In this document: one piece after another, positions 1 to 64,000 of the stretch | Position numbering within the stretch: the first letter of the stretch is position 1 | How the letters are laid out: each line of letters begins with the position of its first letter | NCBI RefSeq assembly: GCF_000721175.1 | Contig: NZ_JOEZ01000017.1 | Coordinates: forward strand, 49,868 to 113,867 | Source of the DNA: Streptomyces anulatus | GTDB taxonomy: Bacteria; Actinomycetota; Actinomycetes; Streptomycetales; Streptomycetaceae | DNA: 64,000 bases | Direction: 5' to 3' | The notes under the pieces: model-generated | Seen by the model: the letters and a program-made list of their open reading frames with translations, nothing else | Database searches by the model: none | What the model was told of the DNA's origin: nothing | Position numbers and translations under genes: made by a program

Positions 1-1300
1 CGATGTGCAGGTTGCTGATGGTCGGTTCCGCGACCAGGGCGTCGATGAGCGCCTCGTCCTCGGTGACCGCTGTCAGGACCAGCGTGTCGCGCAGCGGCGC
101 GATGCCGTCGGCCCGGGTCCACGGGGCGATCCACACACAGGGGAAGGGCATCTCGGCGCCGAGCTGCGGGGCGTCGGCCGCGTCCAGCTGGTGGACCGCG
201 GCGCGCAGCACCGCACTGCCGTCGCCGAGTTCGTCGACGAAGCCGGTGCCCCCGAGCCATGCCCTGGTCCCCCGGGCGCGTTCGAGCACATAGGTCTCCA
301 GTGCCCGCGCGGACTTGGCCGACTGGACCGGCAGGCACGCCTTCTCGTCGGAGGGAGGCAGGCTCGGCAGGGCGGCCAGCCGCTCCGCGACCGCACCGGC
401 CAGCGGGGCCGGGTCGCCTTCCAGGAGCACCGCGGTGGCGTTGACGCATCCGGTGCCGCCGTGCCGTACGACCGAGTCGACGATCATGTCGAGGTGCTCG
501 CGCCAGTCGGTGCCGGCGGTCAGCAGGATCTTCGAGCGGCCCGGCCGCAGCGACAGCACGCCCGGGTCGTCGGCGTACTGCCGGATGATCTCGTCGCCCC
601 CGTAGGCGAGGTCGGCCCCCCTCAGGATGGCGTCGGCCGCTTCGTGCCCACTGGGCAGCAGTGCCACCTGGCCGTCCCCGAACCCGGCCTCGCGCAGGGC
701 GAGTACGAGTCGGTGCGCGGTGAACGGCTCCCGGGCCGAGGGGCGCACGGCGACCCGGTACCCGAGGGCCAGGGCTTCCGGCCAGAAGCCGTGGGTGCCG
801 GGGTGGTTGCCGGGCACGTGTACCGCCAGGACCTCGCCCCGCCGGGTCCACAGTGCCTGCCCGGTGCGGGCCAGCGGATCACGCCAGTCGGAGACGGCGC
901 CGTCGGGCCGTGCGAACAGGACGCTGCGGTAGGACTGGCCGACGCGTTCCGCGCAGGTGCGGGTGGCGGTGCGCACGACGTTGACGGGCAGCCCGGAGAC
1001 CCGGGTGACCGCCTGCTCGTACTCCTGGGGCGAGAAGCCTCCCAGAGTGGCCGTCCGGAACAGTTCACCGGCCCTGGCCAGTGCCGCCGCCCGCTCCGGG
1101 GCGGGCAGCGGGGCCGCGCCGCGCAGCGCCTTCATCGTCCGGTTGACGAACAGGGCGGGGGCCAGGCTCATCTCCGCCAGCGGTGCACCGGTGACGTCCA
1201 GGATCTGCTGGCGGTTGTGCGTGCGGTAGGCGCCGGACGGTCCGAGGGCGTCCAGCACGGGCACCTGGGGGTTGGAGTCCTCCTGCGGCGCGGTTCCCAT
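1..1300 (-). CDS. LuxC-like acyl reductase (aldehyde dehydrogenase fold), C-terminus cut by window edge
   Basis: The reading frame opens at ATG 1300, which overlaps the TGA of the upstream LuxE-like gene, and stays open to position 1. The 433 codons present are therefore incomplete at the C-terminus. The last visible residues include PTISNLH, typical of the C-terminal part of LuxC-like reductases. LuxC-family enzymes take an activated acyl group onto a cysteine and reduce it with NADPH to an aldehyde. The luxE-luxC coupling suggests the pair reduces a carboxylic acid, and beside phz genes the best guess is a phenazine carboxylate, as proposed for EhpF/EhpG of Pantoea D-alanylgriseoluteic acid. 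The substrate is inferred. Confidence 0.72.
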   Translation of the reverse strand, partial: MGTAPQEDSNPQVPVLDALGPSGAYRTHNRQQILDVTGAPLAEMSLAPALFVNRTMKALRGAAPLPAPERAAALARAGELFRTATLGGFSPQEYEQAVTRVSGLPVNVVRTATRTCAERVGQSYRSVLFARPDGAVSDWRDPLARTGQALWTRRGEVLAVHVPGNHPGTHGFWPEALALGYRVAVRPSAREPFTAHRLVLALREAGFGDGQVALLPSGHEAADAILRGADLAYGGDEIIRQYADDPGVLSLRPGRSKILLTAGTDWREHLDMIVDSVVRHGGTGCVNATAVLLEGDPAPLAGAVAERLAALPSLPPSDEKACLPVQSAKSARALETYVLERARGTRAWLGGTGFVDELGDGSAVLRAAVHQLDAADAPQLGAEMPFPCVWIAPWTRADGIAPLRDTLVLTAVTEDEALIDALVAEPTISNLHI

Positions 1301-2400
1301 CAGTAGACCCCTTCGATGACGGCCTCGTCCTCGAAGCGCTCCACCGGGGCGATCCCGGCGGCCGAGTCGCCGATACGGCCGTCGGGTGCGGCCACGCGGA
1401 TCGCGGTGTCGCGTTCCAGGTTGTTGGGCAGCAGCAGCGCCTTGCTGACGTGGTGCATCACCACCTGGCCCCGTCGGCCGTACGCGACGGGAGCGCCGCT
1501 GTGCGGGTCCACCACCTGGAAGGTGATGTACGGCGAGAAGGTGTCGAAGACACAGGGCTCGCCCAGGGGGGTGCCGTGCCGCTGGCCGGCGATGCCGAGG
1601 ATCATCGTGCTGCCGTAGTGGCCGTACAGAACGGTGTCGGGAAAAATGTCCGTACGGTACAACTGCTCGGTGTCGGCGTCCATCTGGGTGCCGCCCCAGC
1701 GGATCGCCCGGACCTTCTCGTTGACGAGTTCGACCAGGTCCTCGCGCTGGGCGATGCGCTCCAGCAGCGGCGGGGTCACCGTCATCACGCCGATGGGCTG
1801 CGTCCGCAGGATGTGTGCGGCCTGGTCGACGACGTGCTCGGCGTAGGCGTTCGCCTGTGCTCCCCTGCCCTCGGCGATGAGCCGCTTGACCCAGCGGGGG
1901 TCGAGGTCGACCTGGAAGCCGTACCGGCCGTGGGTGACCGCGGAGCGGCGGAATATCTCCCCGACGATGTGCGGGCCCGACGGGGTGATCCCCAGCCAGT
2001 CGGCGCCGCGCGGGAATCCGTGCACGTCCAGGTTGGCGTTGCTCCAGTCGACCAGCTTGTCCAGCCAGTCGCGCGGGCAGACCACGCGCTTGGGGGCGCC
2101 GGTGGTGCCGCCGCTCTCGAAGACCCCGACGATGTCCGGGTGCTCGCCGTAGCCACGCGGTACGAGGTCCGCGGCGGGCACGTCACGCAGTTCGTTGGCG
2201 ACATTGGGGAACAGCGTCAGGTCGTCGTACCCCTTGACGTCCGTGAGCGGGTCGAACTCCAGGGAAGCCGCCCGCCGGAGCCAGAACGGGCTGCCGGTCG
2301 CGGGGGTGAAGTGCCAGCGCATCGCCGCCCGGACGAGCTCGTCCGGGTCCGGCTCCGCGTCGTGGGGTAGATCCAGGGGGGAGAGCTCTGCGCGCGCCAC
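1300..2400 (-). CDS. LuxE-like acyl-protein synthetase / acid-adenylating enzyme (EhpF-like)
   Basis: This 366-residue protein belongs to the ANL-type LuxE/EhpF group. It has a Ser/Gly/Thr-rich P-loop ESGGTTGAPKR and a YGHYGST segment in the adenylate-binding region. GTG 2400 is chosen because AAGGAGGAAAC lies directly upstream; an in-frame ATG further upstream at 2604 has no Shine-Dalgarno. Family members activate a carboxylate as acyl-AMP and pass it to a reductase. The stop overlaps the LuxC-like start (TGATG), so the two should be co-translated. In this context the likely substrate is a phenazine carboxylic acid, but a fatty acid cannot be excluded from sequence alone. Confidence 0.75.
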   Translation of the reverse strand: MARAELSPLDLPHDAEPDPDELVRAAMRWHFTPATGSPFWLRRAASLEFDPLTDVKGYDDLTLFPNVANELRDVPAADLVPRGYGEHPDIVGVFESGGTTGAPKRVVCPRDWLDKLVDWSNANLDVHGFPRGADWLGITPSGPHIVGEIFRRSAVTHGRYGFQVDLDPRWVKRLIAEGRGAQANAYAEHVVDQAAHILRTQPIGVMTVTPPLLERIAQREDLVELVNEKVRAIRWGGTQMDADTEQLYRTDIFPDTVLYGHYGSTMILGIAGQRHGTPLGEPCVFDTFSPYITFQVVDPHSGAPVAYGRRGQVVMHHVSKALLLPNNLERDTAIRVAAPDGRIGDSAAGIAPVERFEDEAVIEGVY

Positions 2401-2648
2401 GTTTCCTCCTTCGCTTCCGGCGGGGCCCGCGGCCCCGCCGGCCGGGCCTGAGCCGAACTGACGGCTTCGGGCAGTCCACCACCCCGACCGCGCGCCCCAC
2501 ATGAGTAGCCACCACTCAAACCGCCCCGGGTGAAAGGGAGTCGGCGGCCCTGAGTAGCGGCGGTTGGGGCGTGGGCGGTCCTCGTACGCTGACCGGCGGA
2601 GCACGCGCCGAGGGCGCGTGGCGGACCGGAAGAGGGAGGCATCTCAGG
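2401..2648. promoter_or_regulatory. Divergent promoter region with TGAGT/ACTCA dyad
   Basis: This 248-base gap separates the leftward LuxE/LuxC pair from the rightward small gene. It contains TGAGT (2502-2506), seven bases, then ACTCA (2514-2518), a perfect spaced dyad. The eight bases TGAGTAGC at 2502 recur at 2551-2558. A related palindrome lies upstream of the OmpR regulator at 40862. A LuxR-type or other dimeric regulator could bind here. This is inferred, and no -10/-35 pair is convincing. Confidence 0.35.
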
Positions 2649-2996
2649 ATGAAGGCCATGATCGCCTGGTGGGATCTGACCGATTCGGCGCATTCCGCGC
2701 TGACGCTGCGCACTTTCCTGCGTGAGGAGGCCGAGCAGCACTGGGCGGACATTCCCGGCCTGCTCCTGAAGGTGTGGGTGTCCGACCCGGAGCGGAACCG
2801 CTGGGGTGCCGTGATGATCTGGGAGTCGAAGGAGGCCGCCGAGGCGGCCGAGCTTCCGCGCAGCGCGGGTGAACTGATCGGCCTGCCACTGGACTTCCGG
2901 GAGTGGTTCGACGTGGAGGCGACCGTCGAGGGGAACCACGCGCTGCCGGGTCTGGGTGGCCTGGGGGTGGCCCTGACCGGTCCGGCGGCCGGCTGA
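2649..2996 (+). CDS. Small YdhR-like (dimeric alpha+beta barrel) protein
   Basis: The 115-residue protein resembles the YdhR mono-oxygenase-like family: a helical PGLLLKVWV segment, then GAVMIWESKEAAEA and a final beta segment with FDVEATVEG. Members are small ferredoxin-fold dimers, some acting as cofactor-free oxygenases or cyclases on aromatic substrates. ATG 2649 is chosen for the GGGAGGC ribosome site ten bases upstream. It is transcribed away from the LuxE/LuxC pair and ends in a strong terminator. A tailoring role in the cluster is possible but not shown; no catalytic residues can be named. Confidence 0.55.
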   Translation: MKAMIAWWDLTDSAHSALTLRTFLREEAEQHWADIPGLLLKVWVSDPERNRWGAVMIWESKEAAEAAELPRSAGELIGLPLDFREWFDVEATVEGNHALPGLGGLGVALTGPAAG

Positions 2997-3003
2997 CGTC
3001 ACG

Positions 3004-3055
3004 CACCGCAAGCCGCCCGCCGCCCCGGACGGGGTGCGGCGGGCGGCTTGCGGTG
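3004..3055. terminator. Bidirectional hairpin terminator
   Basis: A perfect 20-base-pair inverted repeat (3004-3023 with 3036-3055) closes a 12-base loop, directly after the small rightward gene and before the end of the leftward membrane-protein gene. Its position between two converging genes fits a shared terminator. There is no T-tract, as is usual in Streptomyces. Confidence 0.8.
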
Positions 3056-3093
3056 TGCCGGGGCGCGGCTGCGGGAGCGGCGTACGGCTCAGG

Positions 3094-3546
3094 TCATCCG
3101 GCGCGCAGGTGTGCGCGGAGCGCCAGGGTCTGCAGGGACGCGAAGACCGCGACGGGCAGGATCTGCAGCCAGGTCCAGACGAGACCGGTGGTCGTCAGGG
3201 TCAGCCAGTCCAGGGCCAGTGCGGCGAGGCTCAGCAGGATCCAGAAGGCTCCGCCACCGATGACGCCGCGCACCGCACCCGCCGGGAGAGGGCGGAGCCG
3301 GGCGACCACCGCGATGCCCACGCCTGCCAGCAGCATCGCGGCGCCGACGACCGCGACCAGGAAGGTGCCGGGACCGAACAGCTCGCCCAGCGGGGACGCG
3401 GCAGCCAGGTAGATGACACCGACCACGGCCATGCCGGCCGCGTCCATGGCGACGACGCGCCGCAGTCGGCCGCCGGTGGCGCTGTCCGCGGGCGTGCCGG
3501 CGGACGTGGCCGGCCCGCCTGTGGCGGAGGAGGATGTGGGGTTCAT
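3094..3546 (-). CDS. Four-helix integral membrane protein of unknown function
   Basis: The 150-residue protein has a Thr/Ser/Ala-rich N-terminal tail of about 30 residues, followed by four hydrophobic stretches near residues 34-56, 60-82, 90-112 and 118-140. No catalytic motif is visible. The start at ATG 3546 has a GGAG motif upstream. It lies 171 bases downstream of the oxidase at 3718-5115 in the same direction and may share its transcript. I do not recognise the family; it could help movement or tolerance of a redox-active product, but that is speculation. Confidence 0.5.
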   Translation of the reverse strand: MNPTSSSATGGPATSAGTPADSATGGRLRRVVAMDAAGMAVVGVIYLAAASPLGELFGPGTFLVAVVGAAMLLAGVGIAVVARLRPLPAGAVRGVIGGGAFWILLSLAALALDWLTLTTTGLVWTWLQILPVAVFASLQTLALRAHLRAG

Positions 3547-3717
3547 CGACGACTCCAGTGAGGGAGAGGTGTCCCGCCCCGGCGCTCGGGGGATATGGCG
3601 CCGGGACGGGGATCGTGGGCGTCGGCCGCCGGGGCGTGCCGGCGAAGCCATGTCGTCGTCCGCGGGGGGACGGGCTTCGTGGACGCTGCCCGGGAGGGCG
3701 GCGCGGGAGGGGCGGGC

Positions 3718-5115
3718 TCAGCTCCCGGCGGAGGCGCCGTCGCCCGTGGGCGGGATGTTGTAGTTCAGCCGGAAGATGTTCTCGGGGTCGTGGACCGCTT
3801 TGATCGCGCCCAGCCGCTCCAGCGCCTCGGGGGCGTAGGCGGTACGGACCTGCTCCTGGCCCGCGTTCTCGCCATGGCCCATGAAGTTCAGGCTGCTGCC
3901 CGTGGTCCAGGGTCCCAGCGCGTCGAAGAGACGGCGGAGGACCGGCCGGGTGTCCTTCTCTGTGACGCCGAAGAGCAGGGTCACCACGGACAGGATGTAC
4001 TGGGCGTCCCGGTGGGCCACCGCGTTGGGGTGCACGGGCGGCGTGGCCAGCGCTCCGCCCAGGTGCCGCAGCTCCACCACACACGGCACGGTCGCCTCGG
4101 GGCCGGCGTGCTCCAGCACCGTGGCCAGCGCCTCGTCGCCGAACTCCTCGAACAGCGCGACCTCCCGAAGGAACGGCACCGCCACCGGCGGGTCGTCGTG
4201 GATGGAGGCGCTCTCCGCGTACGGCATCTCCCGCAGCACCTCGAAGAGGGCCGGGCCGGCCGTGTCGCGCAGCGGTGCGACCAGCCGCTCGCCCTCCTCC
4301 TGGCTGCCGGTGTAGGCGATCCGTACGTGGTAGACGTGCCGGCCGCGCATCGGCTCGGGCACCTCCGGGTCGTCCGGCATGGGGATGAGCGCGACCGAGG
4401 AGTTCATCTCCTGCGGCAGCCCCTCGGTCCACCGGAGGTACGCCTTGAGGACGTCGGGCGCGGCCTCGGCGTCGTAGAAGATCCCGCCGCCGTACAGCCT
4501 GGCCACCGGCACCAGGTTCATTTCCAGCCGTGTCACGATGCCGAAGTTGTCCCGGCCGCCCAGCAGCGCCCAGTAGAGGTCGGGCTCGCTGTCGGCGGTG
4601 ACGTGGCGCAGACTCCCGTCCGCCGTCACGACGTCCATGCTGCGCACCTGGTCCGACGCGTATCCGAAGGACCGGACCAGAATGCCGATCCCGCCGCCCA
4701 GGACGTAGGAGACGACTCCCACGTGGGGCGCGGAGCCGTTGAGGGGAGCCAGACCGTGCGGGACCGTCTCGGGGATGACCTGCTCGAAGCGGACACCGGC
4801 CTCGACCGTCACCGTGTGCTCGGCGGGGTCCACCTCGACCCCGCTCATCCTGCCGGTCGTGATCAGCAGACCGCCGTCGGCCGGGACCGAGAAACCGTGT
4901 CCGGTAGCCTGCACCGCGACGGGCAGCCCGTGCTCGGCGGCGAAACGTACCGCCGCCTGGACGTCCTCGGCCCGGGTGGCGCCGACGATCACGTCGGGCC
5001 GGTGCTGCACCGCGAGGTTGAACCCGGCCCGCTCCTGGTCGTATCCCTCGTCACCGGGTCGCAGGACAGGGCCCTTGACCTCGGATGCGAGCGTCTCGAT
5101 GTCGTTGTGCTCCAC
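3718..5115 (-). CDS. Berberine-bridge-type FAD-linked oxidase 1
   Basis: This 465-residue protein has the FAD_binding_4 fold and a C-terminal BBE motif (NIFRLNYNI). The ATGHG segment near residue 69 carries the histidine that usually holds FAD covalently. The second attachment cysteine of AknOx- and GilR-type enzymes is absent: the matching stretch reads APHVGVVSYVLGGG. Family members oxidise alcohols, hemiacetals or sugar hydroxyls, or close rings using O2. The start is GTG 5115 with GGAGA eight bases upstream. It is divergent from the WYL regulator, which probably controls it. A paralogue lies at 8861-10300. The substrate is unknown. Confidence 0.8.
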   Translation of the reverse strand: MEHNDIETLASEVKGPVLRPGDEGYDQERAGFNLAVQHRPDVIVGATRAEDVQAAVRFAAEHGLPVAVQATGHGFSVPADGGLLITTGRMSGVEVDPAEHTVTVEAGVRFEQVIPETVPHGLAPLNGSAPHVGVVSYVLGGGIGILVRSFGYASDQVRSMDVVTADGSLRHVTADSEPDLYWALLGGRDNFGIVTRLEMNLVPVARLYGGGIFYDAEAAPDVLKAYLRWTEGLPQEMNSSVALIPMPDDPEVPEPMRGRHVYHVRIAYTGSQEEGERLVAPLRDTAGPALFEVLREMPYAESASIHDDPPVAVPFLREVALFEEFGDEALATVLEHAGPEATVPCVVELRHLGGALATPPVHPNAVAHRDAQYILSVVTLLFGVTEKDTRPVLRRLFDALGPWTTGSSLNFMGHGENAGQEQVRTAYAPEALERLGAIKAVHDPENIFRLNYNIPPTGDGASAGS

Positions 5116-5170
5116 AGCAGATCTCCGTTCGCTTCATTCGGCGATCATGAGTCTGAGGCCGAAACCTGAC

Positions 5171-5184
5171 ACCTGCCGACAGGT
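5171..5184. promoter_or_regulatory. Putative operator between oxidase and WYL regulator
   Basis: A perfect inverted repeat ACCTG-CCGA-CAGGT sits in the 87-base gap between the oxidase start (5115) and the regulator start (5203). Regulators of the YafY/WYL type commonly bind such dyads in the divergent promoter they share with a target gene. The palindrome is seen directly; the regulator-operator pairing is inferred. Confidence 0.5.
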
Positions 5185-5202
5185 ATGCGAGAAACTCGGA
5201 GT

Positions 5203-6249
5203 ATGAAGTTCGACCGGCTGCTGTCCACCCTGCTGATGCTGCAACAGCGCGAGCTGGTTCCGGCCTCCGAGATCGCCGAGCGCCTGGAGGTCTCGGTGCG
5301 CACCGTCTACCGTGATGTCGAGGCGCTGTCCGCGGCCGGCGTGCCGGTCTACGCCGAGCGCGGGAAGTACGGCGGGATCCGGCTCCTTCCCGGCTTCCGC
5401 ACGGACTTGACCGGGCTGACCGCGGACGAGGCGCGGGCCCTGTTCGTGCTGGTCGGGGAGAGCGCGCACTCGGCACTCGGGCTCGACCGTGCCCTCGGTT
5501 CGGCGTTGCGGAAGATGATGGCGGCGCTGCCCGCCCCCCACCGGCCGGCGGCGGAGCTGAGCAGCCGCCGCATCCTGATCGACCCGGACCGGTGGCTGGC
5601 CGGCCCCCGGCCCCAGGACGACCTCGAAGCGCTGCACAGCGCGGTGCTCGCCGACCGGCGGCTGCGCATCGGCTACCGCCACAGCGGCGACACGGAGGTG
5701 AGCTTCTACGCCGTCGATCCCTACGGGCTCGTCTCCAAGGCGGGCACCTGGTACCTCGTCGCCGACCACGGGGGCGAGCCCCGGCTGTTCCGCACCGACC
5801 GGATCTCGGACGCCGTCGTCACCGCCGAGCCGGTGCGCCGCCGCGACGGGGTGGAGCTGACCCGGGTGTGGGAGGAGCTGCGGCGCCAGGTGGAGCACCG
5901 CACCTCGGGGATGCGGGTGGTGGTGCGGGTGCACAGGAAGCGGCTCGACATGGTCAGACGGATCACCGCGGCCAACTTCCGCGGCATGCCGGGGCCGACC
6001 GTGGCGGACGGCGGCGAGGGAGACCGGGACACCGGGCGCCGGGAGTCCGGCCGGCCGGACGAACACGGCGCGCCCCCGGACGACGACGAGTGGCTGACGG
6101 CCGAGCTGGACTACCCGGTGCCCGCCGCCGTCTGCCAGTTGCTCCAGTTCGGCACGGACGTCGAGGTGGTCTCCCCGCCCGAGGCCGTGCGGGAACTGTC
6201 CCTGGCCGTGGCCGGCCTCCGCGAGCTCTACGAGGAGCGCACGGTCTGA
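5203..6249 (+). CDS. HTH_11/WYL-domain transcriptional regulator
   Basis: The 348-residue protein starts with a winged helix-turn-helix (residues 1-60, with the SVRTVYRDVEAL recognition helix) followed by a WYL domain around residues 140-215 (SFYAVDPYGLVSKAGTWYLVA). A charged low-complexity insert, rich in Gly, Asp and Arg, lies near residues 265-295 before the C-terminal WCX-like part. ATG 5203 is preferred over ATG 5185 because the HTH begins immediately. It diverges from the oxidase gene with a palindrome between them. The last 22 bases overlap convergently with the LAL regulator. Probably a local regulator that senses a small molecule; repressor or activator is not decided by sequence. 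Confidence 0.8.
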   Translation: MKFDRLLSTLLMLQQRELVPASEIAERLEVSVRTVYRDVEALSAAGVPVYAERGKYGGIRLLPGFRTDLTGLTADEARALFVLVGESAHSALGLDRALGSALRKMMAALPAPHRPAAELSSRRILIDPDRWLAGPRPQDDLEALHSAVLADRRLRIGYRHSGDTEVSFYAVDPYGLVSKAGTWYLVADHGGEPRLFRTDRISDAVVTAEPVRRRDGVELTRVWEELRRQVEHRTSGMRVVVRVHRKRLDMVRRITAANFRGMPGPTVADGGEGDRDTGRRESGRPDEHGAPPDDDEWLTAELDYPVPAAVCQLLQFGTDVEVVSPPEAVRELSLAVAGLRELYEERTV

Positions 6250-8855
6250 CTGGCGAACGGCCGCTGCCCGAGGTGCTCGCCGAGCACCACCCGTGAGGTG
6301 ACACCGAGCTTGCTGTAGACGCGGTAGAGGTGGTTCTCGATCGTTCGCACGGACACCGTCAGCCGGGCGGCGATCTCCCGGTTGGTCATCCTGGTCGCGG
6401 CCAGCGTCGCCACTTCGTGCTCACGGACGGTGAGCACGGCGCCCTCCGGGTCCGATGCGCGGTCCACCACCGCGGCCCAGCCGGGCAGCGGGGTGCCGGG
6501 ACAGGCGGTGAGGTGCCGTCGGCTCCGCGCGCGTGAGTCGCGGCCCGCCCGGTGGCGTCCGGCGGCCTCCCAGGCCCGGTGTGCCTGCCCGGCGCTCTCC
6601 GCGGCCAAGGGGTACATGCCCAGCCGCGCGAAACCGGCGGCGAGGTCGTCGAGCGCGCCCGCGTCCTGACGGGCCAGTGCCCGGATGTGCCCGGCGCGCA
6701 GTGCGGCGACGGTGCCGGGAGCGAACGGACCGAGCGTGTCCAGGACGGTTTCGGCGCGGTCCGCCGGGCCCAGCCTCGCCATCAGCTGCAGTGCGGCCAG
6801 CGCCGTCGTGCGCCGCCCGGCGGCCGCCGCTCGCCGCGCCACCTCGCCGCACCTGCCCAGTGCGCCGGGGCTGTCGCCCGACCGGCCGAGGACGAGCGCC
6901 TCCTCGAAGCCGGTCCAGTCGTCGGCCAGCGGGTAGGTGACCGCGTGCCTCACGGCTTCCCGCACCTCGATCAGGGTGCGGACCGCTTCGGTCCGCTGAT
7001 CCGACTCGGCCAGTGCCCCGGCGAGCTGGGCGAGGATCCAGGCCCGGGTGGTGAACCAGTCCGGGCCGTCGGGTGCCGACGCGGCGCGGCGCAGCAGCGC
7101 GACGGCTTCCGGCGCCCGGCCCGTCACCCGCAGAAGACGGGCCTGGAGCACATCGGCGCGGATCCGGCGGCGGACGTCCCGGGCCGGGTCCGCGCGGCGC
7201 AGCCGCTCCACCGCATCCCGCGCCCGTGCGAGGTCGCCCGACTCCAGCGCCGCGTGGGCGCTCACCACCCGATGGGCGTGCCGGGCGTCGTCCTGCCAGC
7301 CGTCGACGGGGCAGTGCTCCAGCATCGCGTACGCCGCCGGGGCGTCGCCGAGTTCGGTACGGGCGAAGGCGGCGAGCGGTACGCAGGCCTGGAGCGCCGG
7401 GGCGGTGTACGACTCGCGGGGAAGCGCGTCGCCCGTCCGGGCCACGTCGTCCAGCCGGTCCTGCCACAGCCGGACGGCGCTCTGCGTCCCTCGCACGGAC
7501 CCACGGGGGGCCCGCAGGACCGCCCGGTCCGCGAGTGCGGCGGCCTCCTCGGTCCTGCCGAGCCCACGGGCGAGGTTGTCGACGCGGGCGGCGACCGCGT
7601 CGGGCGTCCGGTCGTCCGCGGCGGCAAGCAGCATCTCCGCCTCCGTGCAGCGTCCCTGCCCGGCCAGGGCACGGCCCAGCGGCAACGCCACGGCGCCGTC
7701 CGGGGCCCGGTCCTCCGCGGCGCTCCCGCCGGTGGCGAGCGCGGCCCGGACGAGGCGCTCGGCCGTGGCGTACTCGCGGCTCAGCAGCGCCGCGTCGGCG
7801 GCGTCGAGCAGCGGGCCGGCGGCCGGCCGGCGGCCCGCGTCGAGGCGCAGGCACACCGCCCGGAGCAGACCGGAGCCCGCGTCGGCCGGCAGCCGCGCGG
7901 CCCCGGGCGCCGGTTCCAGCTCGTCGGCGAGGCGGAGCCGCAGCCTGCGGACGGTCAGCGCCGGCAGCGCGGCGACGAGGGCGTGCCCGCTCAGCGGCTG
8001 GCCGAGCCGCAGGCGCAGCCCGTGCTCGCCGGGCTCCGCCACCACGATGCCCCGGCGGTTGAGGCGTTCCGCCGCGGGGCCCAGTTCCATGACCACCGGG
8101 AGGTCGTCCGGCACCGGGCCGGCGAGGCTCAGGACGGCGACCAGTTGTTCCTCGTCGGGGTCCAGGCTTCCCAGCAGGCGCCGAGCCGTTGTGTCCGGAC
8201 GGACGGGCCGGCCGGGCGGCCCGTTCCAGTGCCACAGCCCACGGCACGGGCGGAGTGTGCCGTCGCCCACCGCCCCCTCGGTCAGCTCCGTGAGCAGCAG
8301 GGGGTTTCCGCCGGTCAGGTCCCAGAACCGGGCCGTGGTGTCGGAGGCCACCTGACCGCCCAGCCTGGCGCGCAGGGCACGGGCGGTGCCCGCCCGGTCG
8401 AACGCTCCCACCTCGACCGGACGCAGCAGTCCGTCCCGGCCCAGCGCGTCGACGGCCGCCGGAAGCGTCAGTCCGGCGGGCACCGTGGCGAGCAGCCGCA
8501 CCCGGCCCTCCCGGACCGCCTCGGCCAGCGGCCCGGCGGCAGCGGCGGCGAGCTGGTGGATGTCGTCGACACCCAGCACGGCAGGGGGGTGGCCGCTCTC
8601 CCCGGGCGGGCCGGCGGCCGTGCCGCGCTTCAGGAGGCCGGGCAGCTCGTGGTGTGCCGCGACGGCCCGGTCGGCCGCTCCCGGCGGGTCCGGTGGGCAC
8701 AGCCGCCGCAGCGTCTCCTGGAGGAGCCGGGTCCTGCCCGCCCCGGGCGGCCCGGTCAGCAGCACGCTCCGGCCCCGCTCGGCGAGCCCTTCGATCACCG
8801 CGAGCTCGGACTCCCGGTTCAGTACGGGCCGGCGTGCCGCGGCGTGTGCCGTCAT
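6228..8855 (-). CDS. LAL-type LuxR regulator with AAA-like ATPase domain
   Basis: The 875-residue protein has an N-terminal P-loop region, a long helical repeat region rich in Ala, Leu and Arg, and a C-terminal LuxR HTH (residues about 810-865, with LTVREHEVATLA and NREIAARLTVSVRTIENHLYRVYSKLGV). The Walker A segment reads GPPGAGRT, with arginine where lysine is normal, so ATP use may be altered. Such regulators are often pathway-specific activators. It starts five bases after the stop of oxidase 2 with GAGGAGC upstream, so it is the last gene of the phz operon and may set up feedback on it. Targets are unknown. Confidence 0.82.
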   Translation of the reverse strand: MTAHAAARRPVLNRESELAVIEGLAERGRSVLLTGPPGAGRTRLLQETLRRLCPPDPPGAADRAVAAHHELPGLLKRGTAAGPPGESGHPPAVLGVDDIHQLAAAAAGPLAEAVREGRVRLLATVPAGLTLPAAVDALGRDGLLRPVEVGAFDRAGTARALRARLGGQVASDTTARFWDLTGGNPLLLTELTEGAVGDGTLRPCRGLWHWNGPPGRPVRPDTTARRLLGSLDPDEEQLVAVLSLAGPVPDDLPVVMELGPAAERLNRRGIVVAEPGEHGLRLRLGQPLSGHALVAALPALTVRRLRLRLADELEPAPGAARLPADAGSGLLRAVCLRLDAGRRPAAGPLLDAADAALLSREYATAERLVRAALATGGSAAEDRAPDGAVALPLGRALAGQGRCTEAEMLLAAADDRTPDAVAARVDNLARGLGRTEEAAALADRAVLRAPRGSVRGTQSAVRLWQDRLDDVARTGDALPRESYTAPALQACVPLAAFARTELGDAPAAYAMLEHCPVDGWQDDARHAHRVVSAHAALESGDLARARDAVERLRRADPARDVRRRIRADVLQARLLRVTGRAPEAVALLRRAASAPDGPDWFTTRAWILAQLAGALAESDQRTEAVRTLIEVREAVRHAVTYPLADDWTGFEEALVLGRSGDSPGALGRCGEVARRAAAAGRRTTALAALQLMARLGPADRAETVLDTLGPFAPGTVAALRAGHIRALARQDAGALDDLAAGFARLGMYPLAAESAGQAHRAWEAAGRHRAGRDSRARSRRHLTACPGTPLPGWAAVVDRASDPEGAVLTVREHEVATLAATRMTNREIAARLTVSVRTIENHLYRVYSKLGVTSRVVLGEHLGQRPFASQTVRSS

Positions 8856-8860
8856 CGTGG

Positions 8861-10300
8861 TCAGCTCCTCGCGGGTCCGGCGGACGCCCGGGCCCCGGGA
8901 AGGCGCTGGGGCAGGATGTTGCGGTTGCAGCGGAAGAGGTTGCCGGGGTCGTGGCGGGCCTTGAGCTCGGCCAGCCGCCGGTGGTCGGCCGGTTCCCAGA
9001 AGTCGGCGGACGGATCGGGGTCCGCGCCGTCGGCGCAGCCGCCGTACACCAGGTTGTGGAACCTGCCCAGCCGCTCCGGAGCGAGGACGTCCAGCACCTC
9101 ACGGTGCGCGGCCTGGGCCTCCTGGGTGCTGGTGCCGTCCAGCGGGGTCAGGACCCGGACGAGATACCGCGCCGTGCGGTGGCCCACCGCGTCGGGGACC
9201 GCCGACGGGCGGCCGAGGGCCCCGCCCAGGTGCCGGATGTCGAGGACGCGTCTGACCGGTGCGCCGGGTCCGGTGCTCCGTGCCAGAGCGGCGGCCGCTT
9301 CGGCCCCGAGGTCCCGCACCAGGACGTTGTCGCCCAGGTAGGCGTGCGGGTGCCGGGGGTCGCGGTAGATGTCCGCGCACTCCGTGTACGGCATCTCCCC
9401 CAGAGTGTCGCGCAGCCGGGGACCGGCCGCGCGCAGGGGTGCCAGCAACTCCTGTCCGGTCCGGGCGTCGCCCGTGTACGCGACGCGCACATGGGCGACG
9501 TGCCGGCCCCGCAGCGGGGCGGGGACCGCCGTCACGTCGGGGTAGCCAATCGTGGACACGGAGGAGGTCAGCTCCTCCGGCAGCGTCCCGGTCCAGCGCA
9601 GGTAGGCGTCGAGGATGTCCGGTGTCCGGGCGGTGTCGAAGGTCAGCTCTCCCCCGTAGAGACGGCTCACCGGCACCAGGCCGGTCTCGATCGAGGTCAC
9701 CACGCCGAAGTTCGCGCCGGCTCCGCGTACGGCCCAGAACAGGTCCGGGTCCTGGTCGGCGGTGACGTGCCGGTGACGGCCGTCGGCCGTGACGATGCCG
9801 ACGGCGCGCACATGGTCGGCCGCGTAGCCGAACTGCCGTGCCAGCAGGCCCAGTCCGCCACCGAGGAGATATCCGACGGCGCTGACGTCCGGGGAGGAAC
9901 CGTTCAGCGGGGCGAGCCCGTGGCGCGCCGCCGCGTCGACGACCGCGTGGACGCGGGTGCCGGCGGCGATCCGGGCCGTCCGGGCGGGGGCGTCCACGGT
10001 GACCCCGGTCAGGTCTCCGGTGCTGATCAGCATGCCGCCGTCCAGGGGTACCGACAGCCCGTGCCCGGTGGCCTGCACGGCGATCGGCATACCGTGGGCG
10101 GCCGCGTAGGTCACGGCCGCCACCACGTCCTCGGGTCCGGTGGCACGCACCAGGACGGAGGGGCGGTGGTGGTAGCCGGTCTGGAACCCGGCGCACCCGG
10201 CGTCGAACCCGGGGTCGCCGGGTACGAGAACCGCTCCCCGGACCTCTTCGCTCAGCCGTCGCTCCGCCGCGGAGCGGCCTGTCGCCGAGACGCCGTTCAT
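8861..10300 (-). CDS. Berberine-bridge-type FAD-linked oxidase 2
   Basis: This 479-residue paralogue of oxidase 1 shares ATGHGLSVP (histidyl-FAD site), LLGGGLGLLARQFGYAADHV and the C-terminal NLFRCNRNI motif. Again no cysteine occupies the second flavin-attachment site, which reads SPDVSAVGYLLGGG. ATG 10300 is chosen because GGAAAGGA lies upstream; an in-frame ATG at 10348 is less likely. It follows the carrier protein in the phz operon. An oxidation of a phenazine intermediate or of an attached acyl or sugar group is plausible, but the sequence gives no substrate. Confidence 0.8.
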   Translation of the reverse strand: MNGVSATGRSAAERRLSEEVRGAVLVPGDPGFDAGCAGFQTGYHHRPSVLVRATGPEDVVAAVTYAAAHGMPIAVQATGHGLSVPLDGGMLISTGDLTGVTVDAPARTARIAAGTRVHAVVDAAARHGLAPLNGSSPDVSAVGYLLGGGLGLLARQFGYAADHVRAVGIVTADGRHRHVTADQDPDLFWAVRGAGANFGVVTSIETGLVPVSRLYGGELTFDTARTPDILDAYLRWTGTLPEELTSSVSTIGYPDVTAVPAPLRGRHVAHVRVAYTGDARTGQELLAPLRAAGPRLRDTLGEMPYTECADIYRDPRHPHAYLGDNVLVRDLGAEAAAALARSTGPGAPVRRVLDIRHLGGALGRPSAVPDAVGHRTARYLVRVLTPLDGTSTQEAQAAHREVLDVLAPERLGRFHNLVYGGCADGADPDPSADFWEPADHRRLAELKARHDPGNLFRCNRNILPQRLPGARASAGPARS

Positions 10301-10375
10301 CCGAGCGTTCCTTTCCTTCGTTCGTCCGGTCGCCGGGTGCGGTGCCACCGGCCCCGGTGGTGACCGCCGCGCCGC

Positions 10376-10636
10376 TCAGTCGGTGGCGGGACCGTCGCGT
10401 TCCGGGCCGAGGTGGCGTGCCCAGCTCCGGACGGTGGGGTCGACGGCGAGCGTGGCGAAGTCCACCTGCAGACCGCTGCGGCGCCAGCGGCCGCTGAGCC
10501 GCATGAGCTGTATCGACTGCAGGCCCAGTTGAGCCAGGTTGGCGTCGTCGTCTATCGTCTCCGGGGCGATGCTGAGCACGGCCCCGACGGCCTGCTTGAT
10601 CTCCTCGGGGGTGAGCGCGGGAGCGTTGGTCATCAT
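10376..10636 (-). CDS. Free-standing aryl/amino-acyl carrier protein
   Basis: The 86-residue protein has the phosphopantetheine serine in LGLQSIQLMRLSGRWR. The segments GRWRRSGLQVDF and DPTVRSW resemble EntB-type aryl carrier domains more than type II PKS ACPs. Tandem ATGs at 10636 and 10633 follow AGGAAGG. It lies between the CerJ-like acyltransferase and oxidase 2. It is the natural partner of the adenylating ligase at 11782-13392, which would load it, and of the acyltransferase, which would unload it. It is clearly distinct from the polyketide ACP at 35176. Confidence 0.82.
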   Translation of the reverse strand: MMTNAPALTPEEIKQAVGAVLSIAPETIDDDANLAQLGLQSIQLMRLSGRWRRSGLQVDFATLAVDPTVRSWARHLGPERDGPATD

Positions 10637-10670
10637 GTGCCTTCCTGCGGTAGTGACCGGGGGAGCGGAG

Positions 10671-11717
10671 TCAGCCGCGCTGCGGGGGCGGGGCGGTGAT
10701 TTGCACGACGGCGCATCCCGCTTCCATGCCTTCGGTGGCTCCGACGAGCAGGACGTGGTCCCCCTCGGTCACCTGGCCGGTCTCCCAGAGGTGCTCCAGC
10801 CCCAGGACCAGGTCGCTGACGCTGGCGTGGCCGATGGTCCTGAGGTACTCCCAGGTCCCGAGCTTGGCCGACACCTCCAGCGGGTCCAGGATCATGGCGT
10901 GCAGCGGGTCCTCGTTGAATCCGATGTGGGCCACGCGGGTGATGCTGTCCCACCCGACGCCCGCCTCGGCGAGGGTCTGCTCGGCAGTCTCGGCGACGAG
11001 GTCACCGAACCTGGACACCGCGGTGATCATGTCGGCCGGGGTGGCGCCCGGGCGCTCTGCCCACGCCCGCAGCCGCGGTGCCACGTACATCGGGCGGTCG
11101 GGGTGACGAGCGGGCGGCAGCAGCGACTCGCCGCCCCGGTGCATCTCCTCCAGACTGGGTTCCGACCGCGAGCCGACCGCGAGCAGACGGGCGAACCCGG
11201 GGCGGGTGGACACGACGAGCGCGGCGGCGCTGTCCGCGTACATCGCGTGCTCGGAGTCCTGCCATCGGTCGACCAGGGGCGTGGAGAAGTTGTCCGCCGC
11301 GGTGATCAGGACCGCCTCGCTGCCCGGGGTGGTGGCCAGCAGGCCGACGGCCAGGCGCATCGAGGTCAGCACGGACAGGCAGCCGTGCCGGACCTCGGTC
11401 GCGACGAGCGGCCGGCTCAGCGTCCGGTTCAGCACGTAGTGCGGTGCGGACCAGCCCTCCGGCCCCTGGTGGTACGCGCCGCTGTGCAGGAGGGCGACGA
11501 AGTCCTCCGGGCGGTGGCCGGACCGCTCGACGGCCTGTGCCGCGGCTATCACCGCCATGTCCACGGCGGGGAGTTCGCTCTCCACCGCGACGGCTGTGAT
11601 GCCCGACTCCTCGGCGGCGGTGCTGTCGACCCAGCCCTGCCTGACCGCTTCCTTCATGGGTACGGTGCGCGGCACGTAGGTGCCGATGCCCGCGAGATGG
11701 ATGTTGTCGACCTTCAC
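10671..11717 (-). CDS. CerJ/DpsC-like KAS III-fold acyltransferase
   Basis: The 348-residue protein has a thiolase fold. The nucleophile is Cys in RHGCLSV and the general base is His in RVAHIGFN. The position of the KAS III Asn motif reads GHASVSD, matching the GHxGASD type of CerJ/ChlB3-like enzymes with a Cys-His-Asp triad. Those enzymes move an acyl group from a carrier protein to a hydroxyl rather than condensing malonyl units. The start is GTG 11717 behind AAAGGGAGACCA. It sits between the ligase and the carrier protein, so the trio reads as an acid-activation, loading and ester-transfer cassette. A polyketide starter-unit role is the main alternative. Confidence 0.78.
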   Translation of the reverse strand: MKVDNIHLAGIGTYVPRTVPMKEAVRQGWVDSTAAEESGITAVAVESELPAVDMAVIAAAQAVERSGHRPEDFVALLHSGAYHQGPEGWSAPHYVLNRTLSRPLVATEVRHGCLSVLTSMRLAVGLLATTPGSEAVLITAADNFSTPLVDRWQDSEHAMYADSAAALVVSTRPGFARLLAVGSRSEPSLEEMHRGGESLLPPARHPDRPMYVAPRLRAWAERPGATPADMITAVSRFGDLVAETAEQTLAEAGVGWDSITRVAHIGFNEDPLHAMILDPLEVSAKLGTWEYLRTIGHASVSDLVLGLEHLWETGQVTEGDHVLLVGATEGMEAGCAVVQITAPPPQRG

Positions 11718-11781
11718 TGGTCTCCCTTTCCGCTGTGGGTTGTTCCGTGGCTCGTCCGTGAGCCGGGTCGTTCGGTGCCGG

Positions 11782-13392
11782 TCACAGCGGGAACGGCTCC
11801 AGTGCGCCGGATACGACCTGCTCGCGCAGTGCCCTGCGGTCGACCTTCCCGTTGGCGTTCAGCGGGAAGGTGTCCAGCAGGTGGTAGGTCAGCGGGATCA
11901 TGTAGGGCGGGACCGACTCGCTCAGCCCCTTGTCCACCACGTCCATGTCGATGCCGTCGCCGGAGACGACCGCCGCGAGCACGTCGGCCCCGTCCTCCTC
12001 CCCCGGCACGGCCAGGACCACGGCCTGCGCGACGCCCTCCTGTTGGAGGAGGTGGGCCTCCACCTCGCCCGTCTCGATCCGGTGCCCGAGGATCTTCACC
12101 TGGGTGTCGAGGCGCCCGATGTAGACGAACTCCCCGTCCTCGGCAACCCTGCCGAGGTCGCCCGTGCGGTACCAGCGGCGTGTGTCGGCCCCGTGCCCGG
12201 TGGTGTGGAAGGCGCGGGCGGTCAGCTCGGGCGCGTTCCAGTAGCCCGCGAACACCTGGGGCCCGGCCAGACAGAGTTCGCCCGTTCCTCCCGCGGCCAC
12301 CGGGGTGCCGTCCTCGGCGAGTACGACGGCCTCCATGCCCGGGTACGGTGCGCCGATCGGCACGATCCCGTTCACCGAACGCTCCGGCGAGGTCTGCGGG
12401 TCCCAGCGGTGCACCAGGCAGGCGACGGTCGCCTCGGTCGGCCCGTAGAGGTTCTCCAGCACCGACCCGGGCGCCGCCCGCTGCCAGGCTTCGGCAACGG
12501 GCGCGGGCAGCGCCTCGCCGCAGAACAGGCTCCAGCGCAGGGACGGCAGACTGCCGGGCTCCAGCAGACCCTTGCGTGCCTGGAGCGCGGCGACGGAGGG
12601 TACCGACAGCCAGACGGTGATGGCGTGTTCGCGCAGGAAGCCGAGGGGCGACAGGAGCTGGTGCGTGTCCATGGGCACCAGGCAGGCCCCGGCAGCCCAG
12701 GCCATGAACGGGTCGAAGATGGACAGGTCGAAGGTCTGGTCGGCGGTGTGGGTGAAGCGGTCCTGCTCCGTGAACCCGTACCGGTCCGCGTTGACCCGCA
12801 GGAACGAGGTCACGTTGGCGTGGGTGATCGGTACGCCCTTGGGGCGGCCGGTCGAGCCGGAGGTGAACAGCAGATAGGCGACATCGCCGGGGGCCGGGAA
12901 GACGGGCTCGGTGAGCGGCTCCCGGCTCTCGACGCCCTCGCGGAGTACGAGCGCCGGGGCGTCCGGGAAGCCCGCGGGCACCTCCCCTGTCTCCGGCAGC
13001 ACCACGGGGGGAGCGTCCGTCATCGCCCGCAGCAGTGCCGGGAGCACCGCGAGGGAACCGTCGTCGGCCAGGATCACGTCCAGACCGGCACGCTCGGCGA
13101 TGTCCTTGTTGCGGGCGGCGGGGTATTTCCTGTTGAGCGGCACCACGGTGGCTCCGGCGTACAGAGCGGCCAGGAACCCGGCGTAGGTGACGAGGCTGCG
13201 GTGCCCCAGGATCCCCACCCGTGCGGGGCGCTTCCCCGCCTCGATGAGCGCGGCGGCCCAGCGCCGGGCCACCTCGTCCACCTCCGCGTAGGTCCACGAA
13301 CGTCCGTCGAGGGTCAGGGCCGGGCGGTCCGGGAAGCGCTGGGCGGAGGAGTGGAATCCGGTGTGCAGGAAGGAGGGTTCGGTGTCTTGCAT
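11782..13392 (-). CDS. Stand-alone adenylation enzyme (DltA/NRPS A-domain-like)
   Basis: The 536-residue ANL enzyme has core motifs LLFTSGSTGRPKGV, FDLSIFDPF, NLYGPTEAT, YRTGDLG and a C-terminal NGKVDRRAL with the catalytic lysine. The Asp in FDLSIFD is at the position that contacts the alpha-amino group in amino-acid-activating A domains, so an amino acid (DltA-like, perhaps alanine or glycine) is favoured over an aryl acid. Upstream of ATG 13392 there is only a weak ribosome site. It would charge the carrier at 10376. The paired CerJ-like acyltransferase then suggests an aminoacyl ester, comparable to the alanyl ester of D-alanylgriseoluteic acid. Substrate identity is inferred. Confidence 0.8.
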   Translation of the reverse strand: MQDTEPSFLHTGFHSSAQRFPDRPALTLDGRSWTYAEVDEVARRWAAALIEAGKRPARVGILGHRSLVTYAGFLAALYAGATVVPLNRKYPAARNKDIAERAGLDVILADDGSLAVLPALLRAMTDAPPVVLPETGEVPAGFPDAPALVLREGVESREPLTEPVFPAPGDVAYLLFTSGSTGRPKGVPITHANVTSFLRVNADRYGFTEQDRFTHTADQTFDLSIFDPFMAWAAGACLVPMDTHQLLSPLGFLREHAITVWLSVPSVAALQARKGLLEPGSLPSLRWSLFCGEALPAPVAEAWQRAAPGSVLENLYGPTEATVACLVHRWDPQTSPERSVNGIVPIGAPYPGMEAVVLAEDGTPVAAGGTGELCLAGPQVFAGYWNAPELTARAFHTTGHGADTRRWYRTGDLGRVAEDGEFVYIGRLDTQVKILGHRIETGEVEAHLLQQEGVAQAVVLAVPGEEDGADVLAAVVSGDGIDMDVVDKGLSESVPPYMIPLTYHLLDTFPLNANGKVDRRALREQVVSGALEPFPL

Positions 13393-13461
13393 GGTGTACT
13401 CGCGTTCCGCTTCTCTTGTGTCGGGTGGTGCGCGGCGCCGGTCGGGCGCGGTGGCGAGGCC

Positions 13462-14106
13462 CTACGGCTGCAGCCTGGCGACGCTCCAGCCGTCCGCGGC
13501 CCGTTCGTAGACCAGCCTTTCGTGCAGACGGTCGGTACCGTTCGCCCAGAACTCGACGTGGCCGGGGCGCAGCAGGTAGGCGGTGAACGACGCGGGACGG
13601 GGCAGCGGGCCCTCGGCGGCCAGGAGCGTCGCGCGGTCGCGCAGTTCCGCCACCGCGTCGGGTCCATCCAGCGGCTCACTCTGCCGGGACGCGGCCGTCA
13701 TGGCATGGGTGAACACCGCGCGGGCCGCCCACAGGGCGTCCGCCTCGGTGTCGGGCAGGGACTCGACCGGGCCCGCGAGCGAGATCTGACGGCTGCTCTC
13801 CCGCCAGTACAGAAGGCCGGAGGCCCAGGGGTTGGCCGCCAGTTCCCGGCCCTTGCGGCTGTCCCGGTGCGTGACGAAGAGGAGCCCTTCGGCGGTCACC
13901 CGGCTCAGCACCACGATCCGCGACGAGGGGCGCCCCCGGTCGTCGGCGGTGGCGAGGGCCAGGGCCCTGGGCTCGCGGACCTGCAGGCGTTCGGCCTCGT
14001 CCAGCCAGGCGCTCAGCAGGCCCATCGGCTCGGCCGGCGGGGACGTGTACTCGGGGAAGGCGGTCTCCAGGGTCCCCGTGAGGGTTTCCGACCTTGCGCT
14101 GCTCAT
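13462..14106 (-). CDS. phzG: PhzG, FMN-dependent dihydrophenazine oxidase
   Basis: The 214-residue protein is of the pyridoxamine 5'-phosphate oxidase fold. It has SSRIVVLSRV and FVTHRDSRKGRELAANPWASGLLYW in the FMN-binding half and ends with ERLVYERAADGWSVARLQP. In phenazine pathways PhzG oxidises tetra- and dihydrophenazine carboxylates towards phenazine dicarboxylate. GGAGCACACC precedes ATG 14106. Its place directly after phzF in a complete phz operon makes phzG a much better call than a housekeeping pdxH. Confidence 0.93.
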   Translation of the reverse strand: MSSARSETLTGTLETAFPEYTSPPAEPMGLLSAWLDEAERLQVREPRALALATADDRGRPSSRIVVLSRVTAEGLLFVTHRDSRKGRELAANPWASGLLYWRESSRQISLAGPVESLPDTEADALWAARAVFTHAMTAASRQSEPLDGPDAVAELRDRATLLAAEGPLPRPASFTAYLLRPGHVEFWANGTDRLHERLVYERAADGWSVARLQP

Positions 14107-14173
14107 GGTGTGCTCCGTGGGGTGGACGGTGCTCCCGGTACGGGAGCGGGGCGACGGGCCGAGGCGAGGGCGG

Positions 14174-15037
14174 TCACAGCAGCAGCGTCCCCTCGATCAC
14201 GATGACGCCGTCACCGCCCACCTCGACGGATCCGACCCGGTCACCGGAGCCCTCGGCGAGTGCGCGCATCGGCGAGGGGCGTCCCATCTCGACGCCCTGG
14301 GTGATCTCGATCCGCCGACCGTAGGGGGCACGTCCGTGCCGGGCCAGATGGATCGCGATGGGGCCGGCCGCCGAGCCGGTGGCCGCGTCCTCGACCACGC
14401 CGTAGGCGGGTGAGAACATCCGGCTGCGCCACTGGGTCCCCGATCCGGCGAAGCAGTTGGCCGCCATGTCGGGGAACCGGGCGAGCGCGCGGTGGTCGGG
14501 GGTGAGCGCGGACAGTTCCTCGACACTGCCCAGGCCGACGAGGACGTGGCGGGGGCCGTTGCGGTAGACCTCCACCGGCAGCTCGGGTCGGGTGACACCG
14601 AGCGCGGCCAGCAGTTCCTCGGCGTGCTCGTACGGCTCCCAGGCCGGTACCGGCTGCCGCATCCAGGCGGCGGTGACCACGCCCCCCTCCCGGACCAGCT
14701 CGAAGGGGATGGTGCCCATCGCGGTCTCCAGCTTCAGCTGGTCCGCCCCGGTGCGGTTGCCCAGCGCGATGGCGGTTCCCAGCAGCGGGTGCCCCGCGAA
14801 CGGAAGCTCGTTGACGGGCGTGAAGATCCTGATGCGGGCGTCGCCCCCCTGCTCCGGGCGGAGGACGAAGGTCGTCTCCGACAGGTGCATCTCGCCTGCG
14901 ATGCGCTGCATCTGACCGGCGGAGAGGTCGTCGCCTTCCAGGAACACGGCCACCGGGTTGCCGTGCAGCGGCTCGGTCGCGAAGGCGTCGACGACGACGT
15001 AGGGGTGCATACGATCCTCCGACTGGTTTCCGGTCAT
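14174..15037 (-). CDS. phzF: PhzF, DHHA isomerase
   Basis: The protein is a DapF-like isomerase of 287 residues from ATG 15037, or 278 from ATG 15010 (MHPYVVVDAFA), the usual PhzF length. The acid-base glutamate lies in NELPFAGHPLLGTA. The N-terminal VVVDAFATEPLHGNPVAVFLE and the C-terminal FSPAYGVVEDAATGSAAGP motifs are diagnostic. It isomerises 2,3-dihydro-3-hydroxyanthranilate to the reactive ketone that dimerises into the phenazine skeleton. The longer start is listed because it overlaps the phzE stop (ATGA); the shorter one may be the true start. Confidence 0.95.
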   Translation of the reverse strand: MTGNQSEDRMHPYVVVDAFATEPLHGNPVAVFLEGDDLSAGQMQRIAGEMHLSETTFVLRPEQGGDARIRIFTPVNELPFAGHPLLGTAIALGNRTGADQLKLETAMGTIPFELVREGGVVTAAWMRQPVPAWEPYEHAEELLAALGVTRPELPVEVYRNGPRHVLVGLGSVEELSALTPDHRALARFPDMAANCFAGSGTQWRSRMFSPAYGVVEDAATGSAAGPIAIHLARHGRAPYGRRIEITQGVEMGRPSPMRALAEGSGDRVGSVEVGGDGVIVIEGTLLL

Positions 15038-16938
15038 GTCCCGAGCACGTCCTTCACGGCGGTGGCGATGATGCGTGGACCGTCGAGCGTCAGCACCGAT
15101 TCGGCGTGGAACTGCATGGACCTGAAGTGCGGGCCACGCAGCGCGTGCACCTCGCCGGTCCCCGCGTCGCGGCTCACCTCGACCACTCCGACGCCCTCGA
15201 TCTCGATCTTGTCCTCGGCGCACCGGGCGGCGAACGTGTTGTAGAAGCCGACGCGCGCGCGACGGCCGAAGAGGTCGATCTCCTTCTGGAGTCCCTGGTG
15301 GGGGACGTCGAGGCGGCTCACCTCGAAGCCGAGCGCGAGGCTGAGGACCTGATGGCTGAGACACACCGCGACGAAGGGGCTGCCCTGGTCCAGCAGGCCG
15401 CGTACCGCCGCGGCCAGGTGCTGGATCTTGGGGTGGTCCCGGTCGCCGGGGTCCCCGGGCCCCGGGCCCATCACGACGAGGTCGTAGCCGTCGAAGGCGT
15501 ACTCCTCGTCGAAGCGCCGCACCGTCACCCGTAGTCCCAGGCAGCGCAGTTGATGGGCGATCATGGCGGTGAAGGTGTCCTCGGCGTCGACGACCAGCAC
15601 CTCGCGGCCGGCGAGTTCCGGCAGCGGCTCCGCCCGGTCGCCGGTGTCGCGGAGCCAGAAGTCCGCGAGCGCCTCGTTGCGCTGTTCCAGCGCGGCCCGG
15701 ACACCCGGGTGGGCGGCGAAGCGCTCGTCGGCCGCGGACTCCAGGGCCGCGATCAGTCCGGCGGCCTTGGCGCGGGTCTCGGCGGCCTCCGACGCGGGGT
15801 CCGAGTGGCGGACGAGGGTCGCTCCGACTCCCACGCTGAGCCGCCCGGTGCTGTCGATGTCCGCGGTGCGGATGAGGATCGCGGAGTCCATGGCACGGCC
15901 GCCGTGCTCGTCGCGGCCGATGAGCGCGGCGATGCCGCTGTAGTAGCCGCGTCCGGCCGGCTCGTACGCGTCGATGACCCGGCAGGCGCTCTCCAGCGGC
16001 GATCCGGTGACCGTGGGCGCGAACATGGTCTCGCGCAGGATCTCCCGTACGTCGCGGGTGGTGCGGCCCTCGATGAAGTACTCGGTGTGCGCGAGGCGGG
16101 CCATCTCCTTGAGGTAGGGGCCGATCACCCGGCCACCGTCCTCGCAGATCCGGCCCATCATCTTGAGTTCCTCGTCGACGACCATGAACAGCTCGTCGGT
16201 CTCCTTGCGGTCGGCGAGGAAGTCCATGACGTCCGGAAGGCTGGGGCCGGTCCCCGGATAGCGGTAGGTGCCGCTGATGGGGTTCATCACGGCCCTGCCC
16301 GCGTCGAGGCTGAGGTGCCGCTCGGGCGAGGCTCCGACGAAGGTGCGCTCGCCGGTGTGGATGAGGAAGGTCCAGTAGGCGCCCACCTCCCGCTTCAGCA
16401 GCCGTGCGAAGAAGGACAACGCGCTGTCCGGCCCGTAGTCGGTGATGTCCGCGACGAAGGAGCGCTTGATGACGAAGTTCGCGCCGTCGCCCGCGCCTAT
16501 GACGTCGTTCACGACACTGCGGACGATCTCCCGGTAGGCGTCGTCGTCGACGTCGAAGTGCTGGCCGCTCAGCACGGTGGGGACCTGCGGCATACGGTCC
16601 AGCACCTGGGCGAGGGGCAGCGTGCTCTGTTCGGTGACGCTCAGCGCGATCAGCGGGGCGCCGTCGTCGGGCACCACGTATCCGCGTTCCCTGACCTGGC
16701 GGTAGGGGATGACGGCGAGTACCTCGTGGCGGGCGCCGGTGAGCGGCTCCGCGTCCGGCGGCAGCGGGATGTCCGCGAGCGTGTCGGGTGTCGTGACCTC
16801 GCCCAGGAGTACGTCGACGACATCGGCGCCCACCGCCTCCGGCCGGTGGAGAAGGGCGAACGGGCCCGCACGGCCCGTCAGTACGCGCCCGAGCGGATCG
16901 GCGTCCCGGGCGGGCCCGGCGGCCGGGCCCCCGGTCAC
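15034..16938 (-). CDS. phzE: PhzE, aminodeoxyisochorismate synthase
   Basis: The 634-residue protein fuses an anthranilate-synthase-type chorismate-binding domain (to about residue 430) with a C-terminal class I glutamine amidotransferase domain, which shows the Cys of VAVCLSHQV and the His of MQFHAES. It converts chorismate plus glutamine to 2-amino-2-deoxyisochorismate. GTG 16938 is chosen because it overlaps the phzD stop (GTGA) and has AGAGGTG upstream, and the resulting length matches the PhzE family (about 630). All expected motifs are intact. Confidence 0.95.
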
Positions 16939-17558
16939 CCGAACACCTCTTTCGCGGTGACGACGACCGCGCACCGCTCGGCCGCGTAGGTGACGGCGAG
17001 GCGGTGGTAGTCCTCGCTGAAGTCGGCCACGGCATCGGCGACGAAGAACGGCTGGATGTCATGGGTGAACGCGTCGACGGCGCTCATCAGGACCCCGACG
17101 TGGGCGTAGACCCCGCACAGGATCAGCTGGTCGCGTCCCGACTCGCGCATCCGGTCGAGCAACGGGGTGTTGAAGAACGCGCTGTAGCGCCACTTGACCA
17201 GCGTCCAGTCGTCCTCGGCGGGTTCGAGCTCGTCGACCACCGCACGGTCGGCCGGCTCCGGGGTCATGCCCGGTCCCCAGAAGTCCGCCAGCAGGCCGCG
17301 CTGTTGCGTGGTCATTCCGCCGGGCTGCGCGGTGTAGGCCACCGGCACCCCGGCGGCGGCGCAGCGGTCGCGCAGCCCGGCGGCGTTGCCCACCAGGCGG
17401 GTACGCACGTCCTTCGGGAACGGTGCGAGGAAGTAGCGCTGCATGTCGTGGACGAGCAGGACCGCACGGTCGGGATCCGGGGTCCAGCCGGCCGTGTTCG
17501 ACGGCAGGTCGCCCGCCGTCGGAAACGCGTAGGACCGGATGGGGGGAATGCCGGACAT
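16935..17558 (-). CDS. phzD: PhzD, isochorismatase
   Basis: The 207-residue hydrolase has the catalytic Asp in [11 protein letters not shown] and the Lys in [10 protein letters not shown]. It has [12 protein letters not shown] where ordinary cysteine hydrolases of this fold have their nucleophile, as in true PhzD. It cleaves aminodeoxyisochorismate to 2,3-dihydro-3-hydroxyanthranilate (DHHA) and pyruvate. ATG 17558 follows AAAGGCGAAGCA. An in-frame ATG at 17720 would add a non-homologous tail. It overlaps phzE by four bases. Confidence 0.95.
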
Positions 17559-17605
17559 TGCTTCGCCTTTCTGTGCCTGCGTCAGGGCTCGGACCCGGCC
17601 GGGTG

Positions 17606-18793
17606 TCAGGAGTTCCAGGCGGAGACCACCGAGACGGCCTGGCCCGGATTGAGCCTCGGGTCGCAGAAGGTCGTGTACTTGTCGCCGACCTGGTCCAGAT
17701 CGGCCTCGCAGGAGACGCACTCGGTGACGTCGTTGGGCGTGGTCTCCAGGTGCAGCCCCCCGCAGACCCCGCCGCAGGCGGTGACGACCTGCTGGAACGC
17801 CACCACTTCCCTGGTGATCGTCTCCACGTGCCGGGTCTTGTTCCCGTCCGGTGCCGCGGTGGTGTTTCCGTGCATCGGATCGCTCAGCCAGATGACCGGG
17901 TGCCCCGCGGCGCGTACCGCTTCCACCAGGGCGGGCAGCCGCTCCGTGACCAGGTCGGCGCCCATGCGTGCGATGAGGGTGAGCCGGCCGGGCTCCCGCA
18001 GCGGGTCGAGGCGTTCGCAGAGGGCGAGCAGCTCCGCCGGTTCCATCGACGGACCCACCTTGCAGGCCACCGGGTTCTCGACCTGGGCCAGCAGGGCCAC
18101 GTGCGCGCCGTCCAGTTGGCGGGTGCGCTCACCGATCCAGGGCCAGTGCGTGGAGCCGAGGAACAGCCGGCCCCGCTCGTCGGTGCGCAGCATGGGAATC
18201 TCGTAGGCCAGCAGCAGTGCCTCGTGGCTGGTCCACACGAGCGGCCCGATGGGGTCCTGGCCGGCCGCGCGGCGGCGCCAGCCCAGGTACTCCAGGATGT
18301 CGCCCGCGGCCATGTAGCCGGTGAGGATGCGCAGCGGGTCCGGCCGCCTGGCCTCCAGGTCGGGTTCCACTCCGTTGACCATGTGCCCGCGGAAGGTGGG
18401 TATCTCCACACCGTTGACGGTCTCCGTGGGGCTTGAGCGGGGCTTGGCGAACTGACCCGCGATGCGCCCGACCCGTACCACCGGCTTGGGCGAGTTCATC
18501 CGCAGTGTCCCGGCCAGCACGTCGAGCAGCGCGGCCTTGCGCGACACGTCGTGCGGGGTGCACTCTCCGGGGTCCTCGGCGCAGTCGCCGGCCTGGAGGA
18601 CCAGGGCCTCGCCTGAGGCCACCCGGGCCAGGGAGGCACGCAGGACGCGCAGGTCCGCCGCCTGGACGAGCGAGGGCCTGCCGGCGAGTGCCTCTCCCAC
18701 CCGTTCCACCTGCGGCAAGTCGGTCCATTCGGGCTGCTGCGAGGAACCACAGCTGCGGATCTCACGCACGACTTGTTCCACAGGAGTCTCCAA
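17606..18793 (-). CDS. phzC: PhzC, class II DAHP synthase
   Basis: The 395-residue protein is a plant-type (AroA II) 3-deoxy-D-arabino-heptulosonate 7-phosphate synthase. It has the metal-binding Cys in LQAGDCAED and the [16 protein letters not shown] and [10 protein letters not shown] motifs. It commits erythrose-4-phosphate and PEP to the shikimate pathway. Pathway-located copies usually escape feedback inhibition and raise the chorismate supply. It lies between phzB and phzD in the operon. The housekeeping copy is expected elsewhere in the genome. Confidence 0.93.
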
Positions 18794-18813
18794 TGTAGCG
18801 ACGGGGGAGCCGG

Positions 18814-19302
18814 TCAGGTGGGTATGCCTTCGCGCTTGATCTCCGGCACCGGAATTCCGAGAGCGCGAAGCTGCTCGAAAGGATTCATGAACTCTCGGTT
18901 ACGCTTCACTTTCCCGTTCTCCAACTCGAAGGAATGCAGGAAGTGGTTCTCGTAGTAGCCTTCGGGATAGCCGGGGAAGCAAATCTTTCCGTGCCCGTCG
19001 CACTCCACCCAGAAGCGGTTCGGGTCCTGGGTCTCGAAGACCTGGATGTTGTACCACTCCCAGTCCGGGAAGCACTTCAGGGACCACACGGCGTGCTCGG
19101 CGAGGCGGTCACGGCCGTTGATGACGATCGGGGACCCTGTGTCGGTGGTCCAGAGACCGCCGCTGCCGTCCTCGGTGAACAGGGTGTGACGCTGAAGCCT
19201 GTCCTGCCCGACCGTCGTCATGTACCGCTCCACCGTGGCCCTGTTGACACGGCGCAGTTCAGCCTCGTCGGTAAAGCCACGGGATTCCGTCGATTCGGGC
19301 AT
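18814..19302 (-). CDS. phzB: PhzB, phenazine-forming condensation protein
   Basis: The 162-residue SnoaL/ketosteroid-isomerase-fold protein matches PhzA/PhzB in length and in segments such as ELRRVNRATVERYMTT, LAEHAVWSLKCFPDWEW and REFMNPFEQLRALGIPVP. The His of AEHAVW and the Glu of REFMNPFEQ fit the catalytic residues described for PhzB. It promotes condensation of two PhzF products. Only one copy is present, as usual outside Pseudomonas. ATG 19302 follows GGAGG. It is the first gene of the phz operon, so transcription begins in the gap to its right. Confidence 0.94.
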   Translation of the reverse strand: MPESTESRGFTDEAELRRVNRATVERYMTTVGQDRLQRHTLFTEDGSGGLWTTDTGSPIVINGRDRLAEHAVWSLKCFPDWEWYNIQVFETQDPNRFWVECDGHGKICFPGYPEGYYENHFLHSFELENGKVKRNREFMNPFEQLRALGIPVPEIKREGIPT

Positions 19303-19422
19303 GCCTGACCTCCAGAACAGCGGGAGAAGCAGAGAATGAGGAACACGAGCCGCGAATGCACAGGCCGATGGGCACCCGAGCACTCGGCGTCATGGCCACA
19401 AGTCTTGCCCGCATCCACGGCT

Positions 19423-19466
19423 CGCACAAGAAAGCGAGCCTCATTTCAGGGTCAGGCTGTGTCATG
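19423..19466 (-). promoter_or_regulatory. Shared cluster motif, copy 1 (upstream of phzB)
   Basis: Read on the minus strand, the site is TGACCCTGA (19454-19446), 12 bases, then TTTCTTGTGCG (19433-19423), preceded by CATGACACAG. The same arrangement with the same 12-base spacing occurs upstream of the polyketide operon at 38792-38837. TGACCCTGA contains the direct repeat CTGA-CC-CTGA, suggesting an activator site near a -35 region. Binding protein unknown; the OmpR-type regulator at 40068 is the first candidate. Confidence 0.55.
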
Positions 19467-19500
19467 TTGCGCGTGCTCTCCGCACGGGAACGGGGACTAC

Positions 19501-19529
19501 GTCAGATCGATGTCAATTGTTCGGTAAAT
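19501..19529 (+). promoter_or_regulatory. Three heptameric repeats at 11-base period (candidate SARP/OmpR-type site)
   Basis: GTCAGAT (19501), GTCAATT (19512) and GGTAAAT (19523) are spaced exactly 11 bases apart, one helical turn, followed six bases later by an AT-rich CATATG that could be part of a -10 region. This layout matches binding sites of SARP and OmpR-fold activators in Streptomyces clusters. The glycosyltransferase starts about 195 bases downstream. No SARP gene is in the window, so the JadR1-like regulator is the local candidate. Confidence 0.45.
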
Positions 19530-19724
19530 CGAGCACATATGACGGGTCGCCACCCCCCGCCCCCACCAGGATTGCCAGACGTGCGGCCGCACCACTGACC
19601 GGCCCGGGCGACCGCGCCGACGGGCCTGCCGGCCGGGGCCGCCGCCCCTGTTCCGTGTCCGGACCACGGGCCGTCCGCCGTCGGACCGCAGAGGTCCCAA
19701 GAACGAAAGGCACGTGGGCCGATC

Positions 19725-20900
19725 ATGCGTTTTCTCTTCACGACCACTCCGGGCTTCTCCCACACCGTTCCTCTCGTCCCGCTGGCCCACGCCGCCCGGC
19801 TGGCCGGCCACCAGGTGCTGTTCGCCGCCGGTGGCCCGGCACTGCGCGCCGCGGCCCATGCCGGACTCTCGGCCGTCGACGCCGCTCCGGGAACGGACGT
19901 CACCGCCCCGTACATCGCGCTCGCGTCGAGCGGTTCGGAGCCCGGGCTGTCGGTGGGCGAGGTCATGAACCGGGTCTTCGGCGCCTTCGGGGAGATCGGG
20001 GACCTGATGCTGCCCGGTCTCGTGCGCATCGCGCGGGACTGGCAGGCGGACGTCGTGCTGTATCCGCCGATGCTGCCCGCCGGGATACTCGCTGCCCGGG
20101 CGGCGGGCAGCCTGGCCGTGGTCCACGGCATCGGGCTGCGGCATCCGCTGTTCCCGCTCCCCTCGGACGTCGTGCCACCGGTCGTCGCCGAGGCGGGCGT
20201 CACCTCCCTGCCGCTCCACCCCGATGTGGAACTCAGCCTGGGACCGGAGTCGCTGGAGAAGATCAACCCGACGGCGCCGACGGGCGAGACGCTCCACCGG
20301 CTGCTCGACCTGCGCCCCAGCACGTACAACGGCGGCGGGCAGGTGCCCGCCTGGGCGCTGACGCGTCCGGAACGGCCGCGGGTCCTGGTCACCATGGGTT
20401 CGGTCCCCACGCACAACAACTCCCAGGGCGAGCTGCTGGGCAGGATCATCCGGGGCACCGAGCGGCTGGACGCCGAGATCGTGGTGACGACAGGCGGCTC
20501 CGACCTGCCGGCGCTCCTCGGTGAACTGCCCGAGCGCGTCCGCCTGGTCGAGGACTTCCTGCCGCTCAGCGCGGTGCTCCCCAGCTGCGCCGCAGCCGTC
20601 CATCACGGCGGCATGAGCACGATGTTCGCAGCCCTCACCGCGGGCGTCCCCCAGCTGATCGTCCCCACCACCAAGGGCGATGCCCGCAGCAACGGCGTGG
20701 TGCTCGAACAGCGGGGCGCCGGCACCGTCCTGGATCCCGCCGAGTGCACGGCCGACGCCGTGGGTGACGCGATAGGCGCCCTGCTGAGCGAGCCCTCCTT
20801 CCGCGCGGTGAGCCAGGACGTGTCGACGGAGCTCGCCGCCATGCCCGACCCGGGCGTCGTCGTCGACCGGTTGGCCGCGCTCGCGCGCGCCCGCGGGTAA
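19725..20900 (+). CDS. Family 1 (GT-B) natural-product glycosyltransferase
   Basis: The 391-residue protein has the N-terminal acceptor-domain start FLFTTTPGFSHTVPLVPLAHAARLAGH and the C-terminal nucleotide-sugar motif VHHGGMSTMFAALTAGVPQLIVP. It is the only glycosyltransferase in the window, so it is the expected user of the amino-deoxysugar made by genes 23243-31788. No DesVIII/AknT-like activator protein is nearby, although many aminosugar transferases need one. The acceptor could be the angucycline or the phenazine. It is the first gene of a rightward operon with the reductase and exporter. Confidence 0.88.
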   Translation: MRFLFTTTPGFSHTVPLVPLAHAARLAGHQVLFAAGGPALRAAAHAGLSAVDAAPGTDVTAPYIALASSGSEPGLSVGEVMNRVFGAFGEIGDLMLPGLVRIARDWQADVVLYPPMLPAGILAARAAGSLAVVHGIGLRHPLFPLPSDVVPPVVAEAGVTSLPLHPDVELSLGPESLEKINPTAPTGETLHRLLDLRPSTYNGGGQVPAWALTRPERPRVLVTMGSVPTHNNSQGELLGRIIRGTERLDAEIVVTTGGSDLPALLGELPERVRLVEDFLPLSAVLPSCAAAVHHGGMSTMFAALTAGVPQLIVPTTKGDARSNGVVLEQRGAGTVLDPAECTADAVGDAIGALLSEPSFRAVSQDVSTELAAMPDPGVVVDRLAALARARG

Positions 20901-20938
20901 GAAGTTCGGATCACCGCATCTCAAGGAACAGGACACCC

Positions 20939-21574
20939 ATGCACCTCACCGTATTCGGCGCCACCGGCGGGACCGGCCGCCTCGTCGTCGAGCAGGCTCT
21001 GGAGGCGGGGCACCACGTGCGGGCCGTCGTCCGCAACCCCGCCAAGCTCGCCGTGGAGCACCCGAACCTGCGGATCATCGCGGCGGACCTCTTCGATCCG
21101 CAGACGCTGAAGCCCGCACTCGACGGCAGCGACGCGGTCGTCTCGGCGCTCGGCCCGTCGGGCCGCGAGGTGTCCGGTCAGATCTGCGCGAAGGGCGTGG
21201 AGAGCATCCTGACGGCGATGGAGGCGACGGGCGTGCGGCGCATCGCGGTCATCAGCGCCCAGCCGGTGCTGCGGTCGGGGGCCGGCGAGCCCTTCCTGTT
21301 CCGGCACACCGTGACCCCGTTCATCCGGCGGATCTACCGCAACACCTACGCGGACCTGGAGCGGATGGAGAACCTGCTCTCCGCCGGCGGGACCGAGTGG
21401 ACGGTGCTGCGGCCGCCGTACCTGACCGACAAGCCCGGCACGGGCCGCTACCGCACCGCGCTGGAAGCCAACGTCGCCGGCTCCAGTCTGCCCCGCGCGG
21501 ACCTCGCGGCCGCGCTGCTGGCCGTACTCGACGACCCGTCCACGGTCCGTCACGCGATCGGTGTCGGCGCGTAG
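20939..21574 (+). CDS. NmrA-like NAD(P)-binding reductase
   Basis: The 211-residue Rossmann protein opens with VFGATGGTGRLVVEQAL. It lacks the YxxxK pair of classical SDR enzymes and resembles the NmrA/BLVRB atypical SDR group, which often reduces flavins or quinone-like compounds. Angucycline pathways use a ketoreductase at C6 (UrdM-red, LanV), but those have YxxxK, so this is not an obvious equivalent. AAGGA lies upstream of ATG 20939. It lies 38 bases after the glycosyltransferase and is probably co-transcribed with it. Function unknown. Confidence 0.65.
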   Translation: MHLTVFGATGGTGRLVVEQALEAGHHVRAVVRNPAKLAVEHPNLRIIAADLFDPQTLKPALDGSDAVVSALGPSGREVSGQICAKGVESILTAMEATGVRRIAVISAQPVLRSGAGEPFLFRHTVTPFIRRIYRNTYADLERMENLLSAGGTEWTVLRPPYLTDKPGTGRYRTALEANVAGSSLPRADLAAALLAVLDDPSTVRHAIGVGA

Positions 21575-21653
21575 GCCACGTCCGTCGGCTTCCGCCAGGA
21601 TCGCGACGCCCGTCGCCGGCGTCCGGACAGTGGCCCACCTCCCAAGGAGCGCC

Positions 21654-23153
21654 ATGCCCCGTAAGACATCCCCACCGCCCACCTCGGCGAACCCGCCGAG
21701 CGGCGGACCCCCGGGACACGAGCGCCGGTGGTGGGCGCTGGTGGTCATCGGCACCGCCCAGCTGATGGTCGTGCTGGACGCGACCATCGTGAACATCGCC
21801 CTGCCGTCCGCGCAGTCGGCCCTCGACTTCACCGACGGCGACCGGCAGTGGATCCTGACCTCCTACGCGCTGCCCTTCGGAAGTCTGCTGCTCCTGGGTG
21901 GACGGCTGGCCGACGTCTTCGGCCGCAAGCAGGCGTTCCTGGCCGGGCTGGTCGGGTTCGCGGTGGCCTCGGCGCTCGGTGGCGCCGCCACCAGCTTCGA
22001 GATGCTGATCGCCGCGCGGGCCGGTCAGGGCGTCTCCGGCGCGCTGCTGGCACCCGCCGCGCTCTCCCTGCTGACCACGACCTTCACCGATCTGAGCGAG
22101 CGGGCCAAGGCGTTCAGTGTCTTCGGCGCCATCGCCGGGGCGGGCGGGGCCGTCGGTCTGCTGCTGGGCGGTGTGCTCACCGAGTACCTCACCTGGCGCT
22201 GGTGCCTGTACGTCAACCTGTTCTTCGCCGTGGTCGCGTTCATCGGCGGGCTGGTGACACTGCCGGGTGCGGGACGCGAGGAACGGCGCCCCGGACTCGA
22301 CCTCCCCGGCACGGTGCTCGTGTCCGTCGGGGTGTTCAGCCTGGTCTACGGCACCGCCAACGCCGAGACCGACGGCTGGGACGCGTTGACGGCCTGGGGC
22401 TACCTGGTCGCGGGCGCCCTTCTGCTGGTGGGCTTCGTCTGGTGGCAGACGAAGGCCTCGCGCCCGTTGCTGCCGCTGCACGTCGTGCTGGACCGCAACC
22501 GGGGCGCGTCGTTCCTGTCGATCCTCGTCATCGGCTGCGGGCTGATGGGGATCTTCCTGTTCCTGACGTACTACCTCCAGCTGAGTCTGGGGTACTCGGC
22601 GCTCAGCACCGGGCTGGCGTTCCTGCCGCTGATCGGCGCGATGGGCTGTTCCCCGGTCCTGGCCGCCGGCCTGGTGAGCCGCATCGGTCCCCGGCCGGTG
22701 ATCCCCGCCGGTATGGCGGTCACCGCCGTCGGCCTCGCCTGGCTGACCACGCTGGACCTGGACAGCGGATACGTGACAGGGGTGCTTCCCGCGCTGCTCG
22801 TCGTGGGGGCCGGTCTGGGCGGGGCGATGGCCCCGGCCATCAACGTGGCCACCTACGGGGTCGCCGCCGAGGACGCCGGTGTCGCGTCCGCCACCGTCAA
22901 CACGGTGCTCCAGGTGGGCGGGGCGATCAGCATCGCGGTGCTGAACACCCTGGCCACCGGGGCCGCTTCGGACCACGCGGAGGGCCGCGAGCCGACCGAG
23001 GCGTTGCTGGACGAGGCGGCCCTGCGCAGTTATGCGACGGCCTACTGGTGGTCGGCCGCCCTGTTCCTCGCCGGTGCCGCCGTCTGCTACGTGATCTACC
23101 GGCCGGGCAAGGCGGAGCTGGACCCGCAGGACGCCCAGACCGTTCCGGTCTGA
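21654..23153 (+). CDS. DHA2-type MFS drug exporter (14 helices)
   Basis: The 499-residue protein has about 14 hydrophobic segments and the DHA2 signatures LDATIVNIALPSAQ (helix 1), GGRLADVFGRKQ (motif A) and GAIAGAGGAVGLLLGG (motif C, antiporter type). It should expel product by proton antiport and give self-resistance. AAGGAGC precedes ATG 21654. It closes the rightward operon and ends at a strong hairpin. Other angucycline clusters carry similar exporters (LanJ, LndJ type). Confidence 0.88.
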   Translation: MPRKTSPPPTSANPPSGGPPGHERRWWALVVIGTAQLMVVLDATIVNIALPSAQSALDFTDGDRQWILTSYALPFGSLLLLGGRLADVFGRKQAFLAGLVGFAVASALGGAATSFEMLIAARAGQGVSGALLAPAALSLLTTTFTDLSERAKAFSVFGAIAGAGGAVGLLLGGVLTEYLTWRWCLYVNLFFAVVAFIGGLVTLPGAGREERRPGLDLPGTVLVSVGVFSLVYGTANAETDGWDALTAWGYLVAGALLLVGFVWWQTKASRPLLPLHVVLDRNRGASFLSILVIGCGLMGIFLFLTYYLQLSLGYSALSTGLAFLPLIGAMGCSPVLAAGLVSRIGPRPVIPAGMAVTAVGLAWLTTLDLDSGYVTGVLPALLVVGAGLGGAMAPAINVATYGVAAEDAGVASATVNTVLQVGGAISIAVLNTLATGAASDHAEGREPTEALLDEAALRSYATAYWWSAALFLAGAAVCYVIYRPGKAELDPQDAQTVPV

Positions 23154-23188
23154 CACGAGGCACGAAGCACAAGGCACGAGGCCGGTCC

Positions 23189-23227
23189 GGGGCGGTGGGG
23201 TGCGCGGTTGGCACACCCCACCGCCCC
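23189..23227. terminator. Bidirectional terminator between exporter and sugar operon
   Basis: GGGGCGGTGGGGTG (23189-23202) pairs perfectly with 23214-23227 over 14 bases, with an 11-base loop. It lies between the exporter stop (23153) and the end of the leftward polyketide/sugar operon (23243), so it probably terminates both. Confidence 0.85.
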
Positions 23228-23242
23228 GTCCTCGTGTCCGCG

Positions 23243-24649
23243 TCAGGAGGCCCGGCCGGACCGGTCCAGCTTCACCGCTCCGGAATTGACGCAGGCCAGC
23301 ATCGTGCGAGCCTGGACGTTGACGTAATGCCCGTGCGCCGTCAGCGAGTTGAGCTGGCCCACGGTGAGCCACTGATAGCCGGCCGGCGGTTGCGCCGGGG
23401 CGGTGTCCTCGTCGGCCTCCACGAACACGCAGCGGGTCTCCGCGTGCTCGAACCGGCCGCCCTCCTCGGAGTGCAGCACGTCGTAGTGGACCGCGTCCCG
23501 CGGGGCGTCCCGCACCACGTCGTGGAACCGCGGCCTGACCGTGGCAGGCAGGTGCTCCCAGTTCTCCGGGGTGTACTGGACCGTAGGAGCCAGCTCGACG
23601 GTGTCCAGGTAGCCGGCCTCCACCTTCGCGTGCATCAGCAGGTGCGGGACGCCGCCGAACCGGCGGAAGAGGCACGCCGTGATGCCGGTCCCCGTCGGGG
23701 CCAGCAGCGGCTGCGACCAGCCGCCGACCTCCCGGCTGCCGGCCTCCACGGACACTCCCGTGATGCGGAAGTACCGCCCGTCGGGGCGGCAGACGCCTGT
23801 TCCGTCGCGTCCCCAGCCCTCGACGCGGGCCAGCGGGATGCGCCGCACCTCGACGTCATGACGCGACCTCTGCGTGGTGAACCAGGACAGCAGCTCCGTG
23901 TCGGAGCAGAGCGCCCCCGCCTCGGGCACGGCCAGCGGGAAGCAGGACAGAACCGTGCGGGTGTCCATGTTCACCACGTTGTCGTGCCTCAGCAGCTCGC
24001 CCAGCTGGCCGAGGGTGAGCCAGCAGAAGTCGGGGCCGGCGTCCACCTCCTCGTCCGTCTCCACGAGCATGTTGCGGTTGGACTTCCGGTAGAACCACGA
24101 ACCGTGCTCCGACTGGAGCGAGTCGGCGAGCACCCGGCCCCGGCCGGGCCCGGCGAAGTGTTCCAGGTATCTGACCTTCGCGCCCCGGTGCACTCCGGTG
24201 TAGTTGCTGCGGGTCGCCTGCACCGTCGGTGAGAGCTGGAGCAGGTTGCGGTTGCCCGGTTCCATCTTCGCCTGCAGGAGGAAGTGCAGGACTCCGTCGA
24301 ATTCCTTGGCGAGGATGCCGAGGATGCCGACCTCGGGCTGGCGGATGATCGGCTGCTGCCACCGCCGGAACGGGCCTTCACCGACGTCGACCGACAGCCC
24401 CTCCACGGAGAAGAACTTCCCGCTCCGGTGCACCAGATTGCCGGTGTCCGCCTCGAACGACCAGCCGTCCAGCGCGTCGAGCGGTGTCCTGCGCACGGTG
24501 AACCGGTGCGCGGCCGCCCGGGCGGCGAGCCACTCGGGGAACGCGTCCGTACGCATCAGATGACCGCTGCCCGTCACCGCGGCGGACCGCGAGAGCCGGG
24601 CCGACAGGGCCTGCTCGGCCCGGGGGCGCAGGACCGTGGAGGAGGTCAC
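23243..24649 (-). CDS. dTDP-4-keto-6-deoxyglucose 2,3-dehydratase
   Basis: The 468-residue protein has two similar halves (WSFEADTGNLVHRSGKFFSVEG and GWGRDGTGVCRPDGRYFRITG; QAKMEPGN and HAKVEAGY), as in EvaA/UrdS-type 2,3-dehydratases. It removes the C2 hydroxyl to give a 3,4-diketo sugar. No 3-ketoreductase (UrdT/EvaE-type) is present, so the 3-keto product must go to the C3 aminotransferase. GTG 24649 overlaps the upstream stop (GTGA) with GAGGGGGGCACG before it. Last gene of the long polyketide/sugar operon. Confidence 0.92.
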   Translation of the reverse strand: MTSSTVLRPRAEQALSARLSRSAAVTGSGHLMRTDAFPEWLAARAAAHRFTVRRTPLDALDGWSFEADTGNLVHRSGKFFSVEGLSVDVGEGPFRRWQQPIIRQPEVGILGILAKEFDGVLHFLLQAKMEPGNRNLLQLSPTVQATRSNYTGVHRGAKVRYLEHFAGPGRGRVLADSLQSEHGSWFYRKSNRNMLVETDEEVDAGPDFCWLTLGQLGELLRHDNVVNMDTRTVLSCFPLAVPEAGALCSDTELLSWFTTQRSRHDVEVRRIPLARVEGWGRDGTGVCRPDGRYFRITGVSVEAGSREVGGWSQPLLAPTGTGITACLFRRFGGVPHLLMHAKVEAGYLDTVELAPTVQYTPENWEHLPATVRPRFHDVVRDAPRDAVHYDVLHSEEGGRFEHAETRCVFVEADEDTAPAQPPAGYQWLTVGQLNSLTAHGHYVNVQARTMLACVNSGAVKLDRSGRAS

Positions 24650-25641
24650 CGTGCCCCCCTCCCGGGCTCGTCCGCGAGGAAAGCGACGGTGCGGCGCAGC
24701 GCCTCGGTGAGCGGGAGGAGCGGGCTCCAGCCGGTCGTCCCCCCGAACGCCGAGGCGTCGACGGTCACGCTGCGGAAGTCGCCCGCCTCCGCGTGGGCGG
24801 GAGGCTCCACGGAGACCACCTGTACCGCCGGTTCGCCCGTGTGCCGGGCGACCAGGGCGGCCACTTCCTCGAAGACGCCGCCCAGCGGCCGGCCCACACC
24901 GGTGCCGAGCACCCAGTGCCGTCCGCGGAGCGCCTCGGCGTGGTCCACCGCCGCCGCGAAGGCCGTCGCCACGTCCTGGACGTGGAGCAGGTCGCGGCGA
25001 ACCGTTCCGTCGTGCCACATCGTGATCGGTTCGCCGGACAGGGCGCGCCGCACCATCGCGGAGACCACCCCCTTGTCCGGGGCCGTGGACTCCGGTTCGT
25101 AGCCGAAGACCGTGGGCAGTCGAAGGGAGACGCCGTGGAGCACCCCCTCCGCGTCCGCGGCGAGCAGCAGCCGTTCGGCGCGGAGCTTCTGCCGGTCGTA
25201 CTCACCTGCGGGCAGGTCGGGTTCGCTGCCGTCGATCACGTCCTTCCCGCACGGGCCGGCCTGCGAGACGGCGCCGGCGAACAGGACCTTCACACGGGGC
25301 CGGTCGCTCCGGGCGGCGAGGGCGGCCACGAGGTCGGCGACCAGCCCCACGTTGACCCGTTCGGCCTCCATGTCGCCGTCCTCGATGCGCCAGGTCGACG
25401 TACCGGCGATGTGCGCGACGGTGTGCACGACGATGTCGGCGCCCTTGACCGCCTCCGCCATGCGGCCGGGTTCGGTCAGGTCGGTGGTGAACACCTCGAT
25501 CTCGGCGCGGGCGCCGGCCGGGACGACCGCGGGCCGCCGGGACACCGCCCTGATCCGGACGGGCCTGCGCGCCAGTTCCCGCAGTACGGCGGAGCCGACG
25601 AATCCGGTGGCTCCGAGGAGGGTGATGAGGGGGGTCTTCAC
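24646..25641 (-). CDS. dTDP-hexose 4-ketoreductase (NAD-dependent epimerase/dehydratase family)
   Basis: The 331-residue extended SDR has the GATGFVGSAV nucleotide motif and the catalytic pair in EYDRQK (YxxxK). It should reduce the C4 ketone late in deoxysugar synthesis and so fixes the C4 configuration of the amino sugar. That configuration cannot be read from the sequence. GTG 25641 overlaps the stop of the epimerase gene (GTGA). A second in-frame GTG at 25647 is possible. Confidence 0.85.
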   Translation of the reverse strand: MKTPLITLLGATGFVGSAVLRELARRPVRIRAVSRRPAVVPAGARAEIEVFTTDLTEPGRMAEAVKGADIVVHTVAHIAGTSTWRIEDGDMEAERVNVGLVADLVAALAARSDRPRVKVLFAGAVSQAGPCGKDVIDGSEPDLPAGEYDRQKLRAERLLLAADAEGVLHGVSLRLPTVFGYEPESTAPDKGVVSAMVRRALSGEPITMWHDGTVRRDLLHVQDVATAFAAAVDHAEALRGRHWVLGTGVGRPLGGVFEEVAALVARHTGEPAVQVVSVEPPAHAEAGDFRSVTVDASAFGGTTGWSPLLPLTEALRRTVAFLADEPGRGAR

Positions 25642-26249
25642 GTCCACAGCCCGGCCTCCGCCTTCCTGCACTGCTCGTACTCGGGCAGGAGGCCCCTCTC
25701 GCCGGCCTCGGCCAGGGTGGGAGCCGCGAGGTCCCGCGGCGAGCAGACGGGTTCGAAACCCTCCGGCAGGGTCAGCCCCAGCTCCGGGTCCAGGGCGGAG
25801 AGCGCGCACTCGTTGTCCGGGACATAGCCGCCGGACATCACGTACACGATCACCGTGTCGTCCTGGAGGGAGGCGAAGGCGTGCCCGACGCCCACGGGTA
25901 TGTGGAGGGCCCGGCAGTTGTCGCCGCTGAGCTCGGTCGTCTCCTGGACGCCGAAGGTCGGCGAGCCGACCCGCAGGTCGATGAGGTAGTCCTGTACCCG
26001 TCCGTAGGGGCAGTAGACGTACTTCGCCCGGCCGGGCGGTGTCGTCGTGTAGTGGATCCCTCGGAGCACTCCGCGGGCGGAGCGGTTGTGGCTCACGTCG
26101 CGCACCGGGAAGAGCGGCCCGCCCGTGACCTCGGTGAAGGGCTCTTCCTGGTAGGGCGATGCGAACAGGCCGCGTGCGTCCCGGTGGACCGGCGGGGTGA
26201 AGGCGTACGCGCCCTCGATGGACAGCTTCCGGGTCTCGACAGCACTCAC
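25638..26249 (-). CDS. dTDP-sugar 3,5- or 5-epimerase (RmlC/EvaD-like)
   Basis: The 203-residue cupin has the catalytic His in VLRGIHYTT and conserved RAKYVYCPYG and DYLIDLRVGSPTFG segments. Its presence implies an L-configured sugar, since 5-epimerisation converts the D- to the L-series. With the dehydratase, aminotransferase and N-methyltransferase this fits rhodosamine-like sugars. GTG 26249 overlaps the methyltransferase stop by four bases. Confidence 0.9.
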   Translation of the reverse strand: MSAVETRKLSIEGAYAFTPPVHRDARGLFASPYQEEPFTEVTGGPLFPVRDVSHNRSARGVLRGIHYTTTPPGRAKYVYCPYGRVQDYLIDLRVGSPTFGVQETTELSGDNCRALHIPVGVGHAFASLQDDTVIVYVMSGGYVPDNECALSALDPELGLTLPEGFEPVCSPRDLAAPTLAEAGERGLLPEYEQCRKAEAGLWT

Positions 26250-26983
26250 AGGTCGCCTCCCTTGACGCCGATGAACAGTCCGTTGCCGTCGAACTCGCCG
26301 GGGACGTACTCGACCGTGAGCCCGGCCCGGACGAAGGCCGCTTCGTACTGCTCGCGGCCGTACAGCGACATGACGTGGGTGTCGGTGAAGTGCTCGGCGC
26401 CCTGGGCCGGTTCGGCGACGATGTAGTGCACCTCCATACGGCTCGCCGTGTCGCTGTCGCGGACGGTGTGCGAGACCCTGGCGACGGTCCTGTCGCCCAC
26501 CGTGACGACGGCGGCGCCGACGTGGTCGGCGGTGAAGTTCTCCGGGAACCACCAGGGTTCGACGACGACGACGCCGCCCACTTCGAGGTGGTCCGCGAAA
26601 CTCCGGAGCGTCGCGTCCAGTTCGTCGGTCCCGGTCAGGTTCCCCACCGCGCTGAACAGCGACACGATCGCGTCGTAGCGCCGGCCGGTGCGCAGCGCCC
26701 GCATGTCTCCGACGGCCACCGGGATGTCCGGGTACTCCCGGCGGCAGACCGCCAGCATTCCCTCGGCGAGATCGACGCCCTCGACCCGGTCGAAGTCGTC
26801 CGCGAAGTGACGCAGGTGCCCACCGGTGCCGCAGCCGACGTCGAGCAGGGCCGCCGCCTCCGGGTTCCGGGACCGGATGTGCCGGGTGACCGTGGCCGCC
26901 TCGGCCCGGTAGTCCTTCCCGCGCCCCTGGTAGATGGTGTCGTAGATGTCGCCGGCTCCATAGATGCCGGTTTTCGCTGGCAT
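26246..26983 (-). CDS. dTDP-3-amino-hexose N,N-dimethyltransferase (DesVI/TylM1-like)
   Basis: The 245-residue SAM methyltransferase closely resembles DesVI. It has IYQGRGKDYRAEA, LLDVGCGTGGHL (SAM motif I), GGVVVVEPWWFPENF and ARVSHTVRDSDTASRMEVHY. These enzymes methylate the 3-amino group twice. ATG 26983 is chosen from the family N-terminus; AAGGA lies rather far upstream. It follows the aminotransferase after a 68-base gap and is strong evidence that the sugar is a dimethylamino-deoxyhexose. Confidence 0.93.
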   Translation of the reverse strand: MPAKTGIYGAGDIYDTIYQGRGKDYRAEAATVTRHIRSRNPEAAALLDVGCGTGGHLRHFADDFDRVEGVDLAEGMLAVCRREYPDIPVAVGDMRALRTGRRYDAIVSLFSAVGNLTGTDELDATLRSFADHLEVGGVVVVEPWWFPENFTADHVGAAVVTVGDRTVARVSHTVRDSDTASRMEVHYIVAEPAQGAEHFTDTHVMSLYGREQYEAAFVRAGLTVEYVPGEFDGNGLFIGVKGGDL

Positions 26984-27051
26984 GACAGGGAGTTTCCTTA
27001 CGTTGATGTGCTCGGGAAGCCCTTGGGGGCCCTCGGGTCCGGTACCGCGCC

Positions 27052-28173
27052 TCAGAGCTCGGCCAGCACCTCGCGCAGGGCGCCGATGGTCTTGTCCTGT
27101 ATGGATTCGGGCAGCGACGGATACATCGGCAGCGAGAAGATCTCGCCCGCCAGCTTCTCGGTGACGGGCAGGGCCCCCCGGGGCGTGCCGAGGTGCGCGA
27201 AGCCGGACATCGTGTGGACCGGCCACGGATAGCTGATGTTGAGCGAGATGTCGTGGGCCTTGAGCGCCTCGATGATGTCGTCGCGCCGGGGGTGGCGCAC
27301 GACGTACACGTAGTAGACGTGGGTGTTGCCCTCGTTGGTGGCCGGGAGCAGGAGGCCGCCCGGTCCGGTGAGGTCGCCGAGGCCTTCCTCGTACCGGCGG
27401 GCCACCGCGTTGCGCCCCTCGATGTAGGTGTCGAGCCGGCCGAGCTTGCGGCGCAGGATCTCCGCCTGCACCTCGTCCAGGCGCGCGTTGTGACCGGGGC
27501 TCGTCACGACGTAGTAGGTCTTCTCCATGCCGTAGTACCGCAGTCGGCGGAGGTTGCGGTCGGTCTCCTCGTTCGACGTCACCACCGCGCCGCCGTCGCC
27601 GTAGGCGCCGAGCACCTTGGTCGGGTAGAAGGAGAAGGCCGCCGCGTCGCCCGTCGAGCCGGCGACCGTGCCGTGTCTGCGGGCCCCGTGCGCCTGCGCG
27701 CAGTCCTCCAGGATCTTCAGACCGTGGCGGCGCGCGATGTCCTCCAGGGCCGTCATGTCGGCGACCTGGCCGTAGAGGTGGACCGGCAGCAGCGCCTTGG
27801 TGCGTGGGGTGACGGCTGCCTCGACCTGGTCGGTGTCGATGAGGAAGTCCTCTTCGCGGACGTCCACGAAGACCGGGGTGGCACCGGTGCTCACGATGGC
27901 GACGACGGTGGGCGCCGCGGTGTTGGAGACGGTGATGACCTCGTCGCCCGGACCCACGCCCAGGGCCTCCAGCGCGAGCTTGAGGGCGTTGGTGCCGTTG
28001 TCGACTCCGGTGCAGAAGCGCGCGCCGTGGTAGCGGGCGAACTCCTCCTCGAAGCCCCGGACGCTCTCGCCGAGCACGAGTTGGCCGGAGCCGAACACCT
28101 GCTCCACGGCGCCGAGCACGTCGTCCTTCTCCTTCTGATACTCCGCCAGGTAGTCCCAGACGCGGATGGTCAC
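27052..28173 (-). CDS. PLP-dependent sugar 3-aminotransferase (DegT/DesV/TylB-like)
   Basis: The 373-residue DegT-family enzyme has the PLP lysine in [16 protein letters not shown], the PLP-stacking region [13 protein letters not shown] and the phosphate-binding [11 protein letters not shown]. It would transfer an amino group from glutamate to C3 of the keto sugar. GTG 28173 overlaps the oxygenase stop (GTGA). With the dimethyltransferase it mirrors the desV-desVI and tylB-tylM1 pairs. Confidence 0.92.
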
Positions 28174-29753
28174 GGCTTCTCCTCGTACTCGTCGTGGTGG
28201 GTGGTGCCGGCGGTGGGCGCGCCGAACCACCGGTGCAGCGCGCTCCGTGGGCCGGCGTCGTCGGCAGCCGTCCACACGATGTAGCCGTCCGGCCGGACGA
28301 GCAGGGCCCCGGCGCCCGCCAGCGCTTCGTCGGCCGCGTCGTCGGTGACGGTCGCGGTCACCGTGACGACGCGGTCCTTCCAGCCGGAGGCCTCGGCGCG
28401 CAGCGTCTCGTCGTCGCGGAGGTCGAGCAGCACGCCCTGTCCCGGGTGGAGCAGCTCGGTGGTACGGGTGGGGCCGGCCGCGGTGCGCAGGGGGCGGGGC
28501 GGCAGCCGTCGGCCCAGCAGCGGATGGCTGCCTTCACCGACGTCGTAGCGCACGTCGAGGCCGGAGACGACTCCCGCGAGATGACGCTTGACGTCGTCGT
28601 GCTCGATGAGTTCACCGAACAGCGCGCGCATCGGGTCGGCCTCCTCGCCGCCGAGGTAGAGCATCCCCTGGGCGCGGGTGTTCATCAGCAGCCGGGCCCC
28701 GGCGGGGTGGCGTTCGTCGTGGTAGGAGTCGAGGAGTCCGGGCGGTGCCCAGCCCTGGACCGTGGCGGCCAGCTTCCAGCCCAGGTTGACGGCGTCCTGC
28801 ACCCCGGTGCTCAGGCCCTGCCCGCCCGCCGGCAGGTGGATGTGGGCGGCGTCGCCCGCGAGCAGCACCCTGCCGCGCCGGTACTGGGAGGTCTGGCGGG
28901 TCGCGTCCGTGAAGGTGCTGACCCAGAGCGCGCTGCCGCCGCTGATGTCCTCACCGGTGATCCGCTGCCAGGCGTCGGCGACCTCGGCGAAGTCCGTCAG
29001 GCGGGAGCTGTCGTCGGCGGGGACGCCGTCGGGGCAGACGATGATGCGGTCCACTCCTTCGCCCAGCGGCGCCGCCATGACCATGCCGGCGGGCAGGCGT
29101 TCGCCCAGGAAGCGGGGGCGCAGGGAGCAGCCCGCCACATCGGCGAGGTACATGGTGCGGCGGGCCGGGGTGCCGGGGAAGTCGAACCCGGCGGCCGTAC
29201 GCACCGCGCTGCCGCCTCCGTCACATCCCACGAGGTGGCTGCCGCGCAGCCGGCGCACTCCGGTCGGGGTGTCCGCGACGATCTCCACGCCGTCCCCGGT
29301 GTCGGTGAGGCCGGTCAGCTGCCAGCCGCGCCGGATGTCAGCGCCGAGGGCGCGCGCCCACTCCTCGAGTACGGACTCGGTCTGTGACTGCGGGATTCCC
29401 CGCGCGCCGAAGTGCCCGTCCCTGAGTACGGAGTAGTCGAAGAGCACGCCGCCGAAGTGTCCCTGCGGGCTGGTCTCCAGGCCGGGTCCGAATCCGGCGA
29501 GCAGGCCACGCTGGTCGAACACCTCCATGGCGCGGGCGGTGAACCCCAGGCCCCGGGACTGCCCGGTCGGAGCGGGCAGTTGTTCCACCACGGTGACGCG
29601 CGCGCCGCCGAGCCGCAGCTCCCCCGCGAGCATCAGGCCGGTCGGGCCGGCTCCCACGACGACGACATCGGTCGTCTCCGTGGGCCCGCCGGGGCCCTCC
29701 TTCTCTTCCTCGCTGGCCGTTCGTGACGTCGTGCCGGCGTGTTCGGCGCCCAT
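28170..29753 (-). CDS. PgaE/JadH-type FAD aromatic hydroxylase 1
   Basis: The 527-residue class A flavoprotein has the GxGxxG motif ([16 protein letters not shown]), the DG motif in [11 protein letters not shown] and the GD motif in [21 protein letters not shown], plus a C-terminal thioredoxin-like domain. [21 protein letters not shown] is close to PgaE/UrdE/LndE, which hydroxylate C12 (and C12b) of the angucyclinone. ATG 29753 follows GGAACAGGAAG. Its place among sugar genes in the same operon marks it as a tailoring enzyme of the polyketide. Angucyclinone 12-hydroxylation is the best guess. Confidence 0.88.
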
Positions 29754-29802
29754 GTACTTCTTCCTGTTCCCGGGGGGGTGTCCCCGTGCGTGTGTGCGGA
29801 TC

Positions 29803-30798
29803 TCAGGGAGCGACGGCCGGCTGCGGCTCGTGCTCCGCGGCCCTGGCGGCCCGCCACCACTCGGGGCGGTCGCGGTACCAGGCGACGGTCCCGGCGAGAC
29901 CTTCGTGGACGGACACGCGCGGCTCGTAGCCGAGCTCGTCGCGGATCTTGCGGTCGTCGAGCGCGTAGCGCAGGTCGTGTCCCGGCCGGTCGGCCACGTA
30001 CCGGATCATGGACGCGTCGGCTCCGCAGAGCCGGAGGATGCGTGCCGTCAGGTCGAGGTTGGTCAACTCGTCGCCACCGCCGACGTTGTAGATCTCGCCG
30101 GCCCTGCCCCGGGTGAGGACGAGATGCACGGCCCGGCAGTGGTCGTCCACGTGCAGCCATTCGCGCCGGTTCGACCCGTCGCCGTAGACGGGCACCGGCT
30201 CGCCCCGCAGCAGGTTCGTGACGAACCGCGGGATCAGTTTCTCGGGGTGCTGGTAGGGGCCGTAGTTGTTGGAGCAGCGGGTGACCGAGACGGAGAGCCC
30301 ATGGGTGCGCCAGTAGGAACGGGCGACGAGGTCGGAGCCTGCCTTGGACGCCGCGTAGGGCGAGTTGGGCAGCAGCGGCGACTCCTCGGTCCAGGTGCCG
30401 TCGGCGATCGATCCGTACACCTCGTCGGTGGACACGTGCACCACTCGCGGTACGCCCGCGCGCACGACGTTCTCCAGCAGGATCTGGGTGCCCAGGACGT
30501 TGGTGCGGGCGAACTCCGCCGCGTCGGCGATGGAGCGGTCCACGTGTGATTCGGCGGCGAAGTGCACGACCGCGTCGTGGCCGGGCAGGACGCGGGCGAG
30601 CAGCGGGGCGTCGCAGATGTCGCCGTGCACGAAGTCGAGCCGCTCGTGGTCCGCGGGCAGGTTGGCGCGGTTTCCTGCGTAGGTCAGCTTGTCGAGCACG
30701 GTGACGGAGGGTGTGTCGGTTCCGTAGGCCCCGCTCAGCAGCGAACGTACGTAGTGCGAGCCGATGAATCCGGCGCCGCCGGTCACCAGGACTCTCAT
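29803..30798 (-). CDS. rmlB: dTDP-glucose 4,6-dehydratase
   Basis: The 331-residue extended SDR has VTGGAGFIGSHYVR, the active-site STDEVYGSI and PYAASKAGSD (YxxxK), and the R-x-N-N-Y-G-P-Y-Q-H-P segment of RmlB. It converts dTDP-glucose to dTDP-4-keto-6-deoxyglucose, the branch point for the amino sugar. It is separated from rmlA by 120 bases and from the hydroxylase by 49. A pathway copy; a second copy for cell-wall rhamnose is expected elsewhere. Confidence 0.94.
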   Translation of the reverse strand: MRVLVTGGAGFIGSHYVRSLLSGAYGTDTPSVTVLDKLTYAGNRANLPADHERLDFVHGDICDAPLLARVLPGHDAVVHFAAESHVDRSIADAAEFARTNVLGTQILLENVVRAGVPRVVHVSTDEVYGSIADGTWTEESPLLPNSPYAASKAGSDLVARSYWRTHGLSVSVTRCSNNYGPYQHPEKLIPRFVTNLLRGEPVPVYGDGSNRREWLHVDDHCRAVHLVLTRGRAGEIYNVGGGDELTNLDLTARILRLCGADASMIRYVADRPGHDLRYALDDRKIRDELGYEPRVSVHEGLAGTVAWYRDRPEWWRAARAAEHEPQPAVAP

Positions 30799-30918
30799 GA
30801 GGCCGCCTCGGGCGGCCGGGCGGCGCCGTGGCCGCCTTCGGGTACGGATAGGGGCATGGTGTCTCCGTCCGGGGCCCGCCGGGCGCGGGCACAGGTGATG
30901 AGGGGCGGTCCGGCGGCG

Positions 30919-31788
30919 TCAGCCTGCTTCGGCGATCCCCATGACGTACTGGCCGTAGGGGGACCGGGAGAGGGCGAGGCCGAGCCGGTAGCAGGCGTCG
31001 CGGTCGATGTAGCCCATGCGCCAGGCGATCTCCTCGACACAGGCGATGCGCACGCCCTGGCGGTGTTCCAGGATCTGCACGTACTGCCCCGCTTCGGTCA
31101 GCGCGTCGTGGGTTCCGGTGTCCAGCCAGACGAACCCCCGGCCCAGCGGCTCGAAGCGGGCCCTGCCGCGCTCCAGGTAGTTCCGGTTGACGTCGGTGAT
31201 CTCGAGCTCTCCGCGTGCGGAGGGGCGCAGGTTGCGGGCGATCTCCACCACGTCGTTGTCGTAGAAGTAGAGCCCGGTGACGGCCAGGTTGGACCGGGGA
31301 CGCTCGGGCTTCTCCTCCAGGGACACCAGCCGCCCGTGCTCGTCGGTCTCCCCGACGCCGTAGCGCTCCGGGTCGCGTACCGGGTAGCCGAACAGGACGC
31401 ACCCGTCGACGGTGCGCGCGCATTCGGTGAGCATGTCGCCGAAGCCCGGACCGTGGAAGATGTTGTCGCCGAGGACCAGCGCCACCGGCTCGTCCCCGAT
31501 GTGGTCGGCACCGATGACGAACGCGTCGGCCAGGCCCCTGGGTTTGTCCTGTTCCGCGTAGCTCAGTCGCAGGCCGAGCGAGGAGCCGTCGCCGAGCAGC
31601 CGCTGGAAGGCGGGGATGTCGCCCGGGTCGGAGATGATCTGGATGTCGGTGATTCCCGCGAGCATGAGCACCGACAGCGGGTAGTAGATCATGGGCTTGT
31701 CGTAGACGGGCAGCAGCTGTTTCGAAACACCGAGGGTGATGGGGTGCAGCCGCGTTCCGTGGCCGCCGGCCAGGATGATCCCTTTCAC
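30919..31788 (-). CDS. rmlA: Glucose-1-phosphate thymidylyltransferase
   Basis: The 289-residue nucleotidyltransferase has GIILAGGHGTRLHPIT, SKQLLPVYDKPMIYYPLS and VLGDNIFHG, all standard for RmlA. It activates glucose-1-phosphate with dTTP. GTG 31788 overlaps the stop of the second hydroxylase (GTGA), which fixes the start although the open frame extends further upstream. Confidence 0.94.
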   Translation of the reverse strand: MKGIILAGGHGTRLHPITLGVSKQLLPVYDKPMIYYPLSVLMLAGITDIQIISDPGDIPAFQRLLGDGSSLGLRLSYAEQDKPRGLADAFVIGADHIGDEPVALVLGDNIFHGPGFGDMLTECARTVDGCVLFGYPVRDPERYGVGETDEHGRLVSLEEKPERPRSNLAVTGLYFYDNDVVEIARNLRPSARGELEITDVNRNYLERGRARFEPLGRGFVWLDTGTHDALTEAGQYVQILEHRQGVRIACVEEIAWRMGYIDRDACYRLGLALSRSPYGQYVMGIAEAG

Positions 31789-33341
31789 TCTCCCGCCTTT
31801 CCTGTCTCCCCCGGGGGCGTCTCCTCCGGGCGGGGCTCGCCGAACCAGCGCCGCAGGGCGGCGTCCGGCCCGTCCTTTTCCGCCGGGCTCCTGCCGGCCA
31901 CCGCGACCCACACGACGTGGCCGTCCGGGCGGACCAGCACCGCGTCCGCACCATGCAGGGGATGCGCCGTGTCCGGTGCCTCGATCCGGCCGGCGAGGGT
32001 CCGGACCCGGCCCGCCCAGCCCCGGGCCGCCTCGTGGGCCAAGCCCCGTGCGCCGCCGGTGAGGTCCAGCAGGAGGCCGTGCCCCGAGCGCAGCAGGGCG
32101 GCCGTGGCGACCGTGCCGCGCTCCGTCGTCAGCCGGGCAGGCGGCAGCCTGGCCCCGAGCAGCAGGTGGAGGGCGTCGCCGGGGCCACGCACGTCGTGGC
32201 GCACGTCCAGGCCGGTGATCATTCCGGCCAGGTGGGTACGCACCTGGGGCAGGGCGACCAGTTCGCCCCAGAGCTCGCGCGCGGGTTCCGCATCCGCCGC
32301 GCCCAGTTGCAGGTCCGCCTGGTTCTCGATGTGGGCGAGAGCCCGCCTGCCGACCGGACGGCGTTCGCTGTCGTACGTGTCCAGCAGACCGGGGGGCGCC
32401 CAGCCGCGGACGGTCGCGGCCAGCTTCCAGCCCAGGTTGACGGCGTCCTGCAGACCGAGGTTGAGGGCCTGGCCACCGATGGGCATCTGCCGGTGCGCGG
32501 CGTCGCCCGCGTAGAGCAGGCGGCCGTCGCGGTACGCGTCGAGCTGTCGGCAGGCATCGCCGAAGGCGTTCAGCCACAGTGGGGTGCCGCCGGAGATGTC
32601 CTCCCCGGTGACCCGCTTCCACGCGTCGGTGACCTCGGTGAACTCCGGCGGCCCCGGTCGTGGTCCGGCGGCCCGGCCGAACTCGTGGACCATCACCCGC
32701 GTGACGCCGTCACCGCGCCGGGCGGCCACGGCGAAGCCGCCCGGCAGCCGTTCGAAGCGCCGGTCCGGGATGTCGAGGCCCTCCACGTCGGCGCGCAGCA
32801 GCTCGCGGCGCGCGTCGTGACCGGGGAAGGCCGCTCCGGTCAGCCGGCGCACCGTGCTGTCCTCGCCGTCGCAGGCGACGGCATGGGCGGCGAGAAGGTC
32901 GACGGGCCCGTCCGGGCCCGCCGCCGTCACCGCGACATGGTCCTCGCCCACGGTCAGCTGCCGCACTTCGTGGCCCCGGAGCACCTCGGCGCCCAGTGAG
33001 CGGGCCCAGTTCTCCAGGACCTCCTCGGTCCTGGTCTGCGGCACCTTCCACTGCCCCGGGTACGGCCCGGGCAGGGTGAGGTCGAGCGGGATGCCGCCGT
33101 AGTGGCCCACCGGTTCGCAGGGCGGTTCGCCCAGCGGGGTCAGCAGTCCGCGGGAGTCGAGGATCTCCATGGTCCTGGCGTGCAGGGTGGAGGCCCGCGA
33201 CTCGGTGACCCGTTCCCGCCTGCGCTCGACCACCGTCACCTGGGCGCCGCCGAGCCGGAGTTCACCGGCCAGCATCAGCCCGACGGGTCCGGCGCCGATC
33301 ACCACGACCTCCCGGTCCGCGGACCGGGAGGGCCCCGGCAT
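31785..33341 (-). CDS. Class A FAD hydroxylase 2 (UrdM/PgaM oxygenase-domain-like)
   Basis: The 518-residue flavoprotein is a paralogue of hydroxylase 1. It has [32 protein letters not shown] and LYAGDAAHRQMPIGGQALNLG. Angucycline clusters typically hold a PgaE- and a PgaM-type enzyme acting one after the other. Here the second lacks the C-terminal reductase domain found in PgaM/UrdM, so any C6 ketoreduction must come from another protein. ATG 33341 overlaps the aromatase stop (TGATG). Confidence 0.86.
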   Translation of the reverse strand: MPGPSRSADREVVVIGAGPVGLMLAGELRLGGAQVTVVERRRERVTESRASTLHARTMEILDSRGLLTPLGEPPCEPVGHYGGIPLDLTLPGPYPGQWKVPQTRTEEVLENWARSLGAEVLRGHEVRQLTVGEDHVAVTAAGPDGPVDLLAAHAVACDGEDSTVRRLTGAAFPGHDARRELLRADVEGLDIPDRRFERLPGGFAVAARRGDGVTRVMVHEFGRAAGPRPGPPEFTEVTDAWKRVTGEDISGGTPLWLNAFGDACRQLDAYRDGRLLYAGDAAHRQMPIGGQALNLGLQDAVNLGWKLAATVRGWAPPGLLDTYDSERRPVGRRALAHIENQADLQLGAADAEPARELWGELVALPQVRTHLAGMITGLDVRHDVRGPGDALHLLLGARLPPARLTTERGTVATAALLRSGHGLLLDLTGGARGLAHEAARGWAGRVRTLAGRIEAPDTAHPLHGADAVLVRPDGHVVWVAVAGRSPAEKDGPDAALRRWFGEPRPEETPPGETGKAGE

Positions 33342-34294
33342 CAGGGCCGGCTCCTGGCCTCGGCGTACGACGTCGCGTGGGTGAGGGTGGCGGTGCTGTT
33401 CCTGCTGAGCGCACCGCGGACGTACGCCTCGGCCTGCTGGACGGTGGCGCCGTCGCCCAGCACCTTCGTGATGTTCGCAGTGTTGAGGACGACGGTGTGC
33501 TGCGACGTGGCGGCGACCTTTCCGTCCTCCGTCTCGCGGAACGTCCAGATGCCGGTGTGCAGGCTCATCAGAGCCGGCAGGGTCACCTGCTTGTAGGCGA
33601 TCCTGTGGTGCGGGAGGCACACCCGGTACGACTTCGTGGTGTGGGTCGAACCGTCCGCCGTCCTGGTGTCCATCTCCAGGGTCTGCAGACCCGGGCTGTC
33701 CTCCGTGAGCCGGACGGACGCCACGTGCGGCAGCCGCTCCGCCCACAGGTCCGCGGCGTCGATGAAGTCGTAGACGTCCTTGGCGGAGCCGACGGTGTAC
33801 ACGGTGTCCTCGAAGGAGAAGGTCACCGCCTCGGCGGCGTGGGCCAGTTCGAGGTTGGTCTTCAACGCGGCCAGTTCGGAGCGCGAGTTGGTGTCCACGG
33901 CCCGGTCGATCCAGGCCAGCTGCTCCGGGTCGTCGTCGATGGCCCGGTAGGCGTGCAGGAGCCGTACGCGCGAGGTCGTCGCGGTCAGCGGTTCCACGAT
34001 CCATCCACCGCTCATGGCGGCGACCGGGGGTGTGGGTATCTCCTGCCGGAAGTCGATACGCAGCGCCTCCCGGTCGAAGGTGCGGATGGACGTCCAGCTC
34101 TTGGCCTCGCCGTTGGCGGTGGCCCAGATCCGGATGCGTTCCTGGTCGACGTCCGTGTCCACCTGGTCGACGTGGAGGGTGGGCGGGAAGATCCGAGGCC
34201 AGTTCTCCACCTCGGCGAGCAGCCGGTAGACGTCCTCGGCCGGGGCGTCGACGGTGATCTCGTGCTCCACCTCACGCGGACTGTTCGTTGTCAT
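33341..34294 (-). CDS. Didomain aromatase/cyclase (reducing type II PKS)
   Basis: The 317-residue protein contains two START-like (SRPBCC) domains, residues about 1-150 and 160-310. The first opens with EHEITVDAPAEDVYRLLAEVENWPRIFP. This didomain form (UrdL, PgaL, ActVII-like) aromatises the first ring after C9 ketoreduction and is used in angucycline and anthracycline pathways. AGGAGATGAGCA precedes ATG 34294. It lies 65 bases after the ketoreductase, in the usual functional grouping. Confidence 0.9.
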   Translation of the reverse strand: MTTNSPREVEHEITVDAPAEDVYRLLAEVENWPRIFPPTLHVDQVDTDVDQERIRIWATANGEAKSWTSIRTFDREALRIDFRQEIPTPPVAAMSGGWIVEPLTATTSRVRLLHAYRAIDDDPEQLAWIDRAVDTNSRSELAALKTNLELAHAAEAVTFSFEDTVYTVGSAKDVYDFIDAADLWAERLPHVASVRLTEDSPGLQTLEMDTRTADGSTHTTKSYRVCLPHHRIAYKQVTLPALMSLHTGIWTFRETEDGKVAATSQHTVVLNTANITKVLGDGATVQQAEAYVRGALSRNSTATLTHATSYAEARSRP

Positions 34295-34359
34295 TGCTCA
34301 TCTCCTGGTGACGGTCCTGGTCGGCCGGGGTGGACCCGGCCGTGATCGGCGCGATGCCC

Positions 34360-35145
34360 CTAGAAGTTGCCGAGCCCTCCGCACACGTTGAGGGCCTGGG
34401 CGGTGATGGACGCGGCGGTGTCGGAGGCCAGATAGCCGACGAGGCCCGCCACCTCCTCGGAGGACGAGTAGCGTCCGAGCGGGATCTTCGCCTGGAACCT
34501 GGTCAGCACCTCGTCCTCGGTGGTGTCCCATGCCGCCGCGTATCCCTTGCGCACCCGTTCCGCCATCGGCGTCTCGACGTACCCCGGGCAGACCGCGTTG
34601 ACCGTGATGCCGGTCGGCGCCAGCTCGTTGCCCAGCGACTTGGTGAAGCCGACCACCCCGTGCTTGGAGGCCGAGTAGGGGGCGCCGAGCACGACGCCCT
34701 GTTTGCCGGCCGTGGAGGCGATGTTGATGATCCGGCCCCGGCTCAGGTTCCGCATCCCCCCGGTGGTGAGCACCTCGCGGGTCATCCGGAAGACGCTGTT
34801 GAGGTTGGTGTCGATGACGTCGTCCCACAGCTCGTCGGCGATGTCCGCGGTCGGTCCGCCGCCGCTGCGGCCCGCGTTGTTCACCAGGACGTCGACGGGT
34901 CCGTAGAGGTCGACGGCCTGGCGGACGAACTCCCGTACGGCGGCGCCGTCGCGTACGTCCAGGGCGGCGCCGGCCACCTCGTGCCCCTCCATACGCAGTT
35001 GCTTGACCGTCGAGGCCACGTTCTCGGTGGTACGCGCTCCGATGAACACCTGGTGTCCGGCGACGGCCAGGGTGCGGGCCACGGCGAGGCCGATGCCGCT
35101 GGTGGCGCCGGTGACGAGTGCGGTTCGCTTCTCCTGCTGGGTCAT
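34360..35145 (-). CDS. Polyketide C9 ketoreductase (ActIII/UrdD-like SDR)
   Basis: The 261-residue classical SDR has TGATSGIG, NNAGRSGGG, a catalytic Ser in NIASTAGKQG and YSASKHGVVG (YxxxK). The act KR PGG stereocontrol motif reads SGG here. The C-terminus GGLGNF is typical of type II PKS ketoreductases. It reduces C9 of the decaketide before first-ring cyclisation. GGAAGGAACACGT precedes ATG 35145. Confidence 0.92.
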   Translation of the reverse strand: MTQQEKRTALVTGATSGIGLAVARTLAVAGHQVFIGARTTENVASTVKQLRMEGHEVAGAALDVRDGAAVREFVRQAVDLYGPVDVLVNNAGRSGGGPTADIADELWDDVIDTNLNSVFRMTREVLTTGGMRNLSRGRIINIASTAGKQGVVLGAPYSASKHGVVGFTKSLGNELAPTGITVNAVCPGYVETPMAERVRKGYAAAWDTTEDEVLTRFQAKIPLGRYSSSEEVAGLVGYLASDTAASITAQALNVCGGLGNF

Positions 35146-35175
35146 ACGTGTTCCTTCCGTGTACCGGGGGCGTTC

Positions 35176-35442
35176 TCAGACGGCGGGGGCGCTGAGGAGG
35201 TTGTTGACCGCGTCGATGAGCTCGCGCGGGGTGACCTCGGCGTGCAGCGCGTCGTCGGCCAGGGTGATGGCGTAGTCGCGCTCGATGCGGCCTCCGGTCT
35301 CCAGCAGCGCGAGCGACTCGTAGCCCAGCTGCTCGAATCCGAGGTCCAGGATCTCGGCGTCGGGGCCCATGTCCTCGTCGGCGCCCGCGACCTCTACGAG
35401 GATGCGCTTGAGGTCTTCGAGGGTGAATGCGCGGACTGTCAC
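35176..35442 (-). CDS. Type II PKS acyl carrier protein
   Basis: The 88-residue ACP has the phosphopantetheine serine in LGYESLALLETGGRIERDY, the standard sequence of aromatic polyketide ACPs. GTG 35442 with AAAGG upstream is chosen. It is separated from KS-beta by 308 bases, which is unusual for a minimal PKS where these genes normally nearly touch. A MITE-like element fills most of the gap. Confidence 0.9.
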   Translation of the reverse strand: MTVRAFTLEDLKRILVEVAGADEDMGPDAEILDLGFEQLGYESLALLETGGRIERDYAITLADDALHAEVTPRELIDAVNNLLSAPAV

Positions 35443-35573
35443 TTCGGTGCCTTTCGTCGTCACCCTGCGCCGCCGCAGGGTCGGTTCGGTTCGTTGGTGG
35501 TCCGGGTGCGGGAACGGTGTGCGCCAGGCCCCGGGCCGGCCGGTGTGGCTCTTCGACCGAGGGCGTGTCCGGC

Positions 35574-35754
35574 CTAGGGCGTGTTTCGAAAGTCCCGCCT
35601 GCTCGGCGGCGTCTGGCACGCACGCTCGCCGCGTTGTCGGGATCACCCCGATACATCCGGTATCGGGGCGACCCTCCGTCTTGCGATCGCACGCACCAGA
35701 CGCCGCCGAGCCCGCCCTCCGGGCGGACGGCGCTCCTTTCGAAACACGCCCTAG
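35574..35754. repeat. MITE-like palindromic element inside the PKS operon
   Basis: The element is bounded by 19-base perfect terminal inverted repeats, CTAGGGCGTGTTTCGAAAG at 35574-35592 and its reverse complement at 35736-35754. Inside, GCTCGGCGGCGTCTGG is matched by an inverted copy, and a central hairpin (35646-35668) pairs CCCCGATAC with GTATCGGGG. No ORF is supported. The right end supplies the TAG stop of KS-beta. A related sequence begins at 63905. With about 180 bases, inverted termini and no transposase it looks like a non-autonomous element or a dispersed palindromic repeat. Confidence 0.8.
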
Positions 35755-36962
35755 AGCGCACGGACCGCCATCGCCGAGTTGAACCCGCCGTGGCCACGGG
35801 CGAGGACCATCGCCGTGCGCAGCCGTGCGGGCCGCGGCTGGGCGACCACCAGGTCGAGGCCGTAGCCGGGCGAGGGTGCCACGTTCACGGTGGGCGGGAT
35901 CAGTCCCTCCTCGATGGCGAGCAGGGCCGCGCTCAGGTCCAGCGGCGCGCCTCCGGAGTACAGCCGCCCGGTCATCGACTTGGGTGCGGTGACCGGCACT
36001 CCGCGCGGTCCGAAGACCGCTCCGATCGCCTCGGCCTCGACCCGGTCGTGGTCCGGGAGGGCGGCCGCGTCGGCGAACACGACGTCCACGTCCGACGGCT
36101 CCAACCGGGCGTCCCGCAAAGCCAGTTCGATGGCTCTGCGCAGCCCGGGCGGCCGCCCGGAGCCCGGCCTGGGGTCGAAGGTCGTGCCGTACCCGGCGAT
36201 CTCCCCGTAGATCTTCGCGCCGCGCCTGCGGGCCGCCGAGGCCTCCTCCAGGATGAGGATGGCCCCGCCTTCGCCGGGCACATGACCGCTCGCCTCGTCG
36301 TCGAAGGGGAGGTAGGCCCGGGCTGGCTCGGACCGGGTGCTCAGCCGGCCGCCGGCCATCTGCGCGACCCAGCCCCACGGGCAGATCGAGGCGTCGACGG
36401 CTCCGGTGACGATCAACGGGGTGCCCTTGCGGATCTGTCTGCGCGCCTGGGCGACTGCGTCCAGGCCGCCCGCCTGATCGCTGACGATGACGCCGCTGGG
36501 CCCCTTCATACCGTTGCGGATGGAGATCTGGCCGCTGTTGACCGCGTAGAACCAGGCGAAGGACTGGTACGCGCTGACGTACTGGCTGCCCTTGCTCCAC
36601 AGCTTCTGCAGTTCGCCCTGGCCGAACTCGAAGCCGCCGGACGCACTCGCCGTGACGACGCCCATGTCGAACGCCGGCAGGTCCGCCGGACGCACGCCGG
36701 CGTCGGCGAGTGCCCAGTCGGCGGCGACGAGGGCGAGCCTCGTCATCCGGTCGGTCTGCGGCAGCAGCCGCCCGGGCAGCAGCTCCTCGGCCGCGAAGCC
36801 CGGTATCTCACCGGCCAGTTGGGAGGGGTACCGGGCCGGATCGAAGCGGGTGATCCGGCCGATACCGCTCTTGCCGGCCCGGGTCGCCGCCCAGAAGTCC
36901 TGGGTGCCGAGCCCGTTGGGCGCTGCCACGCCGAGGCCGGTCACCACTGCCGAGGCGGTCAT
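35751..36962 (-). CDS. Chain length factor / ketosynthase beta
   Basis: The 403-residue KS-like protein has Gln in place of the active-site Cys ([12 protein letters not shown]), the hallmark of the beta subunit that sets chain length. ATG 36962 overlaps the KS-alpha stop (ATGA), coupling their translation. It ends ...NSAMAVRAL and its TAG stop lies in the terminal repeat of the adjacent element, so the last codons may have been altered by insertion. Length and motifs otherwise look normal. A decaketide is expected from context, but chain length is not proven. Confidence 0.94.
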
Positions 36963-38239
36963 GCCGCTCCCCTTTCTGGCCGGTCGGTACGCGCCAGCAC
37001 CATGGCGCTCTGGAATCCGCCGAAGCCGCTGCCCACGGTGAGCACGGCGTCGGTGCGGTGCTCACGTGCGGTGAGCGGGACGTAGTCCAGGTCGCACTCC
37101 GGATCCGCGGTGTGCAGATTCGCCGTGGGCGGCACCACGTGGTGCTTCATGGCCAGGACGCTGGCGGCGATCTCGATGGATCCGATGGCGCCGAGCGAGT
37201 GGCCCACCATGGACTTGATGGAGCTGACCGGGGTGCGGTAGGCGTGGTCTCCGAGGCTCTTCTTGAACGCCGCGGTCTCGTGCCGGTCGTTCTGCTTGGT
37301 GCCCGACCCGTGTGCGTTGATGTAGTCGATGTCCTCGGCATCGAGGACGGCCTCGTCGAGCGCCGCCCTGATGGCCTCCGCCATCTCCGCGCCGTCCTGG
37401 CGCAGTCCGGTCATGTGGTGGGCGTTGCTCCGCGTGGCGTAGCCCGCGATCTCCGCGTAGACGTGGGCGCCACGTCGGCGGGCGCTCTCCCGCTCCTCCA
37501 GTACGAACACCGCACAGCCTTCGCCGAGCACGAAGCCGTTACGGCTCGCGTCGAAGGGCCGTGAGGCGCCGGCGGGGTGGTCGGTGCGTGGTGTGGTCGC
37601 CTTGATCGCGTCGAAGCAGGCCATCGTGATGGGCGAGATCGGGGCGTCCGAGGAACCCGCGACCATGATGTCGGCGGTGCCCTCGCGGATCAGCTCGACG
37701 GCATGGCCGACCGAGTCGATTCCCGAGGTGCAGCCGGTGGAGACCATGGCGGCGGCGCCCTCGGCGCCGACGGCCCACGCCACCTCCGCGACGAAGGAGC
37801 TGGGCACCAGGTAGTCGTAGATGTGCGGAACGGTGTAGGTGTGGTCGACCAGGTCGAGCCGGCCGCCGTCACTGACGACTCGGTACTCCTGGTCCAGGCT
37901 CATGGTGGCGCCGACCGCGCTGCCGAGCGTCACTCCGACGCGGTGGGGGTCGCAGCGGTCCATTTCGATGCCGCTGTCGGCCACCGCGCCGCGCGCCGCG
38001 ACCACGGCGAACTGTGCGGCCCGGTCCATCCTGCGGGCCTCCTGCGGGCTCAGCCCGTGCGCTTCACCGTCGAAGTCCATCTCGGCCGCGACCTTGGACC
38101 GGAACGGAGCGGGATCGAAGAAGGTGATGCCCCGGGTCGCGGTACGGCCCTCGCTGAGCAGGCTCCAGAACTGCTCGACCCCTACGCCACCGGGTGCGAG
38201 CACCTCCATTCCGGTGATGACCACGCGCCGCCCCGTCAC
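36959..38239 (-). CDS. Ketosynthase alpha of minimal type II PKS
   Basis: The 426-residue ketosynthase has the nucleophile in [11 protein letters not shown] and the histidines in [15 protein letters not shown] and [10 protein letters not shown]. It condenses malonyl units on the ACP together with KS-beta. GTG 38239 overlaps the stop of the cyclase gene (GTGA). The open frame extends further upstream but without ketosynthase homology. Confidence 0.96.
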
Positions 38240-38565
38240 TGCGACGCCTCCCAGCTGTAGAAGCGGGTGGCCATCGCGTCGGCGGGCGAGCGCCAGGTCT
38301 CCGGGTCGTACGCCTCGATGTACGGCTTCAGGTCCTCGCTGATGCGCACGAAGCGCGGGTCGCTCTTCGCCTCCTCGATGCGCTCGGGGCCGTCGTCCGT
38401 GTCGAACTCCTGGAGGTGGAAGTACAGCCCCCGGTACGAGAACAGCCGGCGGCTCCTCGTTCCCATGCGGTGGGGCATCTGTGTGGCGTCGAAGTCGCCG
38501 AAGAGCCGGGCGACGTCGTCGCTCGAAGAGGGGTGCATCCGGGCAACGATCAGAGTGCTGTGCAT
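38236..38565 (-). CDS. TcmI-family polyketide cyclase (UrdF/JadI/PgaF-like)
   Basis: The 109-residue ferredoxin-fold protein starts [22 protein letters not shown] and contains [19 protein letters not shown] and GLYFHLQEF, typical of cyclases that close the third and fourth rings in angucycline assembly. AAGGAGAGACAACC precedes ATG 38565. It is the first gene of the polyketide/sugar operon and the gene order cyclase-KSalpha-KSbeta-ACP-KR-ARO is that of urdamycin, landomycin and gaudimycin loci. Confidence 0.93.
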
Positions 38566-39079
38566 GGTTGTCTCTCCTTGATGAGCTCACCCGGGACACC
38601 AGCAGGTCATGGCGAGTTCGATGTCCGACAGGGAAAGCGAAAGGGCGCGGAAGGGGCCGCCGCGCAGCGGCGTGGGTCCTGCGGACGGGTGCGTCCGGCG
38701 GGTAATCGGCGACGTCGGCCGCCCCGACCTCGAAAGGCTTCGGAAACAGTGCACCGGATCCTGTGCACAAGGATCTTCGGTCTCGAATCTCCGTACAAGA
38801 AACCCTCGTGCAGATCAAGGTCAAGTTGAGTCACATGCCGCGCCGAATCTGCAGATGCCTGGAGAACCGGTCAGCCATGTGTCATCGCACCGTCAAATGG
38901 AACTGATCGATTCCGCTGTCCCGTGTCGTCGGCAGGCCTTTTCCCACCGCCCGGGAACTCCGTACCGCGAAGGTTTGGGTGACATGACCGAGGGCCGCCG
39001 GAGATACCTCTCCGACGGCCCTGGGAAAGCGTCTGCGCGGGGCGTGAGCTGCAGCGGTGCGCGCGCCGGGCCGGGTGTC
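38566..39079. promoter_or_regulatory. Promoter region of the polyketide/sugar operon
   Basis: This 514-base gap holds no supported gene. It contains the shared cluster motif (38792-38837) about 230 bases upstream of the cyclase start and, at 38874-38885, GCCATGTGTCAT, which resembles the CATGTGT repeats upstream of the OmpR regulator. The right-hand part also covers the 3' flank of the leftward HTH gene. Confidence 0.5.
38792..38837 (-). promoter_or_regulatory. Shared cluster motif, copy 2 (upstream of PKS operon)
   Basis: On the minus strand the site reads CATGTGACTCAAC, then TGACCTTGA (38823-38815), 12 bases, and TTTCTTGTACG (38802-38792). It is the counterpart of 19423-19466 with identical spacing and the same orientation relative to its operon. 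CTTGAC-CTTGAT forms a direct repeat and includes TTGACC, a possible -35. A common activator for both operons is inferred. Confidence 0.55.
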
Positions 39080-39991
39080 TCAGCCCGGCAGGGTCGCGCG
39101 CCTCCGGGAGCGGGCGGCACGGCGGCTGAAGCAGGCGTGCGCGTCCTCCTCCGCGTAGTAGGTGTGTCCCGAACGGCTGTGCCGCCTCCAGCCTCCTTCG
39201 CTGGCCAGCCGGTAGACGGTGCCGACGGGCGTGGTCCACAGCCGTGAGATGTCAGCGGCTGTCAGCCAGCGCTCCTGCTCCTTGCGGGTCTCCGCGTCGG
39301 TTTGCGAGCCGGCGGGTTGTTTCCTTCCGCGCATCGAGCGCCACAACCGTGTCCACTCGTCGCCCCGCCAGGTGTGACCGGTGTCGCGGTCACAGCGGAT
39401 CTCGGCCGGCGGTTCGGTGCCGGAGCCGCGGACGAGCACACTGAGCTCCCCCGTGCAGTCGTCCCGCACGCAGTTGCCGATCCGGATGCGGCGCCCGGTG
39501 GCGGGCCGGGCCACGGCGCGGGTGCGGCGCACTTGGCGAAGCACCTCTGCCGTCGCCTCGGCCGCCGCCGGATGGGCGGCCAGCCAGTCCGCGTTGGCGA
39601 GCAGGAAGGCGGCGAGTTCGGGAGCCGTCCGGCTGGGAACCAGCAGCCCGCGCTGCTCGGCGACCAGCCCGCTCCACGAGCCGAGCAGGGACATGATCGC
39701 GGCCCGCGCGTCCGCCGCGTCGGCGTTGAACGGGAGGCCCGGCATCCCGCCGCCGGTCGTCCGTTCGCGCACTCCTCCCGCGGGCGCTCCGCCGAGCAGG
39801 CCCTCGCAGTGGTCGTACAGCCGCACCAGCTCCGCTAGCCCTGCGGACAAGAGCCTCCGGCACTCCTCACAGAGCCTCAGGCCCGCAACGGCTCTGCCGC
39901 GGGTGCGTCCGTCGGCGGCGGCCCGCCGGCACCTCTCGCTCCCACAGGGCGCGTTGCCTGCCGCGTCCCTGTCCCCCGTGCTGTGCGTCAT
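39080..39991 (-). CDS. Cys-rich DNA-binding protein with C-terminal HTH
   Basis: The 303-residue protein has two possible zinc-binding clusters: CGSERC with LRLCEECRRLL near the N-terminus, and GNCVRDDC with IRCDRDTGHTW near residues 180-215. It ends with an excisionase/MerR-like helix-turn-helix (WLTAADISRLWTTPVGTVYRLASEGGWRRHSRSGHTYY). ATG 39991 has GGGGGATGG seven bases upstream; ATGs at 40006 and 40024 are alternatives. It lies 76 bases downstream of the OmpR-type regulator and may be co-transcribed with it. I do not recognise a characterised homologue; a regulatory role is likely but unproven. Confidence 0.65.
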   Translation of the reverse strand: MTHSTGDRDAAGNAPCGSERCRRAAADGRTRGRAVAGLRLCEECRRLLSAGLAELVRLYDHCEGLLGGAPAGGVRERTTGGGMPGLPFNADAADARAAIMSLLGSWSGLVAEQRGLLVPSRTAPELAAFLLANADWLAAHPAAAEATAEVLRQVRRTRAVARPATGRRIRIGNCVRDDCTGELSVLVRGSGTEPPAEIRCDRDTGHTWRGDEWTRLWRSMRGRKQPAGSQTDAETRKEQERWLTAADISRLWTTPVGTVYRLASEGGWRRHSRSGHTYYAEEDAHACFSRRAARSRRRATLPG

Positions 39992-40067
39992 CAGTCCATC
40001 CCCCATGCATACGTCCGGATTCATGCGTCGGGATTCTCGCGCCGGACAGCGTGTCCGGCCGAGAGGG

Positions 40068-40835
40068 TCAGGCCTGCCCCAGCTGGAATCCCACCCCGCG
40101 TACGGTGACGATCCAGTCGCTGGCGCCGAGTTTGGTGCGCAGGCTGCTGACGTGGGTGTCGATGGTCCTTCGCGACCAGACATCTCCCCATACCTGCTGC
40201 ATGATGCGCTTGCGCGGCACGACCGTTCCGGGGTGCGACGCGAGGAGGTAGAGCAGATCGAACTCCTTGCGCGTCACCTCGACCCGCCGTCCGTCGAGGC
40301 TGACTCTGCGCGCACCGGCGTCGATGTTCAGCGCTCCGTGCATGATGACGGGAGCCGCCGGGGAACGTGGCTGCGCGCGGCGCATGACCGCGTCCATCCG
40401 GGCCATTAACTCCCTGAAGCCGTACGGCTTGACGAGGTAGTCGTCCGCTCCGGCCTGGAGGCCGAGCACCCGGTCCAGCTCCGTCCCCCTGGCCGTGACC
40501 GCGATGACCGGCAGCGATCCCGCCGAGCGCACCCGGCGGCACACCTCCAGGCCGTCGAGGTCGGGCAGTTCGAGGTCCAGGAGCACCAGGTCGACGCCTT
40601 CGAAGGCGTTCAGCGCGGCCAGTCCGGACTCCGCCCGCTCGACCTCATGACCGTGGCGCCGCAGCCTCCCCATGAGCAGCTCCGCGTCCGCCGTGTCACT
40701 CTCCACCACGAGGACCCGCCAGGTGGTGGACGGGGCCGGCGCTCCGGGTATACGGGCCCGGGTCCCGGTCTCGGCCGTATCCGGCGGACGCTTCCCCGCC
40801 GTGGGCCGATAGGAATCCGTCAGGTCTGCACGCAT
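40068..40835 (-). CDS. OmpR-family response regulator, JadR1/LanI/LndI-like, with TTA codon
   Basis: The 255-residue protein has a receiver domain (phospho-acceptor Asp in VLLDLELPD, Thr in VTARG, Lys in LVKPYG) and a C-terminal winged helix (TRKEFDLLYLLASHPGTVV and RTIDTHVSSLRTKLG). One of the two N-terminal metal-binding acids is replaced: VVES instead of VVED or VVDD. Angucycline clusters are typically activated by such atypical regulators. The Leu codon at 40409-40407 is TTA, so translation should need the bldA tRNA. ATG 40835 with GGGGGAGA is preferred over the adjacent GTG 40838. No sensor kinase is nearby. Probable cluster activator. Confidence 0.88.
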   Translation of the reverse strand: MRADLTDSYRPTAGKRPPDTAETGTRARIPGAPAPSTTWRVLVVESDTADAELLMGRLRRHGHEVERAESGLAALNAFEGVDLVLLDLELPDLDGLEVCRRVRSAGSLPVIAVTARGTELDRVLGLQAGADDYLVKPYGFRELMARMDAVMRRAQPRSPAAPVIMHGALNIDAGARRVSLDGRRVEVTRKEFDLLYLLASHPGTVVPRKRIMQQVWGDVWSRRTIDTHVSSLRTKLGASDWIVTVRGVGFQLGQA

Positions 40836-40983
40836 CACAGTCTCCCCCTTCGAAACGGTCTACTCAGCTGAGTCAGGACCCACGGGAAGCAAGGACGCGT
40901 CGGTCGCCGACGCCGACGGACCGGAGTCGTCGAACCTGACTTACACAACACGGGCCCGGCGCGAAGTATCACGCGCTGCGCGG

Positions 40984-41011
40984 CATGTGTCATGTGTCAT
41001 GTGTCACGTGC
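40984..41011. repeat. CATGTGT tandem repeat
   Basis: CATGTGT occurs three times head to tail (40984, 40991, 40998), followed by a partial CACGTGC. A single related GCCATGTGTCAT lies in the polyketide promoter region (38874-38885). The array is about 150 bases upstream of the OmpR-type regulator and may be a regulator-binding array, or simple replication slippage. Confidence 0.45.
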
Positions 41012-41300
41012 ATGTCTCCCCGTGTTACGCGGCTTCAGCATAACAAGCCGACCGGCCTGTTTCATATGGAAATCCACGCCATGAGTGCATGGTTCTGGTC
41101 ATCGGTCAACCATTTCGGAGACATAATTCATCAGGTGTTACATAAATTTCGTAGCGAAAGCAACAGCACGGCGCTCCGGCTACCTCCCGGCGCGGCGTTG
41201 ACCTCCTCCGTGCGCGCGCCGAAAACAGACCCGATCGCCGGTTAGCGGTGATTCGCGGAAGCGGACTGGCCAGAAGTGACCGTCGGACGGGCGGACCCAG

Positions 41301-41339
41301 GAGGGCCGTCCGCGTACCGGGCGTACGCGGGCGGCCCTC
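41301..41339. terminator. Hairpin terminator after halogenase-like gene
   Basis: A 17-base stem (41301-41317 with 41323-41339, one G-T mismatch) with a five-base loop lies 20 bases beyond the stop of the halogenase-like gene, fitting the end of the flavin reductase-antiporter-halogenase operon. Confidence 0.8.
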
Positions 41340-41358
41340 GGACCGGGATACTCCTCCC

Positions 41359-42975
41359 TCAGCCGAAGAGACCCTTGATGTGCTCGGGCGCCTCGGTCCT
41401 GCCCCACTCCAGGGTGCTGGTCATGAGTGCGGGCGTGGCCTCGAAACAGCGGTTCTCCGGCGCCCCCAGCTCGAACGGCGCGGGCAGCGCCTCGGTCTCC
41501 CTGATCCGGGCCAGGATCAACTGCGCCGCCCGCGCGGCCGGCACCTCACCGGACTCGACCTGTTCGCAGAGCTTCCTGGTGAAGGTCAGGAGCCCGCCTA
41601 TGTCCTTGCCGACGGGGTCCGGGAGCCCCGGCGTGCTGGTCTTCTCCAGGTCGCGCAGTACCTGGTCGTCCCGGTTCTCCTGGTAGGCCCGGTAGGCACG
41701 TTCCAGCGTCATCGTGGGCATGATGCTCGTCGCCTTCCAGACCCGGGAGACCGCGTTCCACAGCTCGTAGTCGCGGAAGCCGACGAAGGAGCTGTAGACG
41801 AGGTCGTCGTGCACGTCGTACAGACCCTGCTGAAGGCGGTCGATGTAGGCGAACCGCTCGGTGGACCAGTCGCCGTCGCGGGATGCCTCGATCAGGCGCC
41901 AGGCCAGCGAGTTGACGACCTCGAAGGTGTTGGTCAGGCCGCGTGAGTAGAGCGCGTCGATGAACCCCGCGGCGTGCGCGGTGAGGCAGTAGCGCTCGCC
42001 GACCGTCTGCGTGGCGGAGTACTGGAGCCTTCCGGTCCCGACCCAGGGCCGTACCGCCCTGGCGCCGGTGAACTGCTCCGCGATCTGCGGGAACCGGGCC
42101 AGGAACGCGTCGAACTCCTCCTGCGGCGACCCCTCCGGCTTGGGGAAGACACGCTCGTCCAGCGTCAGTCCCACGCTGCACAGCGGACTGAGCGCTCCCT
42201 CGTGGTTGTCGAACGGGATCACCCACAGCCAGCCACCGTCGAAGACATGGTGCAGCGTGCCGTTGTGCCAGGGGCTGGGCTGCTTGTGGGCGGCCGCGGC
42301 CGCGGTGTCGTCGAAGGGCGTGACGCCGATCATGTGTGTGAACAGCGTCCGCGAGTGGTGCCGGGCCCGGGTCGGTTCCTCACGCAGACCGAACTTCTCC
42401 GCGACCGGCGAGCGGAAGCCGCTGCCGTCCACCAGGTACTCGGCCCTGAACTCCTCGCCCCGGTCCGACCGGAGCACCACTCCGTCGGCACCGGTCCCGA
42501 TCTCCTGGATCCTGGTGGCGAGCCGGACGTCCGCACCGTGGCTGACGGCCACGTTGAACAGGTAGGCGTCCGTGTCCTGCCGGAACAGATGGCTTTCGGT
42601 CCGCTGCCATTCGGGGACGACCAACTGGTTGATCTGCTCCGGATCCTGGGGCTTTCCCTCCTGGTGATAGACGAAGCCGAAGTTCTGCTTGCGTCCGCTC
42701 ATCGGGGAGATCTTGTCCTGGATGCCGCGGAAGCTGGCGAGCGGCGCGATCTCGGGAACCTCGTAGCGCTCGGCGATGATCCTCGTCATCGTCGAGGTGT
42801 ACGGAATGGTGGACTCCCCGACCGCGAAGCGCGGGTGGACCCCGGCGTCGATCAGCAGCACCTTCACACCGTTGCGGGCCAGCACGGCCGCCAGTACCCC
42901 ACCGGCCATACCGGCGCCGAGCACCGCGACGTCGTACCGCTCGCCGTCCCGCATGTCGTTCTCCGTCGTGTTCAC
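41359..42975 (-). CDS. Halogenase-like FAD-dependent monooxygenase
   Basis: The 538-residue flavoprotein has GAGMAGGVLAAVL (FAD GxGxxG), GESTIPYTSTM and WLWVIPF, the WxWxIP motif of flavin-dependent halogenases. The FxxPxxSxG motif is degenerate (ALSPLCSVG, Ala for Phe), so halogenation is not certain; hydroxylation is possible. GTG 42975 has AAAGGTGAACT upstream. A flavin reductase in the same operon (44484) would supply FADH2. It may chlorinate or hydroxylate the phenazine or the polyketide. The carboxyl end (ETEALPAPFELGAPENRCFEATP) shows no extra domain that I recognise. Confidence 0.75.
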   Translation of the reverse strand: MNTTENDMRDGERYDVAVLGAGMAGGVLAAVLARNGVKVLLIDAGVHPRFAVGESTIPYTSTMTRIIAERYEVPEIAPLASFRGIQDKISPMSGRKQNFGFVYHQEGKPQDPEQINQLVVPEWQRTESHLFRQDTDAYLFNVAVSHGADVRLATRIQEIGTGADGVVLRSDRGEEFRAEYLVDGSGFRSPVAEKFGLREEPTRARHHSRTLFTHMIGVTPFDDTAAAAAHKQPSPWHNGTLHHVFDGGWLWVIPFDNHEGALSPLCSVGLTLDERVFPKPEGSPQEEFDAFLARFPQIAEQFTGARAVRPWVGTGRLQYSATQTVGERYCLTAHAAGFIDALYSRGLTNTFEVVNSLAWRLIEASRDGDWSTERFAYIDRLQQGLYDVHDDLVYSSFVGFRDYELWNAVSRVWKATSIMPTMTLERAYRAYQENRDDQVLRDLEKTSTPGLPDPVGKDIGGLLTFTRKLCEQVESGEVPAARAAQLILARIRETEALPAPFELGAPENRCFEATPALMTSTLEWGRTEAPEHIKGLFG

Positions 42976-43046
42976 AGTTCACCTTTCGAGGATGGACAGA
43001 CCGGAAGGGGCATGACCCGATTCCGTGGTGCTGGGGGGCAGGGCCC

Positions 43047-44396
43047 CTAGGGGAGGGCGACGGGGTCCTTGCCGTCGGCCGTGCTCCCTCCCGTCGACGG
43101 CAGCCGGAGCTTGCGCATCTCCTCCTCCGCCGTGTGTTCGACCCGCTTCATGGACATGCGCAGCAGGGGCGGTGCCATCAGCGAGGTGAGCACCGCGACG
43201 AGGACGACGACGGAGTACATCTCGACGGTCAGCAGGCCGATCCGGACGCCGATCATGGCGATGATCACTTCGATCACCCCGCGGGCGTTCATCCCGGCGC
43301 CCAGGGCCGTCGACTCCCACCGGTTCATCCCGCTGAGCGTTCCGCCGAGGTAGGCTCCGGCGAATTTCCCCAGGACCGCGATGCCGAAGACCGCGAGGCC
43401 CCAGACCGCGACCTGCGGATCGGCGAGCGCGCCGAGGTCCATGCGCAGTCCCGCCGTGGCGAAGAAGAGGGGTGCGAGGACCGCGATCACCGTGATGTTC
43501 AGCGGATGCAGAGCCGCCGTGTCGATGTCCTTGGACGAACCGATCAGCACCCCGCACAGGAAGGCGCCGAAGACCGCCTCCAGTCCGAGCGCCTGTGCTC
43601 CGGCCGCGGACAGCATGATCAGGACGACCGCGGTCGTGACGGCCCGGCCCGGCGTCCCGGAGCGGGTGGCCGCGCGCATGGCCGCGCGTACGACGTACCG
43701 GCCGACGGTCATGGTGAGGACCAGGAGCACCGCCATGCGGGTGAGCGCGAGCGTCACCTCGCCGGTGTGCAGTCCGGTGGTGGCCATGGCCGTGATGAGC
43801 GAGACCAGGAGCCAGCCGACGGCGTCGTCGACGGTTCCCGCCACCAGGATCATCTGGCCCACGTTCCGGTGGATGAGCTTCATGTCCAGCAGCGTCCTGG
43901 CGATCACCGGGATCGCGCTGACGCACATCGCCACGCCCACGAAGAGCGCGAAGACCGTGGGGTCGGCTCCCTCCGCGCGCAGTTCCCCGGGAAGCGCGAA
44001 GCCCAGCCAGACGCCGAGGACCAGGGGCACGATCAGGCCCGCGGCGCTGACCACCGCTGCCCGTCGGCCCTGACGGCGCACCAGCTTGAGGTCCAGGTGC
44101 ATACCGGTGAATCCGACGAGCAGGACGACTCCGAACTGGCCCACCGCGTCCAGCAGATGCATCTGGGCGGCATCCTGCGGGAACAGCCCCTGCTCCGCCT
44201 GCGGAACCACGCGGGCCAGCAGCGACGGCCCGAGCAGCACACCGGCGGTCAGCTCCCCCACGATGGACGGCATGCCCAGCCGCCGGGCGAGCCGCCCCAG
44301 CAGCAACGCCGCCGCGAGCAGGACGCCGATCTGGAGCAGCAGGACCGTCAGCGCGTCGTGCGGAATGGGAACGACCACGGCGGCCGTCTGTGTCAT
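43047..44396 (-). CDS. CPA2-type monovalent cation/proton antiporter
   Basis: The 449-residue membrane protein has about 12 helices, an N-terminal GRLARRLGMPSIVGELTAGVLLGPS and the ion-binding GTVDDAVGW motif of CPA2 (KefB/NhaS-like) antiporters. The hydrophilic tail of about 40 residues carries no TrkA-type domain. AAGGAGTG precedes ATG 44396. Such antiporters occur in several antibiotic clusters and may help export or tolerance of redox-cycling or ionophoric products. It sits between flavin reductase and halogenase-like genes, so it belongs to the cluster. Confidence 0.85.
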   Translation of the reverse strand: MTQTAAVVVPIPHDALTVLLLQIGVLLAAALLLGRLARRLGMPSIVGELTAGVLLGPSLLARVVPQAEQGLFPQDAAQMHLLDAVGQFGVVLLVGFTGMHLDLKLVRRQGRRAAVVSAAGLIVPLVLGVWLGFALPGELRAEGADPTVFALFVGVAMCVSAIPVIARTLLDMKLIHRNVGQMILVAGTVDDAVGWLLVSLITAMATTGLHTGEVTLALTRMAVLLVLTMTVGRYVVRAAMRAATRSGTPGRAVTTAVVLIMLSAAGAQALGLEAVFGAFLCGVLIGSSKDIDTAALHPLNITVIAVLAPLFFATAGLRMDLGALADPQVAVWGLAVFGIAVLGKFAGAYLGGTLSGMNRWESTALGAGMNARGVIEVIIAMIGVRIGLLTVEMYSVVVLVAVLTSLMAPPLLRMSMKRVEHTAEEEMRKLRLPSTGGSTADGKDPVALP

Positions 44397-44483
44397 GAGG
44401 GCACTCCTTCGTCGGCTCTGGTCGTCGCGGTGGGGCTGCCGGTCGGGGCGGATGCCTTCCGGGGCCCGGGTTTCGGGGGCCCG

Positions 44484-45002
44484 TCAGACAGCGGCGAGGA
44501 GGGCGCCCATCGCGCCGCGGAAGAAGACCAGCGGCCGACGGTCCCGCTCCGGGACGTCCAGGTCGACCACCTCACCCACGAACACGGTGTGGTCGCCCCC
44601 CTCGAAGGTGTTGACGAGCCGGCAGGAGAGGTAGGCCAGAGCGTCGCTGAGCACGGGCACCCCGGTCGCCGAAGGGCGGTGCGGGACCTCCTGCAGCGAG
44701 GCGGTGCTCCGCCCGGCGAAGGCTCGTGCCAGCGGCTCGTGCTGGGCGGCCAGGAAGTTCACGGCGTAGGCCTGGCTGTCCTCGACCACGTCCCGCAGCC
44801 GCGACTTGTGGTGCAGGCAGAACAGCACCAGCGGCGGGTCGAGGGAGACGGACGTGAAGGAGTTGACCGTCGTACCGGCCGCCTGCTCGCCGCGCCCGCT
44901 GGTGATCACCGTCACGCCGGTCACGAAGTGGCCGCACACCGCGCGGAGCAGCTCCGTCTCGACCGGCGCGGTGGAGCTCGAACTCTGGCTGTCTGACGGC
45001 AT
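44484..45002 (-). CDS. Flavin reductase (HpaC/SnaC-like)
   Basis: The 172-residue FMN/FAD-binding split-barrel protein has VCGHFVTGVTVIT, GTTVNSFTSVSLDPPLVLFCLHHKSR and DHTVFVGEVVDL. It reduces free flavin with NAD(P)H for a two-component oxygenase or halogenase. ATG 45002 has AGGTGA upstream; an in-frame GTG lies at 45011. First gene of the operon whose last gene is the halogenase-like enzyme, its likely partner. It marks the right-hand edge of the cluster. Confidence 0.88.
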   Translation of the reverse strand: MPSDSQSSSSTAPVETELLRAVCGHFVTGVTVITSGRGEQAAGTTVNSFTSVSLDPPLVLFCLHHKSRLRDVVEDSQAYAVNFLAAQHEPLARAFAGRSTASLQEVPHRPSATGVPVLSDALAYLSCRLVNTFEGGDHTVFVGEVVDLDVPERDRRPLVFFRGAMGALLAAV

Positions 45003-45779
45003 GGCAGTCACCTGCACCTCTGGGATCGGAGAAGAGTCGAAGAAGGGTCGGAGAAGAGGGGACGCATCACGCTTCAGCGGGGGAGTCAGGTGTGGAGGCC
45101 GGAGCGAACAGGGCCGTGCCGAGGTCGGCACAGCCGGTTCCCACTCGGTTCCGTCTCGGGCAGCCGCTGATCTCGGACAGCGCTCGAGGCGTGCCCCGGG
45201 CCGCTGCCGGCCGGAAGCGCGGCGGGCGGTACATCCGGGGGCCCGGCGACAGCACGCCGGACTCTGGGCTAAAGCTTCTTCGGTACCGACGGCCGGTGCA
45301 AGCCGCGGCATGGCAGAACACGGTCAGATCTTCGCAGGCAATTGCAGACACGCGTCAAAAGGAGGATCGGTTTCGAGGTCCGGCCACGTCACCGCGGGGG
45401 AGCTGTCGGGTGCGAGACGCGTGCCGCCCAGCGCCTTTCGCGCGAGCCGTCAACACCGAGCGGCCCGCACCGTGGCCGTGCCGAGGTGCGCGGGGCACGG
45501 CTTCCGGGGCCTCGGCGCCGTGCGCATCGGGCAGGAGTTCGGACACACCCGAGCGGGAGTTCGAGATCGGCGGAACCTTCCATCCGACGGGACGTTCGGT
45601 AGGGCCCGGGAGCGGGCAAATCGACCATGTGGGCCCGAAAGCGGAATCCGCCGCAGGGCGCTCCAGACCGAGCCCCGACATCCGGCGGGCGCACGCGGCT
45701 CCGCGCCGCCGCCCGTCCCGCCGCCCACACACCGAAGCCCCCGCGTGAACTACGCACCATCAGCGAAAGGAGCGCCGCG
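45003..45779. other. Gene-free boundary between cluster and flank (777 bases)
   Basis: No reading frame here has homology I recognise, a ribosome site in the right place, or consistent third-position GC bias. The left part should hold the promoter of the flavin reductase operon. At 45358-45367 an AAAAGGAGG stands without a start codon at usable distance. The segment may be decayed DNA at the cluster edge. Confidence 0.5.
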
Positions 45780-46655
45780 ATGGCGACGCCGCTGTCCGCC
45801 GCAAAGCTGCTCAAAGCCCTCCGCGACGAAGGTCTCCACGTCGTCGAACACCGGAGCTGGCGTACCAACAACCGGAACCACAAGGGTCCCTGGGGCCCCA
45901 CGCACGGCGTGATGATCCATCACACCGTCACCTCGGGCACCACGTCCTCCGTCGAACTCTGCTACAACGGCCACTCCGCACTGCCCGGTCCGCTCTGCCA
46001 CGGGGTCATCGCCAAGGACGGGACCGTCCACCTCGTGGGGAACGGGCGGGCCAACCACGCCGGTCTCGGCGACGACGACGTCCTGCGCGCCGTCATCGCG
46101 GAGAAGGCGCTGCCCCCGGACAACGAGAACAACACCGACGGCAACCGTCACTTCTACGGCTTCGAGTGCATCAACCTCGGCGACGGCAAGGATCCCTGGC
46201 CGGCGGCCCAACTGCTGGCGATCGAGCGGGCCGCAGCCGCCGTCTGCCGGGCGCACGGCTGGTCGCAGCGATCGGTGATCGGGCACCTGGAGTGGCAGCC
46301 GGGCAAGGTCGATCCGCGCGGGTTCACCATGAAGTCGATGCGAACCCGGATCGGCAAGCGGCTCGGCGGCCCCCCGGACGGCCCGTCCAAACCGCCGCCG
46401 AAACCGAGGTACGAGCCGTTCCCGGGGGCCGCGTTCTTCAGGGCCGGCCGGAACAGCGCTGTCATCACGGCGATGGGCAGGCGTCTGGTGGCGGAGGGCT
46501 GCGGCCGGTACACGGTGGGGCCCGGCCCGGCCTGGTCCGAGGCCGACCGGAAGTCGTACGCCGCCTGGCAGCGCAAGCTGGGCTACACGGGCGGCGACGC
46601 GGACGGCATCCCCGGGAAGAGGAGTTGGGACCGGCTCAAGGTGCCCAACGTGTGA
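45780..46655 (+). CDS. N-acetylmuramoyl-L-alanine amidase with peptidoglycan-binding tail
   Basis: The 291-residue protein has an Amidase_2/PGRP domain (residues about 20-190) with zinc ligands in MIHHTVT and GHLEWQPGKVDP. Proline-rich GPPDGPSKPPPKPRYEPFPG leads to a C-terminal peptidoglycan-binding-like repeat (SYAAWQRKLGYTGGDADGIPG). It cleaves the amide between MurNAc and the stem peptide. No signal peptide is visible, as in many phage-type endolysins. GAAAGGAGCGCCGCG precedes ATG 45780. Not evidently part of the cluster. Confidence 0.88.
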   Translation: MATPLSAAKLLKALRDEGLHVVEHRSWRTNNRNHKGPWGPTHGVMIHHTVTSGTTSSVELCYNGHSALPGPLCHGVIAKDGTVHLVGNGRANHAGLGDDDVLRAVIAEKALPPDNENNTDGNRHFYGFECINLGDGKDPWPAAQLLAIERAAAAVCRAHGWSQRSVIGHLEWQPGKVDPRGFTMKSMRTRIGKRLGGPPDGPSKPPPKPRYEPFPGAAFFRAGRNSAVITAMGRRLVAEGCGRYTVGPGPAWSEADRKSYAAWQRKLGYTGGDADGIPGKRSWDRLKVPNV

Positions 46656-46797
46656 TGGTGGCGTCGGCCCTCTCCCCCGGGGCGAGGGAAGGGGGGGACT
46701 GATCACGCTTCGGGGTTTCCCCGACGGACCGGTGACGCTCCGGCGAGCCGCGGGTGACGCACCGGCGGCCCGCCGACGAATGACGAGGAACGGTGCG

Positions 46798-47382
46798 ATG
46801 GCGAGCGAGATACGAAGCGTGCCGGCCGGAGAATTGAACCGGTACGTCGAGGGGATCCGCGGCGTGTACGCGCGGGCGTTCGCGGCCCCGCCCTGGCACG
46901 AGGATCCGGCGGCGGCCGACGACTATGCGGAGCGGCTCGCACGGGACGCGCTCCGGCCCGGGTTCACCGCGGCGGTGGCGACGGCAGGCGGGACGCCCGA
47001 GGGGGCGGCCGGGAAGACGGTGACCGGTTTCGCCACGGCCTGGATCACCCCGGACGTCTTTCCCGCCGACCGCAGTTACGGGCAGGTCGCGCAGGCCCTC
47101 GGTCCCGGGCGGACGCGGGCGTGGTTGTGCGGCGCGCTGCAGGTGGACGAACTGGCGGTCGCGCCGGATGCCGCCGGTGCGGGGCTGGGCGCGGCGCTGC
47201 TGCACGCGGTGACGGAGGCCGCCCCGGACGGCCGTTGCTGGCTGCTGACCTCCCTGCGGGCCGAGCCGGCGCTGCGCCTGTACGAGCGGGCCGGGTGGCA
47301 GCGGATCGACGCACCCGTGCCCGGCGCGGCCGCCCTCGTGGTGCTGCTCGGCCCCCGCCATCCCCGGCGGGCCGGGCTGTAG
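46798..47382 (+). CDS. GNAT-family N-acetyltransferase
   Basis: The 194-residue protein has the acetyl-CoA-binding segment VDELAVAPDAAGAGLGAALLHAVTE and LRLYERAGWQRI. Its substrate is unknown. ATG 46798 with GAGGAACGG upstream is preferred over ATG 46780. It lies alone between the amidase and a convergent membrane-protein gene. Confidence 0.75.
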   Translation: MASEIRSVPAGELNRYVEGIRGVYARAFAAPPWHEDPAAADDYAERLARDALRPGFTAAVATAGGTPEGAAGKTVTGFATAWITPDVFPADRSYGQVAQALGPGRTRAWLCGALQVDELAVAPDAAGAGLGAALLHAVTEAAPDGRCWLLTSLRAEPALRLYERAGWQRIDAPVPGAAALVVLLGPRHPRRAGL

Positions 47383-47416
47383 GGGTTCCTGGCCCCCGTG
47401 CGCCCTGGACGGGCCC

Positions 47417-47884
47417 TTACAGGGCGACGGCCAGCAGGACGCACGCCACCAGCGTGAACGCGGTGCGCACCTGGTGGAAGGTGTTCCAGCGGGACTCGAA
47501 GGCCACGCGGGCCGCGCTGTCGTCGCCGCCCTCGGAGGCGGCGAGGGCGTTGTTGAGCGGGATGTTGCCGACGATGGTCACCAGGTGGCTGATGACCACG
47601 CAGATCAGCGCCCCCAGGACGGCCGGCCCGGTGGTCTCCCCGTGCTCGCCGAGGCCGGTGAAGAACGCGGCGGCGGGGAGCGCGACGACGCCGAGGAACA
47701 GGACGAGGAAGACGGGCCCGGGGACCTTGTCGTTGAAGCGGCGCATGGCCGCTGTGAACTGTTCGTCCGTCAGCTCGGCCAGACCGGGCATGATCGCGAT
47801 CAGGAAGGTCAGCATGAAGCCCGCGTAGAGGCCGTTGACGATCGCCGAGAACACCAGGAACAGGGAGGTCATGGCGGACATCAT
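47417..47884 (-). CDS. DUF1772-like membrane protein
   Basis: The 155-residue protein has four hydrophobic helices and the FNDKVPGP and VGNIPLNNAL motifs of the DUF1772/anthrone-oxygenase-like family. Fungal relatives oxidise anthrones; bacterial members are mostly uncharacterised. Because it lies nearly 3 kb from the cluster, past an amidase and a GNAT gene, a link to polyketide oxidation is only a remote possibility. Start at ATG 47884 or 47881; the ribosome site is weak. Confidence 0.7.
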   Translation of the reverse strand: MMSAMTSLFLVFSAIVNGLYAGFMLTFLIAIMPGLAELTDEQFTAAMRRFNDKVPGPVFLVLFLGVVALPAAAFFTGLGEHGETTGPAVLGALICVVISHLVTIVGNIPLNNALAASEGGDDSAARVAFESRWNTFHQVRTAFTLVACVLLAVAL

Positions 47885-47971
47885 GACCCGGAACGACGGT
47901 TCGCAGGGCCTTTTTTCGCATGGCTGCGCGAATCCTCGGACCGGGTGACGCTGCCCGCCGTCCCTCCCGTC

Positions 47972-49639
47972 TCAGCCGATCTCGCCCTCGCTCGGTTCCG
48001 CCCCGTCGCCCGTTCCGGATCCGCCCTCCAGCCGGTCCGCCTGTGCGATGGCCGTGGCCAGCTTCCTGACGGCGCTGTCCTCGGTCGTCTCCGCCAGCCC
48101 GTCCGCCCGGGAGGCGAGCTCGCGGAGGCGGGGTGCGCCGGGCAGGTCGCCGCCTCGCAGATGGTCGGCGAAATAGGCTGCCACGGCGGCCACTTGGAGG
48201 CGGTAGTTCTCGCCGCCCCACAGGGAGCCCTTGACCGCCTCCGTCCGTACGGACCCGGTCTCCTCCCGGGGCTTGCGGGTCTTGGGGTCGAGCCAGCGCA
48301 CGGTGGCCTCCGCCACGGTGCCGGAGGCGCCGTCGCGCAGCCGTACGGCGTACAGAGCGGTCACCGTGTGGCCGGGGCCGACCTCTCCGCCGTCGACGCT
48401 GTCGTCACGAAAGTCCTCGTCGGCGACCTTGCGGTTCTCGTAGCCGATCAGCCGGAACTGCCGCACGGTCTTCCGGTCGAACGCCACCTGGGCCTTGGCG
48501 TCGCGGGCCCGGATTTCGAGGTGGGCGGGCAGCTGGTCGACGAAGACCTTGCGGGCCTGCTCGTCGTCGCCGACGTACGTGGTGTTCCCGTCGCCCTTGT
48601 TGGTGAGCTGCTCCATGAACGCGTCGCCGTAGTCGCTGCCGACGCCGACGCCGAAGAGGGTGATGCCGTACTCGCGGCGGGCGGAGTCGATCTTCTTCAG
48701 GATCCCTTCGGCCTCGGTGTCGCCGGTGTTGGCGAGGGCGTCGGAGAGGAGCACCACCCGGTTGGTGGCGCCTTCGCGGTGGCCGTCGACCGACTTCTCG
48801 TAGCCGAGGGTGATGCCCGCCTCGACGTTGGTGGACTGCGCCGGCTGCATCTCCCGCACCGCGTCCTTTATCCGTTTCCGGTTGCCCTTCACGCGGGTCA
48901 TCGGCAGCCTGGTCTCGGCCTGGTCGCTGAAGGTGACCAGGGCGATGGAGTCGTCGTCGCGCAGTTCGTCGGTGAGGATGTCCAGGGACTTCCTGACCAG
49001 GTCGAGGCGGCCGGTCTCGGCCATGGACCCCGAGATGTCGACGACGAACGTGAGGGCGGCGGGCGGCCGTTCTGCGGTGGCCGGGGCGGCCTCGGTGGCC
49101 AGGCCGACGCGCAGCAGCGACCAGCCGGAGGCTCCGGTTCCGTCGCCCCCGCCCTTCCCGGTGCCGATGCGCGCCCCGTCGACGTTCACCGAGAAGCCGG
49201 GACCTTTCGGCCGCTCGTACCCCTGGCGGAAGCTGTTGACGAACTCCTCGGGGCGTACGTCCTCGGGGGTGGGCAGCCTGCCGTCGCCGAGGGTGCGGCG
49301 CGCGTAGCCGTAGCTGGCGGTGTCCACGTCCAGGGCGAAGGTGGAGAGGTAGTCGGGCGCCGCGATGTCCGGCTCGCTCGTGTCCGCGGCATCTCCCGTC
49401 GGTGCGGCCGCCCGGCCCTTCTCGGGCTCCACCGCGTCCGGCGCGGGCTGCCCGCCGCCCGTCGACCCCTGCCCCTCGCGTGTGCCGGAGCTCAGGTCGC
49501 GCGTGCCTTCCGAGCTGCTGTCGCTGCCGCCGCAGGCGGTGAGGAGCATGGCTCCCGCCAGGAGGAGCGCCATGGCTCCCGCCCGGCCTCCCGCCCGGTC
49601 CCGCGCCCGCTTCTCGTCTCGCCGGCTGACCTGATGCAT
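47972..49639 (-). CDS. VWA-domain lipoprotein (YfbK-like)
   Basis: The 555-residue protein has a lipoprotein signal with lipobox LLTACGG (residues about 30-36), a Ser/Gly/Pro-rich linker and a von Willebrand factor domain N-terminal segment (YLSTFALDVDTASYGYARRTL). The VWA core follows with the MIDAS motif VVDISGSMAETG, and then a C-terminal DUF3520-type region. It should be anchored outside the membrane and bind proteins in a metal-dependent manner. GGGGG precedes ATG 49639. Role unknown; not obviously part of the cluster. Confidence 0.88.
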   Translation of the reverse strand: MHQVSRRDEKRARDRAGGRAGAMALLLAGAMLLTACGGSDSSSEGTRDLSSGTREGQGSTGGGQPAPDAVEPEKGRAAAPTGDAADTSEPDIAAPDYLSTFALDVDTASYGYARRTLGDGRLPTPEDVRPEEFVNSFRQGYERPKGPGFSVNVDGARIGTGKGGGDGTGASGWSLLRVGLATEAAPATAERPPAALTFVVDISGSMAETGRLDLVRKSLDILTDELRDDDSIALVTFSDQAETRLPMTRVKGNRKRIKDAVREMQPAQSTNVEAGITLGYEKSVDGHREGATNRVVLLSDALANTGDTEAEGILKKIDSARREYGITLFGVGVGSDYGDAFMEQLTNKGDGNTTYVGDDEQARKVFVDQLPAHLEIRARDAKAQVAFDRKTVRQFRLIGYENRKVADEDFRDDSVDGGEVGPGHTVTALYAVRLRDGASGTVAEATVRWLDPKTRKPREETGSVRTEAVKGSLWGGENYRLQVAAVAAYFADHLRGGDLPGAPRLRELASRADGLAETTEDSAVRKLATAIAQADRLEGGSGTGDGAEPSEGEIG

Positions 49640-49787
49640 GCGTAACCCCCCATGTCGTCACGATGTCCTCGACATCTGTGAATGTGACGTACGGGACCGC
49701 CGATCGGAGTCGACGAAAGCGTTGCGGAACCATCTCGATGCGGCAACAGCGCCGGCCGAAGGGCGGGAAACCGGCGGAACATCAGGT

Positions 49788-50702
49788 TCAGGACACGATG
49801 TCCTTACGACTGAACCCGCGGAAGGCCAGGGCGAACAGGATCAGGGCATAGGTCACCGATACGGCCGTGCCCTTGATCATGCCGCCCCACTCCAGTTGCG
49901 GCTGGAGCGCGTCGGCCCAGGCGAACTGCCAGTGCGCGGGCAGGAAGTCGCGCCAGGAGCCGAGTGCGGTGACCGCGTCGAGCACGTTGCCGACGATGGT
50001 GAGGCCCACCGCGCCGCCGACCGCGCCGAGCGGGGCGTCCGTCTTCGTGGAGAGCCAGAACGCCAGGCCCGCGGTGACCAGTTGGGAGACGAAGATGAAC
50101 GCCACGACGATCGCGAGGCGGGGCACCGTGTCCCCGGCGGCCAGTGCTCCCCCGGTGGGCAGTTTCAGCGGCCCCCACCCGTAGGCCGCCGTGCCCGCCG
50201 CCAGCGCGACGAGCGGCAGCAGCACCATCGCGGCCAGGCTGAAGCCGAGCGCGACGACGAGCTTGGACCAGAGCAGCCGTACGCGGGGCACGGGTGCGGC
50301 GAGCAGATAGCGCAGCGAGGACCAGCTCGCCTCGGAGGCGACGGTGTCCCCGCAGAACAGGGCGACCGGCACCACCAGCAGGAATCCGGCCGAGACGAAC
50401 AGCGAGGTGGCGGCGAAGTTCGCGGCGGACTCGGTCGCCACGTCCATCAGGTTGATCCGGCCGCCGCCCCGGCCCCCGCCGCCTCCGCCGTCCTCGCCGT
50501 CCGGCGTGCCGCCGATCGCGAAGGCGATGATCAGGATGAAGGGGAGGGCGGCGAGCACCCCGCCCATGAGCAGGGTGCGGCGGCGGCGCAGTTGCCGCAT
50601 GGCCTCGACGCGGAGGGGAAGCGTGCGCCGGGCACGGTAGCCGGCGGCCTCGGGGTGCTCGGTGTCGTCCCGTACCTCGGGGGGCTGGGTGGGGGCGCTC
50701 AT
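49788..50702 (-). CDS. ABC-2-type transporter permease
   Basis: The 304-residue protein has a hydrophilic N-terminal tail, a Gly-rich stretch (GGGGGGRGGG) between helices 1 and 2, and six hydrophobic segments, typical of ABC-2 permeases. ATG 50702 overlaps the stop of the hydrolase-ATPase fusion (ATGA), so the two form one exporter. Substrate unknown. Confidence 0.85.
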   Translation of the reverse strand: MSAPTQPPEVRDDTEHPEAAGYRARRTLPLRVEAMRQLRRRRTLLMGGVLAALPFILIIAFAIGGTPDGEDGGGGGGRGGGRINLMDVATESAANFAATSLFVSAGFLLVVPVALFCGDTVASEASWSSLRYLLAAPVPRVRLLWSKLVVALGFSLAAMVLLPLVALAAGTAAYGWGPLKLPTGGALAAGDTVPRLAIVVAFIFVSQLVTAGLAFWLSTKTDAPLGAVGGAVGLTIVGNVLDAVTALGSWRDFLPAHWQFAWADALQPQLEWGGMIKGTAVSVTYALILFALAFRGFSRKDIVS

Positions 50703-53353
50703 GCTGCTCCTCCGGAGATCAGGGTGAGGAAGGCGTCCTCCAGGCGGCGGTGCGGTCCGACGCCGGTGACCGGGACGTCGAGCCGGACGAGGTCGGCGAC
50801 GAGCCGCGAGGTGGTGGCCCCGTCGAGGCGGACGAGGAGACCGAGGCCGTCGTCGGTGCGGACGGCGGAGCCGATGCCCGGCAGGGCCGCGACCTTCTCG
50901 GCCAACGGCTCGGACACCTCCTCCGCCGTGCTCACCAGGATCATGTCGCCGGATCCGGTGATCTCGGCGACCGGTCCGGCCTGGACGAGCCGGCCCCGGT
51001 CCATGACGACCAGGTGCGTGCAGGACTGCTCGACCTCGGAGAGGAGGTGGCTGGAGACGATGACGGTCCGGCCGCCGGCCGCGTAGCGGATCATCACGTC
51101 CCGCATCTCGCGGATCTGCGGCGGGTCGAGCCCGTTGGTCGGCTCGTCGAGGATGAGGAGGTCCGGCATGCCGAGCATGGCCTGGGCGATGGCGAGCCGC
51201 TGCCGCATGCCCTGGGAGTACGTCCGTACGGCACGGGCCAGCGCGTCGCCGAGCCCGGCGATCTCCAGGGCCTCCTCGATGTGCGCGTCCTCGGCGGGAC
51301 GGCCGGTGGCCTGCCAGTACAGGTCGAGGTTGGCGCGCCCGGAGAGATGCGGCAGGAAGCCCGCCCCCTCCACGAACGCCCCGACCCGGGACAGCACCGG
51401 GGCCCCCGGCCGGATGGCCTGCCCGAAGACGCGGATCTCGCCCTCGTCGGGGGTGATGAGCCCCATGAGCATGCGCAGGGTGGTCGTCTTGCCCGCGCCG
51501 TTGGGCCCGAGGAGTCCGAGGACCTGGCCCTTCTCGACGCGGAAGGACAGCTCGCGCACGGCGTACCGGTCCACGGACTTCGCGTACTTCTTCGACAGCC
51601 CGGTGATCTGGAGGGGCACGTCGGTGAGCGCGGGGTCGGGCGCGGGCGTCGCGGTCCGGCGGCGGGCCGTGAGCAGCAGGGCGGCCGCGATGACGAGGGC
51701 GGCTGCCGGGAGGCCCCAGGTCCACCACGGGAGGGCGGCGGCCGCGGTCGTCACGGCGGGTGCGGTGGGGATGGTCAGCGGTCCGTCGGCGGTGACGGTG
51801 TACGTGGCGGGCTCGGCCGGGGACGCGTAACCGAGGTCCGTCGCGGAGAACACGAGGCGCAGCCGGTGTCCGGCGTCGAACTCGTGGTCCACGGCGGGCA
51901 GCGCCAGCTCGACCGGCCTGCCCTGCTGGTCGGGGGTGATCCGGTAGGGGGCGACGAGCTGGTGGGGCAGCACCTGCTGCCTGCCGTCCGGCGACACGTC
52001 GTACACCTTGCCGAAGAGCACCGCGTCCCGGTCGCCGCCCGCCGTCACGTTCACCTTCACGGTGGGGGTGCCGGTGACGCGTACGGAGGTGTCCAGCGGG
52101 GCGGACTCGAAGCGGGCGAACTGTCCCAGGAAGTCGAGCGAGAGCCCGACGCCGAGGGAGGAGAGCTGGGCGAGTCCGCCGCCGACGCCGGGCACGGCGG
52201 AGATGGCGGGCGGTGCGGCGCCGGCCGGGTTGCGGAAGGTTTTCGTCCCGCCGCCGAGCGCGATGTCCCGGCCGCCGCCGCGCAGCCCCGGGTAGGTGTC
52301 GCTGGAGGCCCCGCGCAGGAGGGCGGCGCCGTCGGTGGAGTCGACGCCTCCGGTCCGGGTGACGCGGAAGGCGGGCCCGGTGCCGGTGCCGGTGTCCTCC
52401 TTGAGATACCGGTCGAACCAGGAGCCGACGCGCCCCTCGACCCGGCTCGTCTCGCTGTCGCCTCCGTCGTGTCCGCCGGAGATCCAGTCGACGGAGACGG
52501 GTGCGCCGTTGGCGCTGATCGCCTTCTGCATGGCGTCGGCCTGGCCGAGCGGGAAGAGGGAGTCGGACTGCCCCTGGAGGAGGAGCGAGGGGACCTTGAT
52601 GCGGTCGGCGACGGCGGACGGCGACCGCTCGGTGAGGAGTTTCACCGCTTCGGCGTCGGGCTTCCCGCTGACGGCGACCCGTTCGTACATCTCGCAGAGC
52701 CGCTTCTCGAACTTCTCGCAGCCGCCGCCGGTGGTGACGAAGATCCCGGCCCAGAGCTTCTTGAAGACCCCGTCGGGGAAGAGGGCGTCGGCGAGGTTCC
52801 AGTAGGTGATCACGGGTGCGATGGCGTCGACCCGCTCGTCGTGCCCGGCGGCGAGCAAGGAGACGGCCCCGCCGTAGGAGGCCCCGGTGAGGCCGACCCG
52901 GGGGTCGCCCTTCCCGTCGAGCTCCACCTCGGGCCGCTTGGCCAGCCAGTCGATGAGCCGGGAGACGTCCCTGACCTCGTGGTCCGGGTCGTTGAGGGTG
53001 ATCTCCCCGCCGGACTTGCCGAAGCCGCGCGCCGACCAGGTCAGGACGGCGTATCCGTCGGCGGCCAGCTTCTGGGCCTGGGCCCGTACGTCGTTCTTGC
53101 TGCCGCCGAAACCGTGCCCGATGAGCACGGCGGGCCGCTTACCGGAACCTCCCGCGTGGAAGTACGAGGTGTCGATCGGCACCCCGTCCATGCGCAGCGT
53201 CCGGTCCTCGCGCTGCACGGCAGGCGAGCCGTCGTCGGCGACGGCGGTCCAGGTGCCGCCGCCCACGAGCACGGCGAGCACGGCCACGGCCGCGGCCCAC
53301 CGGGCACGGGTACGGGGCAGCAGGCGCCACCGTCGAGCAGTAGGGGTCTCCAT
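50699..53353 (-). CDS. Secreted alpha/beta-hydrolase (CocE/S15-like) fused to an ABC ATPase
   Basis: The 884-residue protein starts with a signal/anchor helix (residues about 18-40). An alpha/beta-hydrolase domain follows with nucleophile GASYGGA and His in GGHDGGDSE, then a CocE-type C-terminal beta domain (to about 540) and a single transmembrane helix (about 548-570). It ends in a complete cytoplasmic ABC ATPase with LGPNGAGKTTTLRM, YSQGMRQRLAIAQAM and LLILDEPTNGLDPP. The hydrolase would lie outside and the ATPase inside, coupling the permease at 49788 to an extracellular acylase or peptidase. The frame is continuous across both halves. Confidence 0.88.
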   Translation of the reverse strand: METPTARRWRLLPRTRARWAAAVAVLAVLVGGGTWTAVADDGSPAVQREDRTLRMDGVPIDTSYFHAGGSGKRPAVLIGHGFGGSKNDVRAQAQKLAADGYAVLTWSARGFGKSGGEITLNDPDHEVRDVSRLIDWLAKRPEVELDGKGDPRVGLTGASYGGAVSLLAAGHDERVDAIAPVITYWNLADALFPDGVFKKLWAGIFVTTGGGCEKFEKRLCEMYERVAVSGKPDAEAVKLLTERSPSAVADRIKVPSLLLQGQSDSLFPLGQADAMQKAISANGAPVSVDWISGGHDGGDSETSRVEGRVGSWFDRYLKEDTGTGTGPAFRVTRTGGVDSTDGAALLRGASSDTYPGLRGGGRDIALGGGTKTFRNPAGAAPPAISAVPGVGGGLAQLSSLGVGLSLDFLGQFARFESAPLDTSVRVTGTPTVKVNVTAGGDRDAVLFGKVYDVSPDGRQQVLPHQLVAPYRITPDQQGRPVELALPAVDHEFDAGHRLRLVFSATDLGYASPAEPATYTVTADGPLTIPTAPAVTTAAAALPWWTWGLPAAALVIAAALLLTARRRTATPAPDPALTDVPLQITGLSKKYAKSVDRYAVRELSFRVEKGQVLGLLGPNGAGKTTTLRMLMGLITPDEGEIRVFGQAIRPGAPVLSRVGAFVEGAGFLPHLSGRANLDLYWQATGRPAEDAHIEEALEIAGLGDALARAVRTYSQGMRQRLAIAQAMLGMPDLLILDEPTNGLDPPQIREMRDVMIRYAAGGRTVIVSSHLLSEVEQSCTHLVVMDRGRLVQAGPVAEITGSGDMILVSTAEEVSEPLAEKVAALPGIGSAVRTDDGLGLLVRLDGATTSRLVADLVRLDVPVTGVGPHRRLEDAFLTLISGGAA

Positions 53354-53497
53354 CCCTCGACCCTAAACGGAGGACGCAAGCCGGTTGAGTGCCGTCAGGG
53401 GGAGGTGGGCGGCCTCCCTGAGAGGTACGGTCCGCCCCCGCCGTACTCCGGACGCGGTACAGAATGCGTTCAGAACCCCTTGCCTCGGGAGGCCATT

Positions 53498-53932
53498 GTG
53501 GACATTCGCCGCGCCACGACCGTCACGGAACTCCTGGCCGCCGGCCATCTCTACGACGCACCGCCCCGCGAGGTGTGGGCCGCCCGCTTCCTCGCCGCGG
53601 ACGGTCACGTGCTGCTGATCGCGTACGTGGACGGCGTCCCGGCGGGCTTCGTCTCCGGCATCGAGATGCTGCACCCGGACAAGGGTACGGAGATGTGCCT
53701 GTACGAACTCGGCGTCGACGCCCCGTTCCGCCGCCGGGGCATCGGCAGGGCCCTGACGCTCGCGCTCGTGGACATCGCCCGGGAGCGGGGGTGCTACGGC
53801 CTGTGGGTCGGCGTGGAGCACGACAACGAGGCGGCGCTCGCGACGTACCGGTCGGCGGGGGCGGGGGACGACGGCGGGGCCAGGATGCTGGTGTGGGAGT
53901 TCGGGGACGGCGCGACGGCGGCGGGGCACTGA
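53498..53932 (+). CDS. GNAT acetyltransferase (AAC(3)-I-like)
   Basis: The 144-residue protein has the acetyl-CoA motif YELGVDAPFRRRGIGRALTLALVDIARERGC and LWVGVEHDNEAALATYRSAGA. It resembles the AAC(3)-I aminoglycoside acetyltransferase group, but many relatives act on other amines, so resistance is not implied. GTG 53498 has GGGAGG five bases upstream; no ATG is better placed. Confidence 0.7.
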   Translation: MDIRRATTVTELLAAGHLYDAPPREVWAARFLAADGHVLLIAYVDGVPAGFVSGIEMLHPDKGTEMCLYELGVDAPFRRRGIGRALTLALVDIARERGCYGLWVGVEHDNEAALATYRSAGAGDDGGARMLVWEFGDGATAAGH

Positions 53933-54017
53933 CGCCCGCCGGGCGCTGCCGCCCCTCGGGCCGACATGCCGCTCGTGGCTCCCGTGGCTCCCGTGGCGCT
54001 CGTGCCACCCGGCGGAA

Positions 54018-54131
54018 CTATTTTCGGGAGCCGCGCGAGAAGATCGCATAGAGGAGAAATCCCACCGGCAGGTGAACTTTCAGCGTCACCCCCGGAGAGA
54101 GAATCACCGATAACTCGATCAGCTCGAACAT
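54018..54131 (-). CDS. Small 37-residue hydrophobic protein with TTA codon
   Basis: The frame ATG 54131 to TAG 54018 encodes MFELIELSVILSPGVTLKVH and a hydrophobic LPVGFLLYAIFSRGSRK tail. AAGGAGGT lies seven bases before ATG, a near-perfect ribosome site that argues for real translation. Codon 7 is TTA, predicting bldA dependence. It could form one membrane-associated helix with a basic C-terminus. It is divergent from the regulator gene at 54325, which also has a TTA codon. No homologue is recognised. Confidence 0.55.
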   Translation of the reverse strand: MFELIELSVILSPGVTLKVHLPVGFLLYAIFSRGSRK

Positions 54132-54324
54132 TTTCGGACCTCCTTCTCGGAATTCGCCGACTCGAGCCCTGCTTCTCGGGCCTTATGTCGCCGGACAGTT
54201 CCCGCTCCCCTCATGAGAGCGCGGGACGCGGTGCGCCACAGGGCCCACAAGGGGGGCTCACGCATCGCGGACCCTGCTCACGGCGGCCTGTCGCCGGTAC
54301 TCTGCGAGAGAAGGAGGGGGCGGT
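54132..54324. promoter_or_regulatory. Divergent promoter region of small ORF and regulator
   Basis: The 193-base gap between two divergent TTA-containing genes is relatively AT-rich at its left end. I cannot assign -10/-35 boxes with confidence. Confidence 0.35.
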
Positions 54325-55713
54325 ATGACAGGAACCCGAATACCGGAGCGTCAGAGGAATTCACTTCTCGAAGAGATCGTGGCCATGTCGGGCATGAGCC
54401 ACAAAAGACTTGCTCACCGGGTGAACGAACTCGGCGCCCGCGAAGGGCAGGCGGGCCGGTACACCCACACGTCCGTGGCCAACTGGTGCCGCCGCGGCAT
54501 GATCCCGAAGGAACCGACCCCGCGGCTCATCTGCGCTTCCTTATCGGAGGCCCTGGGCAGACCGGTGTCTCTCGCAGAGATCGGGATGCAGGGCGCGGAG
54601 CGCGACGTGAGTCTGCTGGGTCTGGAGTTCGCCCGGCGTCAGGACGACGCCGTGACCGAAGCAGCAGCCTATTGGAGCGCAGTGAACCGCCGTCAGTTCC
54701 TCACCCGTCAGACCTTCGCCGTCTCGGCGTTCGCCACCCCGTTCAGCCGCTGGCTCATCGACCCGGCGGAACCGACCCGGGCGCGCGAGACCGGACCGTC
54801 GGTCGACCGGTTCCACATCGCGGAGCTCAGGGAGGCCGCTGACAACGCGCGTCTGTGGGACTCGCGCTTCGGCGGGGCGAACCGGAAGTCGGCGTCCCTC
54901 ACGGAGTACCTGTACGAACGGGTCGCACCGCTGCTGCACGGCAGCTACTCGGAGGCCGTGGGGCGTGACCTGTTCCGGGTCACGGCGGAGATGGCGCGGC
55001 TGGCGGGCTGGACGGCGTTCGACGCGGGCCGGCACGGCATCGCCCAGCGTCACTTCATCCAGGCGCTGCGGCTGGCGCGGGCCGGCGGCGACGCCGACCT
55101 CGGCTCGTACATCCTCTCCACCATGGCGATGCAGTCGCTGATGCGCGGCTTCACGTCCGAGGCGATCGACATGGCGCAGGGCGCGTACCGGCGCGGGCAG
55201 ACCCTCGATCCGCGCGTGGCGGGCTTCGCGAAGCTGATCGAGGCGCGGTCGCACGCGCGCGCGGGCGACGAGCGGTCGACGAGCGCGTGCATCGCGCAGT
55301 CGGAGCGGCTGGCCGAACGCGGAACGGACGCGGAGGGGCCGGCCTGGATCGGGTTCTTCACCCAGCACCGCATCATCACGGACGCTGCCGAGGCCTTCCG
55401 CGACCTCGGCAACCACCGGGCGACGTTCGCCTGGAACGCCGCCGGCCCCATGCCGTCGGACGCCTTCGTCCGCTCCCGGAGCGTACGGCTCTCGGTCCTG
55501 GCCTCCGCGCACGCCCAGAACGGCGACCTCGCCCAGAGCCTGCACCTGGGCCGCGAGTCCCTGAACCTCTTCACCCGGCTGGGAAGTCTGCGGGGTATGG
55601 AGTATCTGCGCGTCTACGGGCGGTCGTTGGAGCCGTGGCGCGGGGATCCGCAGGTGGTCACGTACCTCGCCGACGTACGCAAGGCGACGCGGACGCTGGC
55701 GGCGGTGGCCTGA
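54325..55713 (+). CDS. NsdA-like helix-turn-helix/TPR regulator with TTA codon
   Basis: The 462-residue protein has an N-terminal DNA-binding-like region (LLEEIVAMSGMSHKRLAHRVN and YTHTSVANWCRRGMIPKEPTPRLI), an NRRQFLTRQTF stretch and a helical repeat half (residues about 190-450). This layout matches Streptomyces developmental regulators such as NsdA, which represses sporulation and antibiotic production. Codon 73 (54541-54543) is TTA, so expression should depend on bldA. It may influence the nearby cluster or development generally; this is inferred. Confidence 0.7.
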   Translation: MTGTRIPERQRNSLLEEIVAMSGMSHKRLAHRVNELGAREGQAGRYTHTSVANWCRRGMIPKEPTPRLICASLSEALGRPVSLAEIGMQGAERDVSLLGLEFARRQDDAVTEAAAYWSAVNRRQFLTRQTFAVSAFATPFSRWLIDPAEPTRARETGPSVDRFHIAELREAADNARLWDSRFGGANRKSASLTEYLYERVAPLLHGSYSEAVGRDLFRVTAEMARLAGWTAFDAGRHGIAQRHFIQALRLARAGGDADLGSYILSTMAMQSLMRGFTSEAIDMAQGAYRRGQTLDPRVAGFAKLIEARSHARAGDERSTSACIAQSERLAERGTDAEGPAWIGFFTQHRIITDAAEAFRDLGNHRATFAWNAAGPMPSDAFVRSRSVRLSVLASAHAQNGDLAQSLHLGRESLNLFTRLGSLRGMEYLRVYGRSLEPWRGDPQVVTYLADVRKATRTLAAVA

Positions 55714-55720
55714 GGGCCTC

Positions 55721-56323
55721 TCAGGCGGCGGGCACCGGCCGGGGCGCGGTGAGGTCGAGCGGTGTCTCCACCGGCAGCAGGGCGGCGGCCCGCTCCCGCT
55801 CCCCCGCCCGGACCGCCGTGTGCACCTCGCGCGCGAGCGGGGTGACGTCGCGTACGGACACCGTCCACTCGTCCGCGTACAGCCGGGCGGCCTCGCCGCT
55901 GAGCCCGAGCTGGAGGGAGCGGTACGGGAGCGCGTTCAGGCCGAGGTCGCGTTCGGGGTCCCACTGGACCCGGGCGGGGGCGGCGCGCAGGCTGCGCTTC
56001 CAGGCCGTCCGGTCCGGGTGCACACCGCGTACGTAATGGGAGAGTTCGGCGTGCGCGAGGGCCCACTCCAGGCCGCTGCGGTCGATCTCGACGGCGAGGA
56101 CGACCTCCTGGCCCTCCTTCGTGCCCCAGCCGCAGCGGTACATCATCCACAGGAAGCTGGGCTTGATCCAGGTCATCCGGTCCCGCTTCCATGCCTCGGG
56201 GAACCGCCCGTCACGTGCGGCGGGCAGCCCGATGGCGGGCCGGTACGCCTGGTAGACGGTGACGGTGGTGGCGGTGTGGAGCGCGCGGATCTCGTGACGG
56301 GGCGGGTGTGGCTGGGCGTTCAT
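55721..56323 (-). CDS. DUF4291-family protein
   Basis: The 200-residue protein contains VYQAYRPAIGLPAARDGRF, RMTWIKPSFLWMMYRCGWGTKEGQE and VQWDPERDL, the conserved blocks of DUF4291. Its biochemical role is unknown. It converges on the regulator gene with only seven bases between stops. ATG 56323 is chosen from the family N-terminus. Confidence 0.8.
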   Translation of the reverse strand: MNAQPHPPRHEIRALHTATTVTVYQAYRPAIGLPAARDGRFPEAWKRDRMTWIKPSFLWMMYRCGWGTKEGQEVVLAVEIDRSGLEWALAHAELSHYVRGVHPDRTAWKRSLRAAPARVQWDPERDLGLNALPYRSLQLGLSGEAARLYADEWTVSVRDVTPLAREVHTAVRAGERERAAALLPVETPLDLTAPRPVPAA

Positions 56324-56389
56324 GCGTCCCAGGATGCGGGAGGCGTACGCGGGCGGGCACCTGGTTTTCGGCGGTGCGCGCACACGCCG

Positions 56390-56422
56390 GACCCCCGCCC
56401 GCGGCGTACGCGGACGGGGGTC
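56390..56422. terminator. Terminator of the inositol operon
   Basis: A 14-base stem with one mismatch (56390-56403 with 56409-56422) and a GCGTA loop lies 19 bases past the mmsA stop, at the end of the leftward inositol operon. Confidence 0.75.
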
Positions 56423-56441
56423 AGGCCGAGCCGGATCCGGC

Positions 56442-57944
56442 TCAGTGGTTGCGCGGGAAGCCCAGGTCGACGCCTGCCGGGGCGTCGGCCGGGTCGGGCC
56501 AGCGGGTGGTGACGACCTTCCCGCGGGTGTAGAAGTGCACACCGTCGTTGCCGTAGACGTGGTGGTCGCCGAAGAGCGAGTCCTTCCAGCCCCCGAAGGA
56601 GTGGTAGCCCACCGGGACCGGGATCGGGACGTTGACGCCGACCATGCCGGCCTCGACCTCCAGCTGGAAGCGGCGGGCCGCGCCGCCGTCGCGGGTGAAG
56701 ATCGCGGTGCCGTTGCCGAACGGCGATGCGTTCATGAGGGCGACGCCGTCCTCGTACGTCTCCACGCGGAGCACGCACAGCACCGGGCCGAAGATCTCGT
56801 CCTTGTAGGCGTCGGAGTCGGTGGAGACCTTGTCCAGGAGGGACAGGCCGATCCAGTGCCCGTCCTCGAAGCCCACTACCGTGTGGCCCGTGCCGTCGAG
56901 GACGACCTCCGCGCCCTGGGCCGCGGCGCCCGTGACGTACGAGGCGACCTTGTCGCGATGGGCGGCGGTGATCAGGGGGCCCATCTCGGAGGCGGGGTCG
57001 TTGCCGGGGCCGATCGTGATCTTCTCGGCCCGCTCGCGGATCTTGGCGACCAGCTCGTCGCCGATCGCGCCGACCGCGACGACCGCCGAGATCGCCATGC
57101 AGCGCTCACCGGCCGAGCCGTACGCCGCCGAGACCGCCGCGTCGGCGGCCGCGTCCAGGTCGGCGTCCGGGAGGACGAGCATGTGGTTCTTCGCGCCGCC
57201 GAGGGCCTGGACGCGCTTGCCGTTGGCGGAGGCCGTGGCGTGGATGTAGCGGGCGATGGGGGTGGAGCCGACGAAGGAGACGGCAGCCACGTCGGGGTGG
57301 TTGAGCAGGCCGTCGACCGCGACCTTGTCGCCGTGCAGGACGTTGAGGACGCCGTCCGGAAGACCGGCCTCCGAGGCCAGCTCGGCCAGCAGGTTGGCGG
57401 CCGATGGGTCCTTCTCGCTGGGCTTCAGCACGAACGTGTTGCCGCAGGCGATGGCCAGCGGGAACATCCACATCGGCACCATGGCCGGGAAGTTGAACGG
57501 GGTGATGCCAGCGACGACGCCGAGCGACTGGCGGATCGAGGAGACGTCGACCCGGTTGGAGACCTGGGTGGACAGCTCGCCCTTGAGCTGGGTGGTGATC
57601 CCGCACGCCAGCTCGACGATCTCCAGACCGCGGGCGACCTCACCCAGCGCGTCCGAGTGCACCTTGCCGTGCTCGGCGGTGATCAGCGCGGCGATGTCGT
57701 CGCGGTGGGCGTCGAGCAGCGCGCGGTAGCGGAAGAGGACCGTGGTGCGCTGGGCGAGCGAGGAGGTGCCCCACGTCGCGTAAGCGGCCTTCGCCGCCGC
57801 CACGGCAGCGTCGACCTCCTCCACGGAGGCGAGCGCCACCTGGGTGGTGACCGCGCCGGTGGCCGGGTCCGTGACGGGACCGTACTGGCCCGACGTGCCC
57901 TCCACCGTCTTGCCGCCGATCCAGTGGTTGACGGTCTTCGTCAT
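56442..57944 (-). CDS. mmsA: Methylmalonate-semialdehyde dehydrogenase
   Basis: The 500-residue CoA-acylating aldehyde dehydrogenase has GVVAGITPFNFPAMVPMWMFP, FVGSTPIARYI, the catalytic Cys in GSAGERCMAISAVV and EIFGPVLCV. In inositol catabolism (IolA role) it converts malonate semialdehyde to acetyl-CoA; it also acts in valine breakdown. Being last in the iol operon supports the first role. ATG 57944 lies 50 bases after iolD. Confidence 0.93.
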   Translation of the reverse strand: MTKTVNHWIGGKTVEGTSGQYGPVTDPATGAVTTQVALASVEEVDAAVAAAKAAYATWGTSSLAQRTTVLFRYRALLDAHRDDIAALITAEHGKVHSDALGEVARGLEIVELACGITTQLKGELSTQVSNRVDVSSIRQSLGVVAGITPFNFPAMVPMWMFPLAIACGNTFVLKPSEKDPSAANLLAELASEAGLPDGVLNVLHGDKVAVDGLLNHPDVAAVSFVGSTPIARYIHATASANGKRVQALGGAKNHMLVLPDADLDAAADAAVSAAYGSAGERCMAISAVVAVGAIGDELVAKIRERAEKITIGPGNDPASEMGPLITAAHRDKVASYVTGAAAQGAEVVLDGTGHTVVGFEDGHWIGLSLLDKVSTDSDAYKDEIFGPVLCVLRVETYEDGVALMNASPFGNGTAIFTRDGGAARRFQLEVEAGMVGVNVPIPVPVGYHSFGGWKDSLFGDHHVYGNDGVHFYTRGKVVTTRWPDPADAPAGVDLGFPRNH

Positions 57945-57994
57945 GACGTACTCCTTCAGGCTTCAGGCAGGCTTCGAGCAGGCTCGGGCAGGGC

Positions 57995-59998
57995 TTACAG
58001 GTGGCGACGTCGGGCGGCGGCCTGCCGGTCGTACTCCTCCCGGGCCTCTACCGCCGCCGGTCGGCTCGCGGTTTCGGCTACCGGAACATCCCACCACGCC
58101 TGTGCCGGAGGGGGGCCCGACACTGTGTCGGGCGTTTCGGTCTCGACGTAGACACAAGTGGGGCCTTCCGCGTCGCGGGCCTCGGAGAGGGCTTTGCGCA
58201 GGTCGTCGACGGTGGTGGCGCGCAGGACCCGCATGCCGAGGGAGGCCGCGTTGGCGGCCAGGTCGACCGGGAGCGGCGGGCCGGTGAAGCCGCCGTCGGC
58301 GTCCCGGTGGCGGTAGGCCGTGCCGAAGCGTTCGCCGCCGACCGACTCGGAGAGGGCGCCGATGGAGGCGTACCCGTGGTTCTGGAGGATCAGCAGTTTC
58401 AGCGGCAGGTTCTCCTGGACGGCGGTGACGATCTCGGTGGGGTTCATCAGGTAGGTGCCGTCGCCGACGAGCGCCCAGACGGGGCGGCGCGGCTCGTCGG
58501 GCCGGTGCGGCGTGCGGGCTTCGGTGGCGAGCAGGACGCCGATCGCGGCCGGGATCTCGTAGCCCATGCAGGAGTAGCCGTACTCGACGTGGTACTGGTC
58601 GCGGGAGCGGGCGCGCCAGAGCTTGTGCAGGTCGCCGGGGAGGGAGCCGGCGGCGTTGATGAGGATGTCGTCCCCGGTGACCAGGGCGTCCAGGAGGCCG
58701 AGGACCTGGGTCTGGGTGGGGCGCGCGGTGGGGTCGGGGGTGGCGAAGGACGCCTCGATCCGTTCCTCCCACGCCTCCTTCGCGCCGGTGTACTCCGTCT
58801 CGTACGCCGGGTCGACCCGGTAGCCGCGTCCGGCGAGCGCCGCCGTCAGCGCCTCCAGTCCCGCGCGGGCGTCGGCGACCAGAGGGAGGGCGGCCAGCTT
58901 GTGGGCGTCGAAGGCGGTGATGTTGAGGTGGAGGAAGCGGACGGCAGGATCGGCGAAGAGCGTGCCGGAGGCGGTGGTGAAGTCGCAGAAGCGGGTGCCG
59001 ATGCCGATCACCAGGTCGGCGGTGCGGGCCAGCTCGTCGGCGGTGGCGGTGCCGGTGTGGCCGATGCCGCCGACGTCGGCCGGGTGGTCGTGGCGGAGCG
59101 CGCCCTTGCCCGCCTGGGTGGAGGCGACCGGGATGCGGGTCGCGGCGGTGAACGCGGCGAGCGTCTCCTCGGCGGCGCTGTGCCGGACCCCGCCGCCCGC
59201 GACGATCAGCGGGCGGCGGGCGGAGCGCACCGCCCTTACCGCCGCTTCCAGTTCGAACGCGTCGGGGGCGGGCCTGCGGACGTGCCAGTCGCGCTCGGCG
59301 AAGAACTCCTCCGGCCAGTCGTACGCCTCCGCCTGCACGTCCTGCGGCAGCGCGAGCGTGACGGCCCCGGTCTCGGCCGGGTCGGCCAGGACCCGCATCG
59401 CCTGGAGGGCCGCCGGAATCAGCGCCTCCGGCCGGGTGATCCGGTCGAAGTAGCGCGAGACCGGGCGCAGGCAGTCGTTGACCGAGACATCGCCCGCGTA
59501 CGGCACTTCGAGCTGCTGGAGCACGGGGTCGGCGGGCCGGGTCGCGAAGGTGTCGCCGGGCAGGAGGAGGACGGGCAGGCGGTTGATCGTGGCGAGGGCG
59601 GCCCCGGTGACGAGGTTGGTGGCGCCCGGACCGATGGACGTGGTCACCGCGTGCGCCGAGAGCCGCCCCGACTGACGCGCGTACCCGACGGCCGCGTGCA
59701 CCATGGCCTGTTCGTTGCGGCCCTGGAGGTACGGCATACGGTGCCCGGCTCCGTTGCCGTGCCCGGTCCCGGTTCCCGTTCCGCCTCCGCCCGCCTCCAC
59801 GAGCGCCTGGCCGATGCCGGCGACGTTGCCGTGGCCGAAGATGCCCCAGGTGGCGCTGATGAGCCGCTGCCGTCGGCCGTCACGCTCGGTGTACTGCCGG
59901 GCCAGGAAGGCGACCAGGGCCTGAGCGGTGGTCAGACGGCGCGTGGGACGGAGGGGGTCCGCAGGACTCTTCGGGCTCGCGGGACTCGTCGGGCTCAA
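57995..59998 (-). CDS. iolD: IolD, 3D-(3,5/4)-trihydroxycyclohexane-1,2-dione hydrolase
   Basis: The 667-residue thiamine-diphosphate enzyme has WGIFGHGNVAGIGQ, GPGATNLVTGAALATINRLPVLLLPGD in short blocks, and the ThDP motif region VGDGTYLMNPTEIV. It opens the ring in myo-inositol breakdown. No ATG or GTG suits the N-terminus; a TTG at 59998 overlaps the iolB stop (TTGA) and is proposed as the start. The more distant ATG 60088 would overlap iolB by over 90 bases. Confidence 0.9.
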   Translation of the reverse strand: MSPTSPASPKSPADPLRPTRRLTTAQALVAFLARQYTERDGRRQRLISATWGIFGHGNVAGIGQALVEAGGGGTGTGTGHGNGAGHRMPYLQGRNEQAMVHAAVGYARQSGRLSAHAVTTSIGPGATNLVTGAALATINRLPVLLLPGDTFATRPADPVLQQLEVPYAGDVSVNDCLRPVSRYFDRITRPEALIPAALQAMRVLADPAETGAVTLALPQDVQAEAYDWPEEFFAERDWHVRRPAPDAFELEAAVRAVRSARRPLIVAGGGVRHSAAEETLAAFTAATRIPVASTQAGKGALRHDHPADVGGIGHTGTATADELARTADLVIGIGTRFCDFTTASGTLFADPAVRFLHLNITAFDAHKLAALPLVADARAGLEALTAALAGRGYRVDPAYETEYTGAKEAWEERIEASFATPDPTARPTQTQVLGLLDALVTGDDILINAAGSLPGDLHKLWRARSRDQYHVEYGYSCMGYEIPAAIGVLLATEARTPHRPDEPRRPVWALVGDGTYLMNPTEIVTAVQENLPLKLLILQNHGYASIGALSESVGGERFGTAYRHRDADGGFTGPPLPVDLAANAASLGMRVLRATTVDDLRKALSEARDAEGPTCVYVETETPDTVSGPPPAQAWWDVPVAETASRPAAVEAREEYDRQAAARRRHL

Positions 59999-60927
59999 GG
60001 CGTTACCTCCGGGCCGGGCGACGGATGCGCCGTGTACAGCGGGAGTCTGGCGTCGATCTGCTCGTCCCGCCAGGTGTCGCGGATCCACCGGTGGTCGGGA
60101 TGGTCGCGGATCAGCCAGGCGCGCTCCTCCCCCGGCCCGGCCATCACGTTCAGGTAGTAGAGCGTGCGGCCGGGCGGGGCGATGGACGGGCCGTGCCAGC
60201 CGTCGGGGATGAGGACGGCGTCACCGCTGCGCACTTCGGCGAGGACGTCCGTACCGCCGTCGCGCGACGGGGACACCCGGTGGTAGCCGAGCCCGCCGTC
60301 CGCCACCTCGAAGTAGTAGATCTCCTCCAGTTCGCACTCCTCGCCCGGCACGTGCTCGTCGTGCTTGTGCGGCGGGTACGACGACCAGTTGCCGCCGGGG
60401 GTGAGGACCTCGACGGCGATCAGCCGGTCGCAGTCGAAGGTGTCGGCTGCGGCGAAGTTGTTCACCTGGCGTGAGCAGGTCCCGGAGCCGCGCAGTTCGA
60501 CGGGTACCTCCGGCGCGGGGCCGTAGCGAGCGGGGAGTCGTCGCTCGCACTTCGCTCCTGCCAGGGCGAAGCGGCCTCCTGCGCCGGAGGCGATCTGTGC
60601 ATGGGCGTCGCGCGGCACGTAGGCGAAGTCGGTGACCCCGCTGAACACGCTTTCCCGGCCCAGCAGTTCAAAGGTCTCACCTGCCGTACGCACCGTACAG
60701 GCACCGGCCAACGGCAGGACGATCCATTCGCTACCGCCGGTGACGAGCGTGTGAACACCACCCGGCTCCAGCTCCAGCACCCGCAGGGACGAACGGTCCC
60801 AGCCGGCCCGACCGGGATCGATGTCGACGGCGTACGCCCCGCGCGCGGCGCTACCGGCCGGCAGGTGGTACCGGTCCTGGTTCCGGTGCTGTCCTCGGTT
60901 CCCCCGGTGGGGGTGATGCGTCGTCAT
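59995..60927 (-). CDS. iolB: IolB, 5-deoxy-glucuronate isomerase
   Basis: The 310-residue cupin has SSYPPHKHDEH and ELEEIYYFEV metal-binding segments and RTLYYLNVMAGP, typical of IolB. It isomerises 5-deoxyglucuronate to DKG. ATG 60927 overlaps the stop of the aldolase gene (ATGA). Confidence 0.92.
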   Translation of the reverse strand: MTTHHPHRGNRGQHRNQDRYHLPAGSAARGAYAVDIDPGRAGWDRSSLRVLELEPGGVHTLVTGGSEWIVLPLAGACTVRTAGETFELLGRESVFSGVTDFAYVPRDAHAQIASGAGGRFALAGAKCERRLPARYGPAPEVPVELRGSGTCSRQVNNFAAADTFDCDRLIAVEVLTPGGNWSSYPPHKHDEHVPGEECELEEIYYFEVADGGLGYHRVSPSRDGGTDVLAEVRSGDAVLIPDGWHGPSIAPPGRTLYYLNVMAGPGEERAWLIRDHPDHRWIRDTWRDEQIDARLPLYTAHPSPGPEVTP

Positions 60928-61835
60928 GGCCCCTCCCTGCCCGTCCGGAGCAGCGATACGGCGGTGTCGACGGCGCACGTCACGTCGCCGTCGACCGGGT
61001 AGAGCAGTGAGCGTCCCACGACCAGCCCCCGCACGGTGGGCAGCCGCAGCGCGTCGCGCCATTTCCCGTACGCGGCGTCCTGGTCGTCGCCGACCTCGCC
61101 GCCGAGCAGGACGGCGGGCAGCGTGGACGCCTCCATCACCCGGCCCATGGCGTCGGGGTCATCGGTGACGGGGACCTTGAGCCAGGTGTACGCCGACGTT
61201 CCGGCGAGGCCCGACGCGATGGCGATGGAGGTGGCCACGGCGGCGGCGCCGAGATCGTTGCGGAGGCGGCCGTCGACGCGGCGGCAGAGGAACGGCTCGA
61301 CGAAGACGGGCAGCCGGTGCGCGGCCATCGCGTCGATGGTCCGGGCGGCGGTGTGCAGGGTGTCGAGCGAACCGGGGTCGTCGTGGTCGATACGGAGCAG
61401 CAGCTTCCCCGCGTCGAACCCGTGGCGGACCAGGTCCTCGGGGCGGTGGCCGGTGAACCGGTCGTCGAGCTCGAACGCGGCGCCGGCCAGCCCGCCGCGG
61501 TTCATCGAGCCCATCACGACCTTGTCCTCCAGGGCGCCGAGCAGGAGGAGGTCGTCCAGGACGTCGGCGGAGGCGAGCACGCCGTCGACCCCGGGGCGGG
61601 AGAGGGCGAGGCAGAGCCGCTCCAGAAGCTCGAAGCGGTTGGCCATGGCGAGGGACCGGTCGCCGACGGCGAGCGCGCCGCGCGCGGGATGGTCGGCCGC
61701 GATGATCATCAAGCGGTCGCCGGTGGTACGGATCAGCCGTCGCCGCTTCCGGCGTACGGCGGCCTCGGCGACGGCTTCGGGGCGTTCGGCGCGCAGCCGC
61801 ACGAGTTCGGAGAGGGCGGGCGCGAGAGGCGTCAT
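60924..61835 (-). CDS. Cgl0158-family aldolase of inositol operon
   Basis: The 303-residue TIM-barrel protein has LMIIAADHPARGAL, VDGVLASADVLDDLL, MGSMNRGG, and a lysine in YTWLKVPVTDD that could form the Schiff base. It belongs to the Cgl0158/DUF2090-like aldolase group, which often replaces IolJ in actinobacterial inositol operons and would cleave DKGP. ATG 61835 overlaps the iolC stop. Confidence 0.82.
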   Translation of the reverse strand: MTPLAPALSELVRLRAERPEAVAEAAVRRKRRRLIRTTGDRLMIIAADHPARGALAVGDRSLAMANRFELLERLCLALSRPGVDGVLASADVLDDLLLLGALEDKVVMGSMNRGGLAGAAFELDDRFTGHRPEDLVRHGFDAGKLLLRIDHDDPGSLDTLHTAARTIDAMAAHRLPVFVEPFLCRRVDGRLRNDLGAAAVATSIAIASGLAGTSAYTWLKVPVTDDPDAMGRVMEASTLPAVLLGGEVGDDQDAAYGKWRDALRLPTVRGLVVGRSLLYPVDGDVTCAVDTAVSLLRTGREGP

Positions 61836-62860
61836 GAGCCCGCCCCGGCGCGGGGGCCCGCGGGTGCGCCGAGGTCCGCCGTGACGGCTCCGGCCGCGAG
61901 GGCCCCCTCGACCTCCTCCGGGAACGGCATCGCGGACGAGCAGGCGAGCCGGGAGGCGACGATAGCGCCGGCCGCGTTCGCGTACCGCACGAGACGGTCG
62001 AGGGGCCACCCGGCGAGCAGTCCGTGGCAGAGTGCGCCCCCGAACGCGTCGCCCGCGCCGAGGCCGTTGACCACCTCCACCGGCAGCGGCGGGCAGTCGG
62101 CGGTGGCGCCGTCGCGGTGGACGGCGAGCACGCCCTTCGGCCCCTGCTTGACGACGGCGAGCTCCACCCCGGCCGCGAGCAGGGCGCGGGCGGCGGCGTA
62201 CGGTTCGCGTTCGCCGGTCGCGATCGCGCACTCGTCGACGTTGCCGACGGCGACCGTGACATGGGCCAGCGCCTCGCGGTACCGCGCGGGCGCCTCGGTA
62301 CTGTCGTCGCCCCCGTCCCAGAACACGGGCCGCCAGTCGAGGTCGAAGACGGTCGCCGTGCGGGGCGTACCCGCCGGACGGCCGGCCCGCGCCGCGAGGG
62401 CGGCCAGCGTGGCGGAACGGCTCGGTTCGGCGCTGAGTCCGGTACCCGTCATCCAGAAGATCCTGGCGTCGCGCACCGCGTCCAGGTCGAGTTCCGCCGG
62501 GTGGATCTCCAGGTCGGGGGCCTTGGGCTGCCGGTAGAAGTAGAGCGGGAAGTCGTCCGGCGGGAAGATCTCGCAGAAGGTGACCGGGGTCGGATACTCC
62601 GCCACGGCCGTCGCCCAGCGGGCGTCCACGCCGAACCGTTCCAGTTCCTGGTGGAGATACGCACCGAAGGCGTCCTGTCCGGTCCGGGTGATCACCGCCG
62701 CCCGCCGCCCCAGCCGGGCCGCCGCCACCGCGACGTTCGTCGGGGAGCCGCCGAGGAACTTGCCGAACGTCTCGACCCGGGCGAGCGGAACCCCGACCTC
62801 CAGCGGGTAGAGGTCCACCCCGATCCGCCCCATGGTGATCACGTCGTACGACTCAGGCAT
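61832..62860 (-). CDS. iolC: IolC, 5-dehydro-2-deoxygluconokinase
   Basis: The 342-residue PfkB-family kinase has FGKFLGGSPTNVAVAAARLG and the catalytic NGLGAGDAFGGAL. It phosphorylates DKG. ATG 62860 is chosen because GAAGGG lies six bases upstream; ATG 62866 would abut that site. First gene of the iol operon. Confidence 0.92.
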   Translation of the reverse strand: MPESYDVITMGRIGVDLYPLEVGVPLARVETFGKFLGGSPTNVAVAAARLGRRAAVITRTGQDAFGAYLHQELERFGVDARWATAVAEYPTPVTFCEIFPPDDFPLYFYRQPKAPDLEIHPAELDLDAVRDARIFWMTGTGLSAEPSRSATLAALAARAGRPAGTPRTATVFDLDWRPVFWDGGDDSTEAPARYREALAHVTVAVGNVDECAIATGEREPYAAARALLAAGVELAVVKQGPKGVLAVHRDGATADCPPLPVEVVNGLGAGDAFGGALCHGLLAGWPLDRLVRYANAAGAIVASRLACSSAMPFPEEVEGALAAGAVTADLGAPAGPRAGAGS

Positions 62861-62897
62861 ACGCATCCCTTCGACCCCCGGTGGCCCGCTGATCCCA

Positions 62898-62961
62898 GGT
62901 CTAGTCTCCGCCCGGGAACCCTGTCAACATTTTGTCCGGACATTCGGACGAACTCTTGACA
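62898..62961. promoter_or_regulatory. Back-to-back iol promoters with central palindrome
   Basis: For iolC, TTGACA (62927-62922) is followed after 18 bases by TAGACC (62903-62898). For the rightward gene, TTGACA (62956-62961) faces away, with a weaker -10 (62980-62985) near a close ATG. Between the two -35 boxes lies TGTCCGGACA (62933-62942), a perfect 10-base palindrome followed by a related TCGGACGAA. A repressor of inositol genes (LacI- or GntR-type) probably binds here; that is inferred. Confidence 0.6.
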
Positions 62962-62992
62962 CTCGTCCGTACCGGCCGCGACGCTGGGCGAT

Positions 62993-63907
62993 ATGACCCC
63001 CTCCGCACCCTCTTCGGCGCGCATCCGTATCGGCTCGGCCCCCGACTCCTGGGGGGTGTGGTTCCCCGACGACCCGCAGCAGGTGCCCTGGCAGCGCTTC
63101 CTCGACGAGGTCGCCGAGGCCGGGTACGCGTGGATCGAGCTCGGTCCGTACGGCTATCTGCCCACCGACCCGGCCCGGCTGGCGGACGAGACCCGCAGCC
63201 GGGGGCTCACGGTCTCCGCCGGGACCGTTTTCACCGGATTGCACCACGGTCCGGACGTCTGGGACCGGACCTGGGCGCATGTCGCGGACATCGCCGCACT
63301 GACCCGGGCCATGGGCGCCGAACACCTGGTCGTCATCCCCTCGTTCTGGCGGGACGACAAGACGGGCGAGGTCGTGGAGGACCGAACGCTCACGCCCGCT
63401 CAGTGGCGGGACCTGACGACCCAGACGGAGCGGCTCGGCCGGGAGGTCCGGGAGCGGTTCGGGCTGCGGATCGTCGTCCATCCGCACGCCGACACCCACA
63501 TCGACACCGAGGAGCACGTCAACCGCTTCCTCGACGCAACCGATCCGGACCTGGTGTCGCTCTGCCTGGACACCGGGCACTACGCCTACTGCGGCGGCGA
63601 CAGCGTCAAGCTCATCGAGACGTACGGGGAGCGCATCGGCTACCTCCACCTCAAGCAGGTCGACCCCGAGATCCTGGCTGCGGTGGTGGCGGACGAGGTC
63701 CCGTTCGGCCCTGCGGTGGCCCGGGGCGTGATGTGCGAGCCGCCCGGCGGAGTCCCCGCCCTGGAACCGGTCCTGGACGCGGCGCGCGCCCTGGACGTCG
63801 ACCTGTTCGCGATCGTGGAGCAGGACATGTACCCGTGCGCCCCGGACAAGCCGCTTCCGATCGCGCGCCGCACCCGGGAGTTCCTCCGCTCCTGCGGACG
63901 ACCCTAA
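62993..63907 (+). CDS. IolE-like sugar phosphate isomerase/epimerase (inosose dehydratase or inosose isomerase)
   Basis: The 304-residue xylose-isomerase-like TIM barrel has GSAPDSWGVWFPDDP, IVVHPHADTHIDTEEHV and LCLDTGHYAYCGGD, with probable metal ligands Glu, Asp and His in these blocks. Located opposite the iol operon, it most likely dehydrates 2-keto-myo-inositol (IolE); an inosose isomerase (IolI or IolH) is an alternative. No Shine-Dalgarno precedes ATG 62993 and the predicted promoter is very near, so the mRNA may be leaderless. Confidence 0.82.
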   Translation: MTPSAPSSARIRIGSAPDSWGVWFPDDPQQVPWQRFLDEVAEAGYAWIELGPYGYLPTDPARLADETRSRGLTVSAGTVFTGLHHGPDVWDRTWAHVADIAALTRAMGAEHLVVIPSFWRDDKTGEVVEDRTLTPAQWRDLTTQTERLGREVRERFGLRIVVHPHADTHIDTEEHVNRFLDATDPDLVSLCLDTGHYAYCGGDSVKLIETYGERIGYLHLKQVDPEILAAVVADEVPFGPAVARGVMCEPPGGVPALEPVLDAARALDVDLFAIVEQDMYPCAPDKPLPIARRTREFLRSCGRP

Positions 63908-64000
63908 GGGCTGTCCCGCGATTCCCGGTGGATCAGCGCGCGGCGTCAGATGCGGTGCATCGCAAGGCGGAGGGGCATCCGCATACTGGATGTATGTGGA
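63905..64000. repeat. Second MITE-like palindromic element, truncated by window edge
   Basis: Starting at the TAA stop of the previous gene, CTAAGGGCTGTCCCG leads into a sequence sharing TCGCAAG(G/A)CGGAGGG (63959-63973) and a CATAC-N5-GTATG hairpin with the reverse complement of the element at 35574-35754. It is a diverged relative, cut off at position 64000. Confidence 0.6.

Follow-up and report, generated by a model that had tools for sequence, protein, structure and literature searches.

Organization of the locus

The window, by which we mean the whole stretch of DNA analysed, comprises 64,000 nt of Streptomyces anulatus contig NZ_JOEZ01000017.1 (GCF_000721175.1), positions 49,868 to 113,867 of the forward strand. 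A phenazine half lies to the left, and a type II polyketide synthase (PKS) half with aminodeoxysugar genes to the right. The genes of the phenazine half are listed first; percentages are identities to the related loci named.

2..1300, minus: EhpG-like (LuxC/aldehyde-dehydrogenase-type) acyl reductase, both names being our assumption; PF00171, E 7e-11; 76-85% in TRM49041, S. caatingaensis, G136 and yr375
1300..2400, minus: EhpF-like adenylating enzyme, phenazine tailoring; EhpF structures 3l2k/3hgu, E 8e-81; 85-89% in four related loci
2649..2996, plus: ydhR-like small protein, phz-linked; PF08803 below cut-off; 41-80% in a number of PhzE loci
3718..5115, minus: FAD (PCMH-type) oxidase 1; NF041226/NF041227, below cut-off
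5203..6249, plus: WYL regulator; PF13280; retained in S. caatingaensis and G136
6228..8855, minus: large LuxR-type regulator; C-terminal LuxR-type matches below cut-offs; G136 52%, S. caatingaensis 42%
8861..10300, minus: FAD (PCMH-type) oxidase 2; nearest solved structure mitomycin radical oxidase 9r43, 369 bits; EncM 165 bits
10376..10636, minus: carrier protein ACPz; PF00550
10671..11717, minus: KAS III-like acyltransferase (KAS3; ChlB3/CerJ/DpsC group); 7vyu, ChlB3, DpsC, CerJ
11782..13392, minus: stand-alone amino-acid-type adenylation enzyme (Lig); TIGR01733 above cut-off, 370 vs 317 bits; 8k4r, 6akd
13462..14106, minus: phzG; NF038138 above cut-off
14174..15010, minus: phzF; TIGR00654 above cut-off
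15034..16938, minus: phzE, anthranilate-synthase-type fusion; clade with yr375, TRM49041 and G136 at 98/96
16935..17558, minus: phzD, isochorismatase-like; 73-78% in related phz loci
17606..18781, minus: phzC; TIGR01358, below cut-off; 70-77% in TRM49041, G136 and yr375
18814..19302, minus: phzB (PhzA/B family); PF03284, E 1e-83; start reassigned to ATG 19302

As the earlier note had proposed, phzB, C, D, E, F and G form one operon, collinear on the minus strand from 19302 to 13462. The locus does not start at window position 1, where that note had placed its beginning; it extends ~7.4 kb further left (contig 42452-49739, window about -7415 to -128) through genes that recur with it, for an aldo/keto reductase (AKR), a thioesterase (TE), a KS-ACP protein, an ACP, a LysR protein, a lipocalin-like protein and a methyltransferase. 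As in streptophenazine clusters, KS, TE and AKR chain-extension genes accompany the phz core, and by analogy they are probably streptophenazine genes. Contig 42452-49739 and window 1-19302 showed no alkyl-extender genes (a second PKS with active AT, a crotonyl-CoA-reductase-like dehydrogenase and a FadD-like ligase). TRM49041 and yr375, which would be of the streptophenazine type, carry all three. The lipocalin-like protein and a PF04672 methyltransferase are common to the window, G136 and S. caatingaensis loci, where none of the alkyl-extender genes was seen.

The halves lie ~4 kb apart, as previously described; ~3.9 kb with three genes separates phzB from the 2,3-dehydratase gene.

19725..20900, plus: EryCIII-like glycosyltransferase (GT); PF06722, PF21036; nearest solved structure SnogD, 160 bits; 71-72% in TRM49041 and S. 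caatingaensis
20939..21574, plus: NmrA/SDR-type reductase; PF13460
21654..23153, plus: MFS exporter; TIGR00711 214 bits, below cut-off 230; TcmA model 211 bits, below cut-off

The PKS half, with its sugar and oxygenase genes, follows.

23243..24649, minus: NDP-hexose 2,3-dehydratase; PF03559, E 6e-159
24646..25647, minus: NDP-hexose 4-ketoreductase; sugar epimerase/reductase models below cut-offs
25638..26249, minus: RmlC-type 3,5-epimerase; TIGR01221 115 bits, below cut-off 156
26246..26983, minus: sugar N-methyltransferase; PF13649; 73% in S. caatingaensis, no match in TRM49041
27052..28173, minus: NDP-hexose aminotransferase; 7b0d, 2oga, QdtB 3frk
28170..29753, minus: FAD monooxygenase A; PF01494
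29803..30798, minus: RmlB; TIGR01181 above cut-off
30919..31788, minus: RmlA; TIGR01207 above cut-off
31785..33341, minus: FAD monooxygenase B, angucycline type; CabE 453 bits; PgaE and FlsO1 ~400 bits
33341..34294, minus: aromatase/cyclase; PF10604, two stretches
34360..35145, minus: ketoreductase (KR); FabG family, NF009466 above cut-off
35176..35442, minus: PKS ACP; PF00550
35751..36962, minus: chain length factor (CLF, KSbeta); FabF family, 274 bits, below cut-off
36959..38239, minus: KSalpha; FabF family, 417 bits; 88% in TRM49041
38236..38565, minus: polyketide cyclase; PF04673
40068..40838, minus: OmpR-family response regulator, JadR1-like, a name that is in part our assumption; PF00072, PF00486; 76-83% in TRM49041, yr375 and S. 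caatingaensis, G136 at best 52%
41359..42975, minus: flavin halogenase-like enzyme; tetracycline 7-halogenase 7xgb/7v0b 532 bits, PltM 321 bits; 83-84% in TRM49041 and S. caatingaensis
43047..44396, minus: CPA2-type antiporter; PF00999; 72% in S. caatingaensis, no match in TRM49041
44484..45002, minus: flavin reductase; HsaB/FerA-like, below cut-offs; 75% in TRM49041

The PKS operon and sugar genes of the earlier note are confirmed: the type II PKS core (38565-33341) has the order cyclase-KSalpha-CLF-ACP-KR-aromatase, and the sugar genes (31788-23243) the order RmlA, RmlB, aminotransferase, N-methyltransferase, RmlC, 4-ketoreductase and 2,3-dehydratase. Minimal PKS, KR, aromatase, second cyclase and PgaE-type oxygenase, the set that marks an angucycline PKS, are all present. 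The proposed dimethylamino trideoxyhexose stands as to the aminodeoxysugar, but a single methyltransferase gene cannot separate one N-methylation from two. The right edge near 45002 holds: beyond it, a peptidoglycan-binding protein and other genes lead on to those for myo-inositol catabolism.

Relatives and published counterparts

The earlier note knew of no described cluster combining both halves. Such pairs are in fact published: streptophenazine clusters closely linked to the mayamycin cluster occur in Streptomyces sp. CNB-091, S. globisporus SCSIO LCY30 (cluster 20) and Streptomyces sp. CS-7 (region 8.1), and the products are separate (PMC9150181, PMC10817512, PMC9581153). These regions, like the window, place a type II PKS and aminosugar genes beside a phenazine pathway with PKS genes. 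Compared by description rather than by sequence, the window differs in adding a 3,5-epimerase gene to the sugar set, and in a phenazine half with the lipocalin/PF04672 pair and without the alkyl-extender genes of TRM49041 and yr375. With the mry/may mayamycin cluster (OR345931) it shares, in this order, 2,3-dehydratase, N-methyltransferase, aminotransferase, monooxygenase, RmlB, RmlA, monooxygenase, aromatase, KR, ACP, CLF, KSalpha and cyclase; its 4-ketoreductase, unlike that of mry/may, lies within the operon beside RmlC, the two being inserted in the mry5-17 order as judged from gene numbers (PMC10817512, section 2.4), not from sequence. RmlC is absent from the six sugar enzymes named there, whereas the window has the RmlC-type gene at 25638-26249. 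Mayamycin-type clusters are further marked by a GT that C-glycosylates; that of the window is EryCIII-like, with SnogD as its nearest solved structure. The regulator and flavoenzyme sit where mry18/19 would stand (mry18 being deduced from may18), and it is a guess that the flavoenzyme is mry19.

The whole pair is present in Streptomyces sp. TRM49041, where KAS3 and ACPz lie on the PKS side. The phenazine half stands alone in yr375 and G136, loci without PKS, sugar genes or GT, and neither genome is among the 102 of 392 with a KSalpha match or the 6 of 392 with a GT match. The order in yr375 is that of TRM49041 minus a FlRed-Hal pair, the cyclase-to-GT block and a MetK/MetF pair; the regulator remains before phzB. 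Four other loci of the genus have the PKS and sugar genes with no phz genes nearby. The halves are thus not always adjacent, which the earlier note had asked, since each occurs alone in some relatives; the pairing recurs, however, and the neighbour is not arbitrary. S. caatingaensis combines the PKS half with phenazine tailoring genes, including the Lig/ACPz/KAS III-like set, and lacks phzB-G, an arrangement that the simple picture does not predict.

In a tree of PKS and sugar proteins (proteins missing for rosea, G027 and G382) the window, S. caatingaensis and TRM49041 stand apart from the four phz-less PKS loci and Spongiactinospora rosea (100/96). The PKS-set tree joins the window with S. 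caatingaensis (90.5/81), the rooted EhpF/EhpG tree joins S. caatingaensis weakly with TRM49041/yr375 (83.9/71), and the regulator tree is without resolution; none of these three shows joint descent of the two halves. The combined KS, TE, AKR and KAS3 tree splits {TRM49041, yr375} from the rest at 100/100, and the KAS3 subtype tracks the phenazine subtype, not the presence of a PKS.

That split bears on whether the locus is simply another copy of the published pair, with a plain streptophenazine pathway. The KS with degenerate AT, TE and AKR are ordered as in TRM49041 and yr375, and EhpF and EhpG have the high identities listed above, which favours a plain copy. The four proteins nonetheless part TRM49041 and yr375 from the rest, and the window, G136 and S. 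caatingaensis loci have the lipocalin-like/PF04672 pair in place of the alkyl-extender genes; we consider a plain copy quite unlikely. The lomofungin cluster of S. lomondensis S015, in the passage describing it, likewise has a phz core with an aldehyde dehydrogenase and an EsmB1-type protein, which we take to be EhpF-like; unlike the window, that passage describes no PKS, sugar or GT genes.

The earlier note had also envisaged a glycosylated hybrid made through one shared glycosyltransferase. This is not borne out. All three loci in which this PKS half was seen have the GT, namely the window, TRM49041 and S. caatingaensis (which lacks phzB-G), and the two phenazine-only loci, yr375 and G136, do not. 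Its distribution follows the PKS half, and that of the ligase/ACP/KAS III-like set follows the phenazine half. A covalent hybrid could also arise if Lig loaded a phenazine-half acid or an amino-acyl group on ACPz and the KAS III-like enzyme passed it to the angucycline aminosugar or aglycone, giving one glycosylated conjugate. The parts for this are present. The predicted acyltransferase belongs to the KAS III-like family of ChlB3 and CerJ, with a Cys-His-Asp triad found in the window and four related loci, although, unlike ChlB3 and CerJ, it is accompanied by an amino-acid-type adenylation enzyme; CerJ acylates a sugar; the set stays beside the PKS half in S. caatingaensis, and KAS3/ACPz are on the PKS side in TRM49041. 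Yet the same set occurs in G136 and yr375 without PKS, sugar genes or GT, KAS3 follows the phenazine subtype, and a strain with a related region yielded mayamycins and streptophenazines as two separate product families (PMC10817512). A conjugate is accordingly very unlikely, and less likely still is its narrower form, a covalent phenazine-angucycline glycoside made in two-half strains by linking an amino-acyl or phenazine-derived group to the aminosugar through this set; S. caatingaensis would then draw the phenazine acid from its second phz locus.

The regulator and the direct repeats

The name JadR1-like rests in part on the homologue described for CNB-091, which has a JadR1-like regulator too (PMC9150181). 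Repeats with an 11-bp period lie before both operons.

19501..19516, minus: direct repeat TTGAC-N6-CTGAC before phzB, in the phzB/GT intergenic region, putative operator; sole exact match in the window
38870..38896, minus: tandem direct repeats before the PKS operon, putative operator; two overlapping 1-mismatch matches 11 bp apart

The repeat precedes the PKS operon, and it precedes phzB in the three loci in which a JadR1-like regulator is seen linked to phz (for most other phz loci, the regulator was looked for within flanks of ≤10 kb). The exact form stands before phzB in 3 of 25 promoters (24 others and the window), namely those of the window, TRM49041 and yr375, a count that is partly circular since the motif was first noticed in a set including these three. 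It is absent before phzB of G136 (2 mismatches) and before the S. caatingaensis phz operon (3 mismatches). The number of matches in the window does not exceed that of chance (≤1 mismatch, 3 seen and 2.59 expected; 2 mismatches, 35 and 42.9), so only their positions argue for function: all three with ≤1 mismatch fall in the two promoters. By a matrix from the other loci, the phzB/GT site is the best in the 64 kb (score 18.3, attained by the best site in 1 of 20 shuffled windows); the second-ranked, at 62956, is unrelated to the cluster. Among 17 other PKS promoters, just 3 contain a match with ≤1 mismatch. TTGAC also resembles a -35 box.

From these positions, one regulator may be shared by both halves, with a similar putative operator before each. 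The halves might instead be independent clusters that are neighbours by chance, unlinked in function and regulation. In favour of this, neighbouring clusters are frequent in Streptomyces, some relatives have one half without the other, the repeats are no more numerous than chance predicts, and the trees give no clear joint descent. Against this, TRM49041 and published strains (PMC9150181, PMC10817512, PMC9581153) have the pair as well, KAS3/ACPz are interleaved in TRM49041, and yr375 retains the JadR1-like regulator beside phz without a PKS. Chance neighbours seem to us unlikely.

Two probable products under a probable shared regulator

We think it probable that the locus is a recurrent cluster pair in which a single JadR1-like regulator governs the making of two redox-active products, separate from each other, and not of one hybrid. 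Of the two outcomes envisaged by the earlier note, two co-regulated products is the likely one, given the recurring pair, the one regulator and the similar repeats, their chance-level count notwithstanding. Much of what that note had set against a link between the halves is found: they occur alone, and in related strains a cloned or refactored cluster sufficed to make mayamycin or streptophenazine, the other half being absent. Mayamycins were produced from the may fragment alone (PMC9581153), and streptophenazine was obtained once strong promoters preceded the phz cassette (PMC9150181).

The right half would be a mayamycin-type angucycline pathway, in which minimal PKS, KR and two cyclases would build the ring system and PgaE-type oxygenases and the halogenase-like flavoenzyme would modify it. 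The EryCIII-like glycosyltransferase would attach an N-methylated 3-amino-2,3,6-trideoxyhexose, perhaps L-configured because an RmlC-type epimerase is present. In the left half, PhzB-G would make phenazine-1,6-dicarboxylate, and the EhpF/EhpG pair would activate or reduce one carboxyl. The KS-ACP protein, AKR and TE probably extend the phenazine by a short unit, a step probably followed by transfer of an amino-acyl group through Lig, ACPz and the KAS III-like acyltransferase, by analogy with the N-formylglycyl group that some streptophenazines carry. The regulator probably binds the 11-bp-period repeats before the PKS operon and phzB.

The pairing itself is already published; new in this copy are the phenazine half without alkyl-extender genes and the 3,5-epimerase in the sugar set. 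It thus adds a variant to a known pairing of two redox-active antibiotic clusters, together with relatives that carry either half. A mayamycin-like compound carrying another aminosugar is predicted, and with it a short-chain relative of the streptophenazines. A possible and testable reason for the pairing is the single JadR1-like regulator, similar repeats standing in front of phzB and the PKS operon. Since the promoters inserted before the phz cassette (PMC9150181) lie near the position of the repeat, the idea of a shared regulator bears on the waking of silent phenazine clusters.

Composition of the locus

Phenazine, angucycline polyketide synthase (PKS) and aminosugar genes lie side by side in the window, as the earlier note had described; gene calls and family searches confirm the arrangement. 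The window (C17:49868-113867) reaches the end of its contig, in a genome of 8.4 Mb in 166 contigs. The parts listed here derive from a frame-composition gene caller and family searches, and their start codons are approximate.

Parts of the locus (window positions)
Left flank: LysR gene, ACP, KS-(degenerate AT)-ACP protein, thioesterase, aldo/keto reductase, lipocalin-like protein, PF04672 methyltransferase
Phenazine half, mostly minus strand, phzB starting at 19302: phzB-C-D-E-F-G, then in the same direction Lig (an adenylation enzyme of amino-acid type), KAS III-like protein (KAS3), carrier protein, PCMH-type FAD oxidase and LuxR-type regulator; beyond the latter a second FAD oxidase, then an EhpF/EhpG pair
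3718-5115 and 8861-10300: the two PCMH-type FAD oxidases; nearest solved structure to 8861-10300, mitomycin radical oxidase
19725-20900: EryCIII-like glycosyltransferase (GT)
PKS half: 2,3-dehydratase, 4-ketoreductase, RmlC, N-methyltransferase, aminotransferase, oxygenase, RmlB, RmlA, oxygenase, aromatase, KR, ACP, CLF, KSalpha, cyclase
31785-33341: oxygenase; closest solved structure CabE, with PgaE and FlsO1 close behind
40068-40838: JadR1-like response regulator, OmpR family
41359-42975: halogenase-like flavoenzyme
56442-63907, right of the cluster: myo-inositol catabolism genes (iolD and iolC models above cut-off; iolB, iolE, methylmalonate-semialdehyde dehydrogenase)

Among solved structures, the aminotransferase is closest to 7b0d, 2oga (which we take to be DesV) and QdtB. 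The order of the PKS and sugar genes matches the mry5-17 numbering of the mayamycin cluster except for the window's 4-ketoreductase and RmlC genes (PMC10817512), and the regulator and flavoenzyme occupy the positions expected for mry18 (by way of may18) and mry19. The mayamycin sugar set comprises six named enzymes, with no RmlC-type gene among them; because the window has one, its aminosugar may be L-configured. The halogenase-like enzyme is nearest to the tetracycline 7-halogenase, and is kept in the related loci of Streptomyces sp. TRM49041 and S. caatingaensis. Since the mayamycin formula given in PMC10817512 lacks chlorine, halogenation is not assigned to this enzyme, which we call a candidate halogenase only.

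Occurrence and descent of the two halves

The earlier note had proposed genome comparison as a check on whether the halves are always adjacent. The pair does recur, in TRM49041, and in some relatives one half stands alone. All 80 loci from a PhzE scan were compared with 45 query proteins of the window locus, and phzB-G beside the GT, reductase, exporter and sugar genes was found in one, TRM49041; as no flank exceeded 10 kb and several loci were shorter, a missing PKS half in the rest says little. On its contig, TRM49041 has the whole pair; the genes for KAS3 and the carrier protein stand on the PKS side, at its far end, and the N-methyltransferase and antiporter were not found in this pair. 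Deoxysugar genes lie near PhzE in five further loci (L053, L055, L065, L066 and L070), which had no match to phzB, F or G within their flanks and were set aside.

The same-genus survey covered 392 genomes, our own included. KSalpha (E up to 1e-205; at least 73% identity) occurred in 102 of these, and Lig, at 51% identity or more, in six, three of which (51-53%) have it in other clusters and were dropped from the comparison. The GT (E up to 1e-80) also occurred in six, exceeding 48% identity only in our own genome and G085 (58%); a family-wide search of 384 genomes, overlapping with the 392, found it in our own alone. The neighbourhood of KSalpha matches was checked for phz genes at G219, G075, G027 and G382, which have PKS and sugar genes, with phz absent within the 20-60 kb examined. 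The phenazine half stands alone in yr375 (apparently one strain with two entries, G074 and G002; 59 kb examined) and in G136 (90 kb). The yr375 locus follows the TRM49041 gene order but without three segments, namely flavin reductase with halogenase, everything from cyclase to GT, and MetK with MetF; its JadR1-like regulator is retained before phzB. In S. caatingaensis, the PKS half, GT and phenazine tailoring genes share one locus, phzB-G is missing between GT and Lig (C7:51439-51858, L118), and a different contig carries a related phz operon. The GT follows the PKS half, and the suggestion that it serves both halves is rejected.

A tree of 13 concatenated PKS/sugar proteins (incomplete for Spongiactinospora rosea by several proteins, and for G027 and G382 by one each) sets the three loci with phenazine genes apart from the five without (support 100/96), and groups the window with S. 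caatingaensis, not TRM49041 (90.5/81). The phenazine tailoring tree, built without an outgroup and with LuxR missing from two rows, separates TRM49041 and yr375 from the window, S. caatingaensis and G136 (100/100); this split, likewise without an outgroup, recurs when KS, TE, AKR and KAS3 are omitted (99.6/99) and on those four alone (100/100). A rooted EhpF/EhpG tree places G136 outside (88.5/70) and S. caatingaensis weakly with TRM49041 and yr375 (83.9/71). The PhzE proteins of the window, G136, yr375 and TRM49041 group as one clade (98/96), beside which the distant phz of S. caatingaensis falls (90/72). With an unrooted tailoring tree and these groupings in the rooted EhpF/EhpG tree, joint descent of the halves is not established, and we rejected it as a reading of the trees. 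Dropping it takes some weight from a co-regulated pair, still the probable reading, and lends it to independent neighbouring clusters without a functional link, which we regard as improbable. It is possible that the halves joined once, after G136 split off, yr375 later losing the PKS half.

Elsewhere in the window's own genome there is a second EhpF/EhpG-like pair (C12:219050-221583, L165; 52% and 47%), with phz genes absent from the 35 kb examined, and a second PhzE-like gene (54%; C16:605600-607435, L168), whose neighbour, a PhzC-like gene (42%), runs the other way.

Phenazine tailoring and the acyl set

Two features hold in the window and in four related loci: Cys-His-Asp, as in ChlB3 and CerJ, is conserved in the KAS III-like protein, and the KS protein combines an intact KS with a degenerate AT. 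The KAS III-like protein forms two subtypes that track the phenazine subtype, and is present also where PKS genes are missing. Together with Lig and the carrier protein, it would probably attach an amino-acyl group to the phenazine. KAS3 and Lig as a bridge joining the halves are not favoured; the set travels with the phenazine half. From a by-eye reading against a PheA alignment, we take the adenylation code of Lig to be DLFSLCLVAK. PMC9150181 describes streptophenazines with an N-formylglycyl group and what Spz15 does; that Lig is the counterpart of Spz15 is a guess. The identity of EhpF is backed by solved structures 3l2k/3hgu. The resemblance of the FAD oxidase at 8861-10300 to mitomycin radical oxidase would be consistent with a role in shielding the producer from its own redox-active compound.

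TRM49041 and yr375 additionally encode a degenerate-KS/intact-AT protein, a crotonyl-CoA-reductase (CCR)-like protein and a FadD-like protein (the last two named by eye from sequence and Pfam classes), none of which was seen in the window, G136 or S. caatingaensis loci. Because these extender proteins were not seen in the window locus, its phenazine product is predicted, from gene content, to carry a short side chain. In TRM49041, a short SAM-synthetase-like gene and a MetF-like gene, named by eye from N-terminal sequence, adjoin EhpG (C31:38232-39606, L114/L115); a comparable cassette is reported for ID63040 and lomofungin (PMC9150181).

Probably one regulator and two products

A cut-off of E up to 1e-50 leaves one copy of the regulator in each of G000, G001 and G002, and two in S. 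caatingaensis; the best match in G136 has 52% identity. The two S. caatingaensis copies lie in one cluster (G003:C7:28879-29472 and 33573-34166), in opposite directions, with scores equal to the window's.

TTGAC-N6-CTGAC, a direct repeat upstream of PKS operons and of phzB, emerged from a Gibbs search. It is exact in three of 25 phzB promoters (24 others and the window's), those of the window, TRM49041 and yr375, a partly circular count given that the search set contained these three loci. They are also the three in which a JadR1-like regulator was seen linked to phz, linkage in most other loci being judged from flanks of at most 10 kb. Among the 24 outside promoters, L039 has one mismatch and seven more have two. 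De novo motif search of 17 other PKS promoters yielded conserved coding sequence from an upstream gene; the pattern scan used instead matched three of the 17 with at most one mismatch. The repeat also precedes PKS genes of G219 and G075, loci in which no phz was found. Of the window's sites scored by a matrix that was built on five sites from elsewhere (four of them different), the one at phzB/GT came top, followed by an unrelated one at 62956 and then by one in the PKS promoter; one of 20 shuffled windows equalled or exceeded the top score. Matches in the window with at most one mismatch numbered three, two overlapping, all in the phzB/GT and PKS promoters; 2.59 are expected, and the count is thus at chance level. 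In S. caatingaensis, the matrix matches upstream of both the PKS operon and the EhpF gene. Co-regulation of both halves by the JadR1-like regulator, through a candidate operator, is plausible to likely. Aur1P is presumably JadR1-like too. It is 70% identical to May18 and awakens the mayamycin cluster (PMC8306873).

The earlier note knew of no described cluster combining both pathways; linked regions in PMC10817512 and PMC9581153 refute this. PMC10817512 types cluster 20 as a hybrid of T1PKS, T2PKS and phenazine, and reports that its strain gave mayamycins, rabelomycin and streptophenazines as separate compounds. About 25 kb of CS-7 region 8.1 yielded mayamycins in S. albus (PMC9581153). Further sources used were PMC9573744, PMC10221052, PMC4549113 and PMC4012441. 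No phenazine-angucycline conjugate appeared in titles or abstract openings among the matches listed, which is not proof of absence. Of the two outcomes the note had offered, a glycosylated hybrid is unlikely, and two co-regulated products are plausible to likely. The window locus is a variant of an already published pairing, and we think it probable that it represents a recurrent pair, with one regulator, making two separate products.
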